64,000 nucleotides of DNA from Sinohyriopsis cumingii (taxonomy: Eukaryota > Mollusca > Bivalvia > Unionida > Unionidae): assembly GCA_028554795.2 (NCBI GenBank), contig CM068835.1, positions 60,325,219-60,389,218 of the forward strand, in the 5' to 3' direction. The position numbers and the translations under genes are program-made. Each line of letters opens with the position of its first letter. Within the stretch, counting starts at the first letter, position 1. Of the stretch, positions 1 to 64,000 are shown one piece after another. The notes under the pieces are model-generated. The model had not been told where the DNA came from, did no database searches, and saw only the letters and a list, made by a program, of their open reading frames with translations.

Positions 1-2183
1 TGCAAACAACAATGATCCTGATCTGCTGTAGCATAATGTGCCTGCAGATCAGGGTCTATTCTCTTTTGTTCTACTTACTATTCTTAATAAACCGCACAGA
101 CCCAAATATGCGATGGCAGATTGGGATCAGTGCAGTTTGCAGCTGGGATTGATTTGCAAGAGACAACATATGGCACACATCTTGTTATGCATACAACTGG
201 CTTAAGTGAGCCCATGATCATGCTCTTTGCTGACATCTAAATGATGCAAGGGCAGTTGGTCAGGAAATTTAGGTTAGTATGATTGTGGCTAATATTTTAA
301 GGCTTTTCTATTTTTAACAACAGCAGCATCACCTGATAGTACGGGTATGCTATCAAAATTGGGAAGATTCTGGTCCTCAGTTTTTAAACAGTCAGTGGAA
401 GATTTTTCTGTATTTAGTAAAGGTTTACCCATGTCTGATGATGCATCACCATCAGTTGTATAACTTTACATGGCCATTATGCCTGGCTGCTTTCTGTAAA
501 ATTTTGTTGTATTCAGTTCAGCAGTTAGCTTTTGTTTGTTTCAGCAGCACATTTAACGCAATAGTGGCTACATAATCCTGAGGAAATGATAGCTATGTGC
601 CTTCTCAAGGCCACATAGAGCCAGTTTATGCAGGCCGACCTGATCATGTATCGAACCTGTGACACTTGTATTACCTAAAGCTTCTGCCAAGAGTTTTTTT
701 TTAGAAGATGTTATAAGGTTTTCTGTCTATAGTAATAGCAGCCTTATCTAATGACAGATCATATGGCCTCTATGTGGAACACTTTATAACCAGGAAATTC
801 TTCAAATCTGGTCAAATTCTGTTCAGCAATTGTTGTGCTAGAATCTTATGAAGGTTATTCTAGTTCCACACACAAACTGCAGCCATTTATACAATGGTGG
901 GCCAAATTCATTTGTAACAAAACAGAAGAGCTTGATGCCAGAATGATTTCCATCATACTGGGTCAAATTCTAATTGATGGTTTGTGAGAGGTCATTTTTT
1001 TATTATAACAGTGGCCATATTCTATGGCAGACTTTAATCTTGCTTAAAACTGAAAAGCTTTCATGCTACAATTTTTTTCTATCCAATTTGTTAAAATTAT
1101 GGCAACAGTTTACAGAAAAATTAAATTGTTAGTAATGGTAGCCACATTTGATGGTAGATCAGCATTCTCTGCACAAAACCCTGGAAAGTCTCCATGACAA
1201 GATGCTTGTTTAAATTCTGTTCAGCAGCTACTGCAAGTTCATATGGAGATATTACTATTTTTAGCACTGGTGGCCATATTTGATTGTTAATTGTCATCGT
1301 TTGAAAAAATTAGTGTAATCAATGATTTCATAGGTCACAGATTCCGTTTCGCAACATGCCCCTGTATTAGAAAAATCTTCAGACTATCAGCATTCTTGTC
1401 CAAAAATGTGTTTAAAAAAATACTGACTGCTTATGACAAAAATACTGACTTTCAGGTACACATAGTGATTTTTAAAACTTTAAATCATATTTAACTATTT
1501 ATAACATCTACAACCATCAGTAAAGTAACTGACCTTAATTATTTAATGTCAAAGATGCATTGTTTCCCTCTTGCACCTTCTGAATGAGCACCCTGTTCCA
1601 TTCGGGTGCCCATTCAAAAGGTGAAAGAATGCAAAACACACTGAGACACAGGAAAATAAATCGCCAGCAACACTAGTAACTGAGGAAATTCATTTCTAAA
1701 AGAAATTAAGACAAAGTAAACCGAACATCAAATGAATTACATCAAGGTTCTCGCTGGCATTTATAAACATCGTAAGTTCAGGCTGAGCTGTTGATGATGA
1801 AGCAGCAAGCTCATGTTTATTAGCTTTTTCATGATGTTTTATGTCACTGGCACCTCCATGCCCAACAGTGAAATCACAATTACACAATTCACACAAAAAG
1901 GTTTTCTTCTTTACAAGACGGTTTCACAAATCTAATCAGGACAGCACAGTTCTCCTTTCTTTTCTTTGCTGGAGAAAATTCTGAATCTTTTGCTTTGCTT
2001 TTCAAATAGATTAGAAGTTGAATACTACAAAGATGAGATACTTCAATAGCAGCAACTGTCTGCGCAATCTAATATGGTAGTTAAAGACTGGCAGGGTAGC
2101 CTTGATTTAGAATAAACCAATCACATTTTAGAACTCGATAGGTCTATATCCATGAAATACATTTATTCTCAGACAGGAACTGG

Positions 2184-2524
2184 GTGCCTGTTATGTGTGA
2201 GTGATTTAGATTTTTAACATAGCTTTAACAATTTTCCAGTCGTTTCACTACGATGTTTACAGTGTGGCAGTTTATAGTGATGTCCAGCACTGGGGCATCA
2301 TGCCGTAGGCATATAGCATGATGTCCCAACTAGTCACATTACCCTAACACCAGGCTGACCAGTCCTTACACTAACCTCTTAATGCTGAGCACCTAGTGAG
2401 GCAGCAGTTAGTACCATTTTTAGAAGTCTTTGATATGACTCAGCCAGGGATTGAACCCACAACCTTCCACATCCGGGGTGGACGCTCTAACCAGTAGACC
2501 ATGGTGCGGTCTAGTGCCCGTTAT
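2184..2524 (-). repeat. SINE family A, copy 1
   Basis: A tRNA-derived SINE lies on the minus strand. A-box-like and B-box-like pol III promoter sequences (GGTTCAATCCC-type) are at its right end, and a core contains 'taacatagctttaac' and 'ggcatcatg'. Imperfect target duplications GTGCCTGTTAT / GTGCCCGTTAT flank it (2,184-2,194 and 2,514-2,524). Confidence 0.75.
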
Positions 2525-3389
2525 ACATAAAAAATTGCAAGGAAATATTTAATGGAATTTGTTTTAATTTAAAAAATGGACTTTTAACAAGAAAACTGTA
2601 CTGCCATATTCAGGTCTGAAATCGGGACAAATACAAAAAATATGGGACACTTGACAGTTATGCCACTACTGAAGTCCCAAGCCAGATACATACAATCATC
2701 AAATCTGACGATTCTAGCATGGATATAGCTTATGTATAAACATATAGATATAAACCTTAACACTAAATTAATACATGAAATATGGGTGACAATGACCTAC
2801 TTTATGAAGAGGGTGAAGTCACTGTCAAAATGCATCCCTTCCCCAAGTTTCATTATTCCAAGTGTAACAGTAGGTATACAGGAGTAAAAAAAACCTGTAC
2901 TGAACATACACCTAAACAGGATACTTATGTACAAAGTTGCCTCCAACCCAGAAGGAATATGTTACAAAACCCACTTCAAACTCCTGCCTTGAGCAAGGAA
3001 GAAAAAGTGGTATAGATACACTGAGGGTGTGCTTGCACATATGCTTTTATATGTGTAAATGCATTTGCTGGGCTTAGTACAATCTCTCCCCAGTAATTTG
3101 TAGGACAGCTAAAAAGGTCTTAAGCCAGAATGCTTTCCATCAAATTTAGTCAAATTCTGTTCCATAGCTTTTGAGAGGATGTATTTAAAGTTTCCTACTT
3201 TAAGTCACAGTGGCCTTATTTAATAGCAAATGAGAATCATTTGTATAAATATTGAATTCATTCATGCCAAAATGCTTTCTGTCAAAATTTTGCTGAATTG
3301 TATTAAACAAGTATTTTTATGACTTTTTTAAATGGTTTCCTTTGTTGGTTTAATGCCATATTTCACCACTTGATATGCTATATGACAGC

Positions 3390-3560
3390 CAGTACATCAG
3401 GTCGAGGAAGACCCAGAGAAGAACCACCAACCCATGGGAAGCTACTAGCAATCTTTCTCACATACCCAAACAGGCTGAGCTAATTCTAGAACCTACATGG
3501 ACAGAGGTGAGATGTGTAAGTGATCTGTAAAGGCGATTACTCTGGACCATTTATACACCT
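3390..3560 (-). repeat. SINE family B, partial copy
   Basis: Related to the fuller copy at 28,720-28,960: shared blocks include 'gaagaaccaccaaccca', 'gaagctactagcaa' and 'acagaggtgagatg'. Further fragments are at about 4,000-4,200 and 4,400-4,490. Confidence 0.65.
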
Positions 3561-4527
3561 GGGGTCTCAGAAGTTGTTAAGGGATTTTTCTATTTTTAGT
3601 ACTAGCAGCCATATTTGATATATTATGTAAGAATCATTTGCATAACTTTGAAAGGCCTTCATGCTAGAATGACCCAATCTAAATTTGGTTGGAGTTTGTA
3701 AAGTGTAATTTGAGAACCTGAATAGAAGCAAGCTTTGATGAGCAATGATCTTACCATAAGCTTACTTATCTTAAAACTAGGTTAGCTATTAAAAGTATTT
3801 ATTACAGAATGTTCCAGGTGTTTATTTCTTCCCCATCCTTTACAATTTCAAAGGCAGCAAATGTTAATTTTTCTTCAGATAAATTCCTGAACATTACCTT
3901 AATATAGGACTTGGATTTGCAAATACTCACACATCCCAACTCTCCTGTACCCAGATTTATATAAAAAGTATATGCATTAATACAAAGGCAATTACAAGAC
4001 ACACCACATGACCAAAGCTGAGCATAACTGGTGGAGGAAGAACCTGCAAAAACCCTGGTTAGAACCACTGACCCATGAGAAGTACCGGCAAACATCCTCA
4101 CCAATACTGGCCAAGCTTGAGACCTGGACCAACACAGACAAAGGTGAGGTGGCAGTTATTGGTAAAGGCAAGTGCTTTATACGACTCAACCACTTGTAGC
4201 CCCTCTTATTCAGTTGCTCAGCCACTACACATGCAGGAGAATTTGGCAACCCATAGAAGGTTAGTGGTTTCATCCAAGCTTATAAGCCATCTTAGAGTCA
4301 AAATATAGAGTAAGAAGTTGTAACCCTAACTGATAGATCAATTTAATGGAGCATATCAATCATGAAAGACATGTGTCAAGGCAATAGCAAAAAGCATATT
4401 GTCCAAGGACACCTCAAATAGGCTGGGCTGGGCAGGATTTGAACCCACAACCCACTGAGAGCAATTCCAGAACACTAACAGCAACTCTTGCTAGTTGTAA
4501 AAAGATGAATTATGAATTACTACTTAC

Positions 4528-4728
4528 TCATCTGTTTTATCACTTGGCAGTGATGGCACCCCATCCACTGATGCCTGATCTTTATGAGCCGGGGATTTAG
4601 ACACGCTCTTTTCCTTGTGACTTTTTAACGGCGATTCAGACTTGGGTTTCAATGGAGATCTGCTTGCAGACCGCTTTCTTGGTGTATGGCTTCGAGATTT
4701 CTTTCGTGGAGACCGGCTTCTTGAATGT
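4528..4728 (-). CDS. SRRM1: SRRM1 exon 6 (RS-rich region)
   Basis: This exon encodes a serine/arginine-rich stretch that begins RHSRSRSPRKKSRS and continues into Ser/Pro/Lys-rich sequence. Such RS segments mediate contacts among splicing factors in nuclear speckles. The acceptor reads TTTTGTAG just above 4,728. The donor is a consensus GTAAGT starting at 4,527, so the apparent in-frame stop there is intronic. The first base completes an Arg codon left open by exon 5, so the phase agrees across a 5-kb intron. Later exons are outside the window. Confidence 0.85.
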
Positions 4729-5864
4729 CTACAAAATATTAAATTTCAGTTTTCTAGAGAAGCTAGAATCACAGAAATGCTGCGAAAATGTACATACACT
4801 TAAGCTTTTACAGGTGCAAGACGACATCAAAAATCTTCTTTTAAAAGGCAATGAAAAGATCTCAAAATAGGTCATATTTATAAACTAATGTTGGGGCTTG
4901 CTCATTTATTCAATATCAATGAAAGGGGATATTCAGAACTTATGGTGATGTTAAATTTTGAATCTCACAATGTTATTCATCCATTTCTAAAATACTGAAT
5001 TTTTTTACATCAATAAAAGATATATCAGCTAACCAAATCCTGTGCAGTAGCTTCACCTTTCATTGTATGATATCAAACAGGCAGTGTAGCTAGTTTCACA
5101 GGATTCAGCACCTGTTCCAATTTTGGAGTACCCTTCCAGTTTTTTGACTGTGCCTAACATGATGATAAGCCTCCAATTTTTCAGAATGTACCCTCTTATT
5201 TGGGAGCAATGTTAAATTACATTCCTAATTATGTGAGTGCAATGAACCAGAAATGTGTTTGTACTTCTGCTTACTGTTCATTTGCATTAGAAGCAGTGCA
5301 CACAAAACTTACTGCTGCCCCCCACTGTACATGAAATCAGAGAACATAACCAAGACATTTTTACATATTTATATTCAAGTTATAAAATGCTTCAAACACA
5401 AACAATCAATCATTTTATGATCATCCTTAATGACTGAGACAACATTTACTGTTATATTTAATATTGCTCAACAAAGGAAGATCTAAAAATGTTTATGCAT
5501 GTGTATTGTTTTAATGTGCCATTAAATGTGCAGATAAATTTGTCTACCATTGCTAAACCAAAGTAAAAACATTTTAATAAAATAGTTAATAGTTTATTTA
5601 TTTGGTATTATCTTTTTATGATGGGTGCTCTGTAAAAACAAAGTGCAATATGCATTGAAATGGCATACAGCCACTTCTTTATGCCCTACCAAGCACCCAT
5701 CTATTCTTCTGGACCTACTGAACACTAACAGGAACCTATGACATCAATTAACAAAGCAAGCATGCCAGTAATTTAGCATGTTTAAAATTAAATTTAAAAA
5801 ATGATTTTCCATGGTACAAAGGGTGAGGACCTATATCCTAAGAAAAAAATTGAGGTTGAGAAAT

Positions 5865-6462
5865 TTAACTCATATGGCCTCAGAGGTTTTTGTCATTTTC
5901 GCCTGAAATGTGAGTAGGAAAGACATTTTGGGGGCTATTTCTGAATACATTGGCTTTCAACAGATTTTCCATGAGACGAATGCCTAGTTGTATTAGAAAC
6001 GTCGTTTTCCATTGGTTATTTTGCTTGCGCATGAGCAAAAGGGTAAAAATTGGAGGTTTTTTTTTTTGCTTAATGGACCCATCGTTTTCGTATGGAGACC
6101 ACTCTTTATTCCAAATGCCCACCTTATCCTAATTTTTGCAAAGGTTCATCTGTCTGTGTGCAGTTCAGACCAGTTATCCTTAGATCTGAGGCCAAAAGGT
6201 CTAAAAATCCAGACACAAAATCGCATTCTGCCCACGAGTGAATTTTAGGTGAAAAAAGGGTCCAAAAAATTAGTTTTTTCCCTCTGTATTTTGTAGTGCA
6301 ACTAGAACTTCCAGATTGTTTGGTATCATTGTAGAGCTATATCTGCTTTTTTGTAATACCACCCACTTTGGTGTATCTTAAATGACCTTGATGCTGCACA
6401 GCTCAAAAATAGGGTACAGCCTCATCACACCTACAGGCAGGATTGGAGCCAAATGAGTTAAA
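5865..6462 (-). mobile_element. TTAA-flanked MITE, inverted diverged copy
   Basis: A non-coding element of about 590 bp lies between two TTAA sites (5,865-5,868 and 6,459-6,462). Its ends are inverted repeats (CTCATATGGCCTC against CTCATTTGGCTCC). The interior matches the tandem units at 22.4-25.3 kb in opposite orientation ('tggagaccactctttattccaaatgcccac'). TTAA duplication is typical of the piggyBac superfamily; the assignment is inference. Confidence 0.7.
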
Positions 6463-6639
6463 CTAGATTTGTTTATAAAACATGGATACAGCCCCCTCCC
6501 CTGCCAATTCCAACAAATTCAAAAATGTAACAAATGTTTTTTGCAAAGAGTGCTATAATATGACAAAGAGTACAGCGAAAGGTACATTATATGGCCATCC
6601 CATGTTTATTAGTCTTTTATGTCGATAACTGAAATTTGG

Positions 6640-7200
6640 ATCCATATACCAGTTTTTTTTTTCAGAGACCATGAGCTTGGACTTTTTTAAACCCAAATCA
6701 ATCAACTTTTTCCTTAACATTTGTTAAGCCATCCCAAGTTTGATCTGTCTGTTTACAGAATCAATGTTATTTTGTGGAAACCATTATTCTTTTAGTTGCG
6801 GAAACATCACCTTTGACCCCAACATTAATTAGTGCCCTCCCTACCCTCAAATGCTATCAATCCACAAAGTCTGATATGAAATATACTACACTGTGGAAAA
6901 CATATTTCTTCTTTCAGTACGAGTGACCTTAGTCATCAACCTTTTGACTCCAAAATCAATGAGCATTTTTCTTACCCCAAATGCAAACCATGCACAATGT
7001 TTTGTAACTGCAGATGGTGGTTAACTTGAATCATAATGTGGAAACCATACTTCTTCCAAGTCAGTGACCCTTACCTATGACCTTCTGATCAGAAATCAAT
7101 ACAATTCTTCTCTACCCCAAGTATATGCCAACCACAATGCTTGTTAACTTGATGGTGGACAACTCAATTTATTGTGTAGAAACCAAATTGTTAGCTGATG
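6640..7200. repeat. Diverged ~140-bp tandem repeat
   Basis: Recurring blocks such as 'gtggaaaccatacttctt', 'gaccttctgatc.gaaatcaat' and 'ctaccccaa.t..atgccaa.cac.atg' return about every 140 bp. Three to four worn copies can be seen. Confidence 0.5.
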
Positions 7201-7244
7201 CCCAATATCATTTCATAATATACTCCACCTTATGGCAGGTATGT

Positions 7245-7540
7245 GTGTGTGATTAGGATTTTTAACGTAGCTTTAACAATTTTTTCAGTCATATTGCTAT
7301 GATGTCTGCAGTGTGGCAGTTTACTGATGTCTAGCACTGGGGCATCATGGCACAGTCATGTAGCATGATGTTCCACTTAGTTACATTATTCTGACACCAG
7401 GCTGACCAGTCCTAACACTAACCTCTTAATGCTGAGCGCCTAGCGAAGCAGCTGTTAGTACCATTTTTGTAAGTCTTTGGCATGACTCGGCCAGGGTTCG
7501 AACCCATGACCTCCCACTTCCGAGGCCACCTTAGCGGTCC
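7245..7540 (-). repeat. SINE family A, copy 2, with perfect TSD
   Basis: Same SINE as at 2,195 and 12,360. A perfect 14-bp duplication TATGGCAGGTATGT flanks it at 7,231-7,244 and 7,541-7,554, as expected for LINE-mediated insertion. The copy is shortened at its tRNA end and so lacks the complete A box. Confidence 0.85.
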
Positions 7541-7789
7541 TATGGCAGGTATGTAAAATCTTTTTAGGTTATCTACATATGTATAAATATATGCCTACTA
7601 AATTTCACTTGTCTACCTTGAGTAGTTTTTGCAGGAATTTTATCAAAAAATGTATTTCTATAAAAAATATAAACAGGCGATTCAAAAAGAATGATTCTAT
7701 ACTGGCCGAAAATAACTTCTAAGATTTCAAGGCCAAATCTTCTCTACAATGCAAAGTGTGTAAAATATCTTTGGTATGTTTGTGCAATG

Positions 7790-9390
7790 ACAAGATTTCA
7801 AATTAGCAGCTGTGGCTGCCATATTGTATGCAAGATTGGTACCATTTTCATTTAGGGCCAACTAAAATTTGTCAAGTCTTTTGGTAAAAACCCCACATTA
7901 CCATCCTTATGGCCGTCACAAGATCAGCAACATACTCATCTAGGAACAGCTAAACATCTCAGTAAGTCTTTTGGTGAAAAACCCATGCTGACATCACCAT
8001 CCATTGAGTAGGGATAAAAAAAAAATTAAACTGCCCTCATTGGAGGTCAGATCAGCACCACTTTAATACTGAACAAACTAGATAAAAAGTCTAGCAGAAT
8101 GTTATACAAATTTCCATACTGGATGTCAGATAAACACCATTTTCATTTAGGTCCATCTAGACATCGTAAGAAGTCTTTTGGTGAAAACCAGATATCAATA
8201 TGACCATCCATTTAGGACTAATAGCTACAAGTTGATTTGGGACTAACTAGACTTGATAGGAAGTCTTCCAGTGAAATCCCATAACAATAACACTTCCACT
8301 TCAGAAGCAGCTATAAAATGATTTTCAAAATGCCTGCTATGGTGACCATTTTTATGACTAACTAGGCATCATAATAAATCATTTGGTGAAAAACCCATGC
8401 TGACATGACCATCCATTCAAAATGAGTAGCGATATAAAGATTTTCAAGATGGTCACTGTGATGACCATACTGGATGTCCAAGCAGCACCATCTTCATTTA
8501 AGACCAAATAAACATCACACGAAGTCTTCTAATAAACACCCCATGCTGATATGACCCTCTATTATAAGTAGCAATAACAAGATTTTCAAAATGGCCACCA
8601 TGGCAGCCTTACTAGATATCAAATCAGCATAATTTTCATTTAGAACCAACTAGACATCGTACAAAGTTTCTAAAAACTCCATGCTGATGTGGCCATCATT
8701 ACTTTTGTAGTACTGATATCAAGAATTTCAAGATGGATACTATGCAGACCATACTGAAGGTCCAAGTGGATCCATGTTTATTTCTTTATCAATAGGCACC
8801 ATAAGAAGTCTTCTGATGAAATCCCCATGCCAGTACAAGTTTTTCATTCTGAAGTAGCAGTGATCAGATTTCGGGATGACTGCTGCCATGGTGGGCGTAC
8901 TAGACATTCGATCAACACCATTTTTATGTTTGACAGGCTAGACATTCTTATGTCTTTTTGTGAACATCCCATGCAGATATAATCAAACTCCAGGAGTAGC
9001 GATAACATTTTCATAATGGCAGCCATTGTGGCAATACTGATGTCAGATTGGCACCATTTTCATTTAGAATGAACTTGACAACACAAGAAGTCTTTTAGTG
9101 AAAATCTAATGCTGATAAATCCATACATAAAGGAGTAGCAATAACAAGATTTCCAATTGGGTTGCTGTGGCAGCCATATTGAATGTTTGAGAAGCACCAT
9201 TTTGATACATAACCAAACAGACCTTGGGATGAATGTTTGATAGTTTTATGGCAATCTTCCAGGTAATTTAGGAGAAGTAGCGATAACAAATTTATGTTAA
9301 TGGATGGACTATGGATGTTGGACAAAATACCATTACATACATTCTCCTGGTGTAGAACCAGAAGAGCCAAGAAAGTGACAAGTACTTTTT
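7790..9390. repeat. Degenerate satellite, ~140-bp unit, about 11 copies
   Basis: A recurring unit contains 'aacaagattttcaaaatggc', 'gcagccatactggatgtc', 'caccattttcatttag', 'ctagacatc.taagaagtctt' and 'gtgaaaaccccatgctga'. Clear copies begin near 7,793, 8,315, 8,433, 8,578, 8,725, 8,867, 9,003 and 9,146. Copies differ by many substitutions and indels, so the array is old. Confidence 0.75.
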
Positions 9391-9696
9391 AATACATAAC
9401 ATGGAGCTGGCCACAAAATGCATGTCGAACACAACTCTTAAACTTTTGATTAATTGGCGTTGTACACATCAAAATGTATTTCAATTCTAAATAACACATG
9501 ACTGTTTAGTCAACTGTACTTGAGAAACATGCCATATTACTGAAGTATAAAGATCTAAGCAATGAGGTTAAACCAAAAAGTATAAACCTAGATTTACTGG
9601 TGCATAATGCTCTGGCAGATTATGGTCAATGCTCTGGCATGCATTATACACAACCACACAAAAGAGTGGTAATTCATACAGAATAGATCCCAATAC

Positions 9697-9800
9697 CTTT
9701 CTTTTTCTTTTTTGTCTGCCTCTTTCCGCTCCTTGGCCAGTGTTGCTCGAATCTGTTCCTCGTGCTGCTTTAAGCTGGCCTGTATACGCTCTTGTTCTGC
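9697..9800 (-). CDS. SRRM1: SRRM1 exon 5 (charged helix linker)
   Basis: This 104-nt exon encodes AEQERIQASLKQHEEQIRAT and a Lys/Glu-rich tail, predicted to be a long charged helix. In known SRRM1 proteins the same place, after the PWI domain, has a charged KQRQIEQEK-like linker leading into the RS region. The acceptor is TTGGTTGCAG and the donor is AG|GTAT. It ends in phase 2, matching exon 6. Confidence 0.85.
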
Positions 9801-11363
9801 CTGCAACCAATGAAAAAAGCATGAACTGTTAGATCCTTTCATGTCCTTCCATAGACAAACTACTGTCAATTATAAATTTTTCAAGGGGAAGAAATTCTGA
9901 TTGACATTAAAATTTAAAAAGCCCAAACTTGCCAACATTAAAAAGACACTGTCAGTCGATTTTTTTTCTACAAGTTGGACCAGTTTCCAGAAAACTGTAA
10001 CAAAATAAAATATAATGTACTGCTATTGTCAAGCTAGAAAACATGCATTTAAAATTCCAGAGGTGTGATTCAAGACTGATGCAGCAACAGTAAACACCGA
10101 ATTCAATGTTATAGTTTGTAAAGTTTACTTGAACCATAATTACCTCCTGTACAGTTTCAAAAAGTGCAATTCCAAAACCGTACAGACTTCAGTGGTTTCT
10201 TGAGAACTCTTGACATGTTAGCAAAAAAAATTCACATGAGCTGTGGCAACGGCAACCATCTTCCTGCCATACTCAAATCCACACGATGGTCCACTAAATT
10301 TAACTGTTGCCTACATGACTATTCCCTTCAAGAATCTGAATATTCCCTTTTATTCTTCTGTACTTTTAAAACTTTTTAAGATATTTGCTGTCCCTTTTGT
10401 CCTGACAAGTTGCTTGTTGAATACAATTTAAAATATAATAACAGACTGATCATACATTCTGAATAACAAAATACATGCTGTTTAAAACCTCTGAGGTAGT
10501 TTGATTTCCTGGTCAATTCCACTAAACCTAATATGAAACCCAGATCCAAATCAAACATGGACAAGCCAGTATCCAGATTTTACCACAAAACAATCATATT
10601 TCTGTAATTTTTGTTTTTATTCCGTAAGTCTGTATTTTAAGGGTCTTTTTCGTTAAACTTGTGGCAAAATCATAAAATATGGCAGGACTGAAGAAACAAT
10701 GAACATGATTCCTTTGAGGGAAAATACAAGACTATTTCCAAAATCCATAAATTTAAGCAATGAAAAAAACATATTTTTTAACAACAGCATAAAATTAAAT
10801 AAATTCTAAACTTTAACAACTTCTTATATGACAAAAAAGTAAACAATTTAAGTCATGGAACACAAATGGCATGGGGAAGTGAGCTCAAAGTAAACTTTAC
10901 CAATTATACATACAGATAAACAGGGGTAGTTATCAAGATCCAATATATTGTAAGTAAACTACACAGCACAGGCACATGTCTGTACATAATGCACCAGCTG
11001 TGAATTCAATAAAATAACTACCCTTCAACTCGAAAGAAAATCATGTTCCGACATGATTTTTTAGCTCATAATTATGTTTCAACTGAACGGATCTGGTCTT
11101 ATCACAGGGAACAAGTATGATCATTTCAAACATGCTGGGAACATATGGCACTAATCCAAACAGCATAGTACATATAGTAATCAATACGCCATCATAAAAC
11201 AAGGGTGGCATTCATGGCATATGGAATACGCCGACATATATTATTTTACATCGTTTGAAAGCATTTAAACATTTATACACTTTTAGTTGATTTGTTTGCA
11301 TAAAATATTTAACTTATTTAAAACTCTGAATTAGAGCACAAATTTGGAAAATAAAGCAGATAC
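9801..11363. other. SRRM1 intron 4
   Basis: A+T-rich intron of about 1.6 kb. No repeat family or coding signal could be recognised. Confidence 0.7.
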
Positions 11364-11534
11364 CTGTCTTTTCTTAATTTCTTCTTTCTTCTGTTCCACA
11401 AACTTAGCAGGAATTCCACCTATATTTTCTTGTGCACTGCACAGCAACTCCCATAACTCGGAAAGGAAAGCTCTTGCATTCTTTGGGTTTAGAAAACCAG
11501 TAAGATTTATCTGCATTGACTTGGGATCCGGAAA
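11364..11534 (-). CDS. SRRM1: SRRM1 exon 4 (end of PWI domain)
   Basis: The 57 codons include MQINLTGFLNPKNARAFLSE and AQENIGGIPAKFVEQKKEEI, which closely match the C-terminal half of the SRRM1 PWI domain, a four-helix bundle that binds nucleic acid. The acceptor is CTTTCCACAG and the donor is CAG|GTATCT. Exon length is an exact multiple of three (phase 0 at both ends). This exon is the strongest single piece of evidence for the gene assignment. Confidence 0.93.
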
Positions 11535-14500
11535 CTGTGGAAAGAAAGCATAGGGGAAGTGTCCCAGATTAGCCCTGATAAGACCTTTGTAAATTTATAT
11601 CAAATTAACAACTAGCAGGGTAAAGGAGAATAATATCAATATATATGTTGCACATTATACTTCTAAATTATTCTTCAAATGACAAAAAACACAACTGTAA
11701 AATGTGTACACACAATTTTTATTAGTTATGTGTCTTCCAAAAGAGAAACATGTCAACAGGAATCCATCTACAACCTATAGGTTGCAATGAGCCATCATGC
11801 TAGAACCAGTTTTGCAAAATATCTGGACCAAACCCACAATCCTGCAAGATTTTGCTTTAACAAACTAAAATGTTAACCTATCAAGGGTTTATGACTTGTA
11901 GAAGAAGAGATTTAAAAGCTGCAAGCATGCAATAAATACTGCATCAATAAAACAACAAAATATGTTTGCCAGACATCAGCCTACTCTTGTCAGGCAGATC
12001 CTAAAGTCTGTGATTAAGAAAGATGGATAACCAGTCAGTTACACAGAGAGTAGGGACAAAGAAAAGCGAGAGAAATAGTGCTGGTTACAACAGCAAGGTT
12101 AACCAAAACCTAGCTGGGAACAATCTCAGTCCCTGGTTTCTAATGATACCCTTGATTAAATGCTTTTGAACTTGGCAGTTCTTAGAAACTGAATCACCAT
12201 ATCAGAGAATTGTGTGAGAATCAAGAGCTCCAATTACAGTAGTTTGGGTTGTCCCAAAAGTATGAGAACAATCACAGCAATTGGTCTTGAATGATAACCT
12301 TGATGAACTACTCTGAAACTTGAACAGTCTTAAAAACTATCATTACACCACTCAATAATGTGATGTGACTTGGATTTTAACGTAGCTTTAACAATTTTTC
12401 AGTCATATCGCTACATATCTGCAGTGTGGCAGTTTATAGTGATGTCTAGCATTGGGGCATCATGCTGCAGACATGTAGCATGAGGTCTCACCCAGTCACA
12501 TTATCCTGACACCAGACCGACCAGTCTTAACACTAACCTCTTAATGCTGAATGTCAAGTGAGGTAGCTGTTAGTACCATTTTATAAGTCTCTGGTATGAC
12601 TCAGCCGGGGATCGAACCCATGACCTCCCACATCTGAGACAGACGCTCTACTAGGCCACTAGACCAGTATACCACTGTATAAAAGTGACTGTTCAATAAA
12701 CGAAGTCAGATGAAGCCATCTGGGCTGTACAGTGAGTATTAATTCTATTAGACAACAGAATCTTGAATGAACTCTAGTTTATTCATTCCATTAACAAATG
12801 ACAAAACAGGTTTATAATTATTAAACTGAAAGATTCTACAGCAAGCTTCATTCTGATAATGATATTGCACACAATAATATTGATTTTCAAAATGTCTTTT
12901 CAATTTTTAATATTGATCTATTGTTCCATAATTTAATTTTATGAGCTCCTTCAGTATCATTAAACCAGTGTTGAGTGGACTGATTAAAAAAAAATGTCCA
13001 TACTACACAAGGGTACATGTTAAACTGATTGATGTTAAGAAGAGTTTGTCTGCACAAGCAGTTTAACAGCAAAGTGTTGCAAGCAACTAGGTACATTACA
13101 CATTCCACAGTGACTTTAATTTGGTTCTGAAATGTTTTTTGTGTACTACTTATGTGAACATAGCTGAGACATTATGTGTTCACTATATAAAATGAACAGT
13201 CAAGAAATGTCAAGTCTATTGCTGACCTTAGGGCTGTTCCATTTAAACACCAATGGTACCCAGGGGCAGGTATTTTTTTTAAAACTATATCCCAAGGTAA
13301 TTTGATTTCACAGAATTCATTTTAAAATAAGAAAATTCTAAATTGCATCTATGGCTGATTACCCCATTTTAAAAGTGACTTTCCTGTGTCCCATGTATGT
13401 TTTAATGGAATGGCCCTTAGTAACCTTTGGTCTAAAAGGTCTTGCCATTGATTGGTTGCTATATGCTAGCTTGCATAATATTCATTTCCATAAAAACATG
13501 ATCCCAAAACCAAAACATAAACACTGTGTACTGAGATTGTTAATGCACTAGAACTGTACACTTTTACCATCAAAGGGCACTGTTACATCCAAATATTATT
13601 TTTTTGTTGTGTAAAATACTTTTATATACATCTGGTGATATCTATATCTTTTGGCATAAGAAACCATATGTAGTCAAGGAAACAAACAATAGAATATAAA
13701 CATTTTTAGCATTGTTATTATTTTTGGTTTTTATTTTTTTAAATAATACTTTTGCAGCAAAACAAAAATACTTGGACACATTCTTTTATTGTGCAGTATT
13801 AAAATGTAGTAAAGTAAAACATTCTGGGTCAGCTATTGTTTGATCTGAAATTATTTGATGACAAAAGGAATTTTTCTATATTCTCTTCAGATCATAGTGT
13901 ATTGTATCTAAGGTCTTTGTCAAGCATACCAGTTTTAAACAAAGTAGCTGAAACTATACGCCGTTACAAACTGTGCAGTAACTTGCCAAGTGATGCTGCA
14001 AAGATGCTACAAAATCAATGATAAAAATTCATGGATATTCAAATAATGTACACAATGTCATTTGCACAGGCAATTATGCATACCCAAATGCAAACTGCAC
14101 AGATCTAGGTCTGCTGGTACATCATGAAACAACATTCAACTATACGATGTTTGCTTGAAATCAAAAGCTCAGCAAAGAACAACGACCCTGATCTGTCACA
14201 GCATCAAGCAACCACAGATCAAGGTCTACATTATTCACAACTGGTCCCATCATATACTAAGTAAGTGTAGTAGTTCTAGCAAATCTCATGCAAATAACTG
14301 TACAAGGCTTCTAAAATTTTCTCCCACCCAAAAAACGTCTGCTACAGATGTGTATTTCTTGGTCCATGTAATACTACACTAAAGAAACACACCCAATTCT
14401 GAAGGACTTAATCATCACATTATTTTCAACTCTTCCTAATTCTAAAGGATCTAATTACAAATATATAAATTATGGCTTAAAGTGTCATTTTGAAGGAAAG

Positions 14501-15991
14501 TTTTTAAAAATGTGAATGTACAGTTCACCTGTGGCGAACAAGACCCCAAAACTCCATTCCTTCAAACCTTGCCATTAAAATTTTGTCCAAAAAGAACCCT
14601 TCTATAATCTTCCAAGTAAACAGAGAACCTTTAAGCTAAATCTTAGGATGTTCACAAAAACACATTCATCGAACAGTGTTCCACAGAACCCAGTGTCTCA
14701 GTGTCCAGATGATGTATTCCCTAAAGCTGAACTAACTGGACACAAAATTTCAACATCAACAGAACTGACGATGTCTGAAAGTGATACATGTGTCTTACTG
14801 TGCTTATGCATGCCAGACAAATCTTGGAATCTGAGTAACTGTGGACACAGCTATAAAAGAAATGGCAACCACTATGTCTCTCTTAGTTGCATTTTACAAG
14901 GACAAGACAAAATCGGGAAGTAAAGAACAGCACATTAAAGGTCTTGATATGGTCCTAGAAGAACCCATCTTCGGAGTTTAAATGATGAATCTGAACGAAC
15001 AATTTAGACCATCCTACAATATTATGAGAACACAATGAATAGTTATTTACAGCTGAAAAACTACGACATTTTATGACATGTACAGTGTTTATAACCTGTT
15101 TCCCACAGGGTCACTTGATTCCAACACATAACCAATAACTATTCCTTGAGTACTCCACCATACATGTAGAAATTCTCTAAAATGGCCATACTTAACTTTA
15201 GATAGGTGTACAAACCACCGATGAATTGTCATCTTTCAAGTGTCCGTGTGAGCGAGCGATCCGTTGACATTATATGATAGCAAAGACCTGTACCCTGCAA
15301 CTTGCCTTGCTTGACTGCTATTTCAGGGAGGCGATCGAATATTTTAAGATCATCGCTGATTAGGAAAACAGTTCAAGCATCAGTTAAACTTGCTTACAAA
15401 AAATTCTAATAACAGGCAATGAACAATTAATACAACTATTTACATGCATATTTGAATCCTCAAAATCTTCTTTGTAATTTTGTAATTTAAAAAAAAAAAT
15501 TGTTCTATAAAGCTGACATGGATAATTTCAAATGTTACATGGTAATAGATGTGCTTTATTCATGAGAAACAATAGTCTTTACTCGAGTCTTAACAGTTTT
15601 TGGGTCATGTGTGCTCATTATAACAGATACTTCACTTTCTGCTGCACAATCAATGTATAGAAAACTACTAGAATGTAACAAAGTGCAAGTCTTAGTGAGT
15701 GCTGCCTTTGAAATGTAATGTACCATATCATTATATTCACTATAAAGTGAACATTTTCAAAAAGACTTGAAAATGAACATATAATACATAATTAGCATTT
15801 TCATTATTCATGTTGCTCCAGCATCCTATTCATTTTGATGTTGAGCTACATGTATCTATATCTAATGGAAAATTCAAGGTTATACATTTATAACAGCAAG
15901 AAGGATGATTCCTGATCAGAGAAAGACAAAGATCTAAGAAACTTGCAAACATTAAACACTTTAAACAATGCTTAAATGGGAATTAATTTAC
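11535..15991. other. SRRM1 intron 3
   Basis: A 4.5-kb A+T-rich intron. A copy of SINE family A lies at about 12,360-12,677. No other structure is clear; short open frames at 12,887-13,108, 13,351-13,551 and 14,648-14,923 have no recognisable motif. Confidence 0.7.
12359..12677 (-). repeat. SINE family A, copy 3
   Basis: Third copy of the tRNA-derived SINE. It keeps B-box-like GGTTCGATCCC and A-box-like 'tagtggcctagtagagcg' on the minus strand. It is a retrotransposed repeat and not a functional tRNA gene, because it cannot form a complete cloverleaf. Confidence 0.75.
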
Positions 15992-16114
15992 CCTTTCTTC
16001 CAGTTGATTATATACAAACTCAACGATGACATCATCTTCTGTGCCAAGAAGTTCTGTAACCCTGGTTGCAATCCATGGTTTTAAGATGTCCACATTGACT
16101 TTTGACATATCAAC
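15992..16114 (-). CDS. SRRM1: SRRM1 exon 3 (PWI domain core)
   Basis: The 41 codons start VDMSKVNVDILKPWIATRVT and contain the Pro-Trp-Ile signature (KPWI) that names the PWI domain, followed by the acidic GTEDDVIVEFVYNQLE helix. The domain lets SRRM1 bind RNA/DNA in spliceosomal and exon-junction-associated complexes. The acceptor is TTTACAG and the donor is AGG|GTAAAT; the phase is 0 at both ends. Confidence 0.93.
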
Positions 16115-18843
16115 CTGTAAATAAATTTAAGGTTGTGTGGGGTAAGTACAAGATTTACTGAATAAACATATTTTATTTTGAAGGAATCATGAAATCACAC
16201 ACGCTGACAACATCTCTAAGTATTTTACATATCAAATAAAGACTTTTGTGTAAAATTTATGTTGCTTTGCCAATACATCCTGTTTATCTTTATCATACAG
16301 GAAATAAGCTACATTAATTTCTGATTTGTGCTTATTGTTTAACTTAAACAGAACAAGCAATAACCATCAATGAGATTTCAATGTAATATATTTCACTATG
16401 TGACACTGGCAGTGTAGCTTTCAAATCGACCAAAGTAAACAAGATACAATTCAGCATGGAAACTTCACGTAAAAGTGGTTATTAAATGATGATTAAAGTA
16501 CTTTATGATACATATGGAACACAGCTGGAATGTATCCTATATGCTAAACATGCTGCTGGGTTAAGATAATTACTTTTATTTAGGGGGGGGGGCACGATTA
16601 AGAGCCATGTCTCTTTGTGTTAATTTGAAGACAGCAAGTGAGTATTCTAAAGTCTTTTTCATTTTTACTAAGAAAAATGAGTGCAGGTGACTGAAAACGC
16701 TGTTGCTGATGAATTCTAAATTTAAAGAATAACATGGCTAACTAATACTGATTATTCGTGATTGATGAAGACTACAATAAATTTCTTATGGTAACATTTT
16801 GTATAGATTCTCCATCTCTTCTATCACTAAATCATTTCAACCCTACAATCCATGTCCAAGCAGCAACATTTTCATCAATGACCATCTAGACCATGGGATG
16901 AATGTGGGAAAAGGAATAACAAACTTGTGCCAGAAGATGACAACACGTCATCACATAAACTCTTCCAGTCCATTACTTGCAGTGCTAAAAAATCCATAAA
17001 CTAAGGTCATCTTGTTTTTTTTTAAAAACTAAACATTTTACATCAAATCTGCTTAACAAAGTATTATAATTGTCCACCCATAGAAGCCAGACTTTACTGG
17101 GTGAAACTCACAGGCTTCAAGTAACTTTAGAGAGACAGCCAACAGTACAAGCTAGGACAGATGTGGTCTGACATAAAAAGCAGCACCCAATCCGCTTATT
17201 TAATTTCTATACTCGTTCACGGGAACAATATAGATTTAAGGTTTCTGCATCATTTTGGTCATTTCAACATACATTTTGGCTATATGACCTAAAAAATGAG
17301 CACAATAGAAACTGAAAATCATTCACTGCGCTCACAGAGAACAGCTAGGATTAAATGTTTCCTACTTTACCAGTCTCAAAAGATTCCACACTTGGCATAA
17401 GAGACCTTGGACATCAAGTGTACATTGGCTTGAAGAAAGCATTTAGCAACTTAGCTAGAGAACATGTCCTGGCTGATAGATTGCCTGATATGAACCAAGC
17501 GTGAAAGTGGAGAATCTGTGTACTTTTTGTGCAGATGAGAGTCGAAGTGCTACAAAACAAGATCCCTTTTCTAAGACAATGTCCTGGGCTGGTCTACAAA
17601 GACCACTGAACCATGATCATTGGGGCAACAGAGGCGCTATCAAAATGAGCTGATCAGTGGAGATCCTGACTTGGTAGATCACTTGCAAAATCATACTTAA
17701 CTGGAGGAAGGTGTAAGCTAACAGATGATCCCACTTAAGGCTAAAGGAATCCCCTACTCAGGTCCTATTATGGAATTGGGAAAACAAAAATGGGGAGTTA
17801 CAAGCAAGTCTACTAAAGGTTTTTCTCCCCCCCCCCAACTCCCTCATCTGAACAGTAACTCTGCTACAGACTGATTGAGAGACCATTTGTGAGGACTATC
17901 TTGCCTTTCCTGGTCAATCTGCCAAAATTTTCTTTTTGCTGGAAATATTAAAAACTTATGAGTGTAATCCCTTCTAAGGTTGCCCCTCAAAGGAGGTTCC
18001 AAACCTCCACATAAACATAAAGTGCACATGTGCATTCCCTGTCACCTGAGGTACACTACCACTGATATGCTGTCATCAGAGACCATCACAAAGCGACTCT
18101 TCACTTGGTTAATGCACCCTTGTAGAGCTATTTAAAAAAATGCACTCATTTTGTGAATTATTTATTTGTTGGGTAGATACTTCCCTGGGCAACTAGCCCT
18201 CAAAGCTGCAAGCAATTACCACATGCTGAATCTGAGTGAGGTCAGGGAGCATTCATGGGGATTCCTAAAACTGGTTCCAATTTTATTACCAGCTCAAGTG
18301 GTGGTGAAAATCTTGATACTCTGTCCTGCCATATTTATGGAATGGTGGGAGATCAGTTAATTGCTATGAGAAAAGTGTCACTGCCATTTTGCCTCCGGCA
18401 ATTCTGGCCTTCACTAGTGCCAATATAGGATATTTACCTCCTCAAAATATAAGGGAGAGGGGAGAAACACAAGAATCATTTAATAGTGGTAATTTTACAA
18501 TTGAACAATAGGAATGATTTGGCCCAGGTTCCGCTATAAGCTAGTTAATTACTATAGATGAGCGTATTTAGAAGATCAGGTGGGCTGTTTCTTTTTTTAA
18601 TCAGTTCCTGAAAAACTATGTCACAAAATTTCTTTTGTCTTCATAGGGAAACTCTGACTCTGTAAAATATATGATAATCAGGTTAGGATTCACTATTTGT
18701 CCAGAAGTGTTGTATAAATAGCAATGGGATTCTCAATGCTAAAATCCTAAGAAAAACATCTGCTAGAAACATGTTTCAACATAACAACTTTTGCCATATA
18801 TTCGATCATGAATTCTGTTGGCATAAACTATAAATCAACTCAC
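16115..18843. other. SRRM1 intron 2
   Basis: A 2.7-kb intron with poly-G (16,582-16,590) and poly-C (about 17,828-17,837) tracts. Nothing else is recognisable. Confidence 0.65.
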
Positions 18844-18933
18844 CTTTGTTTCCAGGCCATCACCAAATTTCATTGACTTCATCAATTTCTTCCGCTTGTC
18901 TGAGAATCGGTTGTCCTGGTCAGCACTAGTTCC
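18844..18933 (-). CDS. SRRM1: SRRM1 exon 2
   Basis: The 30 codons GTSADQDNRFSDKRKKLMKS... match the conserved N-terminal arm of SRRM1 (GTSAEQDNRFSNKQKKLLK in vertebrates). The acceptor is ATTACAG and the donor AAAG|GTGAGT. Phase is 0 at both ends, joining MTDAGFFK (exon 1) to VDMSKV (exon 3). Confidence 0.92.
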
Positions 18934-21689
18934 CTGTAATGCAGTATGTCAAGTTTAAATTAAGTACAAACTACATTTATTGCATATAAACCTTTGGAAT
19001 CATTACAGAATGACATTCACCAACCACTACCTCTTTGTTGAAAAAAACAAAAACTACCTGAACAGTGCTAACAAAACCTGTTAGCATAACACCTCAAGCT
19101 CGTCTAATTTCAGACTGGACCCCACCTGTATTCAAGTGAGATGTCAGTAGAAATTGTCAATGAAAAAATCTAATTGCCCAAGAAAACTTAAATCACTGTG
19201 ATGAAATTTGGTAATTTATTTTTAATATGTTGAAAGACTAGTAAATTATTAATATTCATCCTGTATGCCCCCCAACCCTTATGTAGATCACAGACATACT
19301 TCTACACAACTTTTACATACATGTGATTCTACAGTTAGTACCGCCTAGTGGGTAGGGTACCAGAACTGTTTCAGCGGTCATTGGAACCAGTGCAATGATG
19401 TGTGGCACAGTAATGACTAGCATGTAAGCATGAAAAGCTGTTCATTGATTATTGTTGTAATCTGGAGAGTTTAGGCCAAATGTCATATGTTTTTTTGAGG
19501 TTTTATAAGTAATAAAGGGATCAAATGTAGTTCATCATGGCTTTGGGGTACGATTAAAATCTGCTGTCCATAGAAAGGAATGCAGAAATACTTCTTTTGA
19601 TTCTTTTTAACGGTCTCCTTTAATACCTATTGCATTACTCAAGATATTTTAAGTTTATTTAATAATAATTGAGCTGTCCCTTACTCATGCTCACTCTAGT
19701 GTAATGCAACACTGGTTATACATAATAAGCAGCACCTATGAACAACACTAAAAGGATAAAGAGAAACTGTATAAAGCAAGACAAGCTTCAGATGCTATCG
19801 AACAAAAGCACTGCTAATCCAACAAGTATGGAGGACACTGATAGAGCAATCAGACAATGGTTGACCTCAGGACCTGGAGGAGATCATTAAGGGGGCACTC
19901 ACCAATTAATATGTACTTTAGAGAGAGTGACATATGTAAGGTGAAGTAGTTTGCATTTAAAACATGCACAATGGAGAGAATGTTGGCATACCTATATGCT
20001 ACAGTAATGTAATGTGGATGATATTTCTTTGGATATTGTACTTTTGGAAATTTTACATGATTTAAGCACACTGCTAACTAAATAAGCACAACAGTCAATT
20101 TTAATATGATTTTGTTTAATCTCTTCTTATTTGAAGTACAGTTATTAAATCATTGAGTAACAATATTTATTTTAAAAAATCAATGGGGGGCGGATATGGA
20201 AATTGGAGTCAGGGCTTGTGGGGTTTGAGTCAGAACTGGCTATTTTTTGTAATGTCACCAGCCATGGACTTGGATCTAAAAAACGTAATTCTCTGAACAA
20301 TGCTGAAATCTGAACCAAAGGTAAAACTTTTAAATATCATTAGAAACTTCTAAACAGGGAAGTTAATTTACATACAGTTCTATCAAAACTGAAGCAAATG
20401 TCATCTTTTGGCAAGAAGTGACTTGCAAGTCAATGAAGTGAAACAATATCAATCTCTTGTTAGCAATGTTTGAAATAGGAGACAATGTCTGTCCAATACC
20501 GATGAGCAAAACTTTTAACCGTATATGACCTAGATATTAATAAATGTTTTGCAGAATTTCACCAAATATTTCAAAATTTATTTAGGACCACATAAATAGA
20601 GAAAGATGGACATGGTTATACCTTAGTGGCTGATGGCATATATGTTTACATTATCTACTAACCATCTTGTTTAAAAACGACACTTACTACCTTGCTTAAA
20701 ACAACTTTTTAAAGTAACAGTGTTTAGAGGTTCATGTCTCATACCAATTTTGAGGTTTTCTCCATAACATTCATTAGCATACCTGCTCTTCATATTCAAT
20801 GACCAAGAATGTATCATATTCTTCATTCCACCTCCTCTCCTACCATACATTTCACTATTTGGCATGAGTTATTGTAAGCTATGTATCTAACTTCAATGGA
20901 CTCGTTGTAACAAAAAGCACATCTGACCTGATTCCATACATATTACTGACTTCACAGATGGAAAAAAAATCAGACTGTTTTGGGATATCACATGCAAAAT
21001 GAGTTTGATGTAGCCTGTAAATTAAAGAAATTTGTCTACCATGGGATTTTATTTATTTTAACCAGTTACAAGTATTTTCTGTGCTAATCCAGTACTCCAG
21101 ATTTTGCAGTTTTGACTGTATGTCATATTGACAAGGAAGCCAGGCCTTGCCGAAAGACTATAGCTAAATTTAGCTTCAAGGCTTGGATATGTACATTCCT
21201 GGAGCTGGAACATGCTTGGCACTGAGAAAGCTGGAAAACCTGCACTTATTTGCAAACTGTTAAACACAAAGCACCCATCCTAAATCTGAAATATGCATTG
21301 AAAATGCAGTATTTTGATGTAACAATTTCAAATGTTTTAACTTAATTGTACTGTCTTAATAGTCCTTTATGATTACTTCAAACAATGTATATATTCAGCA
21401 AATAAACTGAAAACCTAAATCTCTATTTTGAATTCACTAAATTCACTAAAATAAATTTACATTTGAAGATCACATGTACATGTATTAGCACATGAAATTG
21501 TTTCTGATTTATCCCATTTCCTTTATAAAACCCAAATTTTGCTTTACCGATGTTTTAACCCGCTATTGTATGAGTGGTCTGCTCTTTTTCTCTTCTTTAA
21601 GTCACAATAACTATTTTCTCCAGAGTTAAAATTGGTCTCTTTTTTTGGGGTTGGAGATGTTTCATTGTTATTAAGGTATCAGGTGTCAA

Positions 21690-22428
21690 CAATTATTAGT
21701 GCTCACTTATAATATCCAATGGGTTCCAAGGGTTGTCATTGCCGGGGGCAGACGTGGGAGATAACTACCCACTTCCCTGGAAATCTTCCAATGGCTTGTG
21801 TCTGATAGAGCCTCTGACAACCAAATCCAGCTCCAGGCCTTCACAAGTGGCGGAACCTGTTTAAACTGACTAGAGAAGGGATGACAGGTGAGTTTCTGGC
21901 ACCTCTAAACTTTGAACAGATGGGGCTCGTTAACCTTGGGTCATCGCCCATCTAGAAGGTAAACTCCAATCTCAAACCTTCACTGCCTTGCGACTATACC
22001 CTCTCATGGGAAAGGCTAAGGGAGTAAACCCCAACAGAAAATCCAGAGACCCTAAGGCGACATGGCATTGATTTCAGTGTCATTTTGGCAACTTCTGCGA
22101 CGCAGCTGGTGCCATGACGTATTGGCATGTCCTTTCCCTTGGATCCTTCATCTGCATGGAGAGGTGGGGATCAGCTGCACGGGCAACAGTTGATTCTCCA
22201 TATCACCCCACCCAGGCTTACGCACTGGACAGGACACTCCAGCTTCGCTCCACAGGTTTGACACAACACGGGAAGCAAGAGTTTACTGGTTATAAGTCAC
22301 TGCTCGATTGGCGTAGAGCCAGACGCCAGGGGTTGCTTTTGACAGTAGGAGAGACCAACAGGTTTTACTGGACAGCCCCCAGCCAATAAGGTGCAGTCCC
22401 GCCAGAGTTTGCCTGCCTTGCTGGGTGC
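21690..22428 (+). mobile_element. 5' part of degraded RTE-like LINE
   Basis: This G+C-richer non-coding block ends exactly at a TTAA that is duplicated at 25,306. Removing the MITE cluster would connect it to the LINE at 25,310. The block is interpreted as the 5' UTR of that LINE because of composition, orientation and the target duplication; the left boundary is approximate. Confidence 0.55.
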
Positions 22429-25309
22429 TTAACACATTAACCCCTAGCGACGACTTTACAGGGCAGCAGGTAGTAGCCTAATGCCGAGCTCTGTAGCATC
22501 ATGGTCATGCATGATACACTAACGTGGATGGTATTATAGAAAGGTAGACAGATGTAGCTCTACAATGATACCAAATAATCTGGAATATCTAGTTGCACTA
22601 CAAAATACAGATAGAAAAACCTCATTTTTTTGGACCAGACTTTTTTTTATGCAAAATTCGCCCATGGTCGGAATCCCATTTTGTGTCCGGATTTTAGACT
22701 TTTTGGTCTCAGATCTAAGGCAAACCGGTATGAACTGCAAGCAGACAGATGAGCCTTTGCAAAAAGTAGGATAACATGGGCATTTGGAATAAAGAGTGGT
22801 CTCCATACGAAAATAATGGCTCTGTTTAGCAACAAAAAAAAAAAAAGCAAACAAAAATCAAGTCCAACTTTAACCCTTCTGCTTATGCACGAGTCAAATA
22901 GCCAATGAAAAATGACGTTTCTAACACAACTAGGCAGTATGTTATTGAAAGATGACCGGGGATTTGGTGTTTTCAAATCTATTCAGAAATAGCTTTCAAA
23001 ATGTGTTTCCTACTCGATTTTCAGGCAAAAATGGCAAAAACCTCCAGGGCTTAAACAGTCCATTTTGATCAAGTCACAAAATTTGAATATTCCTTGCGTA
23101 CTTAATCACTTGTGCATCAACATTGCACATAAATTACAAATTTAGCAATTCCCAAACAAATTGTAAAAAAAAAAAAAAAAATCCTGTTAACACATTAACC
23201 CCTAGCAACAACTTTATGGGGCAGGAGGTAGTAGCCTACTGCCGAGCTCTGTAGCATCATGGTCATGCATGATACACTAACGTGGATGGTATTACAGAAA
23301 GGTACACAGATGTAGCTCTACAATGATACCAAATAATCTGGAATATTTAGTTGCACTACAAAATACAGACAGAAAAACCTCATTTTTTTGGACCAGACTT
23401 TTTTTTAATGCAAAATTCGCCCGTGGTCAGAATCCCATTTTGTGTCCGGATTTTAGCCTTTTTGGTCTCAAATCTAAGGCAAACCGGTATGAACTGCAAG
23501 CAGACAGATAAGCCTTTGCAAAAAGCAGAATAAGATGGGCATTTGGAATAAAGAGTGGTCTCCATAAGAAAATAATTGCTCCGTTTAGCAACAAAAAAAA
23601 AACAAACGAAAAACAAGTCCAACTTTTACCCTTCTGCTCATGCACGAGTCAAATAGCCAACGAAAAATGACGTTTCTAACACAACTAGGCAGTATGTTAT
23701 TGAAAGATGACCGGGGATTTGGTGTTTTCGAGTCTATTCAGAAATAGCTTTCAAAATGTGTTTCCTACTCGATTTTCAGGCAAAAATGGCAAAAACCTAC
23801 AGGGGTTAAACAGTCCATTTTGATGATGTCACAAAATTTGAATATTCCTTGTGTATTTAATCACTTGTGCATCGACATTGCACATAAATTACAAATTTAG
23901 CAATTCCCAGATGAATTGTAAAAAAAAAAAAAAAAAATCTTGTTAACACATTAACCCCTAGCGACGACTTTTTGGGGCAGCAGGTAGTAGCCTACTGCCG
24001 AGCTCTGTAGCATCATGGTCATGCATGATACACTAACGTGGATGGTATTATAGAAAGGTAGACAGATGTAGCTCTACAATGATACCAAATAGTCTGGAAT
24101 ATTTAAGTTGCACTACAAAATACAGACAGAAAAACCACATTTTTTTGGACCAGACTTTTTTATGCAAAATTCGCCCATGGTCGGAATCCCATTTTGTGTC
24201 CGGATTTTAGACTTTTTGGTCTCAGATCTAAGGCAAACCGGTATGAACTGCAAGCACACAGATGAGCCTTTGCAAAAAGTAGGATAAGATGGGCATTTGG
24301 AATAAAGAGTGATCTCCATACGAAAATAATGGCTCCATTTAGCAACAAAAAACCCCCAAAAAACAAACAAAAAACAAGTCCAACTTTTATCCTTCTGCTC
24401 ATGCACGAGTCAAATAGCCAACGAAAAATCATGTTTCTAACACAATTATGCGGTATGGTATTGAAAGGTGACCGGGGATTTTGTGTTTTCGAGTCTATTC
24501 AGAAAGAGCTTTCAAAATGTGTTTCCTACTTGATTTTCAGGCAAAAATGGCAAAAACCTCCAGGGGTTAAACAATCCATTTTGATGACGTCACAAAATCT
24601 GAATATTTCTTGCGTATTTAATCACTTGTGCATCGACACTGCACATAAATTACAAATTTAGCAATTACCAGACGAATTGTAAAAAAAAAAAAAAAATCTT
24701 GTTAACACATTAACCCCTAGCGACGACTTTACGGGGCAGGAGGTCGTAGCCTACTGCCGAGCTCTGTAGCATCATGGTCATGCATGATACACTAACGTGG
24801 ATGGTATTATAGAAAGGTAGACAGATGTAGCTCTACAACGATACCAAATAATCTGCAATATCTAGTTGCACTACAAAATACAGACAGAAAAACCTCATTT
24901 TTTTTTGGACCAGACTATTTTTTACAAAATTCGCCCGTGGTCGGAATCCCATTTTGTGTCAGGATTTTAGACTTTTTGGTCTCAGATCTAAGGCAAACCG
25001 GTGAGAACAGCAAGCAGACAGATGAGCCTTTGCAAAAAGTAGCATAAGATGGGCATTTGGAATGAAGAGTGGTCTCCATATGAAAATAATGGCTCCGTTT
25101 AGCAAAAAAAAAATAAAAAAAATAAAAAAAATAAACGTCCAACTTTTACCCTTCTGCTCATTGGCTTCTAACACAACTAGGCAGTATGTTGTTGAAAGAT
25201 GACCGGGGATTTGGTGTTTTCGAGTCTATTCAGAAATAGCTTTCAAAATGTGTTTCCTACTCGATTTTCAGGAAAAAATGGCAAAAACCTCCAGGAGTTA
25301 ATGTGTTAA
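22429..25309 (+). mobile_element. Four tandem TTAA-MITE units inside the LINE
   Basis: Units begin at TTAACCCCTAGCGACGAC near 22,437, 23,195, 23,951 and 24,709, a period of 756-758 bp. Each has about 615 bp of MITE, then a ~140-bp spacer ending in an A-tract; the last unit lacks the spacer and has an internal deletion near 25,160. The outer ends form an inverted repeat (TTAACACATTAACCCCT at 22,429; AGGAGTTAATGTGTTAA ending at 25,309). TTAA at both outer edges suggests one insertion event followed by, or carrying, tandem amplification. Reading frames across these units are shadows. Confidence 0.8.
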
Positions 25310-27810
25310 GGCTTAAGGTACACGAGTACCTGACAAACGGACTGCAACTACTGCACCAAGAAATAACATGAAAACCAACAAGGAAACTTTCAATCCTCAA
25401 GCTAGGTACCTGGAATGTCTGGACCATGCTGAATGGGCTTTCATATGATCTCCAGACAATCAGCGATGTTCGAAAGACTCCAGTCATCAACGACGAACTT
25501 GCAAAACTCCAGGTCGACATCACCTCACTACAGGAGACACGACTACCAGATTCTGGGTCCCTCAGAGAAAAGGAAAGAGCGCAGACGAAGCCAGAGGGTT
25601 TGGTGTTGGATTTGCTATCAGGAATACTTTGTTGGGGATGACAGAACCCTGCCAACAAGGAAATGGAAGACTACTCCACACCACAAACGGGCCTGTCAAC
25701 CTGATCAGTATTTATGCTCCCACACTAAGTGCCTCCACAGAAAACAAGGATGAATTTTACAATGAGTTAAACTCGCTCATCGACAAAATTCCCAAGAAAG
25801 AGAACTTGATTTTGCTGGACGACTTCAATGCTAGGGTGAGTGCAGACCATGACTCTTGGCAAGTTTGGCATTGGGAAGACGAATGAGAATGGGCAGAGGC
25901 TTCTAGAAACGTGCTCGTACCACGACCTCAGCATCACTAATTCATTCTTTCAGACAAAGCCACAGTACAAAGTGTCTTGGATGCATCCCTGTTCTAAACA
26001 CTGGCACCAGCTGAACTTGATCATTACAAAACGGTCAGCATAAAGTGTGTGTTTCTTACCCGTACCTTCCACAGTGCTGACTGCGACACTTACCACTTGC
26101 TTGTGTGCTGCAAAATGAAGCTTCAGCCGAAGAAGATCCACTGCTCTAGGCAAGAGGACAAACCACACATTGATGTGAGCAAAACACCATATCCAAACAA
26201 GGCTGAGGAATTCACCTATGCTCTTTCCAAGACATTTTATTCAGAACTCCCTAATAGCAGCGCCAAAGAAAGATGGGATCACATCAGAGTGACTACGTAC
26301 AGCACAGCCACAAGGATCTTTGGTAAGAAGCAATCAAAGAACAATGACTGGTTTGAGGCTAACTCTGCCACACTCATGCCATCCATAGAAGAGTGTCGCA
26401 GTGCTCACTGCAAATACAAATGATCCCCCTGCCAGAAGACACTACAGGCATACAGGTCTACCAGAAGCAAAGTGCAGAGAATAGCATGGCAGTGTGCCAA
26501 TGAATACTGGCTTCAGCTCTGTCAGAGCATCCAGTCAGCAGCAGATATCAGAAACATCAGAGGCATGTATGATGGCATAAAGAAAGCAATGAGTCCCATG
26601 AAGAAAGTGACAGCACCACTGAAGTCTGCAACAGGCGATACCATCCACAAGGGCAACCAGATGGAGCGTTGGGTGGAATACTACTATGAACTGTACTCCA
26701 AAGAGAACCACGTGACCAATGATGCCCTCAACGCCATTGAAAACCTCCCTCTAATGGCCGAACTGGACGAGAAACCTACTGTAGCCAAACTAAAGAAGGC
26801 CGTAGGTAAAATCCCAGGGAAGGATGTCATCCCAGTAGAAATCATCAAGTAAAATGGATGTAGTGTGCTGGTCACACACCTGCATGACCTCCTCTGTCAG
26901 TGCTGGGACGAGGGTGCAGTGCCTCAGGACATGAGAGACGCTAACATCACAATCCTGTACAAGAACAAGGGCGACAGGGTTCTGCGCAGAGAGGTCCACA
27001 CTCAACATTATTTTCTCAATCAGGCATCTGCAGGAAAAATGCAGAGAATAACACAGACCCCTCTTCCTGGCCTTTATAGACCTCACCAAGGCATTCGATC
27101 TGGTCAGCAGAAACAGACTCTTCACAATCCTGGTGAAAATTGGTTGCCCTCCAAAGCTGCTAAGCATTGTCCATTCCATCTACAATGACATGGAAGGCAC
27201 AGTGCAGTACGATGGCTCAACATCCAACCCCTTTGATGTCCGCAGTGGAGTTAAACAGGACTGCGTCCCTGCCCCCACGTTCTTTGGCATCTTCTTTGCA
27301 GTCCTGCTTAAGCATGCCTTTGGGACGTCCACAGAAGGGATTTACTTGCACACGCAATCAGACGACAGACTGTTCAACCTGGCACGACTGAAGACAAAGA
27401 GCAAAGTGTGTGAAATCACCATCAGGGACATGCTCTTCGCAGACGATGCTGCTCTAGCCACCCACACAGAAGCTGAGTTTCAGCACCTGATGGACTGCTT
27501 TGCTAAAGCATGAGATGAGTCTGGGTTAACCATAAGCCTAAAGAAAACAAATATTATGATTTAAGATGCGGACCCACCAAGCATCATCAACAACTATGAA
27601 CTTGAGGTGGTCAGTCAGATCGCAGAGAAAGAAGCAGCTCCAACCAACACCACACGCAACCATCAAGTGCAGCATGGACTGCCAGTCCCGTGTTGGACTA
27701 CAGTCACAGCAGACGCTGCACAACCACCAACCGGGACATATCTCATGGGTGCAGTTCCATCGTCTCTCAAGACTAACGGATGCCAACAACAAAGAATATT
27801 GAATGTATAG
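25310..27810 (+). pseudogene. Degraded RTE-like LINE (endonuclease and reverse transcriptase)
   Basis: Broken frames encode an apurinic endonuclease (LGTWNVWTMLNGL near 25,400; LQETRLP near 25,530; the DDFNARV block near 25,820; SWMHPCSKHWHQLNLIIT near 25,975) and a reverse transcriptase (FIDLTKAFDLVSR near 27,075; GVKQDC near 27,250; FADDAALATH near 27,440). Many frameshifts and stops, plus an apparent deletion near 26,985 between NKGDR and the palm, rule out activity. It lies antisense to SRRM1 in intron 1. The protein style resembles elements often mis-annotated as craniofacial development protein 2; the clade is inferred. Confidence 0.85.
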
Positions 27811-28719
27811 TTTTGACTAGGCTTTGGGAAAATATGAAAAAATCCATACATATGCATATCCAACAATGAAATAAAAAGAAACAGTTATCTCACCACGAAA
27901 GAGAATCATTTACTCTGACAAAAGTCAATGGCTTAATTCAAAGAAGACATACAGCAACTGTAGAAATAAAGTGTGTAATTTGGTCCCACAGACTTAAATA
28001 GATGACACCCTGGTGACTGGGATGTAATCACTGTAACATTGTGGAAAAAACAACAAACAACACAAACCTGTAATGCTATCAATCGAATTCCACAAAAATT
28101 ATCACTTGCCAGTTTAACAGACAAAGACTTTATTCACCCCAGGAAATACAGATTAACTCTTAAAAACAAACCAATATGCACAACCACTGTTTGAATTTTG
28201 GCACTGCAATGTCAATTCGCAACATGTACATTAGCCTGGTTCATGGACTGTATCATATGTCACTATATACAAACTGGTAGCTATACTACTTTTTTTATCT
28301 TCTTTTTGATCAGAACAATCTTACCTATTCACGCAGTTCTTGTTACAAATGATTACATTAAGGTCAGTGATGTCTGTTCTTGCGATACAGACGTTCACAG
28401 AGCTGGATACTGGGTCATACTCATATGTACATATGGGCTACGATAAGGCTGGGAAGCAGGCTAAGTGCTGGAATAATCGACATCTACTCGAGTCTGGTTT
28501 ACGATAGAAAAAAAAAATGCTATAAACATACCTACAACTTTTTATTATTATCCCCGTTTTTGCAACACATTTGTTCATAGCAGTGTTAAAAAGAATATTT
28601 TGCCAAGACATCGTGGTCGCTGGTCACATTCAGCAGGTGTCGCTCACAACAGAGCATTTATATATAAAATTGACCCATGCTATGATTGCGGCCAGAAATG
28701 ACAGGTGGTCACCCACAAT

Positions 28720-28960
28720 AGGTTTTGTTGTTGTTGTGGGGTTTAACGCCATTTTTCAGCACATGATAGACTATGTATGGCGGCCAGTATTAATTGCAGA
28801 GGAAGAACCCTGGAAACCCCTGGGAAGAACCACCGACCCACGAGAAGCTACTGGCAAGCTTTCTCACATACCCACATTGGCCGAATCCTAGACTCGAACC
28901 CACGCAGACAGAGGTGAGATGGCAGTGATCCGTAACGGAGAGCGCTTTAGACCACTCGGG
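28720..28960 (-). repeat. SINE family B, fuller copy
   Basis: The minus strand starts with a Ser/Leu-tRNA-like head (GAGTGGTCTAAAGCGCTC, later GGGTTCGAGTC) and ends with a GGGGTTTAACGCC-type tail on the plus strand. Similar tRNA-derived SINEs are common in bivalves, from general knowledge; no database was searched. Confidence 0.65.
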
Positions 28961-29300
28961 GCCAGGTTTTACTGTATTGTTAAAAATGTATCAAATGAAA
29001 TCTTAACTTCAATTTAATATTTCTTGCATCTCATTAACACTACTTTTATTGGCAAAAACATGTTAACAAGCTGTAATGTTTTCAATTTCCATGATGTCAC
29101 ACATAACAGCTAGTCCTACGTGTAAGACCCAACGCTGATATTTATGTTTTGGGCATCAGGGTCTTACAGCCTAACTAACGGCGCTGTGTAGTGTGTCTTG
29201 ACGTCAACTAACATCGTTACGAAAGTAAAATTTTCACGAATATTTCACAGAATTGACAAGTAAAATAATGACGCTTTTCTACAAAGTAAAGTTATAATGT

Positions 29301-31687
29301 CAGGGCTGAGCAAATCCCATAGCCCGACGTCCCGGACTAGTCATTTTTGAAGTCGGGCAAGTAAAATTTTCCAAGCTGCTAGTCCGGGACAAGTGCTTTT
29401 AAAAAAAGTCTGACTAGTCCTTATTTTTGTGCTTTAATCACTATATCTACCTTTATTTGGCCAATCACGCCCTCCAGGCTTACTGAATACTTGATTCTAC
29501 TCCTCTTTGTGTATACATTTACATCCTGTTACCACTTGACTGCATATTGGGCTAAGCGACCAAATTATCGGCAAATAAAAACACATCAAACAAAAGAAAA
29601 CCAGTATGATCAATTAGCAGTGTTGTAAGCGGTTTTGTTGCAATGAGTTTACTCAATCTAGATCACAACCAGTGGCTCACTATGATTTTAATCCAGCGAG
29701 TCAGTGTAATTAAATTAATGAAAGGTACTTTACCGACATCAGTGTTGGTTTCCTTTATGAAGTGATTAAATAACAGTAATGATTCTTTAATTTATAATTG
29801 ACTATACAAATGTGCGATATTGTTTTAAGCGAAACAATTACGCTAATTAATGAGCTGTTTCAGTTCGTATTTAAAAGATAAATTTGATCTTATGCACTGT
29901 ATCTCCCAGGGGTGTAAAACTGAGGGTAAAAAAAACCCCTTGGTGTCAGAACTGGGGGTCAAATAAAAAATGGGGGGGGGGGGTCAAAAATATACTGACA
30001 AATTTTCATCCGACTCATACTTTTTCAGCTTGAAATAGGATATTGCAACTTGCACAACATACTCTCTCTCTCTCTCTCTCTCTCTAAATATACAAATAAA
30101 CCAACATGCACAATTAACAAACAAATGCATTGGCCATTGAAAGAATAATTTTATTAGTTCATTTTTCTTTTAAAATCATACTTTTAACAGTCTCCTTATA
30201 TTTTTGAAGTAATATTATACACAACATATTACATACAAGCCAATACAAAACGCCTAATAAATATTTTTTACTGAATGGCAGTCACTTTACTGCCTGTCAT
30301 AAAATGTGTACTATCATCGGTTTCATTGCACTTCGTCCTAGAACAAATTTATCAAAAAATCAAGGAGGCTAATGATTCATCTTGTTTCTAATAAGTTACA
30401 CTTGAACTTTACGTTCTTTCTTTCATTGCAGCAAAGTTAAAAACCAACAAAATCTGCAATGACCCCCTGATTCTGTAATCGAAATAAACGCATTTGTCTT
30501 GGCAAGTTTACTGATTTCTTTGTTGTGAAAGAATGTCTTGGGTTATAATGTGTTCTCCAGATATCTTGTGGCGACCGAGGGCAGATTTGTTAAAATTTTT
30601 AAACTCTGTAATGAAAGGATTATTCACTTTTGCCGCCTTCGCAATCACGCTATCAGAAGTCACATAGTTATGCTAATGGATGTGCCGTATTCCAGTCAAG
30701 GGAATTATTTTCTCCATTTTTCATTAAAGTTAGATCCACTGTTACTTTTGTGTTCTGCTTCCTTCACTTTCTTCGCTAATGATTTTTAGTGCAACAAGCA
30801 TCGAGGTACAACATCAAGATGACATCTTGCTGAGCTCAATGGAAATCGCATGTGAACTCGCGAGATTAGGGGAAGCTACTCTGTCATAACATTGCCTATG
30901 CTAGTTTGGTTCCTTATTTCGTACGTTCCCTGCGTTTCACTCCGCTACAGGAATAGAGGAGCCCAACAAAGGGAGTAAACAAAGCGGGGAACCAGTCAAT
31001 CCCTATGCTTGAAGTATACACGATGCCACCCTTCGTACAACACATTGGATATTAATCTCATTATGCGAATCCCTTGCGTCAAAAAATGCACGGCAACAAA
31101 ATGTGTGCATCAATTTTCTCCAGCGTGCGTCCCTGACGCACAAATGTGCGTAAAGGGAAACACTGTCTTATGATCACTTTAGAAGTAGTTGTCAAGCAAG
31201 CTGATAGTTATTCTGCGGATAAAATGAGTTTGCTAAATTATTTTTGCAAGGAAGGTAATAACAGCAATTTGGAGAAGGTAAATTTGTTTGAAAATGGAGG
31301 GATAAAACCTAAGACAGATACTGAGTGTGCTTGTTATCCCTGTCTTGAAGGTGCAATACATATACATGGACATATTTTAAAATCCACGAGCTAAAACAAA
31401 TACATGAACCTGAAGAAGCCAAATGTATAACAACCAATGTCTTTAAAAATTCTATTCTTTTAAGAAATAATTATGTTGTATATTATTTTGTTTGTGTTTT
31501 TCTATGGATTAAGTAAATACGTCTCATCAAATCTCTGCAAGTGATTACCATTTTGGGACCAGTCAAAAGTAAGGTGGGACTAGTGAAGAGTAAGGTGGGA
31601 CTAGTGAAGAGAAAGGTGGAACTAGTGAATGTTCTGAAACCACTTGTTCTGGACTAGTGGTTAAAAAAACAAATTTGCTCAGCCCTG
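29301..31687. mobile_element. DNA transposon remnant with 15-bp inverted termini
   Basis: The ends are CAGGGCTGAGCAAAT (29,301) and its exact reverse complement (ending 31,687), each next to AATGT. Subterminal regions are rich in GGACTAGTG/CACTAGTCC motifs, including three adjacent repeats at about 31,572-31,635, which look like transposase sites. A short frame at about 31,200-31,394 (MSLLNYFCK...) resembles the N-terminus of hAT-derived proteins. hAT is plausible, but hATs make 8-bp duplications and only 5 bp match here. Confidence 0.65.
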
Positions 31688-32752
31688 AATGTCTTAGTCA
31701 GACTTTACTTACTCTGATGCCTTTTCTCTAATAAATTCAAATTCTCACAGAAGAAATGGACCCATTTTCAAGTTTCTTTGGCCTACACTTCAGTTGGCTG
31801 GAAAGCAATGAAAGCAGAGAATGCCAAAATCGGGTCAAGCTGAAATATTACTTTTTAACGAAACGAATACAAAATATATTATGCCTATTGGAACTGTAAG
31901 CAACGGATCGTTTCGTTCAAGAAACACATCCCCAACATGAACCTACTTCAGCATACCTTGACTACCGTCGCATTGCAACAAATTCAAATGTATGTCAACA
32001 GAATGTGAAAATGCATCCATTTGCTAGTGTTATATTTTCATTCCACCAGGATAAAGACAACACAGTAAGTATATTAATTACACAAAAATTAGTGGACAAA
32101 TGTTGATATAGGCTAACAAGTGAGATCTTCCTGAAACTTTGATTATTCATTCCGATGTCAATGATATCGGAACACACTATACAAGGCCGTTATTTAGATA
32201 GTAAGACATAACACCTAAACAAAATCAACATGTGCTATGTCTTACATGTAGGACTAACATAACAGCCTGTTCACACATCACCAGCTTCTAGACTCAAGAC
32301 ATTTCAGATTATTGTCAATAAACGTACATGGTATCAATGTAAGGAGATAACAGCCAAATTGGTGCAAAACCAACTTTTATATGCTGTATCATGAAATGGT
32401 AACAACCAGGAAGTTAACGAAAATTGGGTGGATATCGAGTCATTCGGTAAAACGTACAGGACACCTGCTACAACCTAATTAAAAAAATACGCGTTATATT
32501 TCTAGAAAACAAACGATCGTGACTGCATTTTATACACGGAAGGCCACGAATACAAGACATCGTCTCCTGTAAGCAAATTCATCAAATTTTTAGTACAGAA
32601 TCGACTCCACTCTCTCACCCCCACAAATTTCGACTTTCAACATCTGCGAGGTGTGGATATCTGATAAAAACATATAAATATGCATTGTGCACGAAAGGTT
32701 TTTTCCTGAATGTAATATATAAACTTCTTGTGTAGTAAAGAAGCGTTATAAC

Positions 32753-32776
32753 CTTGAAAAATCCTGCATCGGTCAT
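32753..32776 (-). CDS. SRRM1: SRRM1 exon 1 (start codon)
   Basis: The coding part of exon 1 is only 24 nt and encodes MTDAGFFK, equivalent to MDAGFFR in vertebrate SRRM1. The donor follows directly as AAG|GTTATA, a weak match to consensus. The 5' UTR reads up toward 32,840. The start is the only ATG that joins in phase to exon 2. Confidence 0.85.
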
Positions 32777-34020
32777 TTTTCTTCGTAAGTTATATGTTGC
32801 ACCGCCGCTTCCAAAATGGCGACTATTCTTTTCCCACAATTCCCTGTGTTAAACGTACACGTGCTTCCGGAACAGCTGGTATTTCACACAGATACCTTCT
32901 TTAAACAGGACAAGAGAAATATTTTTAATTTTTTTAAAAATCACGTATAATTGGATCTTTAAAGCGGTTGTGATACAGACCAAATTCTCTTTTAGTTTCA
33001 CTGGATACTTTTTAAGCATTTTGTGATTGAACTTCGTGAATGACAGACTAGTTGGAAGGTGGAAAAAATATACATCAGAAAAATCTTTTTTTCTTTGGCT
33101 GTACTGGAGAATTATGTATATTATGTAACATACATCATAATCGTAGTGTCGCCTGATGACAAAATATGATATTCAATGACTTCCTTTTTATTCCATCTTA
33201 AAACCTAGACTATTTGGATTACAGGTGATATGCATTTACTAAACAGACGGATTATGGCGACGCTGAAGACAGTTGTTCTGCACGTGTAACAAACAAAAAG
33301 AAAGAAAGAAAGAAAATAAAAATAAAAAAGAAGCTAAATACGCACCACTTTTCATGCACATACTGACCTGTACATCACAACTCTGACACGCAGTTATACC
33401 AGTATATTATAATATCAATGGCGTACTTCAAATTTAGCACGCACCCTCCCCCAAAGTAACAAGCATGCTGATCCCCCCACCCCGGATAAAAACTTAGGAT
33501 CTAGAATTGGACCCACCCCCAGCATTGCAGGGTCCTCGGGGCCGTATTTGAGCGGCTACTTGTATACTTATTTACTGTTCAACTTGTCAAGAAATGTGAG
33601 AAGATTATTCGCAAGCTGCTTTCAGTTTCAACACCCTTCGGACAACATCCTCGCATATTTTTATAATTTCAGCTTGGTTTATCAGATCTGTGTTCAGGAA
33701 GTTTGCACATTTAACAAAATGTTACTAGCATGTAAACTAAATTTTCAAATGGACCGCAGCCCAATTTAGTGCTAGATCTGACCAACATAGTTATACACCC
33801 GGACGGTTTGTACAATGACCCACATAAAAATTCCCATTTTTATTCTTCCGTAAAATTCATTTATTACATTTCCCTATTCACTTTTAGCGAAATACCAGTA
33901 TTTAATCTGAGTTGATTTGCTTGGAAATAATTGTAAGAATTGTAAGATAAAAGACAACATACTGTTCGGAAGGCTTTGCTTATATAGTTTTTTATGGGCA
34001 ACCGTCGCCGCCAAAATTAC
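32777..34020. other. Upstream region of SRRM1
   Basis: The sequence above the SRRM1 start contains a CpG-bearing stretch at about 32,800-32,870 that should hold its promoter. An (AAAG)n microsatellite lies at about 33,297-33,316. No other coding signal is visible before the satellite that begins near 34,020. Confidence 0.5.
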
Positions 34021-34181
34021 ATTAATCAAATGATCTAGTATGAAATCAAATGATTTAACCAAGCAAATGAAATGATCAATCCAGATTCCAAATGATGTGG
34101 TGTCACATGAAATGATTTAACGAACAAAACCGAATGATGCATTTAGATTTCAGATGACGTGGTATTAAATGAAATAATGTA
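34020..34181. repeat. Host satellite, left flank of element 1
   Basis: Reiterated 'aaatgatgtggtattaaatgaaatgattt' phrases match the array at 51,037-51,710. Element 1 is inserted in this satellite; AATGTA (34,176-34,181) is the target duplication. Confidence 0.8.
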
Positions 34182-34510
34182 AGTAGTTAAGTGGGCCACT
34201 ATACGTACAATGGAAATTAGCATTACGGAGACCCCTGGGCGAATATACGTACAATGGAAATTTAACATGGCGAAAAATCGTGGGTTAATATACGTACAAG
34301 GGGAATTAACATGGGAAAAAATTGTGGGCCGATATACGTACAAGGGGAATTTAACATGGGGAATAGAGTTTGGGGGTTGTTTAGGGACAAAAGGGAATTG
34401 AATATGGGATTTTTTTTTTAAAAAACCTTTTTTTTTAAAAAGGGGTAGGCAATGGAAAGGCTATCTCTTTTCGAGAAATATGGCTGGCCCTGAAAAGGGC
34501 CTTTGGGTTT
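34182..34510 (+). repeat. Element 1 left terminal inverted repeat
   Basis: Matches 50,705-51,030 in inverted orientation with few differences. It contains five sub-repeats at 44-47 bp spacing (cores at 34,202, 34,246, 34,291, 34,335 and 34,382). The first four carry the core TACGTACAA. The inner end contains the histone-type hairpin. Confidence 0.95.
34486..34501 (-). terminator. Histone-type 3' stem-loop, cassette A
   Basis: On the minus strand: CCAAA, then GGCCCTTTTCAGGGCC (6-bp stem, TTTC loop), then AGCCA and, about 14 nt on, CGAAAAGAGA. This fits the metazoan histone mRNA stem-loop bound by SLBP plus a U7-complementary downstream element. It lies 29 nt after the stop codon of the cassette A ORF. 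Confidence 0.8.
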
Positions 34511-34529
34511 TCTTCTTCTTCTTCTGCTT

Positions 34530-34919
34530 CTAGTTTCTTCTTTTTCTCCACCAAGTTCTTATTTTATCTCCAACACTCATTCTCTTCTTTTCTTTCTTTT
34601 TTTTCTCCTGCTCATCTTTCTTCTTCTCTTCCTCCTCTTCTTTCTTCCTCTTTTCATTTTCTTCTTCTTTTTCAATTTTTTCATTCCATGCTCTCATCCT
34701 TATCCTTTCCTCTTCATCCTCCTTCTCCTCCTTTATTTCTTTCAACAGATCACTGATGATTACCTTCATTTTTCGTAAATTGTTTATCTCCATCTTCACT
34801 CGATGGGGACTATAAGAATAGTGATCCTCGTTTAGGTTAACCAACATTTGCTCTATCATTCCTAAATTGTCGAGGACGTTTTGCAATTTTTCCATTTTGT
34901 CCATTTGGTTAGAAGCCAT
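34530..34919 (-). CDS. Cassette A protein: charged coiled-coil, 129 aa
   Basis: Unrecognised small protein. Residues 1-70 look helical with regular hydrophobics (MEKLQNVLDNLGMIEQMLVN). Residues about 60-115 are a nearly pure Glu/Lys coiled-coil, and the tail is basic and aromatic (KIRTWWRKRRN). The ATG at 34,919 lies about 52 nt downstream of a TATA-like CGTATAAG and the conserved upstream element. The stop is followed by a histone-type hairpin. The WW-plus-basic C-terminus recalls the tail of the element 2 cassette protein at 52,766 (VRRWLQKWRK). Function unknown; an accessory role in host interaction is a guess. Confidence 0.7.
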   Translation of the reverse strand: MASNQMDKMEKLQNVLDNLGMIEQMLVNLNEDHYSYSPHRVKMEINNLRKMKVIISDLLKEIKEEKEDEEERIRMRAWNEKIEKEEENEKRKKEEEEEKKKDEQEKKKKEKKRMSVGDKIRTWWRKRRN

Positions 34920-34970
34920 CTTCTTTTTTTATTCTTTGCAAAATGGTTTGAACGACGAATACTGTGGGTT

Positions 34971-35009
34971 CTTATACGAAAAGCGCGGACGTGAAGGAAA
35001 ACATCCCCC
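34971..35009 (-). promoter_or_regulatory. Cassette A promoter
   Basis: The conserved 27-bp element (plus strand GCGCGGACGTGAAGGAAAAC then ATCCCCC, 34,983-35,009) sits just upstream of CGTATAAG on the minus strand. Four near-identical copies occur upstream of other cassettes at 35,871, 36,732, 53,893 and 60,806. Confidence 0.75.
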
Positions 35010-35040
35010 TACTTTTTCATTTCATATAATAAAACCCTAA

Positions 35041-35307
35041 CTATACTCTCCACATTCGCTAAGAAACAATAAACAAAATCCATAATCTACTATCCACACA
35101 ATCGTACGTGAACGGTTACAAAACCCAAACTATACTCTCCACATACGCTTAGAAACAATAAACAAAATCCATAATCTACTATCCACACAATCTTACGTGA
35201 GCGGTTACAAAACCCAAACTATACTCTCCACATACGCTAAGAAACAATAAACAAAATCCATAATCTACTATCCACACAATCGTACGTGAGCAGTTACAAA
35301 CACAAAC
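35041..35307. repeat. Three direct 89-bp repeats
   Basis: Copies begin at 35,041, 35,130 and 35,219 with 'ctatactctccacat' and differ by only a few bases. They separate cassettes A and B. The element's tandem expansion here appears recent. Confidence 0.9.
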
Positions 35308-35369
35308 ACACAAACACATACCCTCGCACTATGAAAAAAGAGTTAGTGTTTATAATCACACTACTCTAC

Positions 35370-35372
<3 letters not shown>

Positions 35373-35412
<40 letters not shown>
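35373..35412. repeat. (CA)n microsatellite
   Basis: About 20 CA dinucleotides within the cassette B downstream region. It is absent from the matching position of the cassette C duplicate near 36,214-36,221. Confidence 0.95.
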
Positions 35413-35413
<1 letters not shown>

Positions 35414-35452
35414 TGGCAAATCGATAGTTATTTCTTTTCTAGAGTATTGGGT

Positions 35453-35468
35453 AGCATTTAAAAGGGCT
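35453..35468 (-). terminator. Decayed histone-type stem-loop, cassette B
   Basis: AGCCCTTTTAAATGCT on the minus strand occupies the same place and context as the intact hairpins, 30 nt after the cassette B stop. Two of six stem pairs are lost, although the flanking CTACCCA and AGAAAAGAAA persist. Confidence 0.6.
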
Positions 35469-35498
35469 GTTTTTTTTTTTAACTCCAGATGCACCTAT

Positions 35499-35807
35499 CT
35501 AATGGTTGCACCTTCCTGGCCTGGCGCCACACACGCATCTTCTTCCCCAGTCTCCTTTCACCTTTCTTCTGGGGAGCGCAGAGGGAGGATGATTCGCTTC
35601 AACACCCCAATCCTCTGTCTCGGGAATATTGTACGACATCCTCTCTTCTAGTTTCTTTTCCTCCTCTTCCCTCTGTCTTCTCTCCTCCTCTTCGTTCTTC
35701 ATTCTTTCCTCTTCTACTATAGCCTCCGCGGCCAGTTCATTTAACAGGCGCCTGACATATTCCAGATGTATCTGGAGTTCAAGAAGTTTGCTTATTCTGC
35801 TATTCAT
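35499..35807 (-). CDS. Cassette B protein: Glu/Arg coiled-coil, 102 aa
   Basis: Unrecognised. The N-terminal helix (SRISKLLELQIHLEYVRRLL) is followed by a Glu/Arg-rich stretch to about residue 60, then a Pro/Arg-rich tail with CVCGARPGRCNH. ATG at 35,807 was chosen because it is the first ATG below the TATA box at 35,859-35,864. It shares promoter and 3' region with the other cassettes but not clear sequence identity. Confidence 0.65.
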   Translation of the reverse strand: MNSRISKLLELQIHLEYVRRLLNELAAEAIVEEERMKNEEEERRQREEEEKKLEERMSYNIPETEDWGVEANHPPSALPRRKVKGDWGRRCVCGARPGRCNH

Positions 35808-35858
35808 TCTTGTGTTGAACAATCAACAAGGGTAGCTAGACTGCCCAGCGAGTTTCAA

Positions 35859-35897
35859 TTTATAGTGAAAGCGCGGACGTGATGGAAAACAGCCCCC
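35859..35897 (-). promoter_or_regulatory. Cassette B promoter
   Basis: TATAAA (minus strand, 35,859-35,864) lies 6 bp from the conserved 27-bp element (35,871-35,897), which differs at two positions from the cassette A copy. A decayed extra half-copy (GCGCGGAC) is at 35,947-35,954. Confidence 0.8.
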
Positions 35898-36133
35898 TAA
35901 AAACATAAAATTGATCTTACCTACATCATGACCAAAAAACAACAACGCGCGGACCTAAAAGAAACACTCACTCACTTTTTATGCTACCCATCACTATTTT
36001 AAAATTTTTTTATAAATCACTTCAATAGACTATCCACATACTCAAAGCAATCCAATCTAACCCCAAATTTACACCTCAAACACCAAAAAAAGACATCATT
36101 TTAATCTACTATCCATACCAACTTACCTAACCA

Positions 36134-36277
36134 CTTACAAACACAAACACACAAACACATACCCTCACATTTTTTTATAAAAGAGTTAGTGTTTATTTTC
36201 ACACTACTCTACCTACACACATTGGCAAATGGATTGTTATTTCTTTTCTAGAGTATTGGGTAGCCCTGAAAAGGGCT
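36134..36277 (-). repeat. Duplicate of cassette B 3' region
   Basis: The sequence from 'acttacaaacacaaacac' through 'agagttagtgttt' and 'ttcttttctagagtattgggtag' repeats 35,294-35,468. Thus the untranslated DNA of cassettes B and C is duplicated while the ORFs are not similar. Confidence 0.85.
36262..36277 (-). terminator. Histone-type 3' stem-loop, cassette C
   Basis: Minus-strand AGCCCTTTTCAGGGCT followed by ACCCA and, after about 14 nt, AGAAAAGAAA. The closing pair is A-U instead of G-C; the other stem pairs and the TTTC loop are consensus. It is 29 nt past the cassette C stop codon. Confidence 0.75.
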
Positions 36278-36305
36278 GTTTTTTTGTTTGCTATGGCATT
36301 CTTTT

Positions 36306-36665
36306 TTAGTTTCTAAGAATGCGATGTCCTCTGAGGATAGACTTTCTGTCGATAGGTCTGCTTCTTCGAAAAGAGAAGAAGAACTCTTTGGTGTCGATAC
36401 GACAATCGACAAAGCCTCTGTCAGCTTCAGGTTGCTGCTGTTGTTGTTGTTGTTGCTGCTGTTGCTGCTGTCTCTGAAGTCTGTACTTCTCCGTCCATTC
36501 TTCTTTCTCCCTGTTCATTTCTTCTCTGAAGAGCTCTTCTATCAGGTCTTCAGTGATTTTTAACATTCTCACATTCTCTATTTCTTCTGGCTTCGGTATC
36601 AGACTGTGTCTGACCCTATGCAAATTCACGTAGGCTTCGTTGAGTTTAGCTAGTTTGGAACACAT
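36306..36665 (-). CDS. Cassette C protein: poly-Q, 119 aa
   Basis: Residues 1-60 form a predicted helical domain (KLAKLNEAYVNLHRVRHSL; NVRMLKITEDLIEELFREE). A run of 13 Gln follows near residues 66-80, then an Arg/Phe-rich tail ending RGHRILRN. ATG at 36,665 is preferred over an upstream TTG. The N-terminal 55 residues are almost identical to the truncated element 2 copy at 60,555-60,740, which shows the domain is conserved. Function unknown. Confidence 0.7.
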   Translation of the reverse strand: MCSKLAKLNEAYVNLHRVRHSLIPKPEEIENVRMLKITEDLIEELFREEMNREKEEWTEKYRLQRQQQQQQQQQQQQQPEADRGFVDCRIDTKEFFFSFRRSRPIDRKSILRGHRILRN

Positions 36666-36717
36666 CTTCTTAGGAGGATGAGTCGACAATGGATGGTTAG
36701 ACTGGAAACAACCCCGG

Positions 36718-36758
36718 TTCTTAAAGTCAAGGCGCGGACGTGAAGGAAAACATCCCCC
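36718..36758 (-). promoter_or_regulatory. Cassette C promoter
   Basis: The conserved 27-bp element (36,732-36,758) abuts a TATA-like CTTTAAGAA on the minus strand (about 36,718-36,726), 55 nt above the ATG. Confidence 0.7.
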
Positions 36759-36871
36759 ACACGGTTTTCGAGCCGCAACGTTCAGTGAGTGTCATGCGAG
36801 GGATAGTAAGAAATGAAAGAGCATCAATCCAACATTCTTATAGCTAAACAAACCACAAAGGCATTTTTTTT

Positions 36872-37086
36872 CAAAACACAACATTTTTTATTCAAAAATC
36901 ACTTAACACTAAACAACAACTCTAACATTTTTAACAATAATCCAACATGATAACATCAAACAATTTTTTTCAAAACACAACATTTTTTATTCAAAAATCA
37001 CTTAACACTAAACAACAACTCTAACATTTTTAACAATAATCCAACATCATAACATCAAACAATTTTTTTTTCAAAACACAACATTT
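36872..37086. repeat. ~100-bp direct repeats with poly(A) signals
   Basis: 'caaaacacaacattttttattc' starts at 36,872 and 36,971; a third, truncated copy starts at 37,072. On the minus strand the first two contain AATAAA (36,887-36,892; 36,986-36,991), in position to end capsid-gene transcripts. The third copy abuts the protease-deletion breakpoint. Confidence 0.8.
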
Positions 37087-37089
37087 TTT

Positions 37090-37156
37090 CCACAGTCTCC
37101 TCACATTCCATCTTTAAAGTTTCTCCACTAGGTAAAGAGGGATAACAGTCTTCCAT
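37090..37156 (-). pseudogene. 5' stub of deleted zinc-protein gene
   Basis: Starting at ATG 37,156, about 22 codons (MEDCYPSLPSGETLK...) match the start of the element 2 gene at 62,153. The reading frame then enters repeat DNA. The rest of that gene and the whole protease gene that should follow are missing in element 1. Confidence 0.85.
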
Positions 37157-37161
37157 GGTTT

Positions 37162-38475
37162 CTAGTAATCTAGGATGACTTCTCTCAAACTGTTGATTTC
37201 TATGGTATTATCGAATTCTGCATACAGGATGACGTTCACCGTTTCATCAGGGTCTCGGTCTTTAAACTGAATTTCCACACGAATCTGGCCGGATTTTATA
37301 GGGTGGAAATGTCCCTCGTCGCTGCCTTGGTCTGGAGTGAAATCGAAAGCCCACAAAGCGTAGCCTCCTGCATAATCCTCGTACGTAATACCGTGACTGG
37401 TATTGGTTCCTAACTGTCCGGTGGCTTCGTACAGGGACAAGTACGATCTCAAGTAATTCTTCTTGGTAAAGTCAGGTTCGAAAGGTCGGGTACACAAGGT
37501 CTTGCCAACGCGACTGACTTCGATTTTGGACACGCCAAAGTGTTGAAAGTAGAAAGGATTTTTTTCGGCAGCTCCGTTGAAGGCTGTATTCTGGACGATA
37601 CCAACGATCAAACGTTTGGGTAACTGTCCTTGGAACAGATGATCTTCGATCATGGATCGCTGTCCCTTGGGAATGGTGAAGGTTTTCACTTCCACGCGTC
37701 GTATGGGAAACTTGCCAGTCGTTCTGCTCAACGTCTGACTGATGTCGTTTCCCACTTTAGGTAACACTTCCACACGGCGTACGTAGAGTCTGGCTTCTAG
37801 GATTTTGGTTTTGTAACCGTCACTATCAGCCATCAAATGGAAAGCGGCACTGCTACGATTCAGTCTCAGGCGGACATCCACCCCGTTCAGCAAATACTTT
37901 TCTTGCAACCACATGTCCAAATGCAAACGATCCATCAGTTCTAAACTTGTGTCGGCTCCCGTGATTCTCTTTCTTCGTTCTACAAATCCATCATTGTTGT
38001 CTTTCTTTTCATCAGTTTCCAATATTTCAAACTTGGTAGGTTCGTCAGCTTCCCATACCACACAGGCATTGAGATGAGTGTTCTTGGCATCTATTCCGTA
38101 CGTCAAGAGATTTTCCAGGTAGGCACGATAAGGGTAAGTATCCATGCTGCTACTGACCAGTTTGTTATTCAAGGACAAGTCCACTCCACTGAACAAGGAA
38201 TGCATGAAATTGTTGACGGGAGCTACTGCTTCATCGTCTATAGCACCTCCAGTCTTATCTAGAATTTTGACTTTCAGGTACAAGTAACTGCTATTCAGAT
38301 CGATGTAATCTTCGGGCTGTCCTTTGATTTCAAACTCGATGGGAGCGGAATCGGTCAGTGAGGAAACGGGGTGAAATTCCACCCACTGGGATTCTTGCAT
38401 CGTCATCATCGTGGGGGGCATGGCAAACAGATCCAGTTCCGTCTTGGAACAAGCGCAAGATTCTCGGTGCATCAT
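37162..38475 (-). CDS. Major capsid protein (double jelly-roll)
   Basis: The 437-residue product begins MMHRESCACSKTELDLF and carries SSLTDSAPIEFEIKGQPEDY and IDLNSSYLYLKVKI, hallmarks of the Maverick/Polinton major capsid protein. That family folds as two jelly rolls and forms hexon-like trimers in an icosahedral shell. ATG at 38,475 lies just after the pX-like gene stop, so the genes are nearly contiguous. The frame is intact. Compared with the element 2 copy, most change is around residues 135-185, which probably form surface loops. AATAAA signals follow near 36,990. Confidence 0.92.
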   Translation of the reverse strand: MMHRESCACSKTELDLFAMPPTMMTMQESQWVEFHPVSSLTDSAPIEFEIKGQPEDYIDLNSSYLYLKVKILDKTGGAIDDEAVAPVNNFMHSLFSGVDLSLNNKLVSSSMDTYPYRAYLENLLTYGIDAKNTHLNACVVWEADEPTKFEILETDEKKDNNDGFVERRKRITGADTSLELMDRLHLDMWLQEKYLLNGVDVRLRLNRSSAAFHLMADSDGYKTKILEARLYVRRVEVLPKVGNDISQTLSRTTGKFPIRRVEVKTFTIPKGQRSMIEDHLFQGQLPKRLIVGIVQNTAFNGAAEKNPFYFQHFGVSKIEVSRVGKTLCTRPFEPDFTKKNYLRSYLSLYEATGQLGTNTSHGITYEDYAGGYALWAFDFTPDQGSDEGHFHPIKSGQIRVEIQFKDRDPDETVNVILYAEFDNTIEINSLREVILDY

Positions 38476-38492
38476 TTTTTTTGTCTCTTTTC

Positions 38493-38909
38493 TCAATAAT
38501 CGAAAACGTCTAAGTCTCGAACGGTTCTTCTTTTCTTGGCCTTTCTCGCTTGAAGTCTGGTGAAAGGGTGTTTTCTTCGTCGTCTCTTTCTGCCTTGTCC
38601 TTGCTGAATGCCTGACTCGGTAGCGCGCAGGGCATTTATAGGTGTTTCTCGTTGGCCTAAAATGTCTTTGCCCGTTTGCAGCAAGACATTTTTGCCTGCC
38701 CTCATGAAGGCTTCTTTAGGGTTTTGTTTGTCGATGATGACATTTTGGAGAAATTCTTTGCCTTGCGTCAGTGCCGCATCTTTCAAGGCGTGCAATCCGC
38801 GTGTCACCATCGGTTTCAACACCGGGGCCACCGAACGAAAGGCCGATTTTAACATATCTCCTAAGCCGTGTCCTCGCTGTCGAGCAACCCCTCGGTACAC
38901 TGGATACAT
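38493..38909 (-). CDS. pX-like basic virion protein, 138 aa
   Basis: The N-terminus has RGHGLGDMLKSAFRSVAPVL, then an amphipathic helix region, and a very basic C-terminus (GRKRRRRKHPF; ARKAKKRRTVRDLD). Adenovirus and adintovirus core/cement proteins share the G-x-G-(L/I)-G-D start and basic tail, and GHGLG resembles adenain-type cleavage contexts. A role in binding virion DNA or linking it to the capsid is inferred. The start ATG lies 4 nt after the penton stop codon. Confidence 0.7.
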   Translation of the reverse strand: MYPVYRGVARQRGHGLGDMLKSAFRSVAPVLKPMVTRGLHALKDAALTQGKEFLQNVIIDKQNPKEAFMRAGKNVLLQTGKDILGQRETPINALRATESGIQQGQGRKRRRRKHPFTRLQARKAKKRRTVRDLDVFDY

Positions 38910-38912
38910 GAC

Positions 38913-39835
38913 TTACGAATCGTGAGAAAACCGTTTTCGAAAATGGAGTTTCACCGTGACTTTTCCTTTGGTGAATGGAATATTTTGTCCCAAATCTCCT
39001 TTTATAGCAATGTTGACCGTGTCCAAATACGACTTACTGACAGGCAAATAGTGAGGATGGACAAATTCGCGGTGGACGTGGTAAGTGTTTCCACCTTCCT
39101 CGTCAGTGTTCGTGGCAGAATCCACTTTGAAAGGAATGACACGCAGTAACGGTACGGAGGTGTGTCCCACCACGTTATACTCCACCACATCGGAGTACAC
39201 AAACATCAAATTCAGTCCTTGGTTCAGTTCTACCGGGGCACGAAAAACTTGCTAAAAGACTCGTTGTCGTAAACGATGGGTAATTCGCTTTTCTTCATCA
39301 TGCTCATTCTCAGGTTCATGTCTCCGCCCAACATGTCATACAATTCAGGACAAAATAAAATGGACAGGATTTTACTCCGTTCAAATTTCATTAAGAAGCG
39401 ACGAGCTGTTTTGTGGTACTCCATGGTGACACTTTTGTTAACATCCTCCAAAGCTTTCAGAAACACGGCATTAAACCTGGAGGTTATGGTGCTGACCAAA
39501 TGTTGACCACTAAAATAATAGCCTGGGGAAATGAACAAGTGATAGGTGGTGTACTTTTGTGTACGGGTTTTCTTGTCATATTTGACATTGCTATCCATCC
39601 ACTGTTGCAATTGTTCGTCATGAACTTCCACATCAAAAAAATTTTGATTGGGAAGGACATTGAGGACTTGGGTCGGGTGAATCATTTCTACTAAAGCCAC
39701 TTCCCAATGGGCTTCGTGATCTTAGGGGATGGCTTGAGGTAATTTGGCCGTGTAACAGCACAACGTGTTCTTGGGAAACACCTCCATGGAACTGTCACTG
39801 AGTAAGGTTAAGTAAAACTGGTTTTGGTGACTCAT
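38913..39835 (-). pseudogene. Penton-like minor capsid protein, broken
   Basis: It reads from ATG 39,835 (MSHQNQFYLTLLSDSSMEVF) to 38,913 (VKLHFRKRFSHDS), about 307 residues in all. An in-frame TAA near 39,723-39,725 and a one-base frame change near 39,237 interrupt it. The middle segment (ALVEMIHPTQVLNVLP... QKYTTYHLFISPGYYFSGQH) matches the style of the Polinton single-jelly-roll protein that fills capsid vertices. The start overlaps the TM gene stop as ATGA. As sequenced, it cannot give a full product. Confidence 0.8.
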
Positions 39836-40245
39836 AATTCCAGAGTTCTGTGGCTGTCCGAGGGGTTAGTGGACGTCAGAGGCGTGTCTCCGTCTAAAAT
39901 GGGGTTCTGGTTGTGATTGAAGTGGTGACTGGCACTGGCACTGGACACAAGGTTCCCGTGGTTCCCGTTTGAGGTGAATTTCAGGGAGGGATTAGGAAGC
40001 AGGTAACCGATGCAACTGCTCAATAAAATGGTCCACAATTGTTTGTCTCCTTGTTGCAAACTCAAATTGGCGATGGCTGCCCCGATGACACAATACACCA
40101 CGAATATTTGGCAGAAAAAGACGACTTGCGTTTTAGGCACACGTTCTCCACACCACACCCACAAGGGTTGTTTTTGTAAATCTTGCACAGAAGAACTAGG
40201 GGAAGGAGGAGTGGTCGACGTAGCTGCGTCTGTGTGAAAAGGCAT
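39832..40245 (-). CDS. Conserved Polinton membrane protein, 137 aa
   Basis: Two hydrophobic segments are visible: about residues 43-62 (VFFCQIFVVYCVIGAAIANL) and 71-86 (QLWTILLSSCIGYLLPNPSL). The D-K-x-L-W...S-x-x-G-Y-L-L-P-N-P block is a recurrent signature in Polinton proteins of unknown function. The N-terminus is Ser/Thr/Pro-rich. ATG 40,245 is the only Met before the membrane region. The stop overlaps the penton start. A role in the virion or host membranes is inferred. Confidence 0.75.
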   Translation of the reverse strand: MPFHTDAATSTTPPSPSSSVQDLQKQPLWVWCGERVPKTQVVFFCQIFVVYCVIGAAIANLSLQQGDKQLWTILLSSCIGYLLPNPSLKFTSNGNHGNLVSSASASHHFNHNQNPILDGDTPLTSTNPSDSHRTLEL

Positions 40246-40250
40246 GATGA

Positions 40251-41360
40251 TCACTTCTTTTTATAGTCGATGACTTGCGAAGCGTCGATCCAAGAATCAA
40301 AACTGGGTGGATATCCTTTCCAACGTACTTTGACTTCTTTGACACGTCGTTTGCCCACTTTACGGGTTCTGCGTTCGAGAATGCTTTCGATGTCGTACAG
40401 GTCGTCTTCTTTTTTGGTGACACGTTGTAACTCGGGCAAATAAAACGTTCCTTTGAGCACTTCTCCGTTCATGTCTTCCAATTTATAGACGGCAGGATGA
40501 CGGCCATGCACTCGTCCAGTGACGCGAAACAATTCGGTCGTCCAGTTAGGTAAGTAACCTTTGTCAAAAGTGCGTTTGGTTTTGCCAATGCGCACCCAAT
40601 CTCATACGGCCAACTCTCCACTTTTCTTGGGGACAGCCCTCGTCGGGGACGTACCAAACAGGCGCTCAAACACCAACACTTCGTTGTCGGGAGTCACGTC
40701 TTGCGGGGCACGTCCAATGCTTCGATGGTAAGATTGGTTGTACGCTTGCACCAGGTGCGGTAAGATGTCGATGTACTTCAGAGTGTGGTGATACGTAAAA
40801 TATTTCCACATGCGTTCTTTCAAAGTGCGTTGAAAACGTTCCACGATGTTGGCTTTGGTTTCGGGATTCTCGGTGGTAAAAAAATGAATGTCACGTTTCT
40901 TTAATTCTTTTTGGAAAGCTTGGTTCAGAAATTCGGTGCCTTTGTCCGTTTGCCATCGAAGAGGGTGACGACCGCTTTGTTTCAGCACTCGTTGCAGGGC
41001 TCGCACTAACTCGCTGCTCGATTTGGAAGTCACGGGTACGACACATGCAAATTTGGAAAAGACGTCGATGACACAAAACAAATATTTGTAGCCACGATTG
41101 TAGCTGGCCAAATGAGAGACATCGGCTAAATCGGCTTGCCATTGATGATCGATGCCTTCCACTCGGGTGCGACTTCTGGCAAACTTGCGTCGAATGGGTT
41201 TGTGTAAAGTGTAGGTAGCTTGTTCTTGTAACCATCGTTGCACTTGAGGTAAACGGAGACTTTTCAATCGAGTTTTGGCAGCACGATACAATTTTTGAAC
41301 TCCTGCGTAACCTGCAGGATGCGAGGGATCGTAGTAAATGCTGGCTAAGACTTTTTCCAT
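40251..41360 (-). pseudogene. Chromodomain DDE integrase, one nonsense codon
   Basis: The retroviral-type integrase core has Asp in WQADLADVSHL, Asp in TDKGTEFLNQAF and Glu in NIVERFQRTLKE, the D,D-35-E triad that cuts and joins DNA ends. After a TGA at 40,602-40,604 the same frame continues into an SH3-like and chromodomain region (DDLYDIESILERR...VRWKGYPPSFDSWI), which usually binds modified histone tails and steers insertion. ATG 41,360 (MEKVLASIYYD) is the likely start, slightly inside the preceding ORF. Without readthrough, the chromodomain is lost. Confidence 0.9.
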
Positions 41361-41380
41361 TTTTTGTGTTGGTTGGTGTG

Positions 41381-42013
41381 TTAATAAGGCACCCACTCTT
41401 GGAGGATGCTACTCTTTTTCTCTTGGGGTATTTTCTTGGATTGCAATGCTTTGCGTGTGCGACCGGCAATAGGTGTTGAAGAGGAGGAGGATGTCTGAGC
41501 GGGGGATATCGGTTCTTGTTTCACTTCTGTCTTCACTTCTGTCTTCACTTTCTTTTTCTCTTGTGATGAAGAAGGGGTGGTCATCATCTTTTTAATCCAT
41601 CCAATTCTGGAGGTAGGTGATGTTGTTAACTTGCGTACTTTTTCTGGTGGAGTTTGAAACCCTTCTTCTTCTTCTTTTCCTTTTTCTGTCTTGGTCACTG
41701 GTACTGGTACTGGTACTGGTGATGGTGCTGGACTTTTCATCAAGGTCTTAAAATCTTTCAGAGTGGGTAGAGCTGTTTCGTCTAAAGCTTTCTGGTGAAA
41801 GAGTTGCAGTCGTTGCAAGAGTTGACCGTACTTTTGCGATTTTTCTGTTTCGGACAAATCTTGGCGATCCATCAAGGATTGCAGTTCGTGTTGTAACTGG
41901 GACATCTCGCTCAAATGGGGATTGGGAGGTAAATGCGGGGTGTGTTGTTCTTGCCACCGATGGTATTCCATCCATCGTTTGTAAGGCACTAAAGCTAGTT
42001 TTCGTCCTTCCAT
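41381..42013 (-). CDS. Conserved Polinton protein of unknown function, 210 aa
   Basis: The N-terminal 90 residues look helical (LALVPYKRWMEYHRWQEQ; MSQLQHELQSLMDRQDLSET; EKSQKYGQLLQRLQLF). A (PV)-repeat linker and a Lys/Ser/Thr-rich tail follow. Proteins with the L-x-x-x-M-x-x-x-L....Y-x-x-L-L-x-R pattern occur beside the integrase in other Polintons; their function is not known. Its promoter TATA-like box overlaps the preceding gene's stop codon. ATG 42,013 follows that box by about 44 nt. Confidence 0.7.
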   Translation of the reverse strand: MEGRKLALVPYKRWMEYHRWQEQHTPHLPPNPHLSEMSQLQHELQSLMDRQDLSETEKSQKYGQLLQRLQLFHQKALDETALPTLKDFKTLMKSPAPSPVPVPVPVTKTEKGKEEEEGFQTPPEKVRKLTTSPTSRIGWIKKMMTTPSSSQEKKKVKTEVKTEVKQEPISPAQTSSSSSTPIAGRTRKALQSKKIPQEKKSSILQEWVPY

Positions 42014-42056
42014 GGGGTTGTCAGCGGTCGATTCTGAGATCTTGGAACTTCCGAGG

Positions 42057-42066
42057 CCTTTTTATC
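42057..42066 (-). promoter_or_regulatory. TATA-like box overlapping a stop codon
   Basis: GATAAAAAGG on the minus strand includes the TAA stop of the 42,448 gene (42,062-42,064). It lies 44-53 nt before the 42,013 ATG. Confidence 0.6.
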
Positions 42067-42448
42067 TTGCTCCCACCAGTCCTCCCAACATGGTTCCCAA
42101 GACTCCTTTCAGTATGGGGCCTAACAAGAGAGGTAAAATACCTCCACGTTGCACTAACATCTTCTTTTTTTGACGAATGGGAATTTTCTTTTGAACCATT
42201 TGGCGAAGAACGTGACGATGTTTTCCTAAGCATTGTTTCTGGTGTTTGGACAAAGGGATCGTGCCTTTCAAAACGTTCAAACAACATTCGCACACGGTAT
42301 CGATGACCTCTTTGGAGGCTGTTTGAATGAGTTTTTTTCGTAGGGGTGGAGAAGCTTTGGACAGGACAGATAACATGTCCCCATGTTTGGCTAAACGTGG
42401 TGGCAGTCCTTTCCTTTTCTTTCCTTGGGGTTTTCTGGAGGGTGACAT
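42062..42448 (-). CDS. Small basic protein with Gly-rich hydrophobic tail, 128 aa
   Basis: It has a Lys/Arg-rich N-terminus, a helical middle (IDTVCECCLNVLKGTIPLSK) and the block KKKMLVQRGGILPLLLGPIL followed by a Gly-rich hydrophobic end. The (L/V)-L-K-G-x-I-P-L....L-V-Q-R-G-G-(F/I)-L-P pattern is widespread in Polintons and adintoviruses. The tail could insert into membranes, as virion lytic proteins do; this is inference. ATG 42,448 lies about 53 nt after a TATA box. Confidence 0.75.
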   Translation of the reverse strand: MSPSRKPQGKKRKGLPPRLAKHGDMLSVLSKASPPLRKKLIQTASKEVIDTVCECCLNVLKGTIPLSKHQKQCLGKHRHVLRQMVQKKIPIRQKKKMLVQRGGILPLLLGPILKGVLGTMLGGLVGAR

Positions 42449-42500
42449 CTTTGACTCTTCAGGAGCACCAAAAAACACTGATACCCGACTTGGTCACAGG

Positions 42501-42511
42501 CCTTTTTTATA
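42501..42511 (-). promoter_or_regulatory. TATA box overlapping a stop codon
   Basis: TATAAAAAAGG on the minus strand contains the TAA stop (42,507-42,509) of the 43,427 gene and serves the 42,448 gene. Confidence 0.7.
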
Positions 42512-43427
42512 CTGGAACGCGTCGCCACTGATTGTCTTTACGTCGTATCAGTTTGAGGACAGGCATGACACGTCGTGCAGGGGTACGTAACGGACTAAAT
42601 CGAGCCAGTTCTTGCTTGGACAAATCCAGTAAACTTTGTAACATGCCCGATCTTTCTTGAACTTTGATTTTGGGAGAAGGTACTTTGTGAGCAGCAGCCA
42701 CTGCCACTAAATTGGAAGGTCCTGCCACTGGGGAAGTTCTTTTGGGGGTCATCAACGGAGAAGTTCTTGGTGTGATCAACGTCTCCAAGTACTCTTCAGT
42801 TCTGGGTGTCATTAACGGAGAAGTGGACAAACGTGAAGCTGCCGGAGACGCAGTCACCGCCGTGGCAGGTCGTGGTTTGCGAGTGTAAGGTTGCGTCCTG
42901 GCCGAAGTGCCTCTCTTGTGACTAGTTTTCTGTGAACTTTTCTTTTTCTGGGGACTTCTTTTCTTTTTCCGCGGTGGTGGTGGTGTCTGGTCAGAGGAGG
43001 GTCCTGCCACTGGAGAAGTTCTCCTTGGGGACCTGGTCTTTTTCTTCTTGGGGCTTCGTTGGACTTTTGTCTTGGGGATAACTTTGGGGGCATTAGGATC
43101 CCATCTTAAGAGTGAGCGAATGATGACCCCTCCTAGAGTACCGCTCCCTCCAGGTTTCAAAATGATTTGTTTTTTGGTTTGAGTGTCGATGCGGGGATCG
43201 GCCAGTTGGACCAAAGCGACTTTGTTTCGATCGAAAAAGCGTTTGGTTTGATGAGGAATCTGAATGATTCCTTGGAGTAATTGACGTGCCGTCACCGTGA
43301 ACCATCGTAAGACTTCTTTGAGACTAGCTTCTAAGACACGAGCTCGTGTTTGTGGATCTTTTTCTCGACTGATGCCATACAAGGCACGAATCAATTTGAC
43401 GGGAAGATGCGACTGAAGGGACGTCAT
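42507..43427 (-). CDS. Basic Ser/Pro-rich protein, 306 aa
   Basis: Residues 1-110 are a conserved-looking domain (LIRALYGISREKDPQTR...RQLLQGIIQIPHQTKRFFDR...IILKPGGSGTLGGV). Its layout parallels the neighbouring 42,448 protein (LLxGxI...KK...L..GG). The rest is a Lys/Arg/Ser/Pro-rich, probably disordered DNA-binding tail with internal repeats (RTSPVAGPS twice; SPLMTP twice). The two genes may be a duplicated pair. A TATAAAAA box is at 43,468-43,475. Likely a virion or core protein; not established. Confidence 0.65.
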   Translation of the reverse strand: MTSLQSHLPVKLIRALYGISREKDPQTRARVLEASLKEVLRWFTVTARQLLQGIIQIPHQTKRFFDRNKVALVQLADPRIDTQTKKQIILKPGGSGTLGGVIIRSLLRWDPNAPKVIPKTKVQRSPKKKKTRSPRRTSPVAGPSSDQTPPPPRKKKRSPQKKKSSQKTSHKRGTSARTQPYTRKPRPATAVTASPAASRLSTSPLMTPRTEEYLETLITPRTSPLMTPKRTSPVAGPSNLVAVAAAHKVPSPKIKVQERSGMLQSLLDLSKQELARFSPLRTPARRVMPVLKLIRRKDNQWRRVPV

Positions 43428-43467
43428 GTTCGCACTGAGAGTGAGACAGACGAAAAAGGGTCTGAGG

Positions 43468-43475
43468 TTTTTATA
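43468..43475 (-). promoter_or_regulatory. TATA box for the 43,427 gene
   Basis: TATAAAAA on the minus strand, 41-48 nt upstream of the ATG. Confidence 0.7.
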
Positions 43476-43482
43476 GATTTTT

Positions 43483-44226
43483 TTATGGGGAGTGAAATGA
43501 AGTCGAGGACGGAGACGTGTACAGGACAGGCCCTCCGTCTTGGCACCAGTGGTGAAACAAGTGGGTACGAAATCGCAAATCCTCGGGAGTCGTAGGTTTC
43601 AAATCGACGAGTAAATAGGCGTGTGGAGTTTGAGTGGCATCGTCGTACGCCTGAGTCAGCCAAGGCGTTCCTAACTGTTTGGCTAAGACTTGCACTTGCG
43701 ATTTATCTCGAGGGCTTTTAAACAAGACCACGTAATGCGCATTGAGACTGATGGTGCGATGGGCTTTACTTTCTTGAAACAAATTTTGGGTGATGTAAAC
43801 GACACTGGCATTACGGTGATGCCCTTTGCGCGTGAACCATTGTTTAATTTCTTCTTCGTCTTCTCCTAACATGTCGTCGAAAATGACCAAATGGGTTAGA
43901 CGGGAGTCAGAGACGATGCCATCGTCTTCTTTAGGAATGCCTTCCACAAACACGATGGAATCGCCTTGACTTTCTCGCAAGAGGCTGTACGCCGATTGCC
44001 ACTCTTTGTAACACCACACGATTCGTTGAGGGGGTCGATCGATCAAATGATGTTTATGTTCGATCAAACGTTTGACGAATTCGGTTTTGCCTGAACCGCT
44101 CTGTCCAGCAATGAGCATGTTAAAGGGATGGCGAAGATACAAAGCCTCCCAACTGGCACGATCTAAGTGTTCGTCGATGACTTTGACAGTAGAGGAAGAG
44201 GGAGCAGAGACAGCAGAGGTAGCCAT
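43483..44226 (-). CDS. Packaging ATPase (FtsK/HerA, A32-like), 247 aa
   Basis: Walker A GQSGSGKTEFVKRL lies near residues 43-56, Walker B HLVIFDDMLG near 123, and a sensor-like VVYITQNLFQ near 155. This is the DNA-packaging motor family shared by Polintons, virophages and large DNA viruses, which drives genome entry into the capsid with ATP. ATG 44,226 was chosen because TATATAAA (44,274-44,281) lies 48 nt upstream. The frame is intact. Confidence 0.93.
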   Translation of the reverse strand: MATSAVSAPSSSTVKVIDEHLDRASWEALYLRHPFNMLIAGQSGSGKTEFVKRLIEHKHHLIDRPPQRIVWCYKEWQSAYSLLRESQGDSIVFVEGIPKEDDGIVSDSRLTHLVIFDDMLGEDEEEIKQWFTRKGHHRNASVVYITQNLFQESKAHRTISLNAHYVVLFKSPRDKSQVQVLAKQLGTPWLTQAYDDATQTPHAYLLVDLKPTTPEDLRFRTHLFHHWCQDGGPVLYTSPSSTSFHSP

Positions 44227-44273
44227 GGTGTGAGAAATGTCACTTGTGACACGAAAAACAAACAAGACAAGAG

Positions 44274-44281
44274 TTTATATA
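44274..44281 (-). promoter_or_regulatory. TATA box for packaging ATPase
   Basis: TATATAAA on the minus strand about 48 nt before ATG 44,226. Confidence 0.75.
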
Positions 44282-44296
44282 CTTTTCAGAACACGT

Positions 44297-44302
44297 TTAT
44301 TG
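44297..44302 (-). terminator. AATAAA polyadenylation signal
   Basis: AATAAA on the minus strand, downstream of the polymerase and the small ORF at 44,440. It shows that replication genes use ordinary 3' ends, unlike the end cassettes. Confidence 0.65.
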
Positions 44303-44439
44303 AATGTTTTTTTCAAACATCAATACGAAAGGCAAAAATACATAAAAGCCAAAGGCTTAAGTACAAGAATAAAAGGCACATGATAACCATCAACGTGGAA
44401 TAAACACAAGTGTCTGTACAACATGTTTTGGGTAAAGTT

Positions 44440-44718
44440 CTAACCAGTTCTATAGTAGGGTAAGGTCACACAAGTGTCCTCCCGAAAGGGTCTTTCAGGC
44501 CTGTCCACGACAGTCCTGTCCTGGGTGACGGGTTCTTCTGGCACCGTCACTAACACAGGTTGAAAAGTAACTTTTTTCCTTGAATAACTCTCGTGCATAC
44601 TGGGCCACCCCTTGTGTCCAAGCCTCAAAACCCTGGTCTCGGTGATGTCCAACATTTGACTCCTAACCAATCTGGTTTCTTCTTCGTCAACGACATGGTA
44701 AGTTACTTCAATGAACAA
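44440..44718 (-). CDS. Possible small protein, unrecognised
   Basis: An open frame of up to 92 codons contains VLVTVPEEPVTQDRTVVDRP and ends VTLPYYRTG. No ATG lies at its start (first in-frame ATG near 44,657), although a strong TATA box sits upstream. No family is recognised. It could be a genuine gene with a non-standard start, or a shorter ORF. Confidence 0.35.
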   Translation of the reverse strand: MFIEVTYHVVDEEETRLVRSQMLDITETRVLRLGHKGWPSMHESYSRKKVTFQPVLVTVPEEPVTQDRTVVDRPERPFREDTCVTLPYYRTG

Positions 44719-44722
44719 TGAA

Positions 44723-47700
44723 CTATCGATCTTGCCTAGGGTTCCTTTTTATATACAGACCAATACCGACGTGACCGTACGGTAAGGTGAAGTGATTGGG
44801 AAGTCGCACTCGCTTCTGGTATACAATTTGATAGACTTTTTCCAAGGGTCGACTGACGATGTGGTGAGTGGGTAAACGTACAATCTTGTTCGGTTGATAG
44901 GTGGTCACTTTAAAGTTTCCATCCTCTCCCGATTGCAAGGCTTCTTTCAATACCCCAAAGTTGACCACTCGACTGGTACGATGATTCAGAGTCAGTCCTT
45001 TCACTTTGCACGTCGTGTGCACTTCTCCTTGTTTGTCCCGGTATTCGTAGCCGCAATTTTTGGGACCACCACTGACGAAACTTAGAATCATGTCGTCGGG
45101 ATGCTCGTCTGTCCAGGCTCCTAAACGGTCTCCTTCGATGTCAGGGTGCTGTTGAATCGGGTGATGGATGTAAATGCAACTGTCCGTGTCAAAGTACAGG
45201 ACGCGTTTTTCTAACAGTTCTAAAGCTTCGTACAATTTTAAGCGAGCATGAGCTGTCACGTAAGCCGCAATGATGACATTTCCAAAAGGGTCGTCTTGTA
45301 CAAAGTCCAGATCTTCTTCGTAATTGACCAAGATCATATCCTCTCGAACGACGTCCACGTGTTTCATGTATTTGGTTTTGTCGTGAATCATCTGGAAGTA
45401 GCGGGAAGGTTCTGTCAAATATTCCGTCTTGGGTAAACACGGTCGTTGTGCCATTTTACCCCACAAGCAATTTAACATCACTTTGGCAAACGATCGCCTG
45501 CCTTCGTTTTTTTTGGTTGTGGTCTAAAGAGATGCCTTCTTGTTCGTAGTATTTCTCTTTGAATTGTATTTGGTCTTCGGGAGTGTGACACCAGGAAGGA
45601 TAGCCGCTGGCTTCTTGTTTCAGTTTCAAAAAGGCATCCACGTAGTCGGCGAAAATGCCTTTCTGAGTAGGGTCACCCTTGTGGTACTGTTGTGTCTTGG
45701 GAAAGTGGCAAATTTCGTACACTTCTAACAGTTGGTATCCCATGTCCAGAGCTTTGAACAATTCCACGCTGACCCAGGTTCCCGTCAAGGCACGTTCTTC
45801 CTGGCTGTGATGGCAAGGTTGGTCCTGGTTGCACGTTTCGGCACAAGTACGGCACAAGGGAAACATCAGTTTGCCCTGACAATGGTGAGGTAAGACGGGA
45901 TGGTATAGGTTCGTGGGAGACAAAACTTTACACTTGATCAAGCCTTCGTATTGTCGAATGTTTTTCAGGTCGATGTGTTCCGTCAACAATTGCGGGTGCC
46001 CTACAGGAAAGCGACAATATTTGCACACGTAGGGATACAGCGAACACACGTCCAAGTATTTGATTTCTTCTCCTTTCTCTTCGTCGGCTTGGTACAGCAA
46101 ACAGGTGGCATTGGTCCTTCCTCCGTACAAACTATCCCCCGGGTTCAGCGGGTCCATGAACTGGTAACTTTCCACGAGGCGTTTAAACTCGGGATCGGTT
46201 TTCAAACTCGTGTTCCCACATTTCCACCACTTGGTATCCTTGCTGTTCTAACTTTAGGCGTCGCTGACAAGTGTCCTGGTACAAGTCTTCCATGGTTCGT
46301 TGCAAAAACTGATTTTTAGTGTCACGGTCAGGGTAGCAGACGGGACATCCGTGAAATAAGCAACCGTTAAACTCGTACACGATCTTGGGGTTTTCTAAGT
46401 CCCAGCCATCGACCGAATACGTTCCGATGGTCTTTTCGCCTCCTCCGTTGCGGGCATGCTGAATCCATTTGTCTTCCTTGTCGCACAAGTAATGTAACCA
46501 ACGTAGGGCTTTGACCGCGTATTGACGCTTGACATAGTGGGTCGTTTGAGGACTGATGACAGCCACGGTGTTTTCAGGCATGAATCGTTGGCGGTACACT
46601 AAGGAACACGCTTTGGCAATGGTGCAAGCTTCTTTCAAAGGATCGACCCCTCCGTGTTCCATGAACAGTTCTCGAAATTTTCCACAGCAACGCCGTAAAA
46701 TGTCCACGTCGGAACGACAATACTTTAACATTTCTTCCTGAAAGTCGAAGGGGTCAGAGGCATGAGCCTGGTACCAAGCGTAGAAAGCTTCTCGTTGTTC
46801 GGTACGCATGTTGTCGGGATCGTAATAGTGAGCCTCAGGCAAATGGGGTAGAACGGCATGTTGATTGGCTTCCGTATTGAAAAAGTGTGGAAAGTACCCT
46901 TTAGCCATTTCTGTCATTCCAAACGTTTTAGGCATTCGACTCAAAGGCATGGCCAAGTAACTCATCGAATCTTTAAACTGCACTTGTCCCACTTGCATGA
47001 AAATGATTTTGGCTCCGTTCAAAATCACTTTAGGACGTTCGGTGCCATGTTCCGTATAGTACCTCAAAAGAAACTGTGCATCGTATCCGGATAAATTGTG
47101 AGCCATCACCGTGGCATGACGATGACAATCTCCGTAACGTTCGATGTCCTCTTGGCTCCACGTCTTGTCGATGGGGTCTAAGACCCATTGGGCAAAATCG
47201 GCTAACGTGTTCGGTCCCCGAAAGATTTTTTCACGTCCTCCAGGAATCTTGCTGCAGTGAGGGCAATGACTGAAGATAGGTTCTTGAATGCACTTCTCGC
47301 ACGCTCGATGAGCCACGCAGAAATTAGGAATGTGAATACCGGTCTCTTGCATGCATTCGAAATCGAAAAAGATGAAATTGCCTTTCTTCTTGTGACCGTC
47401 CTCTTTCTCTGGTGGGGGTTGGTATTTTTGCACGTAACATTCGTGTTCCAAGTCCACGATGTGGTGACAAATGTGACATTTTTTCTTTCCTCGACATACG
47501 TGTGCCTTGGCATTGTTGGTACGTATGCCTTGTCTACACGTAGGGCACAATCTCAGGAGTTGACAAGCACATTTCTTCTGTGAACCTTGTGTTTTCAAAT
47601 GTTGTTGGTAACAGGTAGGGCTGACAAACGTGCGCAGACAAGTCGAACAAGGCACTGGTTCTTCTCTCAGACAGGGTGGAGAGGCCAAACATCCTGGGCA

Positions 47701-48777
47701 TTTCCATCCACAATGCTTGTGTTGCTCTCGATTATTATAACCATAGTCACATTTTTCACAGTAATATCTGTATCCCAGGAATCCGGTGATACTGGTAATG
47801 GTATCGAAATGGTCATCGTGATGATAAACATGAATGTATTTTCCGTCCTTAAAGTCTTGGCCTCGAAACAACAGAGACCCGCGCATTTCTTGAGGGTGCA
47901 CTTTCAAGGTGTAGCGTGGAGCTAGGGCATCTTGCAATTTTTGCATCTCAGAAATGCCACAGGGTGTGTCTTTGGACAGGCCAGCTTGTTGCAACAGGAG
48001 TTCTGCTTCGTTTCGTTGTTTGGCTCGATCGGATCGTTGAATAGTGTTCCAGGTTCTTTTCCATTCTGTCGTGTCGTTCTTGTTGGCATAGGTTCGTCCC
48101 ACCACGATGGCACGGGCTAAACACATCTGGTCATGAGGATTGTGAATTTGGACAAGACTACGCTTAATGCTGCGAAGCTCGTTCACCAATAACATCTTTT
48201 TGCGTCCTGTCCCTTGAGGAAGAGAGACGTGGGCCATTTTCAGTGTGGCTTTACCATCGGTGATGTCAAACTGGTCATTAGATTGTTGTACGTGTTGAAT
48301 CTTGTCCATGATTTTGGAAGGGGTTAGTTCTGCAGGTCTGCTAAACTCGATCCAAACAGGGGATTTCAAACCGTCGTGATCTATGGATAGTGTCAAGCGA
48401 TCGTCTTCTTTGGGTTGACATTGTCGCTTGAGTGCGGTGAGCAATGAATCCCACATCTCGGTGATGAACCCTTCTGCTTTCTCCAATGGTACGTCGGCCT
48501 TGAAATCTTTAAACTTCACCGTGTAGGTGTAAGCCGTGGTTCTAAATTTTCTAGAGGAGCGCTTTTCCGTCTCTCGAATGGAATAGTATTTTTCAGGGTT
48601 GACTAAGGGTGACGAACTTGGTTTAGAGGTTTCAAATTCTGGTTCACTCATGTCTTCTTCAAAATCACTGGCATGAATTTGTGCCAAGATTTCAGCCCTG
48701 GTACGAGGCGATAGATCACGTTTCTGCCTCTTACTTTCTTCTTCTTCTTTCTTCTTGAATGAATGGGATCGTTTCAT
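44723..48777 (-). pseudogene. Protein-primed DNA polymerase B, two frameshifts
   Basis: About 1,350 residues from ATG 48,777. The order is: a basic N-terminal region; a Cys/His-rich zinc region (about 340-450); exonuclease motifs IFFDFE (about 470), MAHNLSGYD (about 560) and YCRSDVDIL (about 686); palm motif A YLDVCSLYP (46,035-46,062); motif B NCLWGK (near 45,465); motif C YFDTDSC (near 45,190). This enzyme replicates linear Polinton and adenovirus-like genomes from a protein primer. The frame changes near 46,195 and in an A8 run near 45,515; each break adds one base. TATAAA at 48,826-48,831. Confidence 0.92.
44744..44755 (-). promoter_or_regulatory. TATA box inside the polymerase 3' codons
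   Basis: TATATAAAAAGG on the minus strand encodes Tyr-Ile-Lys-Arg near the polymerase C-terminus. It would direct the transcript for the small ORF downstream. Confidence 0.6.
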
Positions 48778-48825
48778 CTTGAGTGCAAAACGTCAAATGA
48801 CTCAAGTTTAAACACCATAGACTAA

Positions 48826-48860
48826 TTTATAGTCTTGGCAAACCAGCGTATATAAAAAGG
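48826..48860. promoter_or_regulatory. Compact divergent promoter
   Basis: Minus-strand TATAAA (48,826-48,831) serves the polymerase (ATG 48,777). Plus-strand TATATAAAAAGG (48,849-48,860) serves the CCHC gene (ATG 48,913). Only 17 bp separate the two boxes. Confidence 0.8.
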
Positions 48861-48912
48861 GTGTGTGTCTTGTCCTTTCACTATTCATTTCACTCTCAAG
48901 CCGAGCACAACG

Positions 48913-49383
48913 ATGGAAGAGACTACCCAGATGGAACGTTTCGTCAGAGCTTTGCGAGGGGTCATTAGAAAATTCTCTTCAGACCAGCCGACGGACTACT
49001 CTCCTTCCTTTCGAGATAAAAGTCAAGATACTTGCTATATCTGTCAGAAGAAAGGGCATTGGTCTTCAGAGTGTCCAGACCGTCAAAAAAGAACAAAAAC
49101 AGGGACTAAAAGAAACAAAAGTCAAGATACCTGTTATTATTGTAAAGAAAAAGGACATTGGTCTCCAGATTGCCCAAAAAAGAAACAAGAGGAGTCAGAA
49201 GAAAAGAAGGATTCTTCAGAAGAAGAGAGGGATTCTTCGGAAGAAGAGAGGGATTCTTCAGAGGAAGAAGAGGAAGAAAGAAGACAATTCTATTTAAAAG
49301 AAGCAAAGAAACAGGAGAAGAAAAGAAGAAGGGAAGAAAATGAGGACAAAACGGTGAAGAAATTCAAAAAACAGAGAGAGTAA
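48913..49383 (+). CDS. Double CCHC zinc-knuckle protein, 156 aa
   Basis: Two zinc knuckles CYICQKKGHWSSEC and CYYCKEKGHWSPDC (C-x2-C-x4-H-x4-C, about residues 42-56 and 77-91) are followed by three near-identical DSSEEERDSSEEE blocks and a basic tail. Such knuckles bind single-stranded nucleic acid. The start was set at 48,913, 53 nt beyond the TATA box. It is divergent from the polymerase and one of only two plus-strand genes. A replication-associated ssDNA/RNA-binding role is inferred. Confidence 0.75.
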   Translation: MEETTQMERFVRALRGVIRKFSSDQPTDYSPSFRDKSQDTCYICQKKGHWSSECPDRQKRTKTGTKRNKSQDTCYYCKEKGHWSPDCPKKKQEESEEKKDSSEEERDSSEEERDSSEEEEEERRQFYLKEAKKQEKKRRREENEDKTVKKFKKQRE

Positions 49384-49611
49384 ACAAGGAGAAAGAAGAA
49401 GTCAATGAACTTTTAATTAAAGTGTTCTGTGGTGAATTGTGAATTGGATTGTAAAAAAATGGATAAAAGAATACATGAATGATATAAGGTAAGTGTCTTT
49501 GAGTTTTGATTTTAAAATAAGAAGCTACACTCACGCACTCATACACAGACACGTACTATAAGGGTAAAATGGGTGGGGTTTATTTTTGAGTTATTGACAA
49601 ATTGAAATTGT
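49384..49611. other. Intergenic, convergent gene ends
   Basis: Holds the 3' end of the plus-strand CCHC gene. AATTAAAG near 49,417 is a weak poly(A)-signal candidate. Nothing else is seen. Confidence 0.4.
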
Positions 49612-49634
49612 ATTTCTTTTCGAGAAATGTGGGT

Positions 49635-49650
49635 GGCCCTGAAAAGGGCC
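49635..49650 (-). terminator. Histone-type 3' stem-loop for 49,676 gene
   Basis: Minus-strand GGCCCTTTTCAGGGCC with 5' AAAAA and 3' ACCCA, then CGAAAAGAAA about 14 nt later (49,612-49,622). It starts 25 nt past the stop codon at 49,676. This copy is outside the inverted repeat. Confidence 0.82.
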
Positions 49651-49675
49651 TTTTTATTTTGGTGTAGGGGTGAGT

Positions 49676-50236
49676 TTAACCAATCAACTTTAACTGCCTT
49701 AAGCCTTTGCCACGGCCAAGGCCTACTTCTGATGATTGGGTTGAAATCACTAAGGGTGGTACGACAGGCTTAGTCACAGGGTTGGCGTGTTTAGCTCGGG
49801 AAGGTCGTATTCTCTTCGGTCGTGATAAAGAAGTCTGATACATTTGTTTCAGACTTCTTAACTCCGCTAAAATGTCCAACAGTACCGTAGCCGTTTGATT
49901 TTCACCCTCTTGTTTCTTTGCTGCTACTTCTTCTTGCTGTTGTTGCTGTTGTTTTTTTCTTACCTCTTCTTGTTGCTGTTGCTGTTGCTGTAGGAGAAAA
50001 GCTTGTTCCGCTTCCTTTTGTCGTTGCATAAATTTCTCCAATTCTTCTTTCTGTCTCTGTCTAAAATTCTCCACTTGCGGTAATGAAGAAGGTAACGAAG
50101 GTTCCGGAACAAATTCTTGCGAGGTAAGAAAATCCACAAAATCCCAATGTACCTCTTCTGAAAGTAAGTCCGGGTTCCCTTGGGCAGTCTCCCCTGCTTG
50201 TGCACCCCAATGGATCGTTTTCTGAGTTTCCGTCAT
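49676..50236 (-). CDS. Poly-Q coiled-coil protein, 186 aa
   Basis: Unrecognised. Residues about 55-80 contain a duplicated RQRQKEELEKFMQRQKEAEQ coiled-coil, and two Gln runs flank an EEVRKK/EEVAAKK duplication at about 84-108. The acidic N-terminus and the basic tail (RPKRIRPSRAKHANP...GLGRGKGLRQLK) suggest a nucleic-acid or chromatin contact. It has TATATAG-type promoter DNA at 50,284-50,291 and a histone-type hairpin. Its poly-Q links it loosely to cassette C. Confidence 0.65.
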   Translation of the reverse strand: MTETQKTIHWGAQAGETAQGNPDLLSEEVHWDFVDFLTSQEFVPEPSLPSSLPQVENFRQRQKEELEKFMQRQKEAEQAFLLQQQQQQQEEVRKKQQQQQQEEVAAKKQEGENQTATVLLDILAELRSLKQMYQTSLSRPKRIRPSRAKHANPVTKPVVPPLVISTQSSEVGLGRGKGLRQLKLIG

Positions 50237-50283
50237 GTTGAATCACTGTCGCATAGATTGACTGCACACAAGCGCTAACGAAT

Positions 50284-50411
50284 CTATATAGACCACGTGA
50301 CGTCACAGACTGCTCTCTTCGGATTGGATGCGAGCTGACTGAATTTTGTAACGCGTGTTCGGATTGGTGAATGAATTCAATCCGTTTCAATCCTTCCTGT
50401 ACCTATAAATA
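50284..50411. promoter_or_regulatory. Divergent promoter with CRE, E-box and CCAAT boxes
   Basis: CTATATAG (50,284-50,291) faces the minus gene and TATAAATA (50,404-50,411) the plus gene. Between them are overlapping CACGTG (50,294-50,299) and TGACGTCA (50,298-50,305), and a twice-repeated TTCGGATTGG (CCAAT on the minus strand) at about 50,319 and 50,359. Such sites are also common in cell-cycle promoters. Confidence 0.7.
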
Positions 50412-50455
50412 AGCGCAGTTCACTGCATTGATTCACTTGTTCTCGTCGCTTCAAG

Positions 50456-50689
50456 ATGTGGACCGATGTGCAATCTTCTACGCTTGTGTCTTCCATGATG
50501 TTCCGGACGGACATGCTCATGTATGTCCGATCCAAGTGGACCGTTGTCCACAGGACAAACACCAGCCTGTGGATACGTAGGATCTACGTTGAAAGACAAG
50601 GATGCCTGAAAAGAGTGCTGATTTACGGACCAACAGTGAGACGTAGCCTAAGGACAAGAAGAAGACCAATGCGGTACCATTTATGTTAA
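50456..50689 (+). CDS. Small basic protein, 77 aa
   Basis: MWTDVQSSTLVSSMMFRTDM and an Arg-rich tail (RRSLRTRRRPMRYHLC). No family recognised. Support comes from context: TATAAATA 45 nt upstream and a histone-type hairpin 25 nt downstream, in the right orientation. It is the plus-strand partner of the 49,676 gene. Confidence 0.55.
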   Translation: MWTDVQSSTLVSSMMFRTDMLMYVRSKWTVVHRTNTSLWIRRIYVERQGCLKRVLIYGPTVRRSLRTRRRPMRYHLC

Positions 50690-50704
50690 TGAATACATTA
50701 ACAT

Positions 50705-51030
50705 AAACCCAAAGGCCCTTTTCAGGGCCAGCCATATTTCTCGAAAAGAGATAGCCTTTCCATTGCTTACCCCTTTTTTAAAAAAATTTAAAAAAAAAAT
50801 AATCCCATATTCAATTCCCCTTTGTCCCTAAACAACCCCCAAACTCTATTCCCCATGTTAAATTCCCCTTGTACGTATATCGGCCCACAATTTTTTCCCA
50901 TGTTAATTCCCCTTGTACGTATATTAACCAACGATTTTTCGCCATGTTAAATTTCCATTGTACGTATATTCGCCCAGGGGTCTCCGTAATGCTAATTTCC
51001 ATTGTACGTATAGTGGCCCACTTAACTACT
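50705..51030 (-). repeat. Element 1 right terminal inverted repeat
   Basis: Inverted partner of 34,182-34,510. It ends ...CTTAACTACT at 51,030, followed by the AATGTA duplication. Its inner end provides the hairpin terminator for the plus-strand gene at 50,456. Confidence 0.95.
50714..50729 (+). terminator. Histone-type 3' stem-loop for 50,456 gene
   Basis: Plus-strand CCAAA then GGCCCTTTTCAGGGCC, AGCCA and CGAAAAGAGA about 13 nt later. It is the right-repeat counterpart of the copy at 34,486-34,501 and is again sense to the adjacent gene. Confidence 0.8.
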
Positions 51031-51036
51031 AATGTA

Positions 51037-51710
51037 GAGTGAAATGGAATGATTTAACCCATCAAAAGGAATGATGAATTCAGATTCCAAATGATGTTGT
51101 GTGATATGAAATGATGTAGCATGAAATGAAATGATTGAACCCCAAAAATGAAATAATGAATTCAGATTCCAAATGATGTGGCGTTAAATGAAATGATCTG
51201 GCATTAAATAAAATGATTTAAAGAACAAAACGGAATGATGGTATCTGCTTCCAAATGACGTGCTATTAAATAAAATGATGTAGTCTAAAATAAAATGATT
51301 TAACTCAACAAATGAAATCATGAATTCAGATTCCAAATGATGTGGTATTAAATTAAATGATTTAAAGAACAAAACGAATTGATGAAATCTGCTTCCAAAT
51401 GACTTATTATTAAATGAAATTACGTAGTATGAAATGAAATGATTTAACTCAACAAATGAAATGATGAATTCAGATTCCAAATGATGTGGTATTAAATTAA
51501 ATGATTTAAAGAACAAAACGGATTGATGAAATCAGCTTCCAAATGACGTAGTATTAAATGAAAATTATGTAGTCTAGAATTAAATGATTTAACCCAAAAA
51601 ATGAAATGATGTATTCAGATTCCAAATGATCTGGCATTAGTTGAAATGGTCTGAAGAACAGAATGGAATGATCAGCTCATATTCCAAATAATGTGGTATT
51701 AAATGAAATG
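51037..51710. repeat. Host satellite, right flank of element 1
   Basis: Imperfect repeats of about 115 bp built from 'cagattccaaatgatgtgg.attaaat.aaatgatttaa..aacaaaa.g.a.tgatgaa'. It continues the array at 34,020-34,181 that element 1 interrupted. Confidence 0.8.
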
Positions 51711-52370
51711 TGGGGAATGTAAACGGTCTGATCAAAGTGTAAATCAGCTAGCGTAAATCCAAACAAACACGGAGGGGGCGCTGTTAGCCAGACTTACAAT
51801 CGACGGGCGTACTTACAGAATTCGTCTGAGATTTTAGCAGACGACATTTAACAGCTAAGGTTAGTGTTTCTTCTCATTTGATATAAACAAGAACTATGTT
51901 TTCCAGTCAGGATAAATTGACTATCCACATTAATGAATGTCTGTGTATTTTATTTTAGAATCTGCCTTGTACTGCACGAGTTTTCAATGCTTCATCTCAG
52001 CTAGAACTATCAGCTAAGGAGATTAAATCTTCATCTTATTTGATCAATAGTAAGCACCATGTTTAACGACCTAACGTAGCATACGCACTAAACCAACAAT
52101 TTGTTGCCCGCCACTTTTTATATGAAAGCTTTTTCATTCACACACACACACACACACACACGGGGGGGGGGGGGGGGGAGCTGACCATAACCGGTTATAG
52201 ACATTATTTAGATTGTATCCATTTCAAACGCCTGTGACGAAAGGAATGCTCTGATGGTTCTTCTTTAACATCTATAGCTAGACAGTTCCAAATGATTGGA
52301 CCCAAACTATTTTTATGCACTTCCATTTCGGGCTTAGAAAGAAGAAAGTTATAATTTTGCATATAGCGCT
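51711..52370. other. Spacer between the two elements
   Basis: Non-repetitive host-like DNA with a (CA)n then poly-G run at about 52,139-52,178. No gene is visible. AGCGCT at 52,365-52,370 may be the left target duplication of element 2. Confidence 0.5.
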
Positions 52371-52745
52371 AGTAGTGATGTGGAGCACCCTAGCGACAAT
52401 GGGAATTAGCATTACAGACCCCTCTGGATCACTCTAGCGACAATGGAAATTTAACATATGAAAAATCATGGGTCACTCTAGCGACAAGGGAAATTAACAT
52501 GGGAATAAATCGTGGGTCTGTTTAGTGACAAGGGAAATTAAGATGGGGAAAATTGTTGGGTCACTCTAGCGACAAGGGAAATTGAACATGGGGAATTGAT
52601 TGTGGGACTGTTTAGGGACTAGAGGAAATGGAACAGGGTCGGGACCCTATTTTAAAAAAATAAAACAAAAATATAAAAAGGGGTAGGCAATTGAAAGTCT
52701 ATCTCTTTTCGAGAAATGTGGGTGGCCCTGAAAAGGGCCTTTGGT
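52371..52745 (+). repeat. Element 2 left terminal repeat
   Basis: Sub-repeat cores at 52,391, 52,435, 52,479, 52,523, 52,567 and 52,613. Most read TAGCGACAA where element 1 has TACGTACAA. The inner end again holds the histone-type hairpin. Confidence 0.85.
52724..52739 (-). terminator. Histone-type 3' stem-loop, element 2
   Basis: Minus-strand CCAAA GGCCCTTTTCAGGGCC ACCCA, followed by CGAAAAGAGA at 52,702-52,711. This is the best match to the metazoan histone consensus in the window, 26 nt past the stop of the 52,766 ORF. Confidence 0.83.
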
Positions 52746-52765
52746 TTCATCATCATCTTCTTCTT

Positions 52766-53071
52766 TTATTTCCTCCACTTCTGTAGCCATCTTCTAACTT
52801 TTGCCATTATTCCTGTCTTCTTCTTTATTTCTGATTCAGGCATCCAGTCAGCATGACCTATCGCTCGGAATTTCTCCTGTATTCGTATCCAGTTATTGTT
52901 GAGTTTCTCAAAGCTTTCTTTTCTCTTTCTATTTTCTTCTTCTCTTCTTTCCTTAGTCCACTTTTCTTTGATGTTCTTTACCTCTTCCGTCATCACTTTC
53001 CTCATTACTTCTTCCGTTTTTGTCAGCTGGTCCAACCCCCATTTTACGTATCGCCACTCCGTCCAATTCAA
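52766..53071 (-). pseudogene. Cassette A' protein, probably 5'-damaged
   Basis: The frame encodes a Lys/Glu-rich coiled-coil (VMRKVMTEEVKNIKEKWTKE) and a basic Trp tail (VRRWLQKWRK) like cassette A. No ATG lies at its upstream edge (the frame opens with TTG), and no conserved promoter element precedes it, so the 5' end is probably lost or shifted. Confidence 0.5.
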
Positions 53072-53511
53072 TATCTTTTCTAGGACTCACGGTACTAATT
53101 CCACTCCAATGGTAAACATATGGAAACACTATCATATTCAAAATTCAATAACTTAAAATTTATGGGTGCTGATAATGACACCTATAATTTTTCGTGCACA
53201 TCTAACCTTGGTGCAAGCTTATGTGTGGAGAACACCATATGACCCGCGGCAATTTGTTTACATACATGTGCATGAAACACGTGTTATTGATTCTGCACCA
53301 AATGAATCAGGTGCTACTTTCAGTATTGAGTACTCCTGAGTCAAGCCTGTAAAAATGTTAAAATTGCATCAGTAGAAATTTGTCAATATTTTTTTTACAT
53401 TACATATAGGATAAGCTCTCAAAAGATATTTTTCCTAAAATTTTAATTTTCATTATTAACCAATTATGGACCACCAAACCTGTAAATACTCTATTATTTC
53501 TTCACCCATTT

Positions 53512-53829
53512 CTAGACTGGTTCACAGTTCTTCCGTATAATTAGTACCGTGTGTCCTTCTAAGAAGCACCTGACTTCGATGACATTTTCAAGTGCTTCCT
53601 TTAAACTTCCCACTCTTACATAAGGCGGGTTAATCAATCCTCTCAATCTCTTTTCCTCTTCTTCCATCATTCCTTTTACTATCTCCTTTGCTTCCTTTAG
53701 AGTATTAAAACCGTCAAGACACTTTTCTAACTTGAATTCTTTCTCTATCTTTTCCATGACAAACGTAACATCTACTATCCAATAATAAATACCTATCAAA
53801 TGATTCAGTAACGCTGTTGCTACCACCAT
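53512..53829 (-). CDS. Cassette B' protein, 105 aa
   Basis: A hydrophobic N-terminus (LLNHLIGIYYWIVDVTFVME) suggests a membrane anchor or signal. A charged helical part (ECLDGF-like, then KEAKEIVKGMMEEEEKRLRG) and a C-terminal domain with SLKEALENVIEVRCFLEG follow. ATG 53,829 lies 52 nt past TATAAA and the conserved upstream element. No hairpin could be found downstream. Not similar to cassette B except for general charge pattern. Confidence 0.6.
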   Translation of the reverse strand: MVVATALLNHLIGIYYWIVDVTFVMEKIEKEFKLEKCLDGFNTLKEAKEIVKGMMEEEEKRLRGLINPPYVRVGSLKEALENVIEVRCFLEGHTVLIIRKNCEPV

Positions 53830-53880
53830 TTTCTTTGTCTTTATTCCGTGGAATGGGTTTTAATGGCTAACACTGTTAGC

Positions 53881-53919
53881 TTTATAGTTAAAGCGCGGAC
53901 GTGATGGAAAACATCCCCC
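53881..53919 (-). promoter_or_regulatory. Cassette B' promoter
   Basis: TATAAA (53,881-53,886) and the conserved 27-bp element (53,893-53,919) with the same spacing as the element 1 cassette B promoter. Confidence 0.8.
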
Positions 53920-53931
53920 TAAAACAAAATT

Positions 53932-54579
53932 GTTAGTTAGTTAGTTAGTTGGATTATAGTGATTTTCGTTCTTTTGAACATGTACCACTTGTTTATTCAC
54001 GCACTGCGTGATTTTTAATTACTCCTGGGGGAAGGAAAAGGAGCCTCATCCCCCAGGCTTTTATGTACTCAAAGAGTAATTTTTAATTTAGCCACTCATG
54101 TGTAGGACTAACTAGTCCTTAACAACCTGGCTGAAAGGCTAATAAACGAGAGTGGGAATAGTCACACCACACACTCGTGTTTCTTAGTTGGATTGAAATG
54201 CCCCAGGTGTCAAACCAAGCAGTATGTGACTCCCGCTACGATTGGTCGGCAGCGATGACGTCACATTAGGACACCTGGTCTTGTGGCATTGACGAAGTGG
54301 CCCGCTTTTTTGATATCATCAATGGCCTTTCCCAGTCCCATATTCCGGTAGACAGAGCCTTCCTTTTTCCACTCTGTTTAGGTGGTGCAGGTTCATCAGC
54401 TTCATCGCCGCTGGATGATGATACTTACAGGGCCGCTGCCAGCGTGGAAGTTTCAAATTCTTCAGGGTCGTCTGCAACATTGCCTGGATTTGGCTGAGTA
54501 TGTTAGTAGAAATAGCTGTGGAAGCTTGATTTAAAAGTTCAGCCAGATGTTGTTTTAGAGACAAGAAGACGGTTAGGAG
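53932..54579. other. Unidentified 650-bp insert
   Basis: It begins with (GTTA)5 and has no counterpart in element 1. The minus strand near 54,320-54,564 has an open frame (HLAELLNQASTAISTNILSQ) followed by a splice-donor-like GTAAGTAT. The plus strand near 54,240-54,265 has CCAAT- and TGACGTCA-type sites. It may be a fragment of another mobile element; not recognised. Confidence 0.4.
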
Positions 54580-54955
54580 TATATTTTTTTTCTTTTTCTT
54601 TTTTTTTTCTTCATAAATTCCTTATTTATTTTGATTCCTTATCTTATTGGTTTGGAATGAAAACTTGTTTTATGGTTGTTTGTATGTTATTATGGAGTCC
54701 TGTTTTAATTAATTCCTATTTTCCTATTTTAATTTTTTGTGGCCTTAATTGGTTTTTATTATTCGGGCTATGAACGGCTGTGTCAGTTTATGAACCTACG
54801 AGACCTAGCAGGCCGTCATAATTCCCAAACAGTGATTTTGTAATATTCGTACTTAACTGGTTTTTATTATTCAGGCTATGAACGGCTGTGTCAGTCTGTG
54901 AACCCACGAGACCGAGCCGGCCGTCATAATTCCCAAACAGTGATTTGTAATATTT

Positions 54956-57900
54956 TTAACTGGTCTTTGATTTACTTTCTTCGATTTTTTTGATTAGATT
55001 GGATTCGTGTATAAAACTTATGATAATTTTGAATGTTAGATTAATATTGGGGTTTGTGTTCATCAAGAATTCTGGGTATGTTGCAGGGGATCCAATATTA
55101 TGCTGTTTAACTTTAAACTTAGCCCTTTCTTTTTCAAGTGTATGGCAGTTGTTAAAAATATGCTCTATGTCTTCTGGGACCCTGCAGTGGTAGCAGTTAG
55201 GGTTATGTGGTTTTGGTCCTATGTACTGTCCGAAGCTGTTAGCCAGCTTGGTTTTGCCCGTGAGTATTCTATTTATGAATTTTTGTTCACTGCCTTTTGT
55301 TTTGGGTGGTTTCCTATTTCTACATACTTCTTTAGTGATAGTTTTTAGTTTCCTGCCTTGAGTGCTTGTGTTCCATAATTCCTGCCATTTATTATCAATG
55401 AGGGTTTTAGATATGCTATTGAATTCGCATATGCTATAATCTAGGTTGATGTGAGTGGTTTCGTTTAGTTTTTGTTTAGCTGTTATATCTGCCATATCGT
55501 TACCTGGTATGTTAATATGGGATGGTATCCACATAAATTCTACTATTATTATTGTTCAGTATTTTTAACAATAAATTGGTTTGCCTAAGATAGTTTTCCC
55601 TTGTTTTGGTGTTGTTATTAAGTATTGAGTTTATGACGCTTAGCGAGTCACTTATTATTACCGCTTGGGGTATTTTGTTCTCTTTGATCCATTTGAGTGC
55701 TCAAGTATGGCCCAGAATTCAGCTGTGTATATAGAGTAGAGGTTAGGTAGTCTTCGTCCTACTTTGATGTTAAGTTCGGGGATTACGTAAGCTGCTGCTG
55801 TTCTGGGTGGTTCTGTAATTTTGGATCCATCAGTGTAAATCTTAATGTAGTTGCAATATTTTGAGTTGATTTCTTCTGTACAGATTGTGTTTAGTTTGAG
55901 TTCCTGTTCGTTTTTATTGCCATATTTCGTAATGAGGGTGTTAACTGAGGGGTTGATATTTATCCATGGTTCTTTGTCATAGTGATTTGCAATTTCTGCT
56001 TGGAGGTTGTCTATAGGAAGTTGTTCAACTAATTGATGGACTAATTTCCCTGCTGGTATGTTTTGTGATAATTTAGTTCTAAAAGGTATGTTGCATTTAT
56101 TTATAGCTAGCGGGGAGGGGGGGTGTCGGGGTGTGTTGCTAGCCTGGCTGCATATCTGAGGGTGAGTTCTTGTCTTCTAAGGTGGAGCGGCAGTTCTCCA
56201 ATTAAGATTTGAAGTTCCACTAGTGATGTGGATGGTAGTGCTCCAGTGCAAATAATTAGGGCCTTTCTTTGTATGCTATCTAGTTTCTTGAGGTTATTTT
56301 GGGGTGCCGAGTTGTAAATTTGGCATCCGTAATCTAGTTTAGATCTAATTAACGATTCATATAATGCTAGTAAGGTTTCTTGATTGGATCCCCAGGTGGT
56401 TCCTTTAAGGGTTGTAAGGAGGTTAAGGTCTTTATTGCACCTTTTGACTAGTTCGTTTATGTGGTGTCCCCAGTTTAGCTTGGAGTCATAATGCATTCCT
56501 AAAAATCGTGCTACTTTTACGAATTTAATTTGTTGATTTTGGATGGTGAGTTTGGGAAACTGATTTTGTAATTTACGTTTGGTGGTGAATAATACTGCTA
56601 TGGTTTTTTCATGGGATAATTTGAAACCCCATTTATCAGCCCATTTCCCTATTTTGTTTAAACTTGTTTGAATATCGCTGATTACTTTGTGGTTGGAGGG
56701 GTTTCCTGCTCTCCATAATCCACTATCATCAGCAAATTGTGAGAGTTCAATTAGTTTTGATGTTAAGTTGGTGTCCAAGTCATTAATCATGATGTTGAAA
56801 AGGGTTGGGCTGAGTACGCTCCCTTGTGGTGTACCGTTTTCAAGTGTGTGTGGTTCAGAGTAGGTGTCGCCGACTCTGGTTGATATTTTACGGTCAGCGA
56901 GGAAGTTTTCAATGAATTTAAACATTCGACCTGTGATGGCGTAGTGGTTGAGTTTGGCTAATAAGCCTTTGGTCCATACAAGGTCGAATGCCTTTTCGAG
57001 GTCAATAAATACTGCAATTAAATTCCTATCAGCTTTGCGTTTGGAGTTGAACGCTAATTTGATTGCGGTTTCCAATCGTATTAGTTGATCCGTGGTGGAT
57101 CTTTTGTTTCTAAATCCGCATTGATTATCGGAGATTAAATTATTGCTCTCTAGGTGGTGTTTGAGTCGGTTGGTGACTATGGTTTCCATGATCTTACAAA
57201 TGTTGTTTGTTAGGGAAATGGGTCTGTAGGAGCTAATATCGTTAGGGTCTTTTCCTTGCTTGGGTATTGGAATTATTATTGCGTGTTTCCATTTATCGGG
57301 TAGTTTGCCTGAGGTCCATATTTGGTTTAGTAATTTAATAATTGTTTGTTTAATGTTATTTGGGATATTTTTGTATATTGTGTATCCTATTTGATCTTCC
57401 CCTGGACTAGTTTCGTTTTTGGTTTTCAATGCTAGGTCCCATTCGTAAGTTGTAATGTCTTTATTTAGGTTCGAGACTTTGGGACCGAGGTCTTTAAAGA
57501 GATTACTATGGGTTCTTTCTACTTTGTTCCTATGTAATTGAAATGCTGGGGTGTGGTTGGTGTTGCTACTCATATCTGAGAAATGCTGAGCTAGTCGGTC
57601 AGCTTTTTCTTTATTAGTAATGGCTCCAGCTATTTTTGGGGTGGTGTTAGTTGTCTTTCCTCTAATTGATCTAATCTTATCCCAGACTTGTTTGGTACTA
57701 GTTTTGATATTGATATTCGTGCAGTAATTATGCCAAATTGGTTCCTTTGCCTGTTTAATTATGTTTTTAAGGTTTTTCTCCTTTTGTTTATATATAGTGA
57801 AATCAATAGAGTTTTTAGTGCGTTTGAATTCATTGAGGGCTTTTTTCTTATCAGTGATGGCTTGTTTGCATTCATCATTCCACCATGGGACTGCTTGTTA

Positions 57901-58796
57901 ATTTGGGTTACCACTAGTTTTGGGTATGTTAGTGGTGGCTGCCTTTAGTATGGTATCAACCAGGTCTTCGTAATATTTATTAATATTATCATTTTCTAGG
58001 TTTTTGGTGTCTATTTTGCTTAGTGTTTCATTAAATGTGGTCCAATCTGCTTTTGAATATATCCATCTAGGGGTTCTTTTTAGCGAGTTGTATTGGACCG
58101 TCATCTGCAGGGTGACTATTACTGGAAAATGGTCACTGCCCAAGGGGTCAGTTTGATCCACTCTCCAGTCCGCCAACTGGGTTATTGATGGCGATCAAAT
58201 GGTGAGGTCGATGGCGGACATGAGACCGTTTTCTGGGTTAAGGCGTGTTTTTGTACCGTCATGCCTCTTTTGTCCGTCACACCGCCCCCCCCCCCCCCCC
58301 GATCGTTACGGGCATTGAAATCTCCACAGATGACGATCTGATTTACTCGTTTGTGATCATTTATTTGTTTGTAAGTAATTAAGTTAGCTGTGCCTGATGT
58401 TCCCCCTGGGTCATAAATATTGAATATTTGTATTTGACCCTTGCCTGTATGAATTATGAGGGACTGAATTTCGAATGCTTCGTTGCTACCTGGGGTTGGT
58501 GTTATGGTTATTGTTGTTACATTCGGGATGTTATCTGCTATATAGATGGCTAAGCCCCCACCTCCTTGTCCTGTGGTTCGATTTTTTAAGTGACCTGGGG
58601 CGTATCCTGGGAGTTTGGGTATTTGTTTGGTTCTACTTGTTATTTTTGTTTCTTGAATGCATATAATATCTGGTTTGTGTTCTTAGCTTTGTAATTTGGC
58701 TTTGAGTTCACTGATATTACTTATTAATCCTCTAGCATTCCATTGCCATATTATAATGTTCCTATTTGTTGTATAATCCATTATTGGGGTGGTCAT
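54956..58796 (-). pseudogene. LINE ORF2: endonuclease-RT-RNase H
   Basis: ATG 58,796 opens an AP-endonuclease (IIIWQWNARGLI; ICIQETK; GDFNARN), interrupted by a stop near 58,685 and by a poly-C run near 58,286. The RT has FIDLEKAFDLVW, GTPQGSVLSPTLFNIMIND and FADDSGLW (near 56,735). An RNase H-type end and a CCHC-like CYHCRVPEDIEHIFNNC segment lie at 54,956-55,534. The RT core (56,107-57,573) is one intact frame of 488 codons. Confidence 0.88.
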
Positions 58797-58820
58797 TTAT
58801 TGATTGTTTTGTGTTGAGGG

Positions 58821-60382
58821 TTATGATGTTAACTTCAAATTTGATTCGATTTTGCTTATTATGCTTATTATCTGTGTTATTTTATCCACGATGGAGTGGT
58901 GGTTGTTGATAAGTTCGGCTTTGATCTCTATGAGTAACTTTTCTATTGTCGGGTTTGACAGTGATTTGTTTTTGGTGTTAGTGTCATCTGATTCTTCGTG
59001 GTGGAATTGTGAGTCTTTGTGGGATTTGATTAAGAATGTATCTTGTTTATTTAATCTTGTTTGATCTTGTTTGACCTTGTTTGACCTTGGTTGGTTGGAA
59101 GTTTGGGCTGTGGTTGCTTCAGTTGCTGGTTTGTTTGGGGTCATGATGTGGTGATTTTTATTACTGAGGGTTAGTTTTTTCGCCGCATGATACGGGATTT
59201 GCCTGTTGTTCATGATATCTATGGTTTGATATTCCTTGATAGTGTTGGGGCATTCGTGGGATTTAGGTAGCTGGGGGCCCCTGCAGTTGGTACATTTGGG
59301 TGTGGTTCTACGACATACACCTTTGTAATTTCCCCCGCATTTGTAGCATAGTTGGGTATATCTACATCTGTTAGAGAAATGTCCCCAGTGTTGGCTGTTG
59401 CTGCAGAACCTGGATTTGTTTATGTAGGTCTCAAGGCGGTGGCGTGCCCCAGAGTGATCTAGTCTTATCATGGTTGAGAGCGGAGAATTTGATTCTAGTA
59501 TCGCTGTATTGGTTTCCTGTCCTAAATGATTTTTGAGTTTATACGCCCTATTTATGGGGGTACCACTGTCTTTGAGTTTGGCAGTGAGGGTTTCATTGTT
59601 TATCCCTTTATTTTGTCCTGTGAGTTTTAGAACTGCTTTAAATGTGGGGTTGTTCGTGCGGGAGTGTGTGGCTAAGTCATTTGTTCGTGTGTTATTGTTT
59701 ATTGCCATGAGGGTCTGGTTGCTATTGTGTGTTTTGGTTATTATGTTCTTTGTCCCTATTTGTTTGTGTCTTTCGACGTTAACCCTAATGTTGTTAATAA
59801 TTTCAATTTCTAGGAATTTGGCCATTTGACTGTGAGTGCTGCAGTGTACTATTATGTATCTTGTGTTTGGCCTAAATATTTTGAATTGTCCTTGATGAAC
59901 CCTAAGGAGGGCCTGTGTGAGACTGTTAACAGTTAAATTTATCAGTTTATTGGAGTTGCTACTGATATAAAGTGTGTGTTCTATGGGGTGGTATGAAAAT
60001 TTGGCCTGTTTCTTTGGTTCTTTGGGGGGGGGGGTGAGTTTGAATTATTTTTGGGGGCAGGATTGTTCTTATTAAACATGGGTCCCTTCCCTTTACCCTT
60101 GCCATCCCACACGTTAGGTTTTGATTTAGTGGTTGGATTAGCTTGTGTTTTGTTTCGGCTGCTGAGTAATTGTTCTTCAGTTAAGGGTTTTGATAGTCCA
60201 GGGGTCTGACTGTTATGATATTTCGGTTTGTTGTTACTGATATGAATGGGTGGAGTTATCGTTACCATGGGCGCCATTTTGGGTGTAGTTTTTCCTTTGT
60301 TACATGAGTTGGGCCCTATTTTCGGTGGGTTTCCTATTATCATGGCTATATGTTTTTTTTTCGGGGATTGTGCAATGACCAT
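58821..60382 (-). pseudogene. LINE ORF1 (gag-like) with zinc knuckles
   Basis: Two frames separated by a frameshift at a poly-C run near 60,027 encode a Pro/Asn-rich N-part and a gag part with CRYTQLCYKCGGNYKGVC and CTNCRGPQLPKSHEC knuckles near 59,260-59,400. It should bind LINE RNA in ribonucleoprotein particles. Confidence 0.75.
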
Positions 60383-60554
60383 GTATTTGGGGGTGGGTGG
60401 CTGGTCTTGTTTTTGAAGTGGCGATATTGGTGTTTCTATAGGTATTGTATCGTCCAGTTCATTGTTTGCCGATGGATCTAGTAAGTTTTTGAAACTTAAA
60501 GTTGAGTTGATACTTAAGTCGGCTGCTGATATTTGAATTAGTTCATTTCTCTCA

Positions 60555-60740
60555 GGTGTGGTTCTCTGTCCATTCTTCTTTCTCCCTGTTCACTTCTTCT
60601 CTGAAGAGCTCTTCTATCAGGTCTAAAGTGACTTTTAGCATTCTCACATTCTCTATCTCTTCTGGCTTCGGTATCAGACTGTGTCTGACCCTATGCAAAT
60701 TCACGTAGGCTTCGTTTAGCTTAGCTAGTTTGGAGCACAT
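60555..60740 (-). pseudogene. Cassette C' truncated by the LINE
   Basis: The N-terminal ~60 codons match cassette C of element 1 almost exactly (LIPKPEEIENVRMLK). The frame is cut off where the LINE 5' end begins; the poly-Q part and hairpin are absent. Confidence 0.85.
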
Positions 60741-60790
60741 CTTCGTAGGAGGATGAGTCGACAATGGATGGTTAGACTGGAGGCTACCCC

Positions 60791-60832
60791 GACTTTAAAG
60801 TCAAAGCGCGGACGTGAAGGAAAACATCCCTC
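60791..60832 (-). promoter_or_regulatory. Cassette C' promoter
   Basis: CTTTAAAG TATA-like sequence (about 60,792-60,800) next to the conserved element (60,806-60,832), as for cassette C. Confidence 0.7.
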
Positions 60833-60840
60833 CACGGTTT

Positions 60841-61071
60841 TCGAGCCGGAACGTTCAATGAGTGCCATGAGAGGGATAGTAAGAAGTCAAAGAGCATGAA
60901 TCAAAATTCTTATAGCCAAACAAAAGACCAAGGCATTTTTTCAAAACACAACATTTTTTATTCAAAATCACTTAACACTAACAAACAACTCTAACATTTT
61001 TAACAATAATCCAACAATATAACATCAAACATTTTGTTTCAAATGGCAAACATTTTTTTCCAACTCACACA
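60841..61071. other. Spacer with poly(A) signal
   Basis: Contains one copy of the repeat seen at 36,872 with AATAAA on the minus strand near 60,960, positioned to end the protease/capsid transcripts. The ~100-bp duplication of element 1 is absent here. Confidence 0.6.
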
Positions 61072-61632
61072 TTATTTTGGACAAGGCTGACAACGTTGTG
61101 AATGAAATTGTGATTTCCACTGTTGGAAGTCATTAGGCCATTGATGGACACTAAGTTTCCTAGCTTGAGACAAAAGATAAGCATAATGGTCACAAAACCA
61201 TTGATCTACTTTCACATCGTTTCTAGAAGAAGAACGAGGATCAAAATGAGTCACTAAATGTTCTAAGGAATAGCCCAGGCTGCGATGATGCAGAAAATAC
61301 ACACAATATTTTCCACACACCAAGGAATCTGTGCCTTGTAATTTCACATTATTGAATCGAGTGGTCTGAGCATTTCTTCTCATAAAGTCGATGATATCGT
61401 CTTCCAAAGGGGGCAATCCGTACGAATCGAAATATTCCACACATCCTTCTTGAGGAAAGTAGACGGCTACCCAGTGGGTTCCTGGGAGATGACTGTCGTC
61501 CGTGTTGATAACATAAGCTAGATGGTCTTCAGGTTTACGATGAGGGAGTTCATCTTTAGCACAGACGACAGGATTCCAAGAAGCCGTGTACGAGCTGTGG
61601 TTCAAAAGGTAATAAAGTTCCCAGGTATCCAT
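61072..61632 (-). CDS. Adenain-like cysteine protease, 186 aa
   Basis: The catalytic layout of adenovirus-type maturation proteases (family C5/Ulp1-like) is visible: His in LPGTHWVAVYFP, Asp in VEYFDSYGLPP, Gln in KLQGTDS, Cys in CGKYCVYFLH. The enzyme cleaves capsid and core precursors during virion maturation. ATG 61,632 (MDTWELYYLL) was chosen; an upstream in-frame GTG is unlikely. The frame is intact. The corresponding gene is missing from element 1. Confidence 0.92.
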   Translation of the reverse strand: MDTWELYYLLNHSSYTASWNPVVCAKDELPHRKPEDHLAYVINTDDSHLPGTHWVAVYFPQEGCVEYFDSYGLPPLEDDIIDFMRRNAQTTRFNNVKLQGTDSLVCGKYCVYFLHHRSLGYSLEHLVTHFDPRSSSRNDVKVDQWFCDHYAYLLSQARKLSVHQWPNDFQQWKSQFHSQRCQPCPK

Positions 61633-61652
61633 GTTTTGTGTGGTTTTCTTCT

Positions 61653-62153
61653 TCACAGGTAATGATAAGTGATCAATTCGATCCTGACTTTTTGCTTGAA
61701 AATGTCTGACAAGTAAAAGGCGTTTAGATCCGACTTCTTACTCTGGTCCAAGAGAGATTCGATGCGACGGCACTCCAGAGACGTTAATGGAGGAGAAGAA
61801 TGTTTATCCAAGCCTTTATACCACTCGTTCAACACAAATTCTATCTCGATGTGATCCCAAGCTTTGTCCAGATATTCGTTCAATTTTTCTTCTTGATTTA
61901 ACATCAGACATTTGTCGTGTTGAATTTGACTGGGATGATCGTTGTGACATCCATAGCACTCTTCCTTGATCAATTATTTCATTATATCTGCCAGGACTGT
62001 AGCAAAACAGGAAACTAAATGGGCTTCTTGTTCTGGCCATCTTGACTTCATCATGATAACTTCTTCGTCTTGGGATTCTTCTTCTTCCACGGTCTCCTCA
62101 CATTCCATCTCCAAAGTTTTTCCACTAAGTAAAGAGGGATAACAGTCTTCCAT
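61653..62153 (-). pseudogene. Conserved zinc-binding Polinton protein, one nonsense codon
   Basis: ATG 62,153 (MEDCYPSLLSGKTLEMECEE) begins 5 nt after the capsid-gene stop. The same frame reaches 61,653 but carries TAA at 61,974-61,976. After it, EECYGCHNDHPSQIQHDKC has the C-x2-C-x3-H-P-S-Q-x2-H-x2-C pattern found beside proteases in other Polintons, probably zinc-binding. Function unknown. Confidence 0.7.
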
Positions 62154-62158
62154 GGCTT

Positions 62159-63486
62159 CTAATAATCTAGAATGACTTCTCTCAAACTGTTGATTTCTAT
62201 GGTTTTGTCAAATTCTGCATACAGGAGGACGTTCACTGTGTGATCTGGAGGTGGATTTACAAACTGAAGTTCCACACGAATCTGACCAGATTTTATAGGG
62301 TGGAAACGTCCCTCGTCGCTGCCTTGGTCTGGAGTGAAATCAAAACCCCACAAAGCATAGCCTCCTGCATAATCGTCGTACGAAATATCGTGACTGGTGT
62401 TGGTTCCTAACTGTCCCGTGGCTTCGTACAGGGACAAGTACAATCTCAAATATTTCTTCGCGACACCAAAGTTAGGCTCAAAAGGTTGGGTACACAAGGT
62501 CTTGCCGTCGCGACTGACTTCGATCTTGGACACATTGTAATGTTGAAACTCAAGAGGATTTTGATCGTGGGTTCCGTTGAAGGCTGAATTCCTGACGATA
62601 CCAACAATCAAACGCTTGGGTAACTGTCCTTGGAACAGATGATCTTCGATCATAGATCGCTGTCCAGCGGGAATGGTGAACGTTTTCACTTCTACGTGTC
62701 GTATCGGATACTTGGCGGTCGTTCTGCTCAACGTCTGACTGATGTCGTTTCCCACTTTAGGTAACACTTCCACACGACGCACGTAAAGTCGGGCTTCTTG
62801 AATGATAGTTTTGTATTCATTGGCATGGGCCATCAAATGGAAAGCGGCACTGCTGAGATTCAGTCTCAGACGGATATCCACCCCGTTCAGCAAATACTTT
62901 TCTTGTAACCACATGTCCAAATGCAAACGATTCATCAGTTCTAAACTTCGCCCTTGCAGAATTTTCTTACGACGGTCGTTAAACCCCACATTGTGAGGAT
63001 TGTCATCTTCTGTCAGGACTGTGTCGCTAAACGCGGCTACACCTGCCGTGTCAGGTTTCCATACCACGCAAGCATCCAGATGAGTATTCTTGGCTTCTTT
63101 TCCGTACGTCAAGAGATTTTCCAGGTAGGCACGATATGGGTAAGTATCCATGCTGCTGCTGACCAGTTTGTTATTCAAGTACAAGTCCACTTCGCTGAAC
63201 AAGGAATGCATGAAATTGTTGACAGGAGCTACTCTAGCATCGCCTCCTGGATTGGTGTTGTCCGTTTTGATTACTTTCACTTTCAAATACAGGTAACTGC
63301 TATTCAGATCGATGTAATCTTCGGGCTGTCCTTTGATTTCAAACTCGATGGGAGCGGAATCCGTCAAAGAGGAGACGGGATGAAATTCCACCCACTGTCG
63401 GATTCTTGCATGGTCATCATGGTGGGGGGCATGGCAAACAGATCCAGTTCCGACTTGGAACAAGCGCAAGACTCTCGGTGCATCAT
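62159..63486 (-). pseudogene. Major capsid protein of element 2, frameshifted
   Basis: Very similar to the element 1 protein along its length; SSLTDSAPIEFEIKGQPEDY is identical. A 2-base insertion near 63,398 puts the first ~28 codons from ATG 63,486 out of frame with the rest. Residues equivalent to 135-185 differ most from element 1. Confidence 0.88.
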
Positions 63487-63497
63487 TTTTCTCTTTC

Positions 63498-63922
63498 TCA
63501 ATAATCGAAAACGTCTAAGTCTCGAACGGTTCTTCTTTTCTTTGCCTTTCTAGCTTTAGACGTGTGAAGTCTGGTGAAAGGGTGTTTTCTTCTTCGTCTC
63601 TTTCTGCCTTGTCCTTGCTGAATGCCTGGCTCGGTAGCGTGCAGGGTATTTATAGGTGTGTCTCGTCGGCCCAAAAGGTCTTTGCCCGTTTGCAGCAAGA
63701 CATTTTTGCCTGCCCTCATGAAGGCTTCTTTAGGGTTTTGTTTGTCGATGATGACATTTTGGAGAAATTCTTTGCCTTGTGTCAGTGCGCATCTTTCAAG
63801 GCGTGCAAACCGCGTGTCACCATCGGTTTCAACACCGGGGCCACCGAACGAAAGGCCGATTTTAACATATCTCCTAAACCGTGTCCTCGCTGTCGAGCAA
63901 CCCCTCGGTACACTGGATACAT
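63498..63922 (-). pseudogene. pX-like protein of element 2, frameshifted
   Basis: Copy of 38,493-38,909. One base is missing near 63,790 relative to element 1, which breaks the frame. A short in-frame insertion adds about four residues near the C-terminus. Confidence 0.8.
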
Positions 63923-63925
63923 GAC

Positions 63926-64000
63926 TTACGAGTCGTGAGAGAACCGTTTTCGAAAATGGAGTTTCACCGTGACTTTTCCTTTGGTGAATGGAATATTTTG
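63926..64000 (-). CDS. Penton-like gene of element 2, 3' end only
   Basis: Only the last ~24 codons are in the window; they match the element 1 penton C-terminus (KVTVKLHFRKR). The stop is 3 nt before the pX-like ATG. Confidence 0.8.
   Translation of the reverse strand, partial: QNIPFTKGKVTVKLHFRKRFSHDS

Follow-up and report, generated by a model that had tools for sequence, protein, structure and literature searches.

The best reading of the 64,000-nt stretch of Sinohyriopsis cumingii DNA analysed here (the window) is that a Polinton, element A, and its relatives in the genome carry at both ends a class of histone-like genes: T1, T2, T3 or T4, T5 and T6. Judging from their sequences, five or six non-core Polinton genes very probably use the replication-dependent histone pathway of the host, the major capsid protein (MCP) gene having ordinary poly(A) signals. 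We also consider it likely that this virus-like transposon took over the replication-dependent histone programme, promoter as well as 3' end, for non-histone genes, giving a poly(A)-free, S-phase-coupled class; the 3' end would be carried by the terminal inverted repeats (TIRs), so that outward-reading genes have it in common at both ends and are themselves exchangeable. The features are collected in Table 1.

Table 1 Coordinates of the features of elements A and B in the window
Feature	Positions	Strand	Evidence or remark
Target-site duplication, left copy	34176..34181	.	identical six bases at 51031-51036
Element A, Polinton	34182..51030	.	TIRs, 6-bp target-site duplication, domains, MCP homologues
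Left TIR	34182..34510	.	T3 hairpin at inner edge
Histone-type stem-loop and U7-type box, after T3	34461..34506	-	RF00032 35.6 bits
T3, 129 aa, charged, coiled-coil-like, basic end	34530..34919	-	ORF; dN/dS 0.12, 11 distinct intact ORFs
H2B/H1-type promoter block, upstream of T3	34983..35003	-	motif
Decayed stem-loop after T6, box intact, 3' arm changed	35428..35473	-	repeat family D7
T6, 102 aa	35499..35807	-	ORF; dN/dS 0.23, 16 distinct intact ORFs
H2B/H1-type promoter block, upstream of T6	35871..35891	-	within 22-nt exact match to host H2B upstream
H4-type block, upstream of T6	35944..35964	-	21-nt exact match to host H4 upstream
Histone-type stem-loop after T5, outer pair A-U	36237..36282	-	RF00032 31.0 bits, E 6.4e-5
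T5, 119 aa	36306..36665	-	ORF; dN/dS 0.08, 12 distinct intact ORFs
H2B/H1-type promoter block, upstream of T5	36732..36752	-	motif
MCP gene	37162..38475	-	MCP homologues; no hairpin; AATAAA downstream
Histone-type stem-loop after T2, internal, outside TIRs	49611..49655	-	RF00032 41.2 bits
T2, 186 aa	49676..50236	-	ORF; dN/dS 0.41, 25 distinct intact ORFs
Divergent T2/T1 promoter, two CCAAT boxes, TATA-like boxes, no histone-type block	50237..50455	.	
T1, 77 aa, basic	50456..50689	+	ORF; dN/dS 0.14, 35 distinct intact ORFs
Right TIR	50705..51030	.	T1 hairpin at inner edge
Histone-type stem-loop after T1	50709..50754	+	RF00032 35.6 bits
Target-site duplication, right copy	51031..51036	.	six bases equal to left copy
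Histone-type stem-loop of element B, after T4	52699..52744	-	RF00032 42.5 bits
T4 of element B, C-terminal part	52766..53005	-	ORF; matched in 11/58 hairpin loci
T4 of element B, N-terminal-like part	53512..53829	-	ORF; by-eye likeness to longer T4 frames
H2B/H1-type promoter block, upstream of T4 (element B)	53893..53913	-	within 24-nt exact match to host H2B upstream
H2B/H1-type promoter block, upstream of T5 remnant (element B)	60806..60826	-	motif

Element A has the genes expected of a Polinton, with an MCP, an integrase, a packaging ATPase of the A32 type and a PolB of viral/organellar type, the latter being split over three ORFs in this copy. Its ends are also those of a Polinton, with TIRs that are 97-98% complementary and a 6-bp target-site duplication. 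The named relatives of its MCP are oyster proteins and one symbiont MAG, presumably lucinid-type. A second, related element B, in which the T4 gene is split, lies in the same window.

The window was scanned by cmscan with RF00032, the Rfam model of the histone 3' stem-loop, whose gathering score is 34 bits. The initial annotation, made from the sequence alone, had described six hairpins of the metazoan histone type. All six are present: four score above the gathering threshold and the one at 36.2 kb falls under it with a low E-value, while the copy after T6, near 35,453, already described as decayed, has no RF00032 match at E<=1 and is aligned with the 36.2 kb copy as a member of the same repeat family. 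The six do not all belong to element A, nor are they all distinct. The hairpin at 52.7 kb is part of element B, and those at 34.5 and 50.7 kb are copies of a single sequence in both TIRs of element A and are therefore not independent. The window hairpins score 31-42.5 bits versus 35.0-39.4 bits for the hairpins of the host histone genes, that is, at the level of the latter and not of background. By a scripted stem-loop pattern, 5 were found in the window versus 0.15 expected (100 shuffles). The placement shortly after stop codons and in sense orientation holds as annotated, all five scored stems beginning 24-28 nt past the stop of a same-strand ORF. The resulting layout is a stem of six pairs closed by a four-base loop and placed some 25 nt past the stop, followed 13 nt past the stem by a purine-rich U7-type box, which had been put at about 14 nt. 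The same spacing of the AAAAG box is found in 145 of 156 hairpins outside the window, and the core of the box is that of the host histone genes.

Hairpins in other copies were examined in two samples. All 58 loci of the hairpin-picked sample, taken from the 75 matches listed, contain T genes, and no histone gene was found in them by searching with five host histones; an ORF of at least 50 aa ends 10-40 nt upstream of 86 of their 111 hairpins and is lacking for 25. The MCP-picked sample comprised 10 element copies selected by the capsid gene alone, hairpins being disregarded. A hairpin occupies 44 of the 50 expected places in these copies (T5 9/10, T6 10/10, T3 8/10, T2 9/10 and T1 8/10), in two cases with no intact ORF, and one additional hairpin stands behind a T1-like gene. 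Over 58.6 kb of these copies, none was detected away from T-gene places by the script's pattern. An ORF of at least 50 aa ends 10-40 nt upstream, in sense, of 42 of the 45 MCP-picked hairpins versus 3.2% of random positions, so that the enrichment behind stops, on which the initial annotation had made its proposal depend, extends to related copies. Among hairpins that were not used for fetching, those of T1 were perfect in 10 cases out of 10, those of T2 had at most 2 changes in 24 of 25 (16 perfect, one lost) and those of T6 at most 4 changes in 18 of 18. Three copies from other subfamilies keep both the promoter core and the hairpin at T5 and T6. Hairpin and box are also spelled out in the read-through tails of two database homologues.

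In T1 and T6, the stem-loop and the box vary much less than their surroundings. For T1 (n=15), diversity is 0.000 in the stem-loop and 0.018 in the box versus 0.104, 0.146 and 0.223 in the spacer, coding end and downstream sequence, respectively; for T6 (n=27), the values are 0.048 and 0.010 versus 0.195, 0.169 and 0.161. For T2, the stem-loop (0.051) is little under the coding end (0.066), the box being at 0.016, and T5 copies are too similar for the comparison to inform. Across 11 distinct hairpins, all 66 cells retain their pairing, and two of the pairs show paired changes; the T5/T6 stem is preserved through a paired G-C to A-U change. Synonymous differences amount to 0.44 for T1 and 0.36 for T6. 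Calculated on distinct intact ORFs only, dN/dS ranges from 0.08 to 0.41, and the ORFs served by the hairpins look to be under selection. The position of the hairpin relative to the stops is preserved at both element ends and on both strands.

Beyond what the initial annotation described, the left-end genes have a promoter block in common with the host histone H2B and H4 genes. A motif of 21 positions, two of which have free letters, was found 5 times in the window and never in 100 shuffles, and exact matches as long as the 22- and 24-nt ones to the host H2B upstream region were obtained in 0 of 200 shuffles. As controls, the longest exact match to the host histone unit was determined upstream of other genes, together with the number of shuffles, out of 200, with a match as long: 10 nt for T1/T2 (185/200), MCP (194/200) and o306 (177/200), 12 nt for CCHC/PolB (47/200) and 14 nt for integrase (7/200). 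The values for T3 (14 nt, 6/200, in a stretch other than the block) and T5 (12 nt, 54/200) are not special by exact length, so the histone likeness of these two rests on the 21-position motif. The promoter core lies at most 200 nt upstream of the near-full-length ORFs of T5 (11/11), T6 (11/11), T3 (8/10) and T4 (3/4), and upstream of none of 35 T1 and 24 T2 ORFs. The block may be a HINFP/H4TF-2-like binding site. In PMC5706932, HiNF-P is described as acting on H4 promoters.

The T proteins of the window have no Pfam histone match, and neither Pfam nor PHROGs pointed convincingly to what they do, all Pfam matches being under the cut-offs. A PHROG match of T5 to a head-tail adaptor (9e-5) was judged to be a helix match and discarded. 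The protein collection contains 20 homologues of T2 and 2 of T1.

If the T genes follow the histone pathway, T3-T6 would be switched on by the host factor that drives the H1, H2B and H4 genes in S phase. SLBP would bind the hairpin of the mRNA, the U7 snRNP would pair with the purine-rich box and the histone cleavage complex would cut directly after the stem, the mRNA leaving without poly(A) and persisting only through S phase. The purpose may be to link these functions of the element with cells that divide or belong to the germ line. The signals suggest genes plugged into the DNA-replication-time programme of the host.

In 10 of 10 MCP-picked copies, the MCP gene lacks a hairpin and has AATAAA downstream. 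Of the remaining ORFs of element A, twelve, among them those for integrase, ATPase and PolB pieces, show no hairpin and no poly(A) signal within 400 nt, which does not support a clean two-class picture. In the 250 nt that follow the stop, AATAAA also occurs for T2 (13/24 ORFs), T5 (10/11) and T4 (2/4), so poly(A) ends are possible at those genes. The T mRNAs might then be mostly polyadenylated, with the hairpin either bound by SLBP in aid of translation or stability or providing an alternative end. We regard this as improbable: the signal is rare after T1 (4/35), T3 (1/10) and T6 (0/11), and the box, needed only for cleavage, keeps its low diversity in T1, T2 and T6 and its distance from the stem.

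A promoter block and a hairpin that both look histone-derived, in copies of which many are young, could also be pieces of host histone genes caught by recombination and copied as inert baggage. Inert baggage would hardly leave the stem and box of T1 and T6 near-fixed while spacers and coding ends vary, at the synonymous differences given above, nor retain the T5/T6 stem by a paired change or the position relative to the stops at both ends, and we hold this explanation to be very improbable. There is even less chance that the hairpins act at the DNA level, serving transposition, packaging or replication ends, as the two inside the TIRs of element A might suggest. Those of T2, T5 and T6 are internal. 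A DNA-level model also leaves the box without a role and predicts hairpins without upstream ORFs, whereas the MCP-picked ones stood at T-gene places with an ORF ending 10-40 nt upstream on the opposite strand for only 1 of 45, against the 42 in sense.

Use of the histone pathway by the T genes thus remains our preferred reading. If it is true, conserved histone-type ends on several unrelated transposon genes would mean that the pathway is open to takeover, the escape of T transcripts from poly(A)-selected RNA-seq would be explained, and element genes are predicted to follow the S phase of the host. Numerous natural copies supply variants for testing U7/SLBP requirements. Outside histone genes, histone-type mRNA ends are hardly known. 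The initial annotation knew of no report of them in Maverick/Polinton elements. Within the open-licence literature, PMC12220804 does tally six RF00032 matches (histone 3'UTR stem-loop) among polinton-like viruses (PLVs) and virophages, with its own cryptophyte PLVs having none; in the part of that paper holding the tally it is a bare count, with genes, positions and interpretation absent beside it, and to that extent the matches stand uninterpreted. IMG/VR yielded no related contig by MCP, MCP alignment or T2 alignment. An exact degenerate stem pattern had one match there (L001), inside a long phage-like frame, and was attributed to chance. Eight MCP-related GTDB contigs from MAG records (partial contigs, hosts uncertain), which we presume to be eukaryotic contamination, gave no RF00032 match at E<=1.

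Element A resembles Polintons/Mavericks by its MCP, integrase, A32-type ATPase, viral-type PolB, TIRs and 6-bp duplication, and differs from them by non-core genes with histone-type 3' ends, which were not detected in the eight MAG contigs. The stem, loop, U7-type box and distance to the stop of the T genes are the same as in metazoan replication-dependent histone genes, and the promoter block is like that of the H2B, H1 and H4 genes of the same genome. Unlike histone genes, the T genes encode proteins that are not recognisable histones and lie within a mobile virus-like element.

The initial annotation had placed six histone-type 3' stem-loops after stop codons of Polinton genes; five were confirmed with the Rfam model RF00032, four above its gathering score of 34 (42.5, 41.2, 35.6 and 35.6 bits) and one below it (31.0 bits, E 6.4e-5), and the remaining one, at about 35.45 kb, is a repeat copy that has decayed. 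In all five the stem starts 24-28 nt 3' of the stop of a same-strand ORF, and the stem-loop pattern, counted with a script, occurs 5 times in the window versus a mean of 0.15 over 100 shuffles. The host histone genes are arranged in tandem arrays, and the hairpins of H1, H2A, H2B, H3 and H4 in two array stretches (L031, L032) score 35.0-39.4 bits, compared with 31.0-42.5 bits in the window, which upholds the histone-type assignment. Host and Polinton hairpins share a GGCCC-type stem (with a paired change in H1) and a GAAAAG box 3' of the stem. Since scores, stem type and box agree, the Polinton hairpins are, judged by sequence, as good as the host's own.

The hairpins end small non-core genes, called T1 to T6, of two related Polintons, elements A and B. 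Element A encodes an integrase, an A32-type ATPase, a PolB split over three ORFs in this copy and a major capsid protein (MCP), most named relatives of which are from oysters. Two of the window hairpins are identical in sequence and lie at the inner edge of its two terminal inverted repeat (TIR) arms, each serving the outward-reading terminal gene, T3 on the left and T1 on the right. The 52.7 kb hairpin is part of element B; the MCPs of the two elements share 78% identity over 351 aligned positions. At least 96 MCP copies in the same genome are 98-100% identical to the window MCP, 95 of 96 being free of inner stops; they are evidently a large, recent Polinton expansion.

Features of the two Polintons and their surroundings (window positions)
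Feature	Position	Description
Element A	34182-51030	flanked by a 6-bp target-site duplication; TIRs about 326-329 nt long
Satellite-like repeats	51023-51708	degenerate, beside the element A insertion
Related sequence	34024-34174	related to the satellite-like repeats
Tandem copies, 89 nt	35031-35300	between the left-end T genes
Tandem copies, 99 nt	36862-37059	3' of the MCP; unit contains AATAAA in the MCP sense
Element B	53512-60826	stretch within element B, which is seemingly interrupted here by a reverse-transcriptase-like element (read by eye)
Reverse-transcriptase-like ORFs	56107-57573, 58821-59825	within element B
T5-like start	60552-60740	62 aa with promoter block, left in element B
Protease candidate	61072-61632	adenovirus-type; Pfam Peptidase_C5, E 0.018, below cut-off

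The 2.9-Gb assembly was searched with RF00032; 75 of 589,472 candidates were scored and all 75 passed the cut-off, a partial sample from which the window's own hairpins are absent. Among the 58 matches fetched as loci, T1-T6 proteins were matched in all 58 and a host histone in none (tblastn, E<=1e-3), and 86 of 111 hairpins lie 10-40 nt after an ORF of at least 50 aa. In one of these loci (L044, centre, minus strand), a frame of 332 aa joins a protein like the protease candidate to a T4-type C-terminus and is followed by a hairpin.

A hairpin-blind sample was formed by 10 of the 96 scored MCP copies, spread down the list; in each, the region that follows the MCP was read separately from the far end. 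Hairpins were present for T5 in 9/10, T6 in 10/10, T3 in 8/10, T2 in 9/10 and T1 in 8/10 copies, and those missing may sit beyond the stretch covered. One further hairpin follows a T1-like gene in copy L088, where this gene replaces T3 before the left-end hairpin (sense position ~2303), so that end genes may be interchangeable. No hairpin was detected at other places in the 58.6 kb of these copies with the script pattern. The claimed tie to ORF stops was borne out here: 42 of 45 hairpins lie 10-40 nt after an ORF of at least 50 aa, versus 3.2% of random positions and 1/45 on the opposite strand; two, at T6 of L080 and T5 of L092, have no preceding ORF of 30 aa or more. With an oyster MCP as query, three copies of other subfamilies (MCP identity 90-92, 89 and 90% over the last 83-84 residues) were found to carry the T5 and T6 hairpins (6/6). 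In a fourth (L100, 82%) the promoter core described below is alone present, the sequence stretch stopping there.

Conservation was counted on hairpins that had not prompted the fetching of their locus: 10/10 T1 hairpins are perfect, 24/25 T2 hairpins are within two changes, one being lost, and 18/18 T6 hairpins are within four. Adding the MCP-picked copies and the window, diversity in stem-loop, box, intervening spacer and coding end was 0.000, 0.018, 0.104 and 0.146 for T1 (n=15) and 0.048, 0.010, 0.195 and 0.169 for T6 (n=27); for T2 (n=35) it was 0.051, 0.016 and 0.182, with 0.066 in the coding end. T5 copies (n=10) are too uniform for this comparison. The outer stem pair is A-U in T5 and T6 and G-C in the other hairpins. 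Over 11 distinct host and element hairpins pairing is kept in 66/66 cells, with both-side changes at two pairs; a covariation score at least as high arose in 1/500 shuffles, and at least as many both-side-changed pairs in 29/500. Covariation thus lends support to a conserved stem, but it is not proof because the hairpin sequences are related. None of the T proteins could be convincingly assigned to a family. Their ORFs look like real genes because dN/dS is 0.14 for T1 (35 distinct intact ORFs), 0.41 for T2 (25), 0.12 for T3 (11), 0.08 for T5 (12) and 0.23 for T6 (16), values taken from intact ORFs alone and biased toward this outcome.

The initial annotation covered the 3' hairpins; a promoter block upstream, unseen there, is new. 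It is common to T3, T4, T5, T6 and host H2B and H1, with exact matches to the host H2B upstream of 22 nt for T6 and 24 nt for the element B T4 (0/200 shuffles as long), and a second block at T6 has 21 exact nt in common with host H4. All 5 copies of the 21-position motif in the window precede a T gene or the T5 remnant, and 100 shuffles produced none; the motif core GTCCGCGC occurs 6 times, all on the T-gene-block strand, versus 0.24 expected. In ORFs that bear a hairpin, are near full length and have 200 nt of upstream sequence, the core was detected within these 200 nt for T5 (11/11), T6 (11/11), T3 (8/10) and T4 (3/4) and was absent for T1 (0/35) and T2 (0/24); it starts 60-80 nt 5' of the ATG in 28/33 and 104-140 nt in the remaining five. 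T1 and T2 have a common divergent promoter with two CCAAT boxes, no more like the host histone unit than by chance. The block presumably resembles an HINFP/H4TF-2 site.

AATAAA lies within 350 nt 3' of the MCP in 10/10 copies, none of which has a hairpin there, and the CCHC gene likewise has a poly(A) signal. Twelve other element A ORFs lack both signals, hairpin and AATAAA/ATTAAA, in the 400 nt downstream. Among hairpin genes, AATAAA follows within 250 nt in 4/35 T1, 1/10 T3, 2/4 T4 and 0/11 T6; since it is frequent after T2 (13/24) and T5 (10/11), these two may have a second way of ending transcripts.

The protein collection held 20 T2 and two T1 homologues, some of which could derive from the present host species itself. 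The usual C-terminus is found in 18/20 T2 homologues; P0140 has a different C-terminus and P0133 is extended, as is one of the two T1 homologues, P0142. In both P0133 and P0142 the extra tail can be aligned to the translated hairpin-and-box region of T2 from the window, scoring 62 and 69 where the best of 500 shuffles reached 41 and 43, so the signal also follows a T2 relative with identity as low as 62%. P0131 (T2) and P0141 (T1) both come from 1455-bp contigs of the same sources, perhaps one contig, in which case the divergent T1/T2 pair would be conserved. Eight MCP relatives (25-45% identity) in MAG records, which include symbionts of Bathymodiolus and Escarpia, gave no RF00032 match on their partial contigs (0/8 at E<=1). 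From these sequences, histone-type ends look characteristic of a lineage rather than of Polintons in general.

The hairpin-gene signal is supported by sequence, place, conservation and likeness to histone genes. As to its novelty, the initial annotation knew of no report in Polintons, and no description of histone-type ends on Polinton genes was found in open-licence PMC, which a subscription paper could escape; however, one section of PMC12220804 tallies, without discussion there, six RF00032 matches among PLV/virophage genomes. The T genes most likely follow the established histone pathway outlined in PMC5706932: SLBP would bind the hairpin and U7 would pair with the box, the 3' end of the RNA would be cleaved, and expression would be timed to S phase, as for the histone genes themselves.
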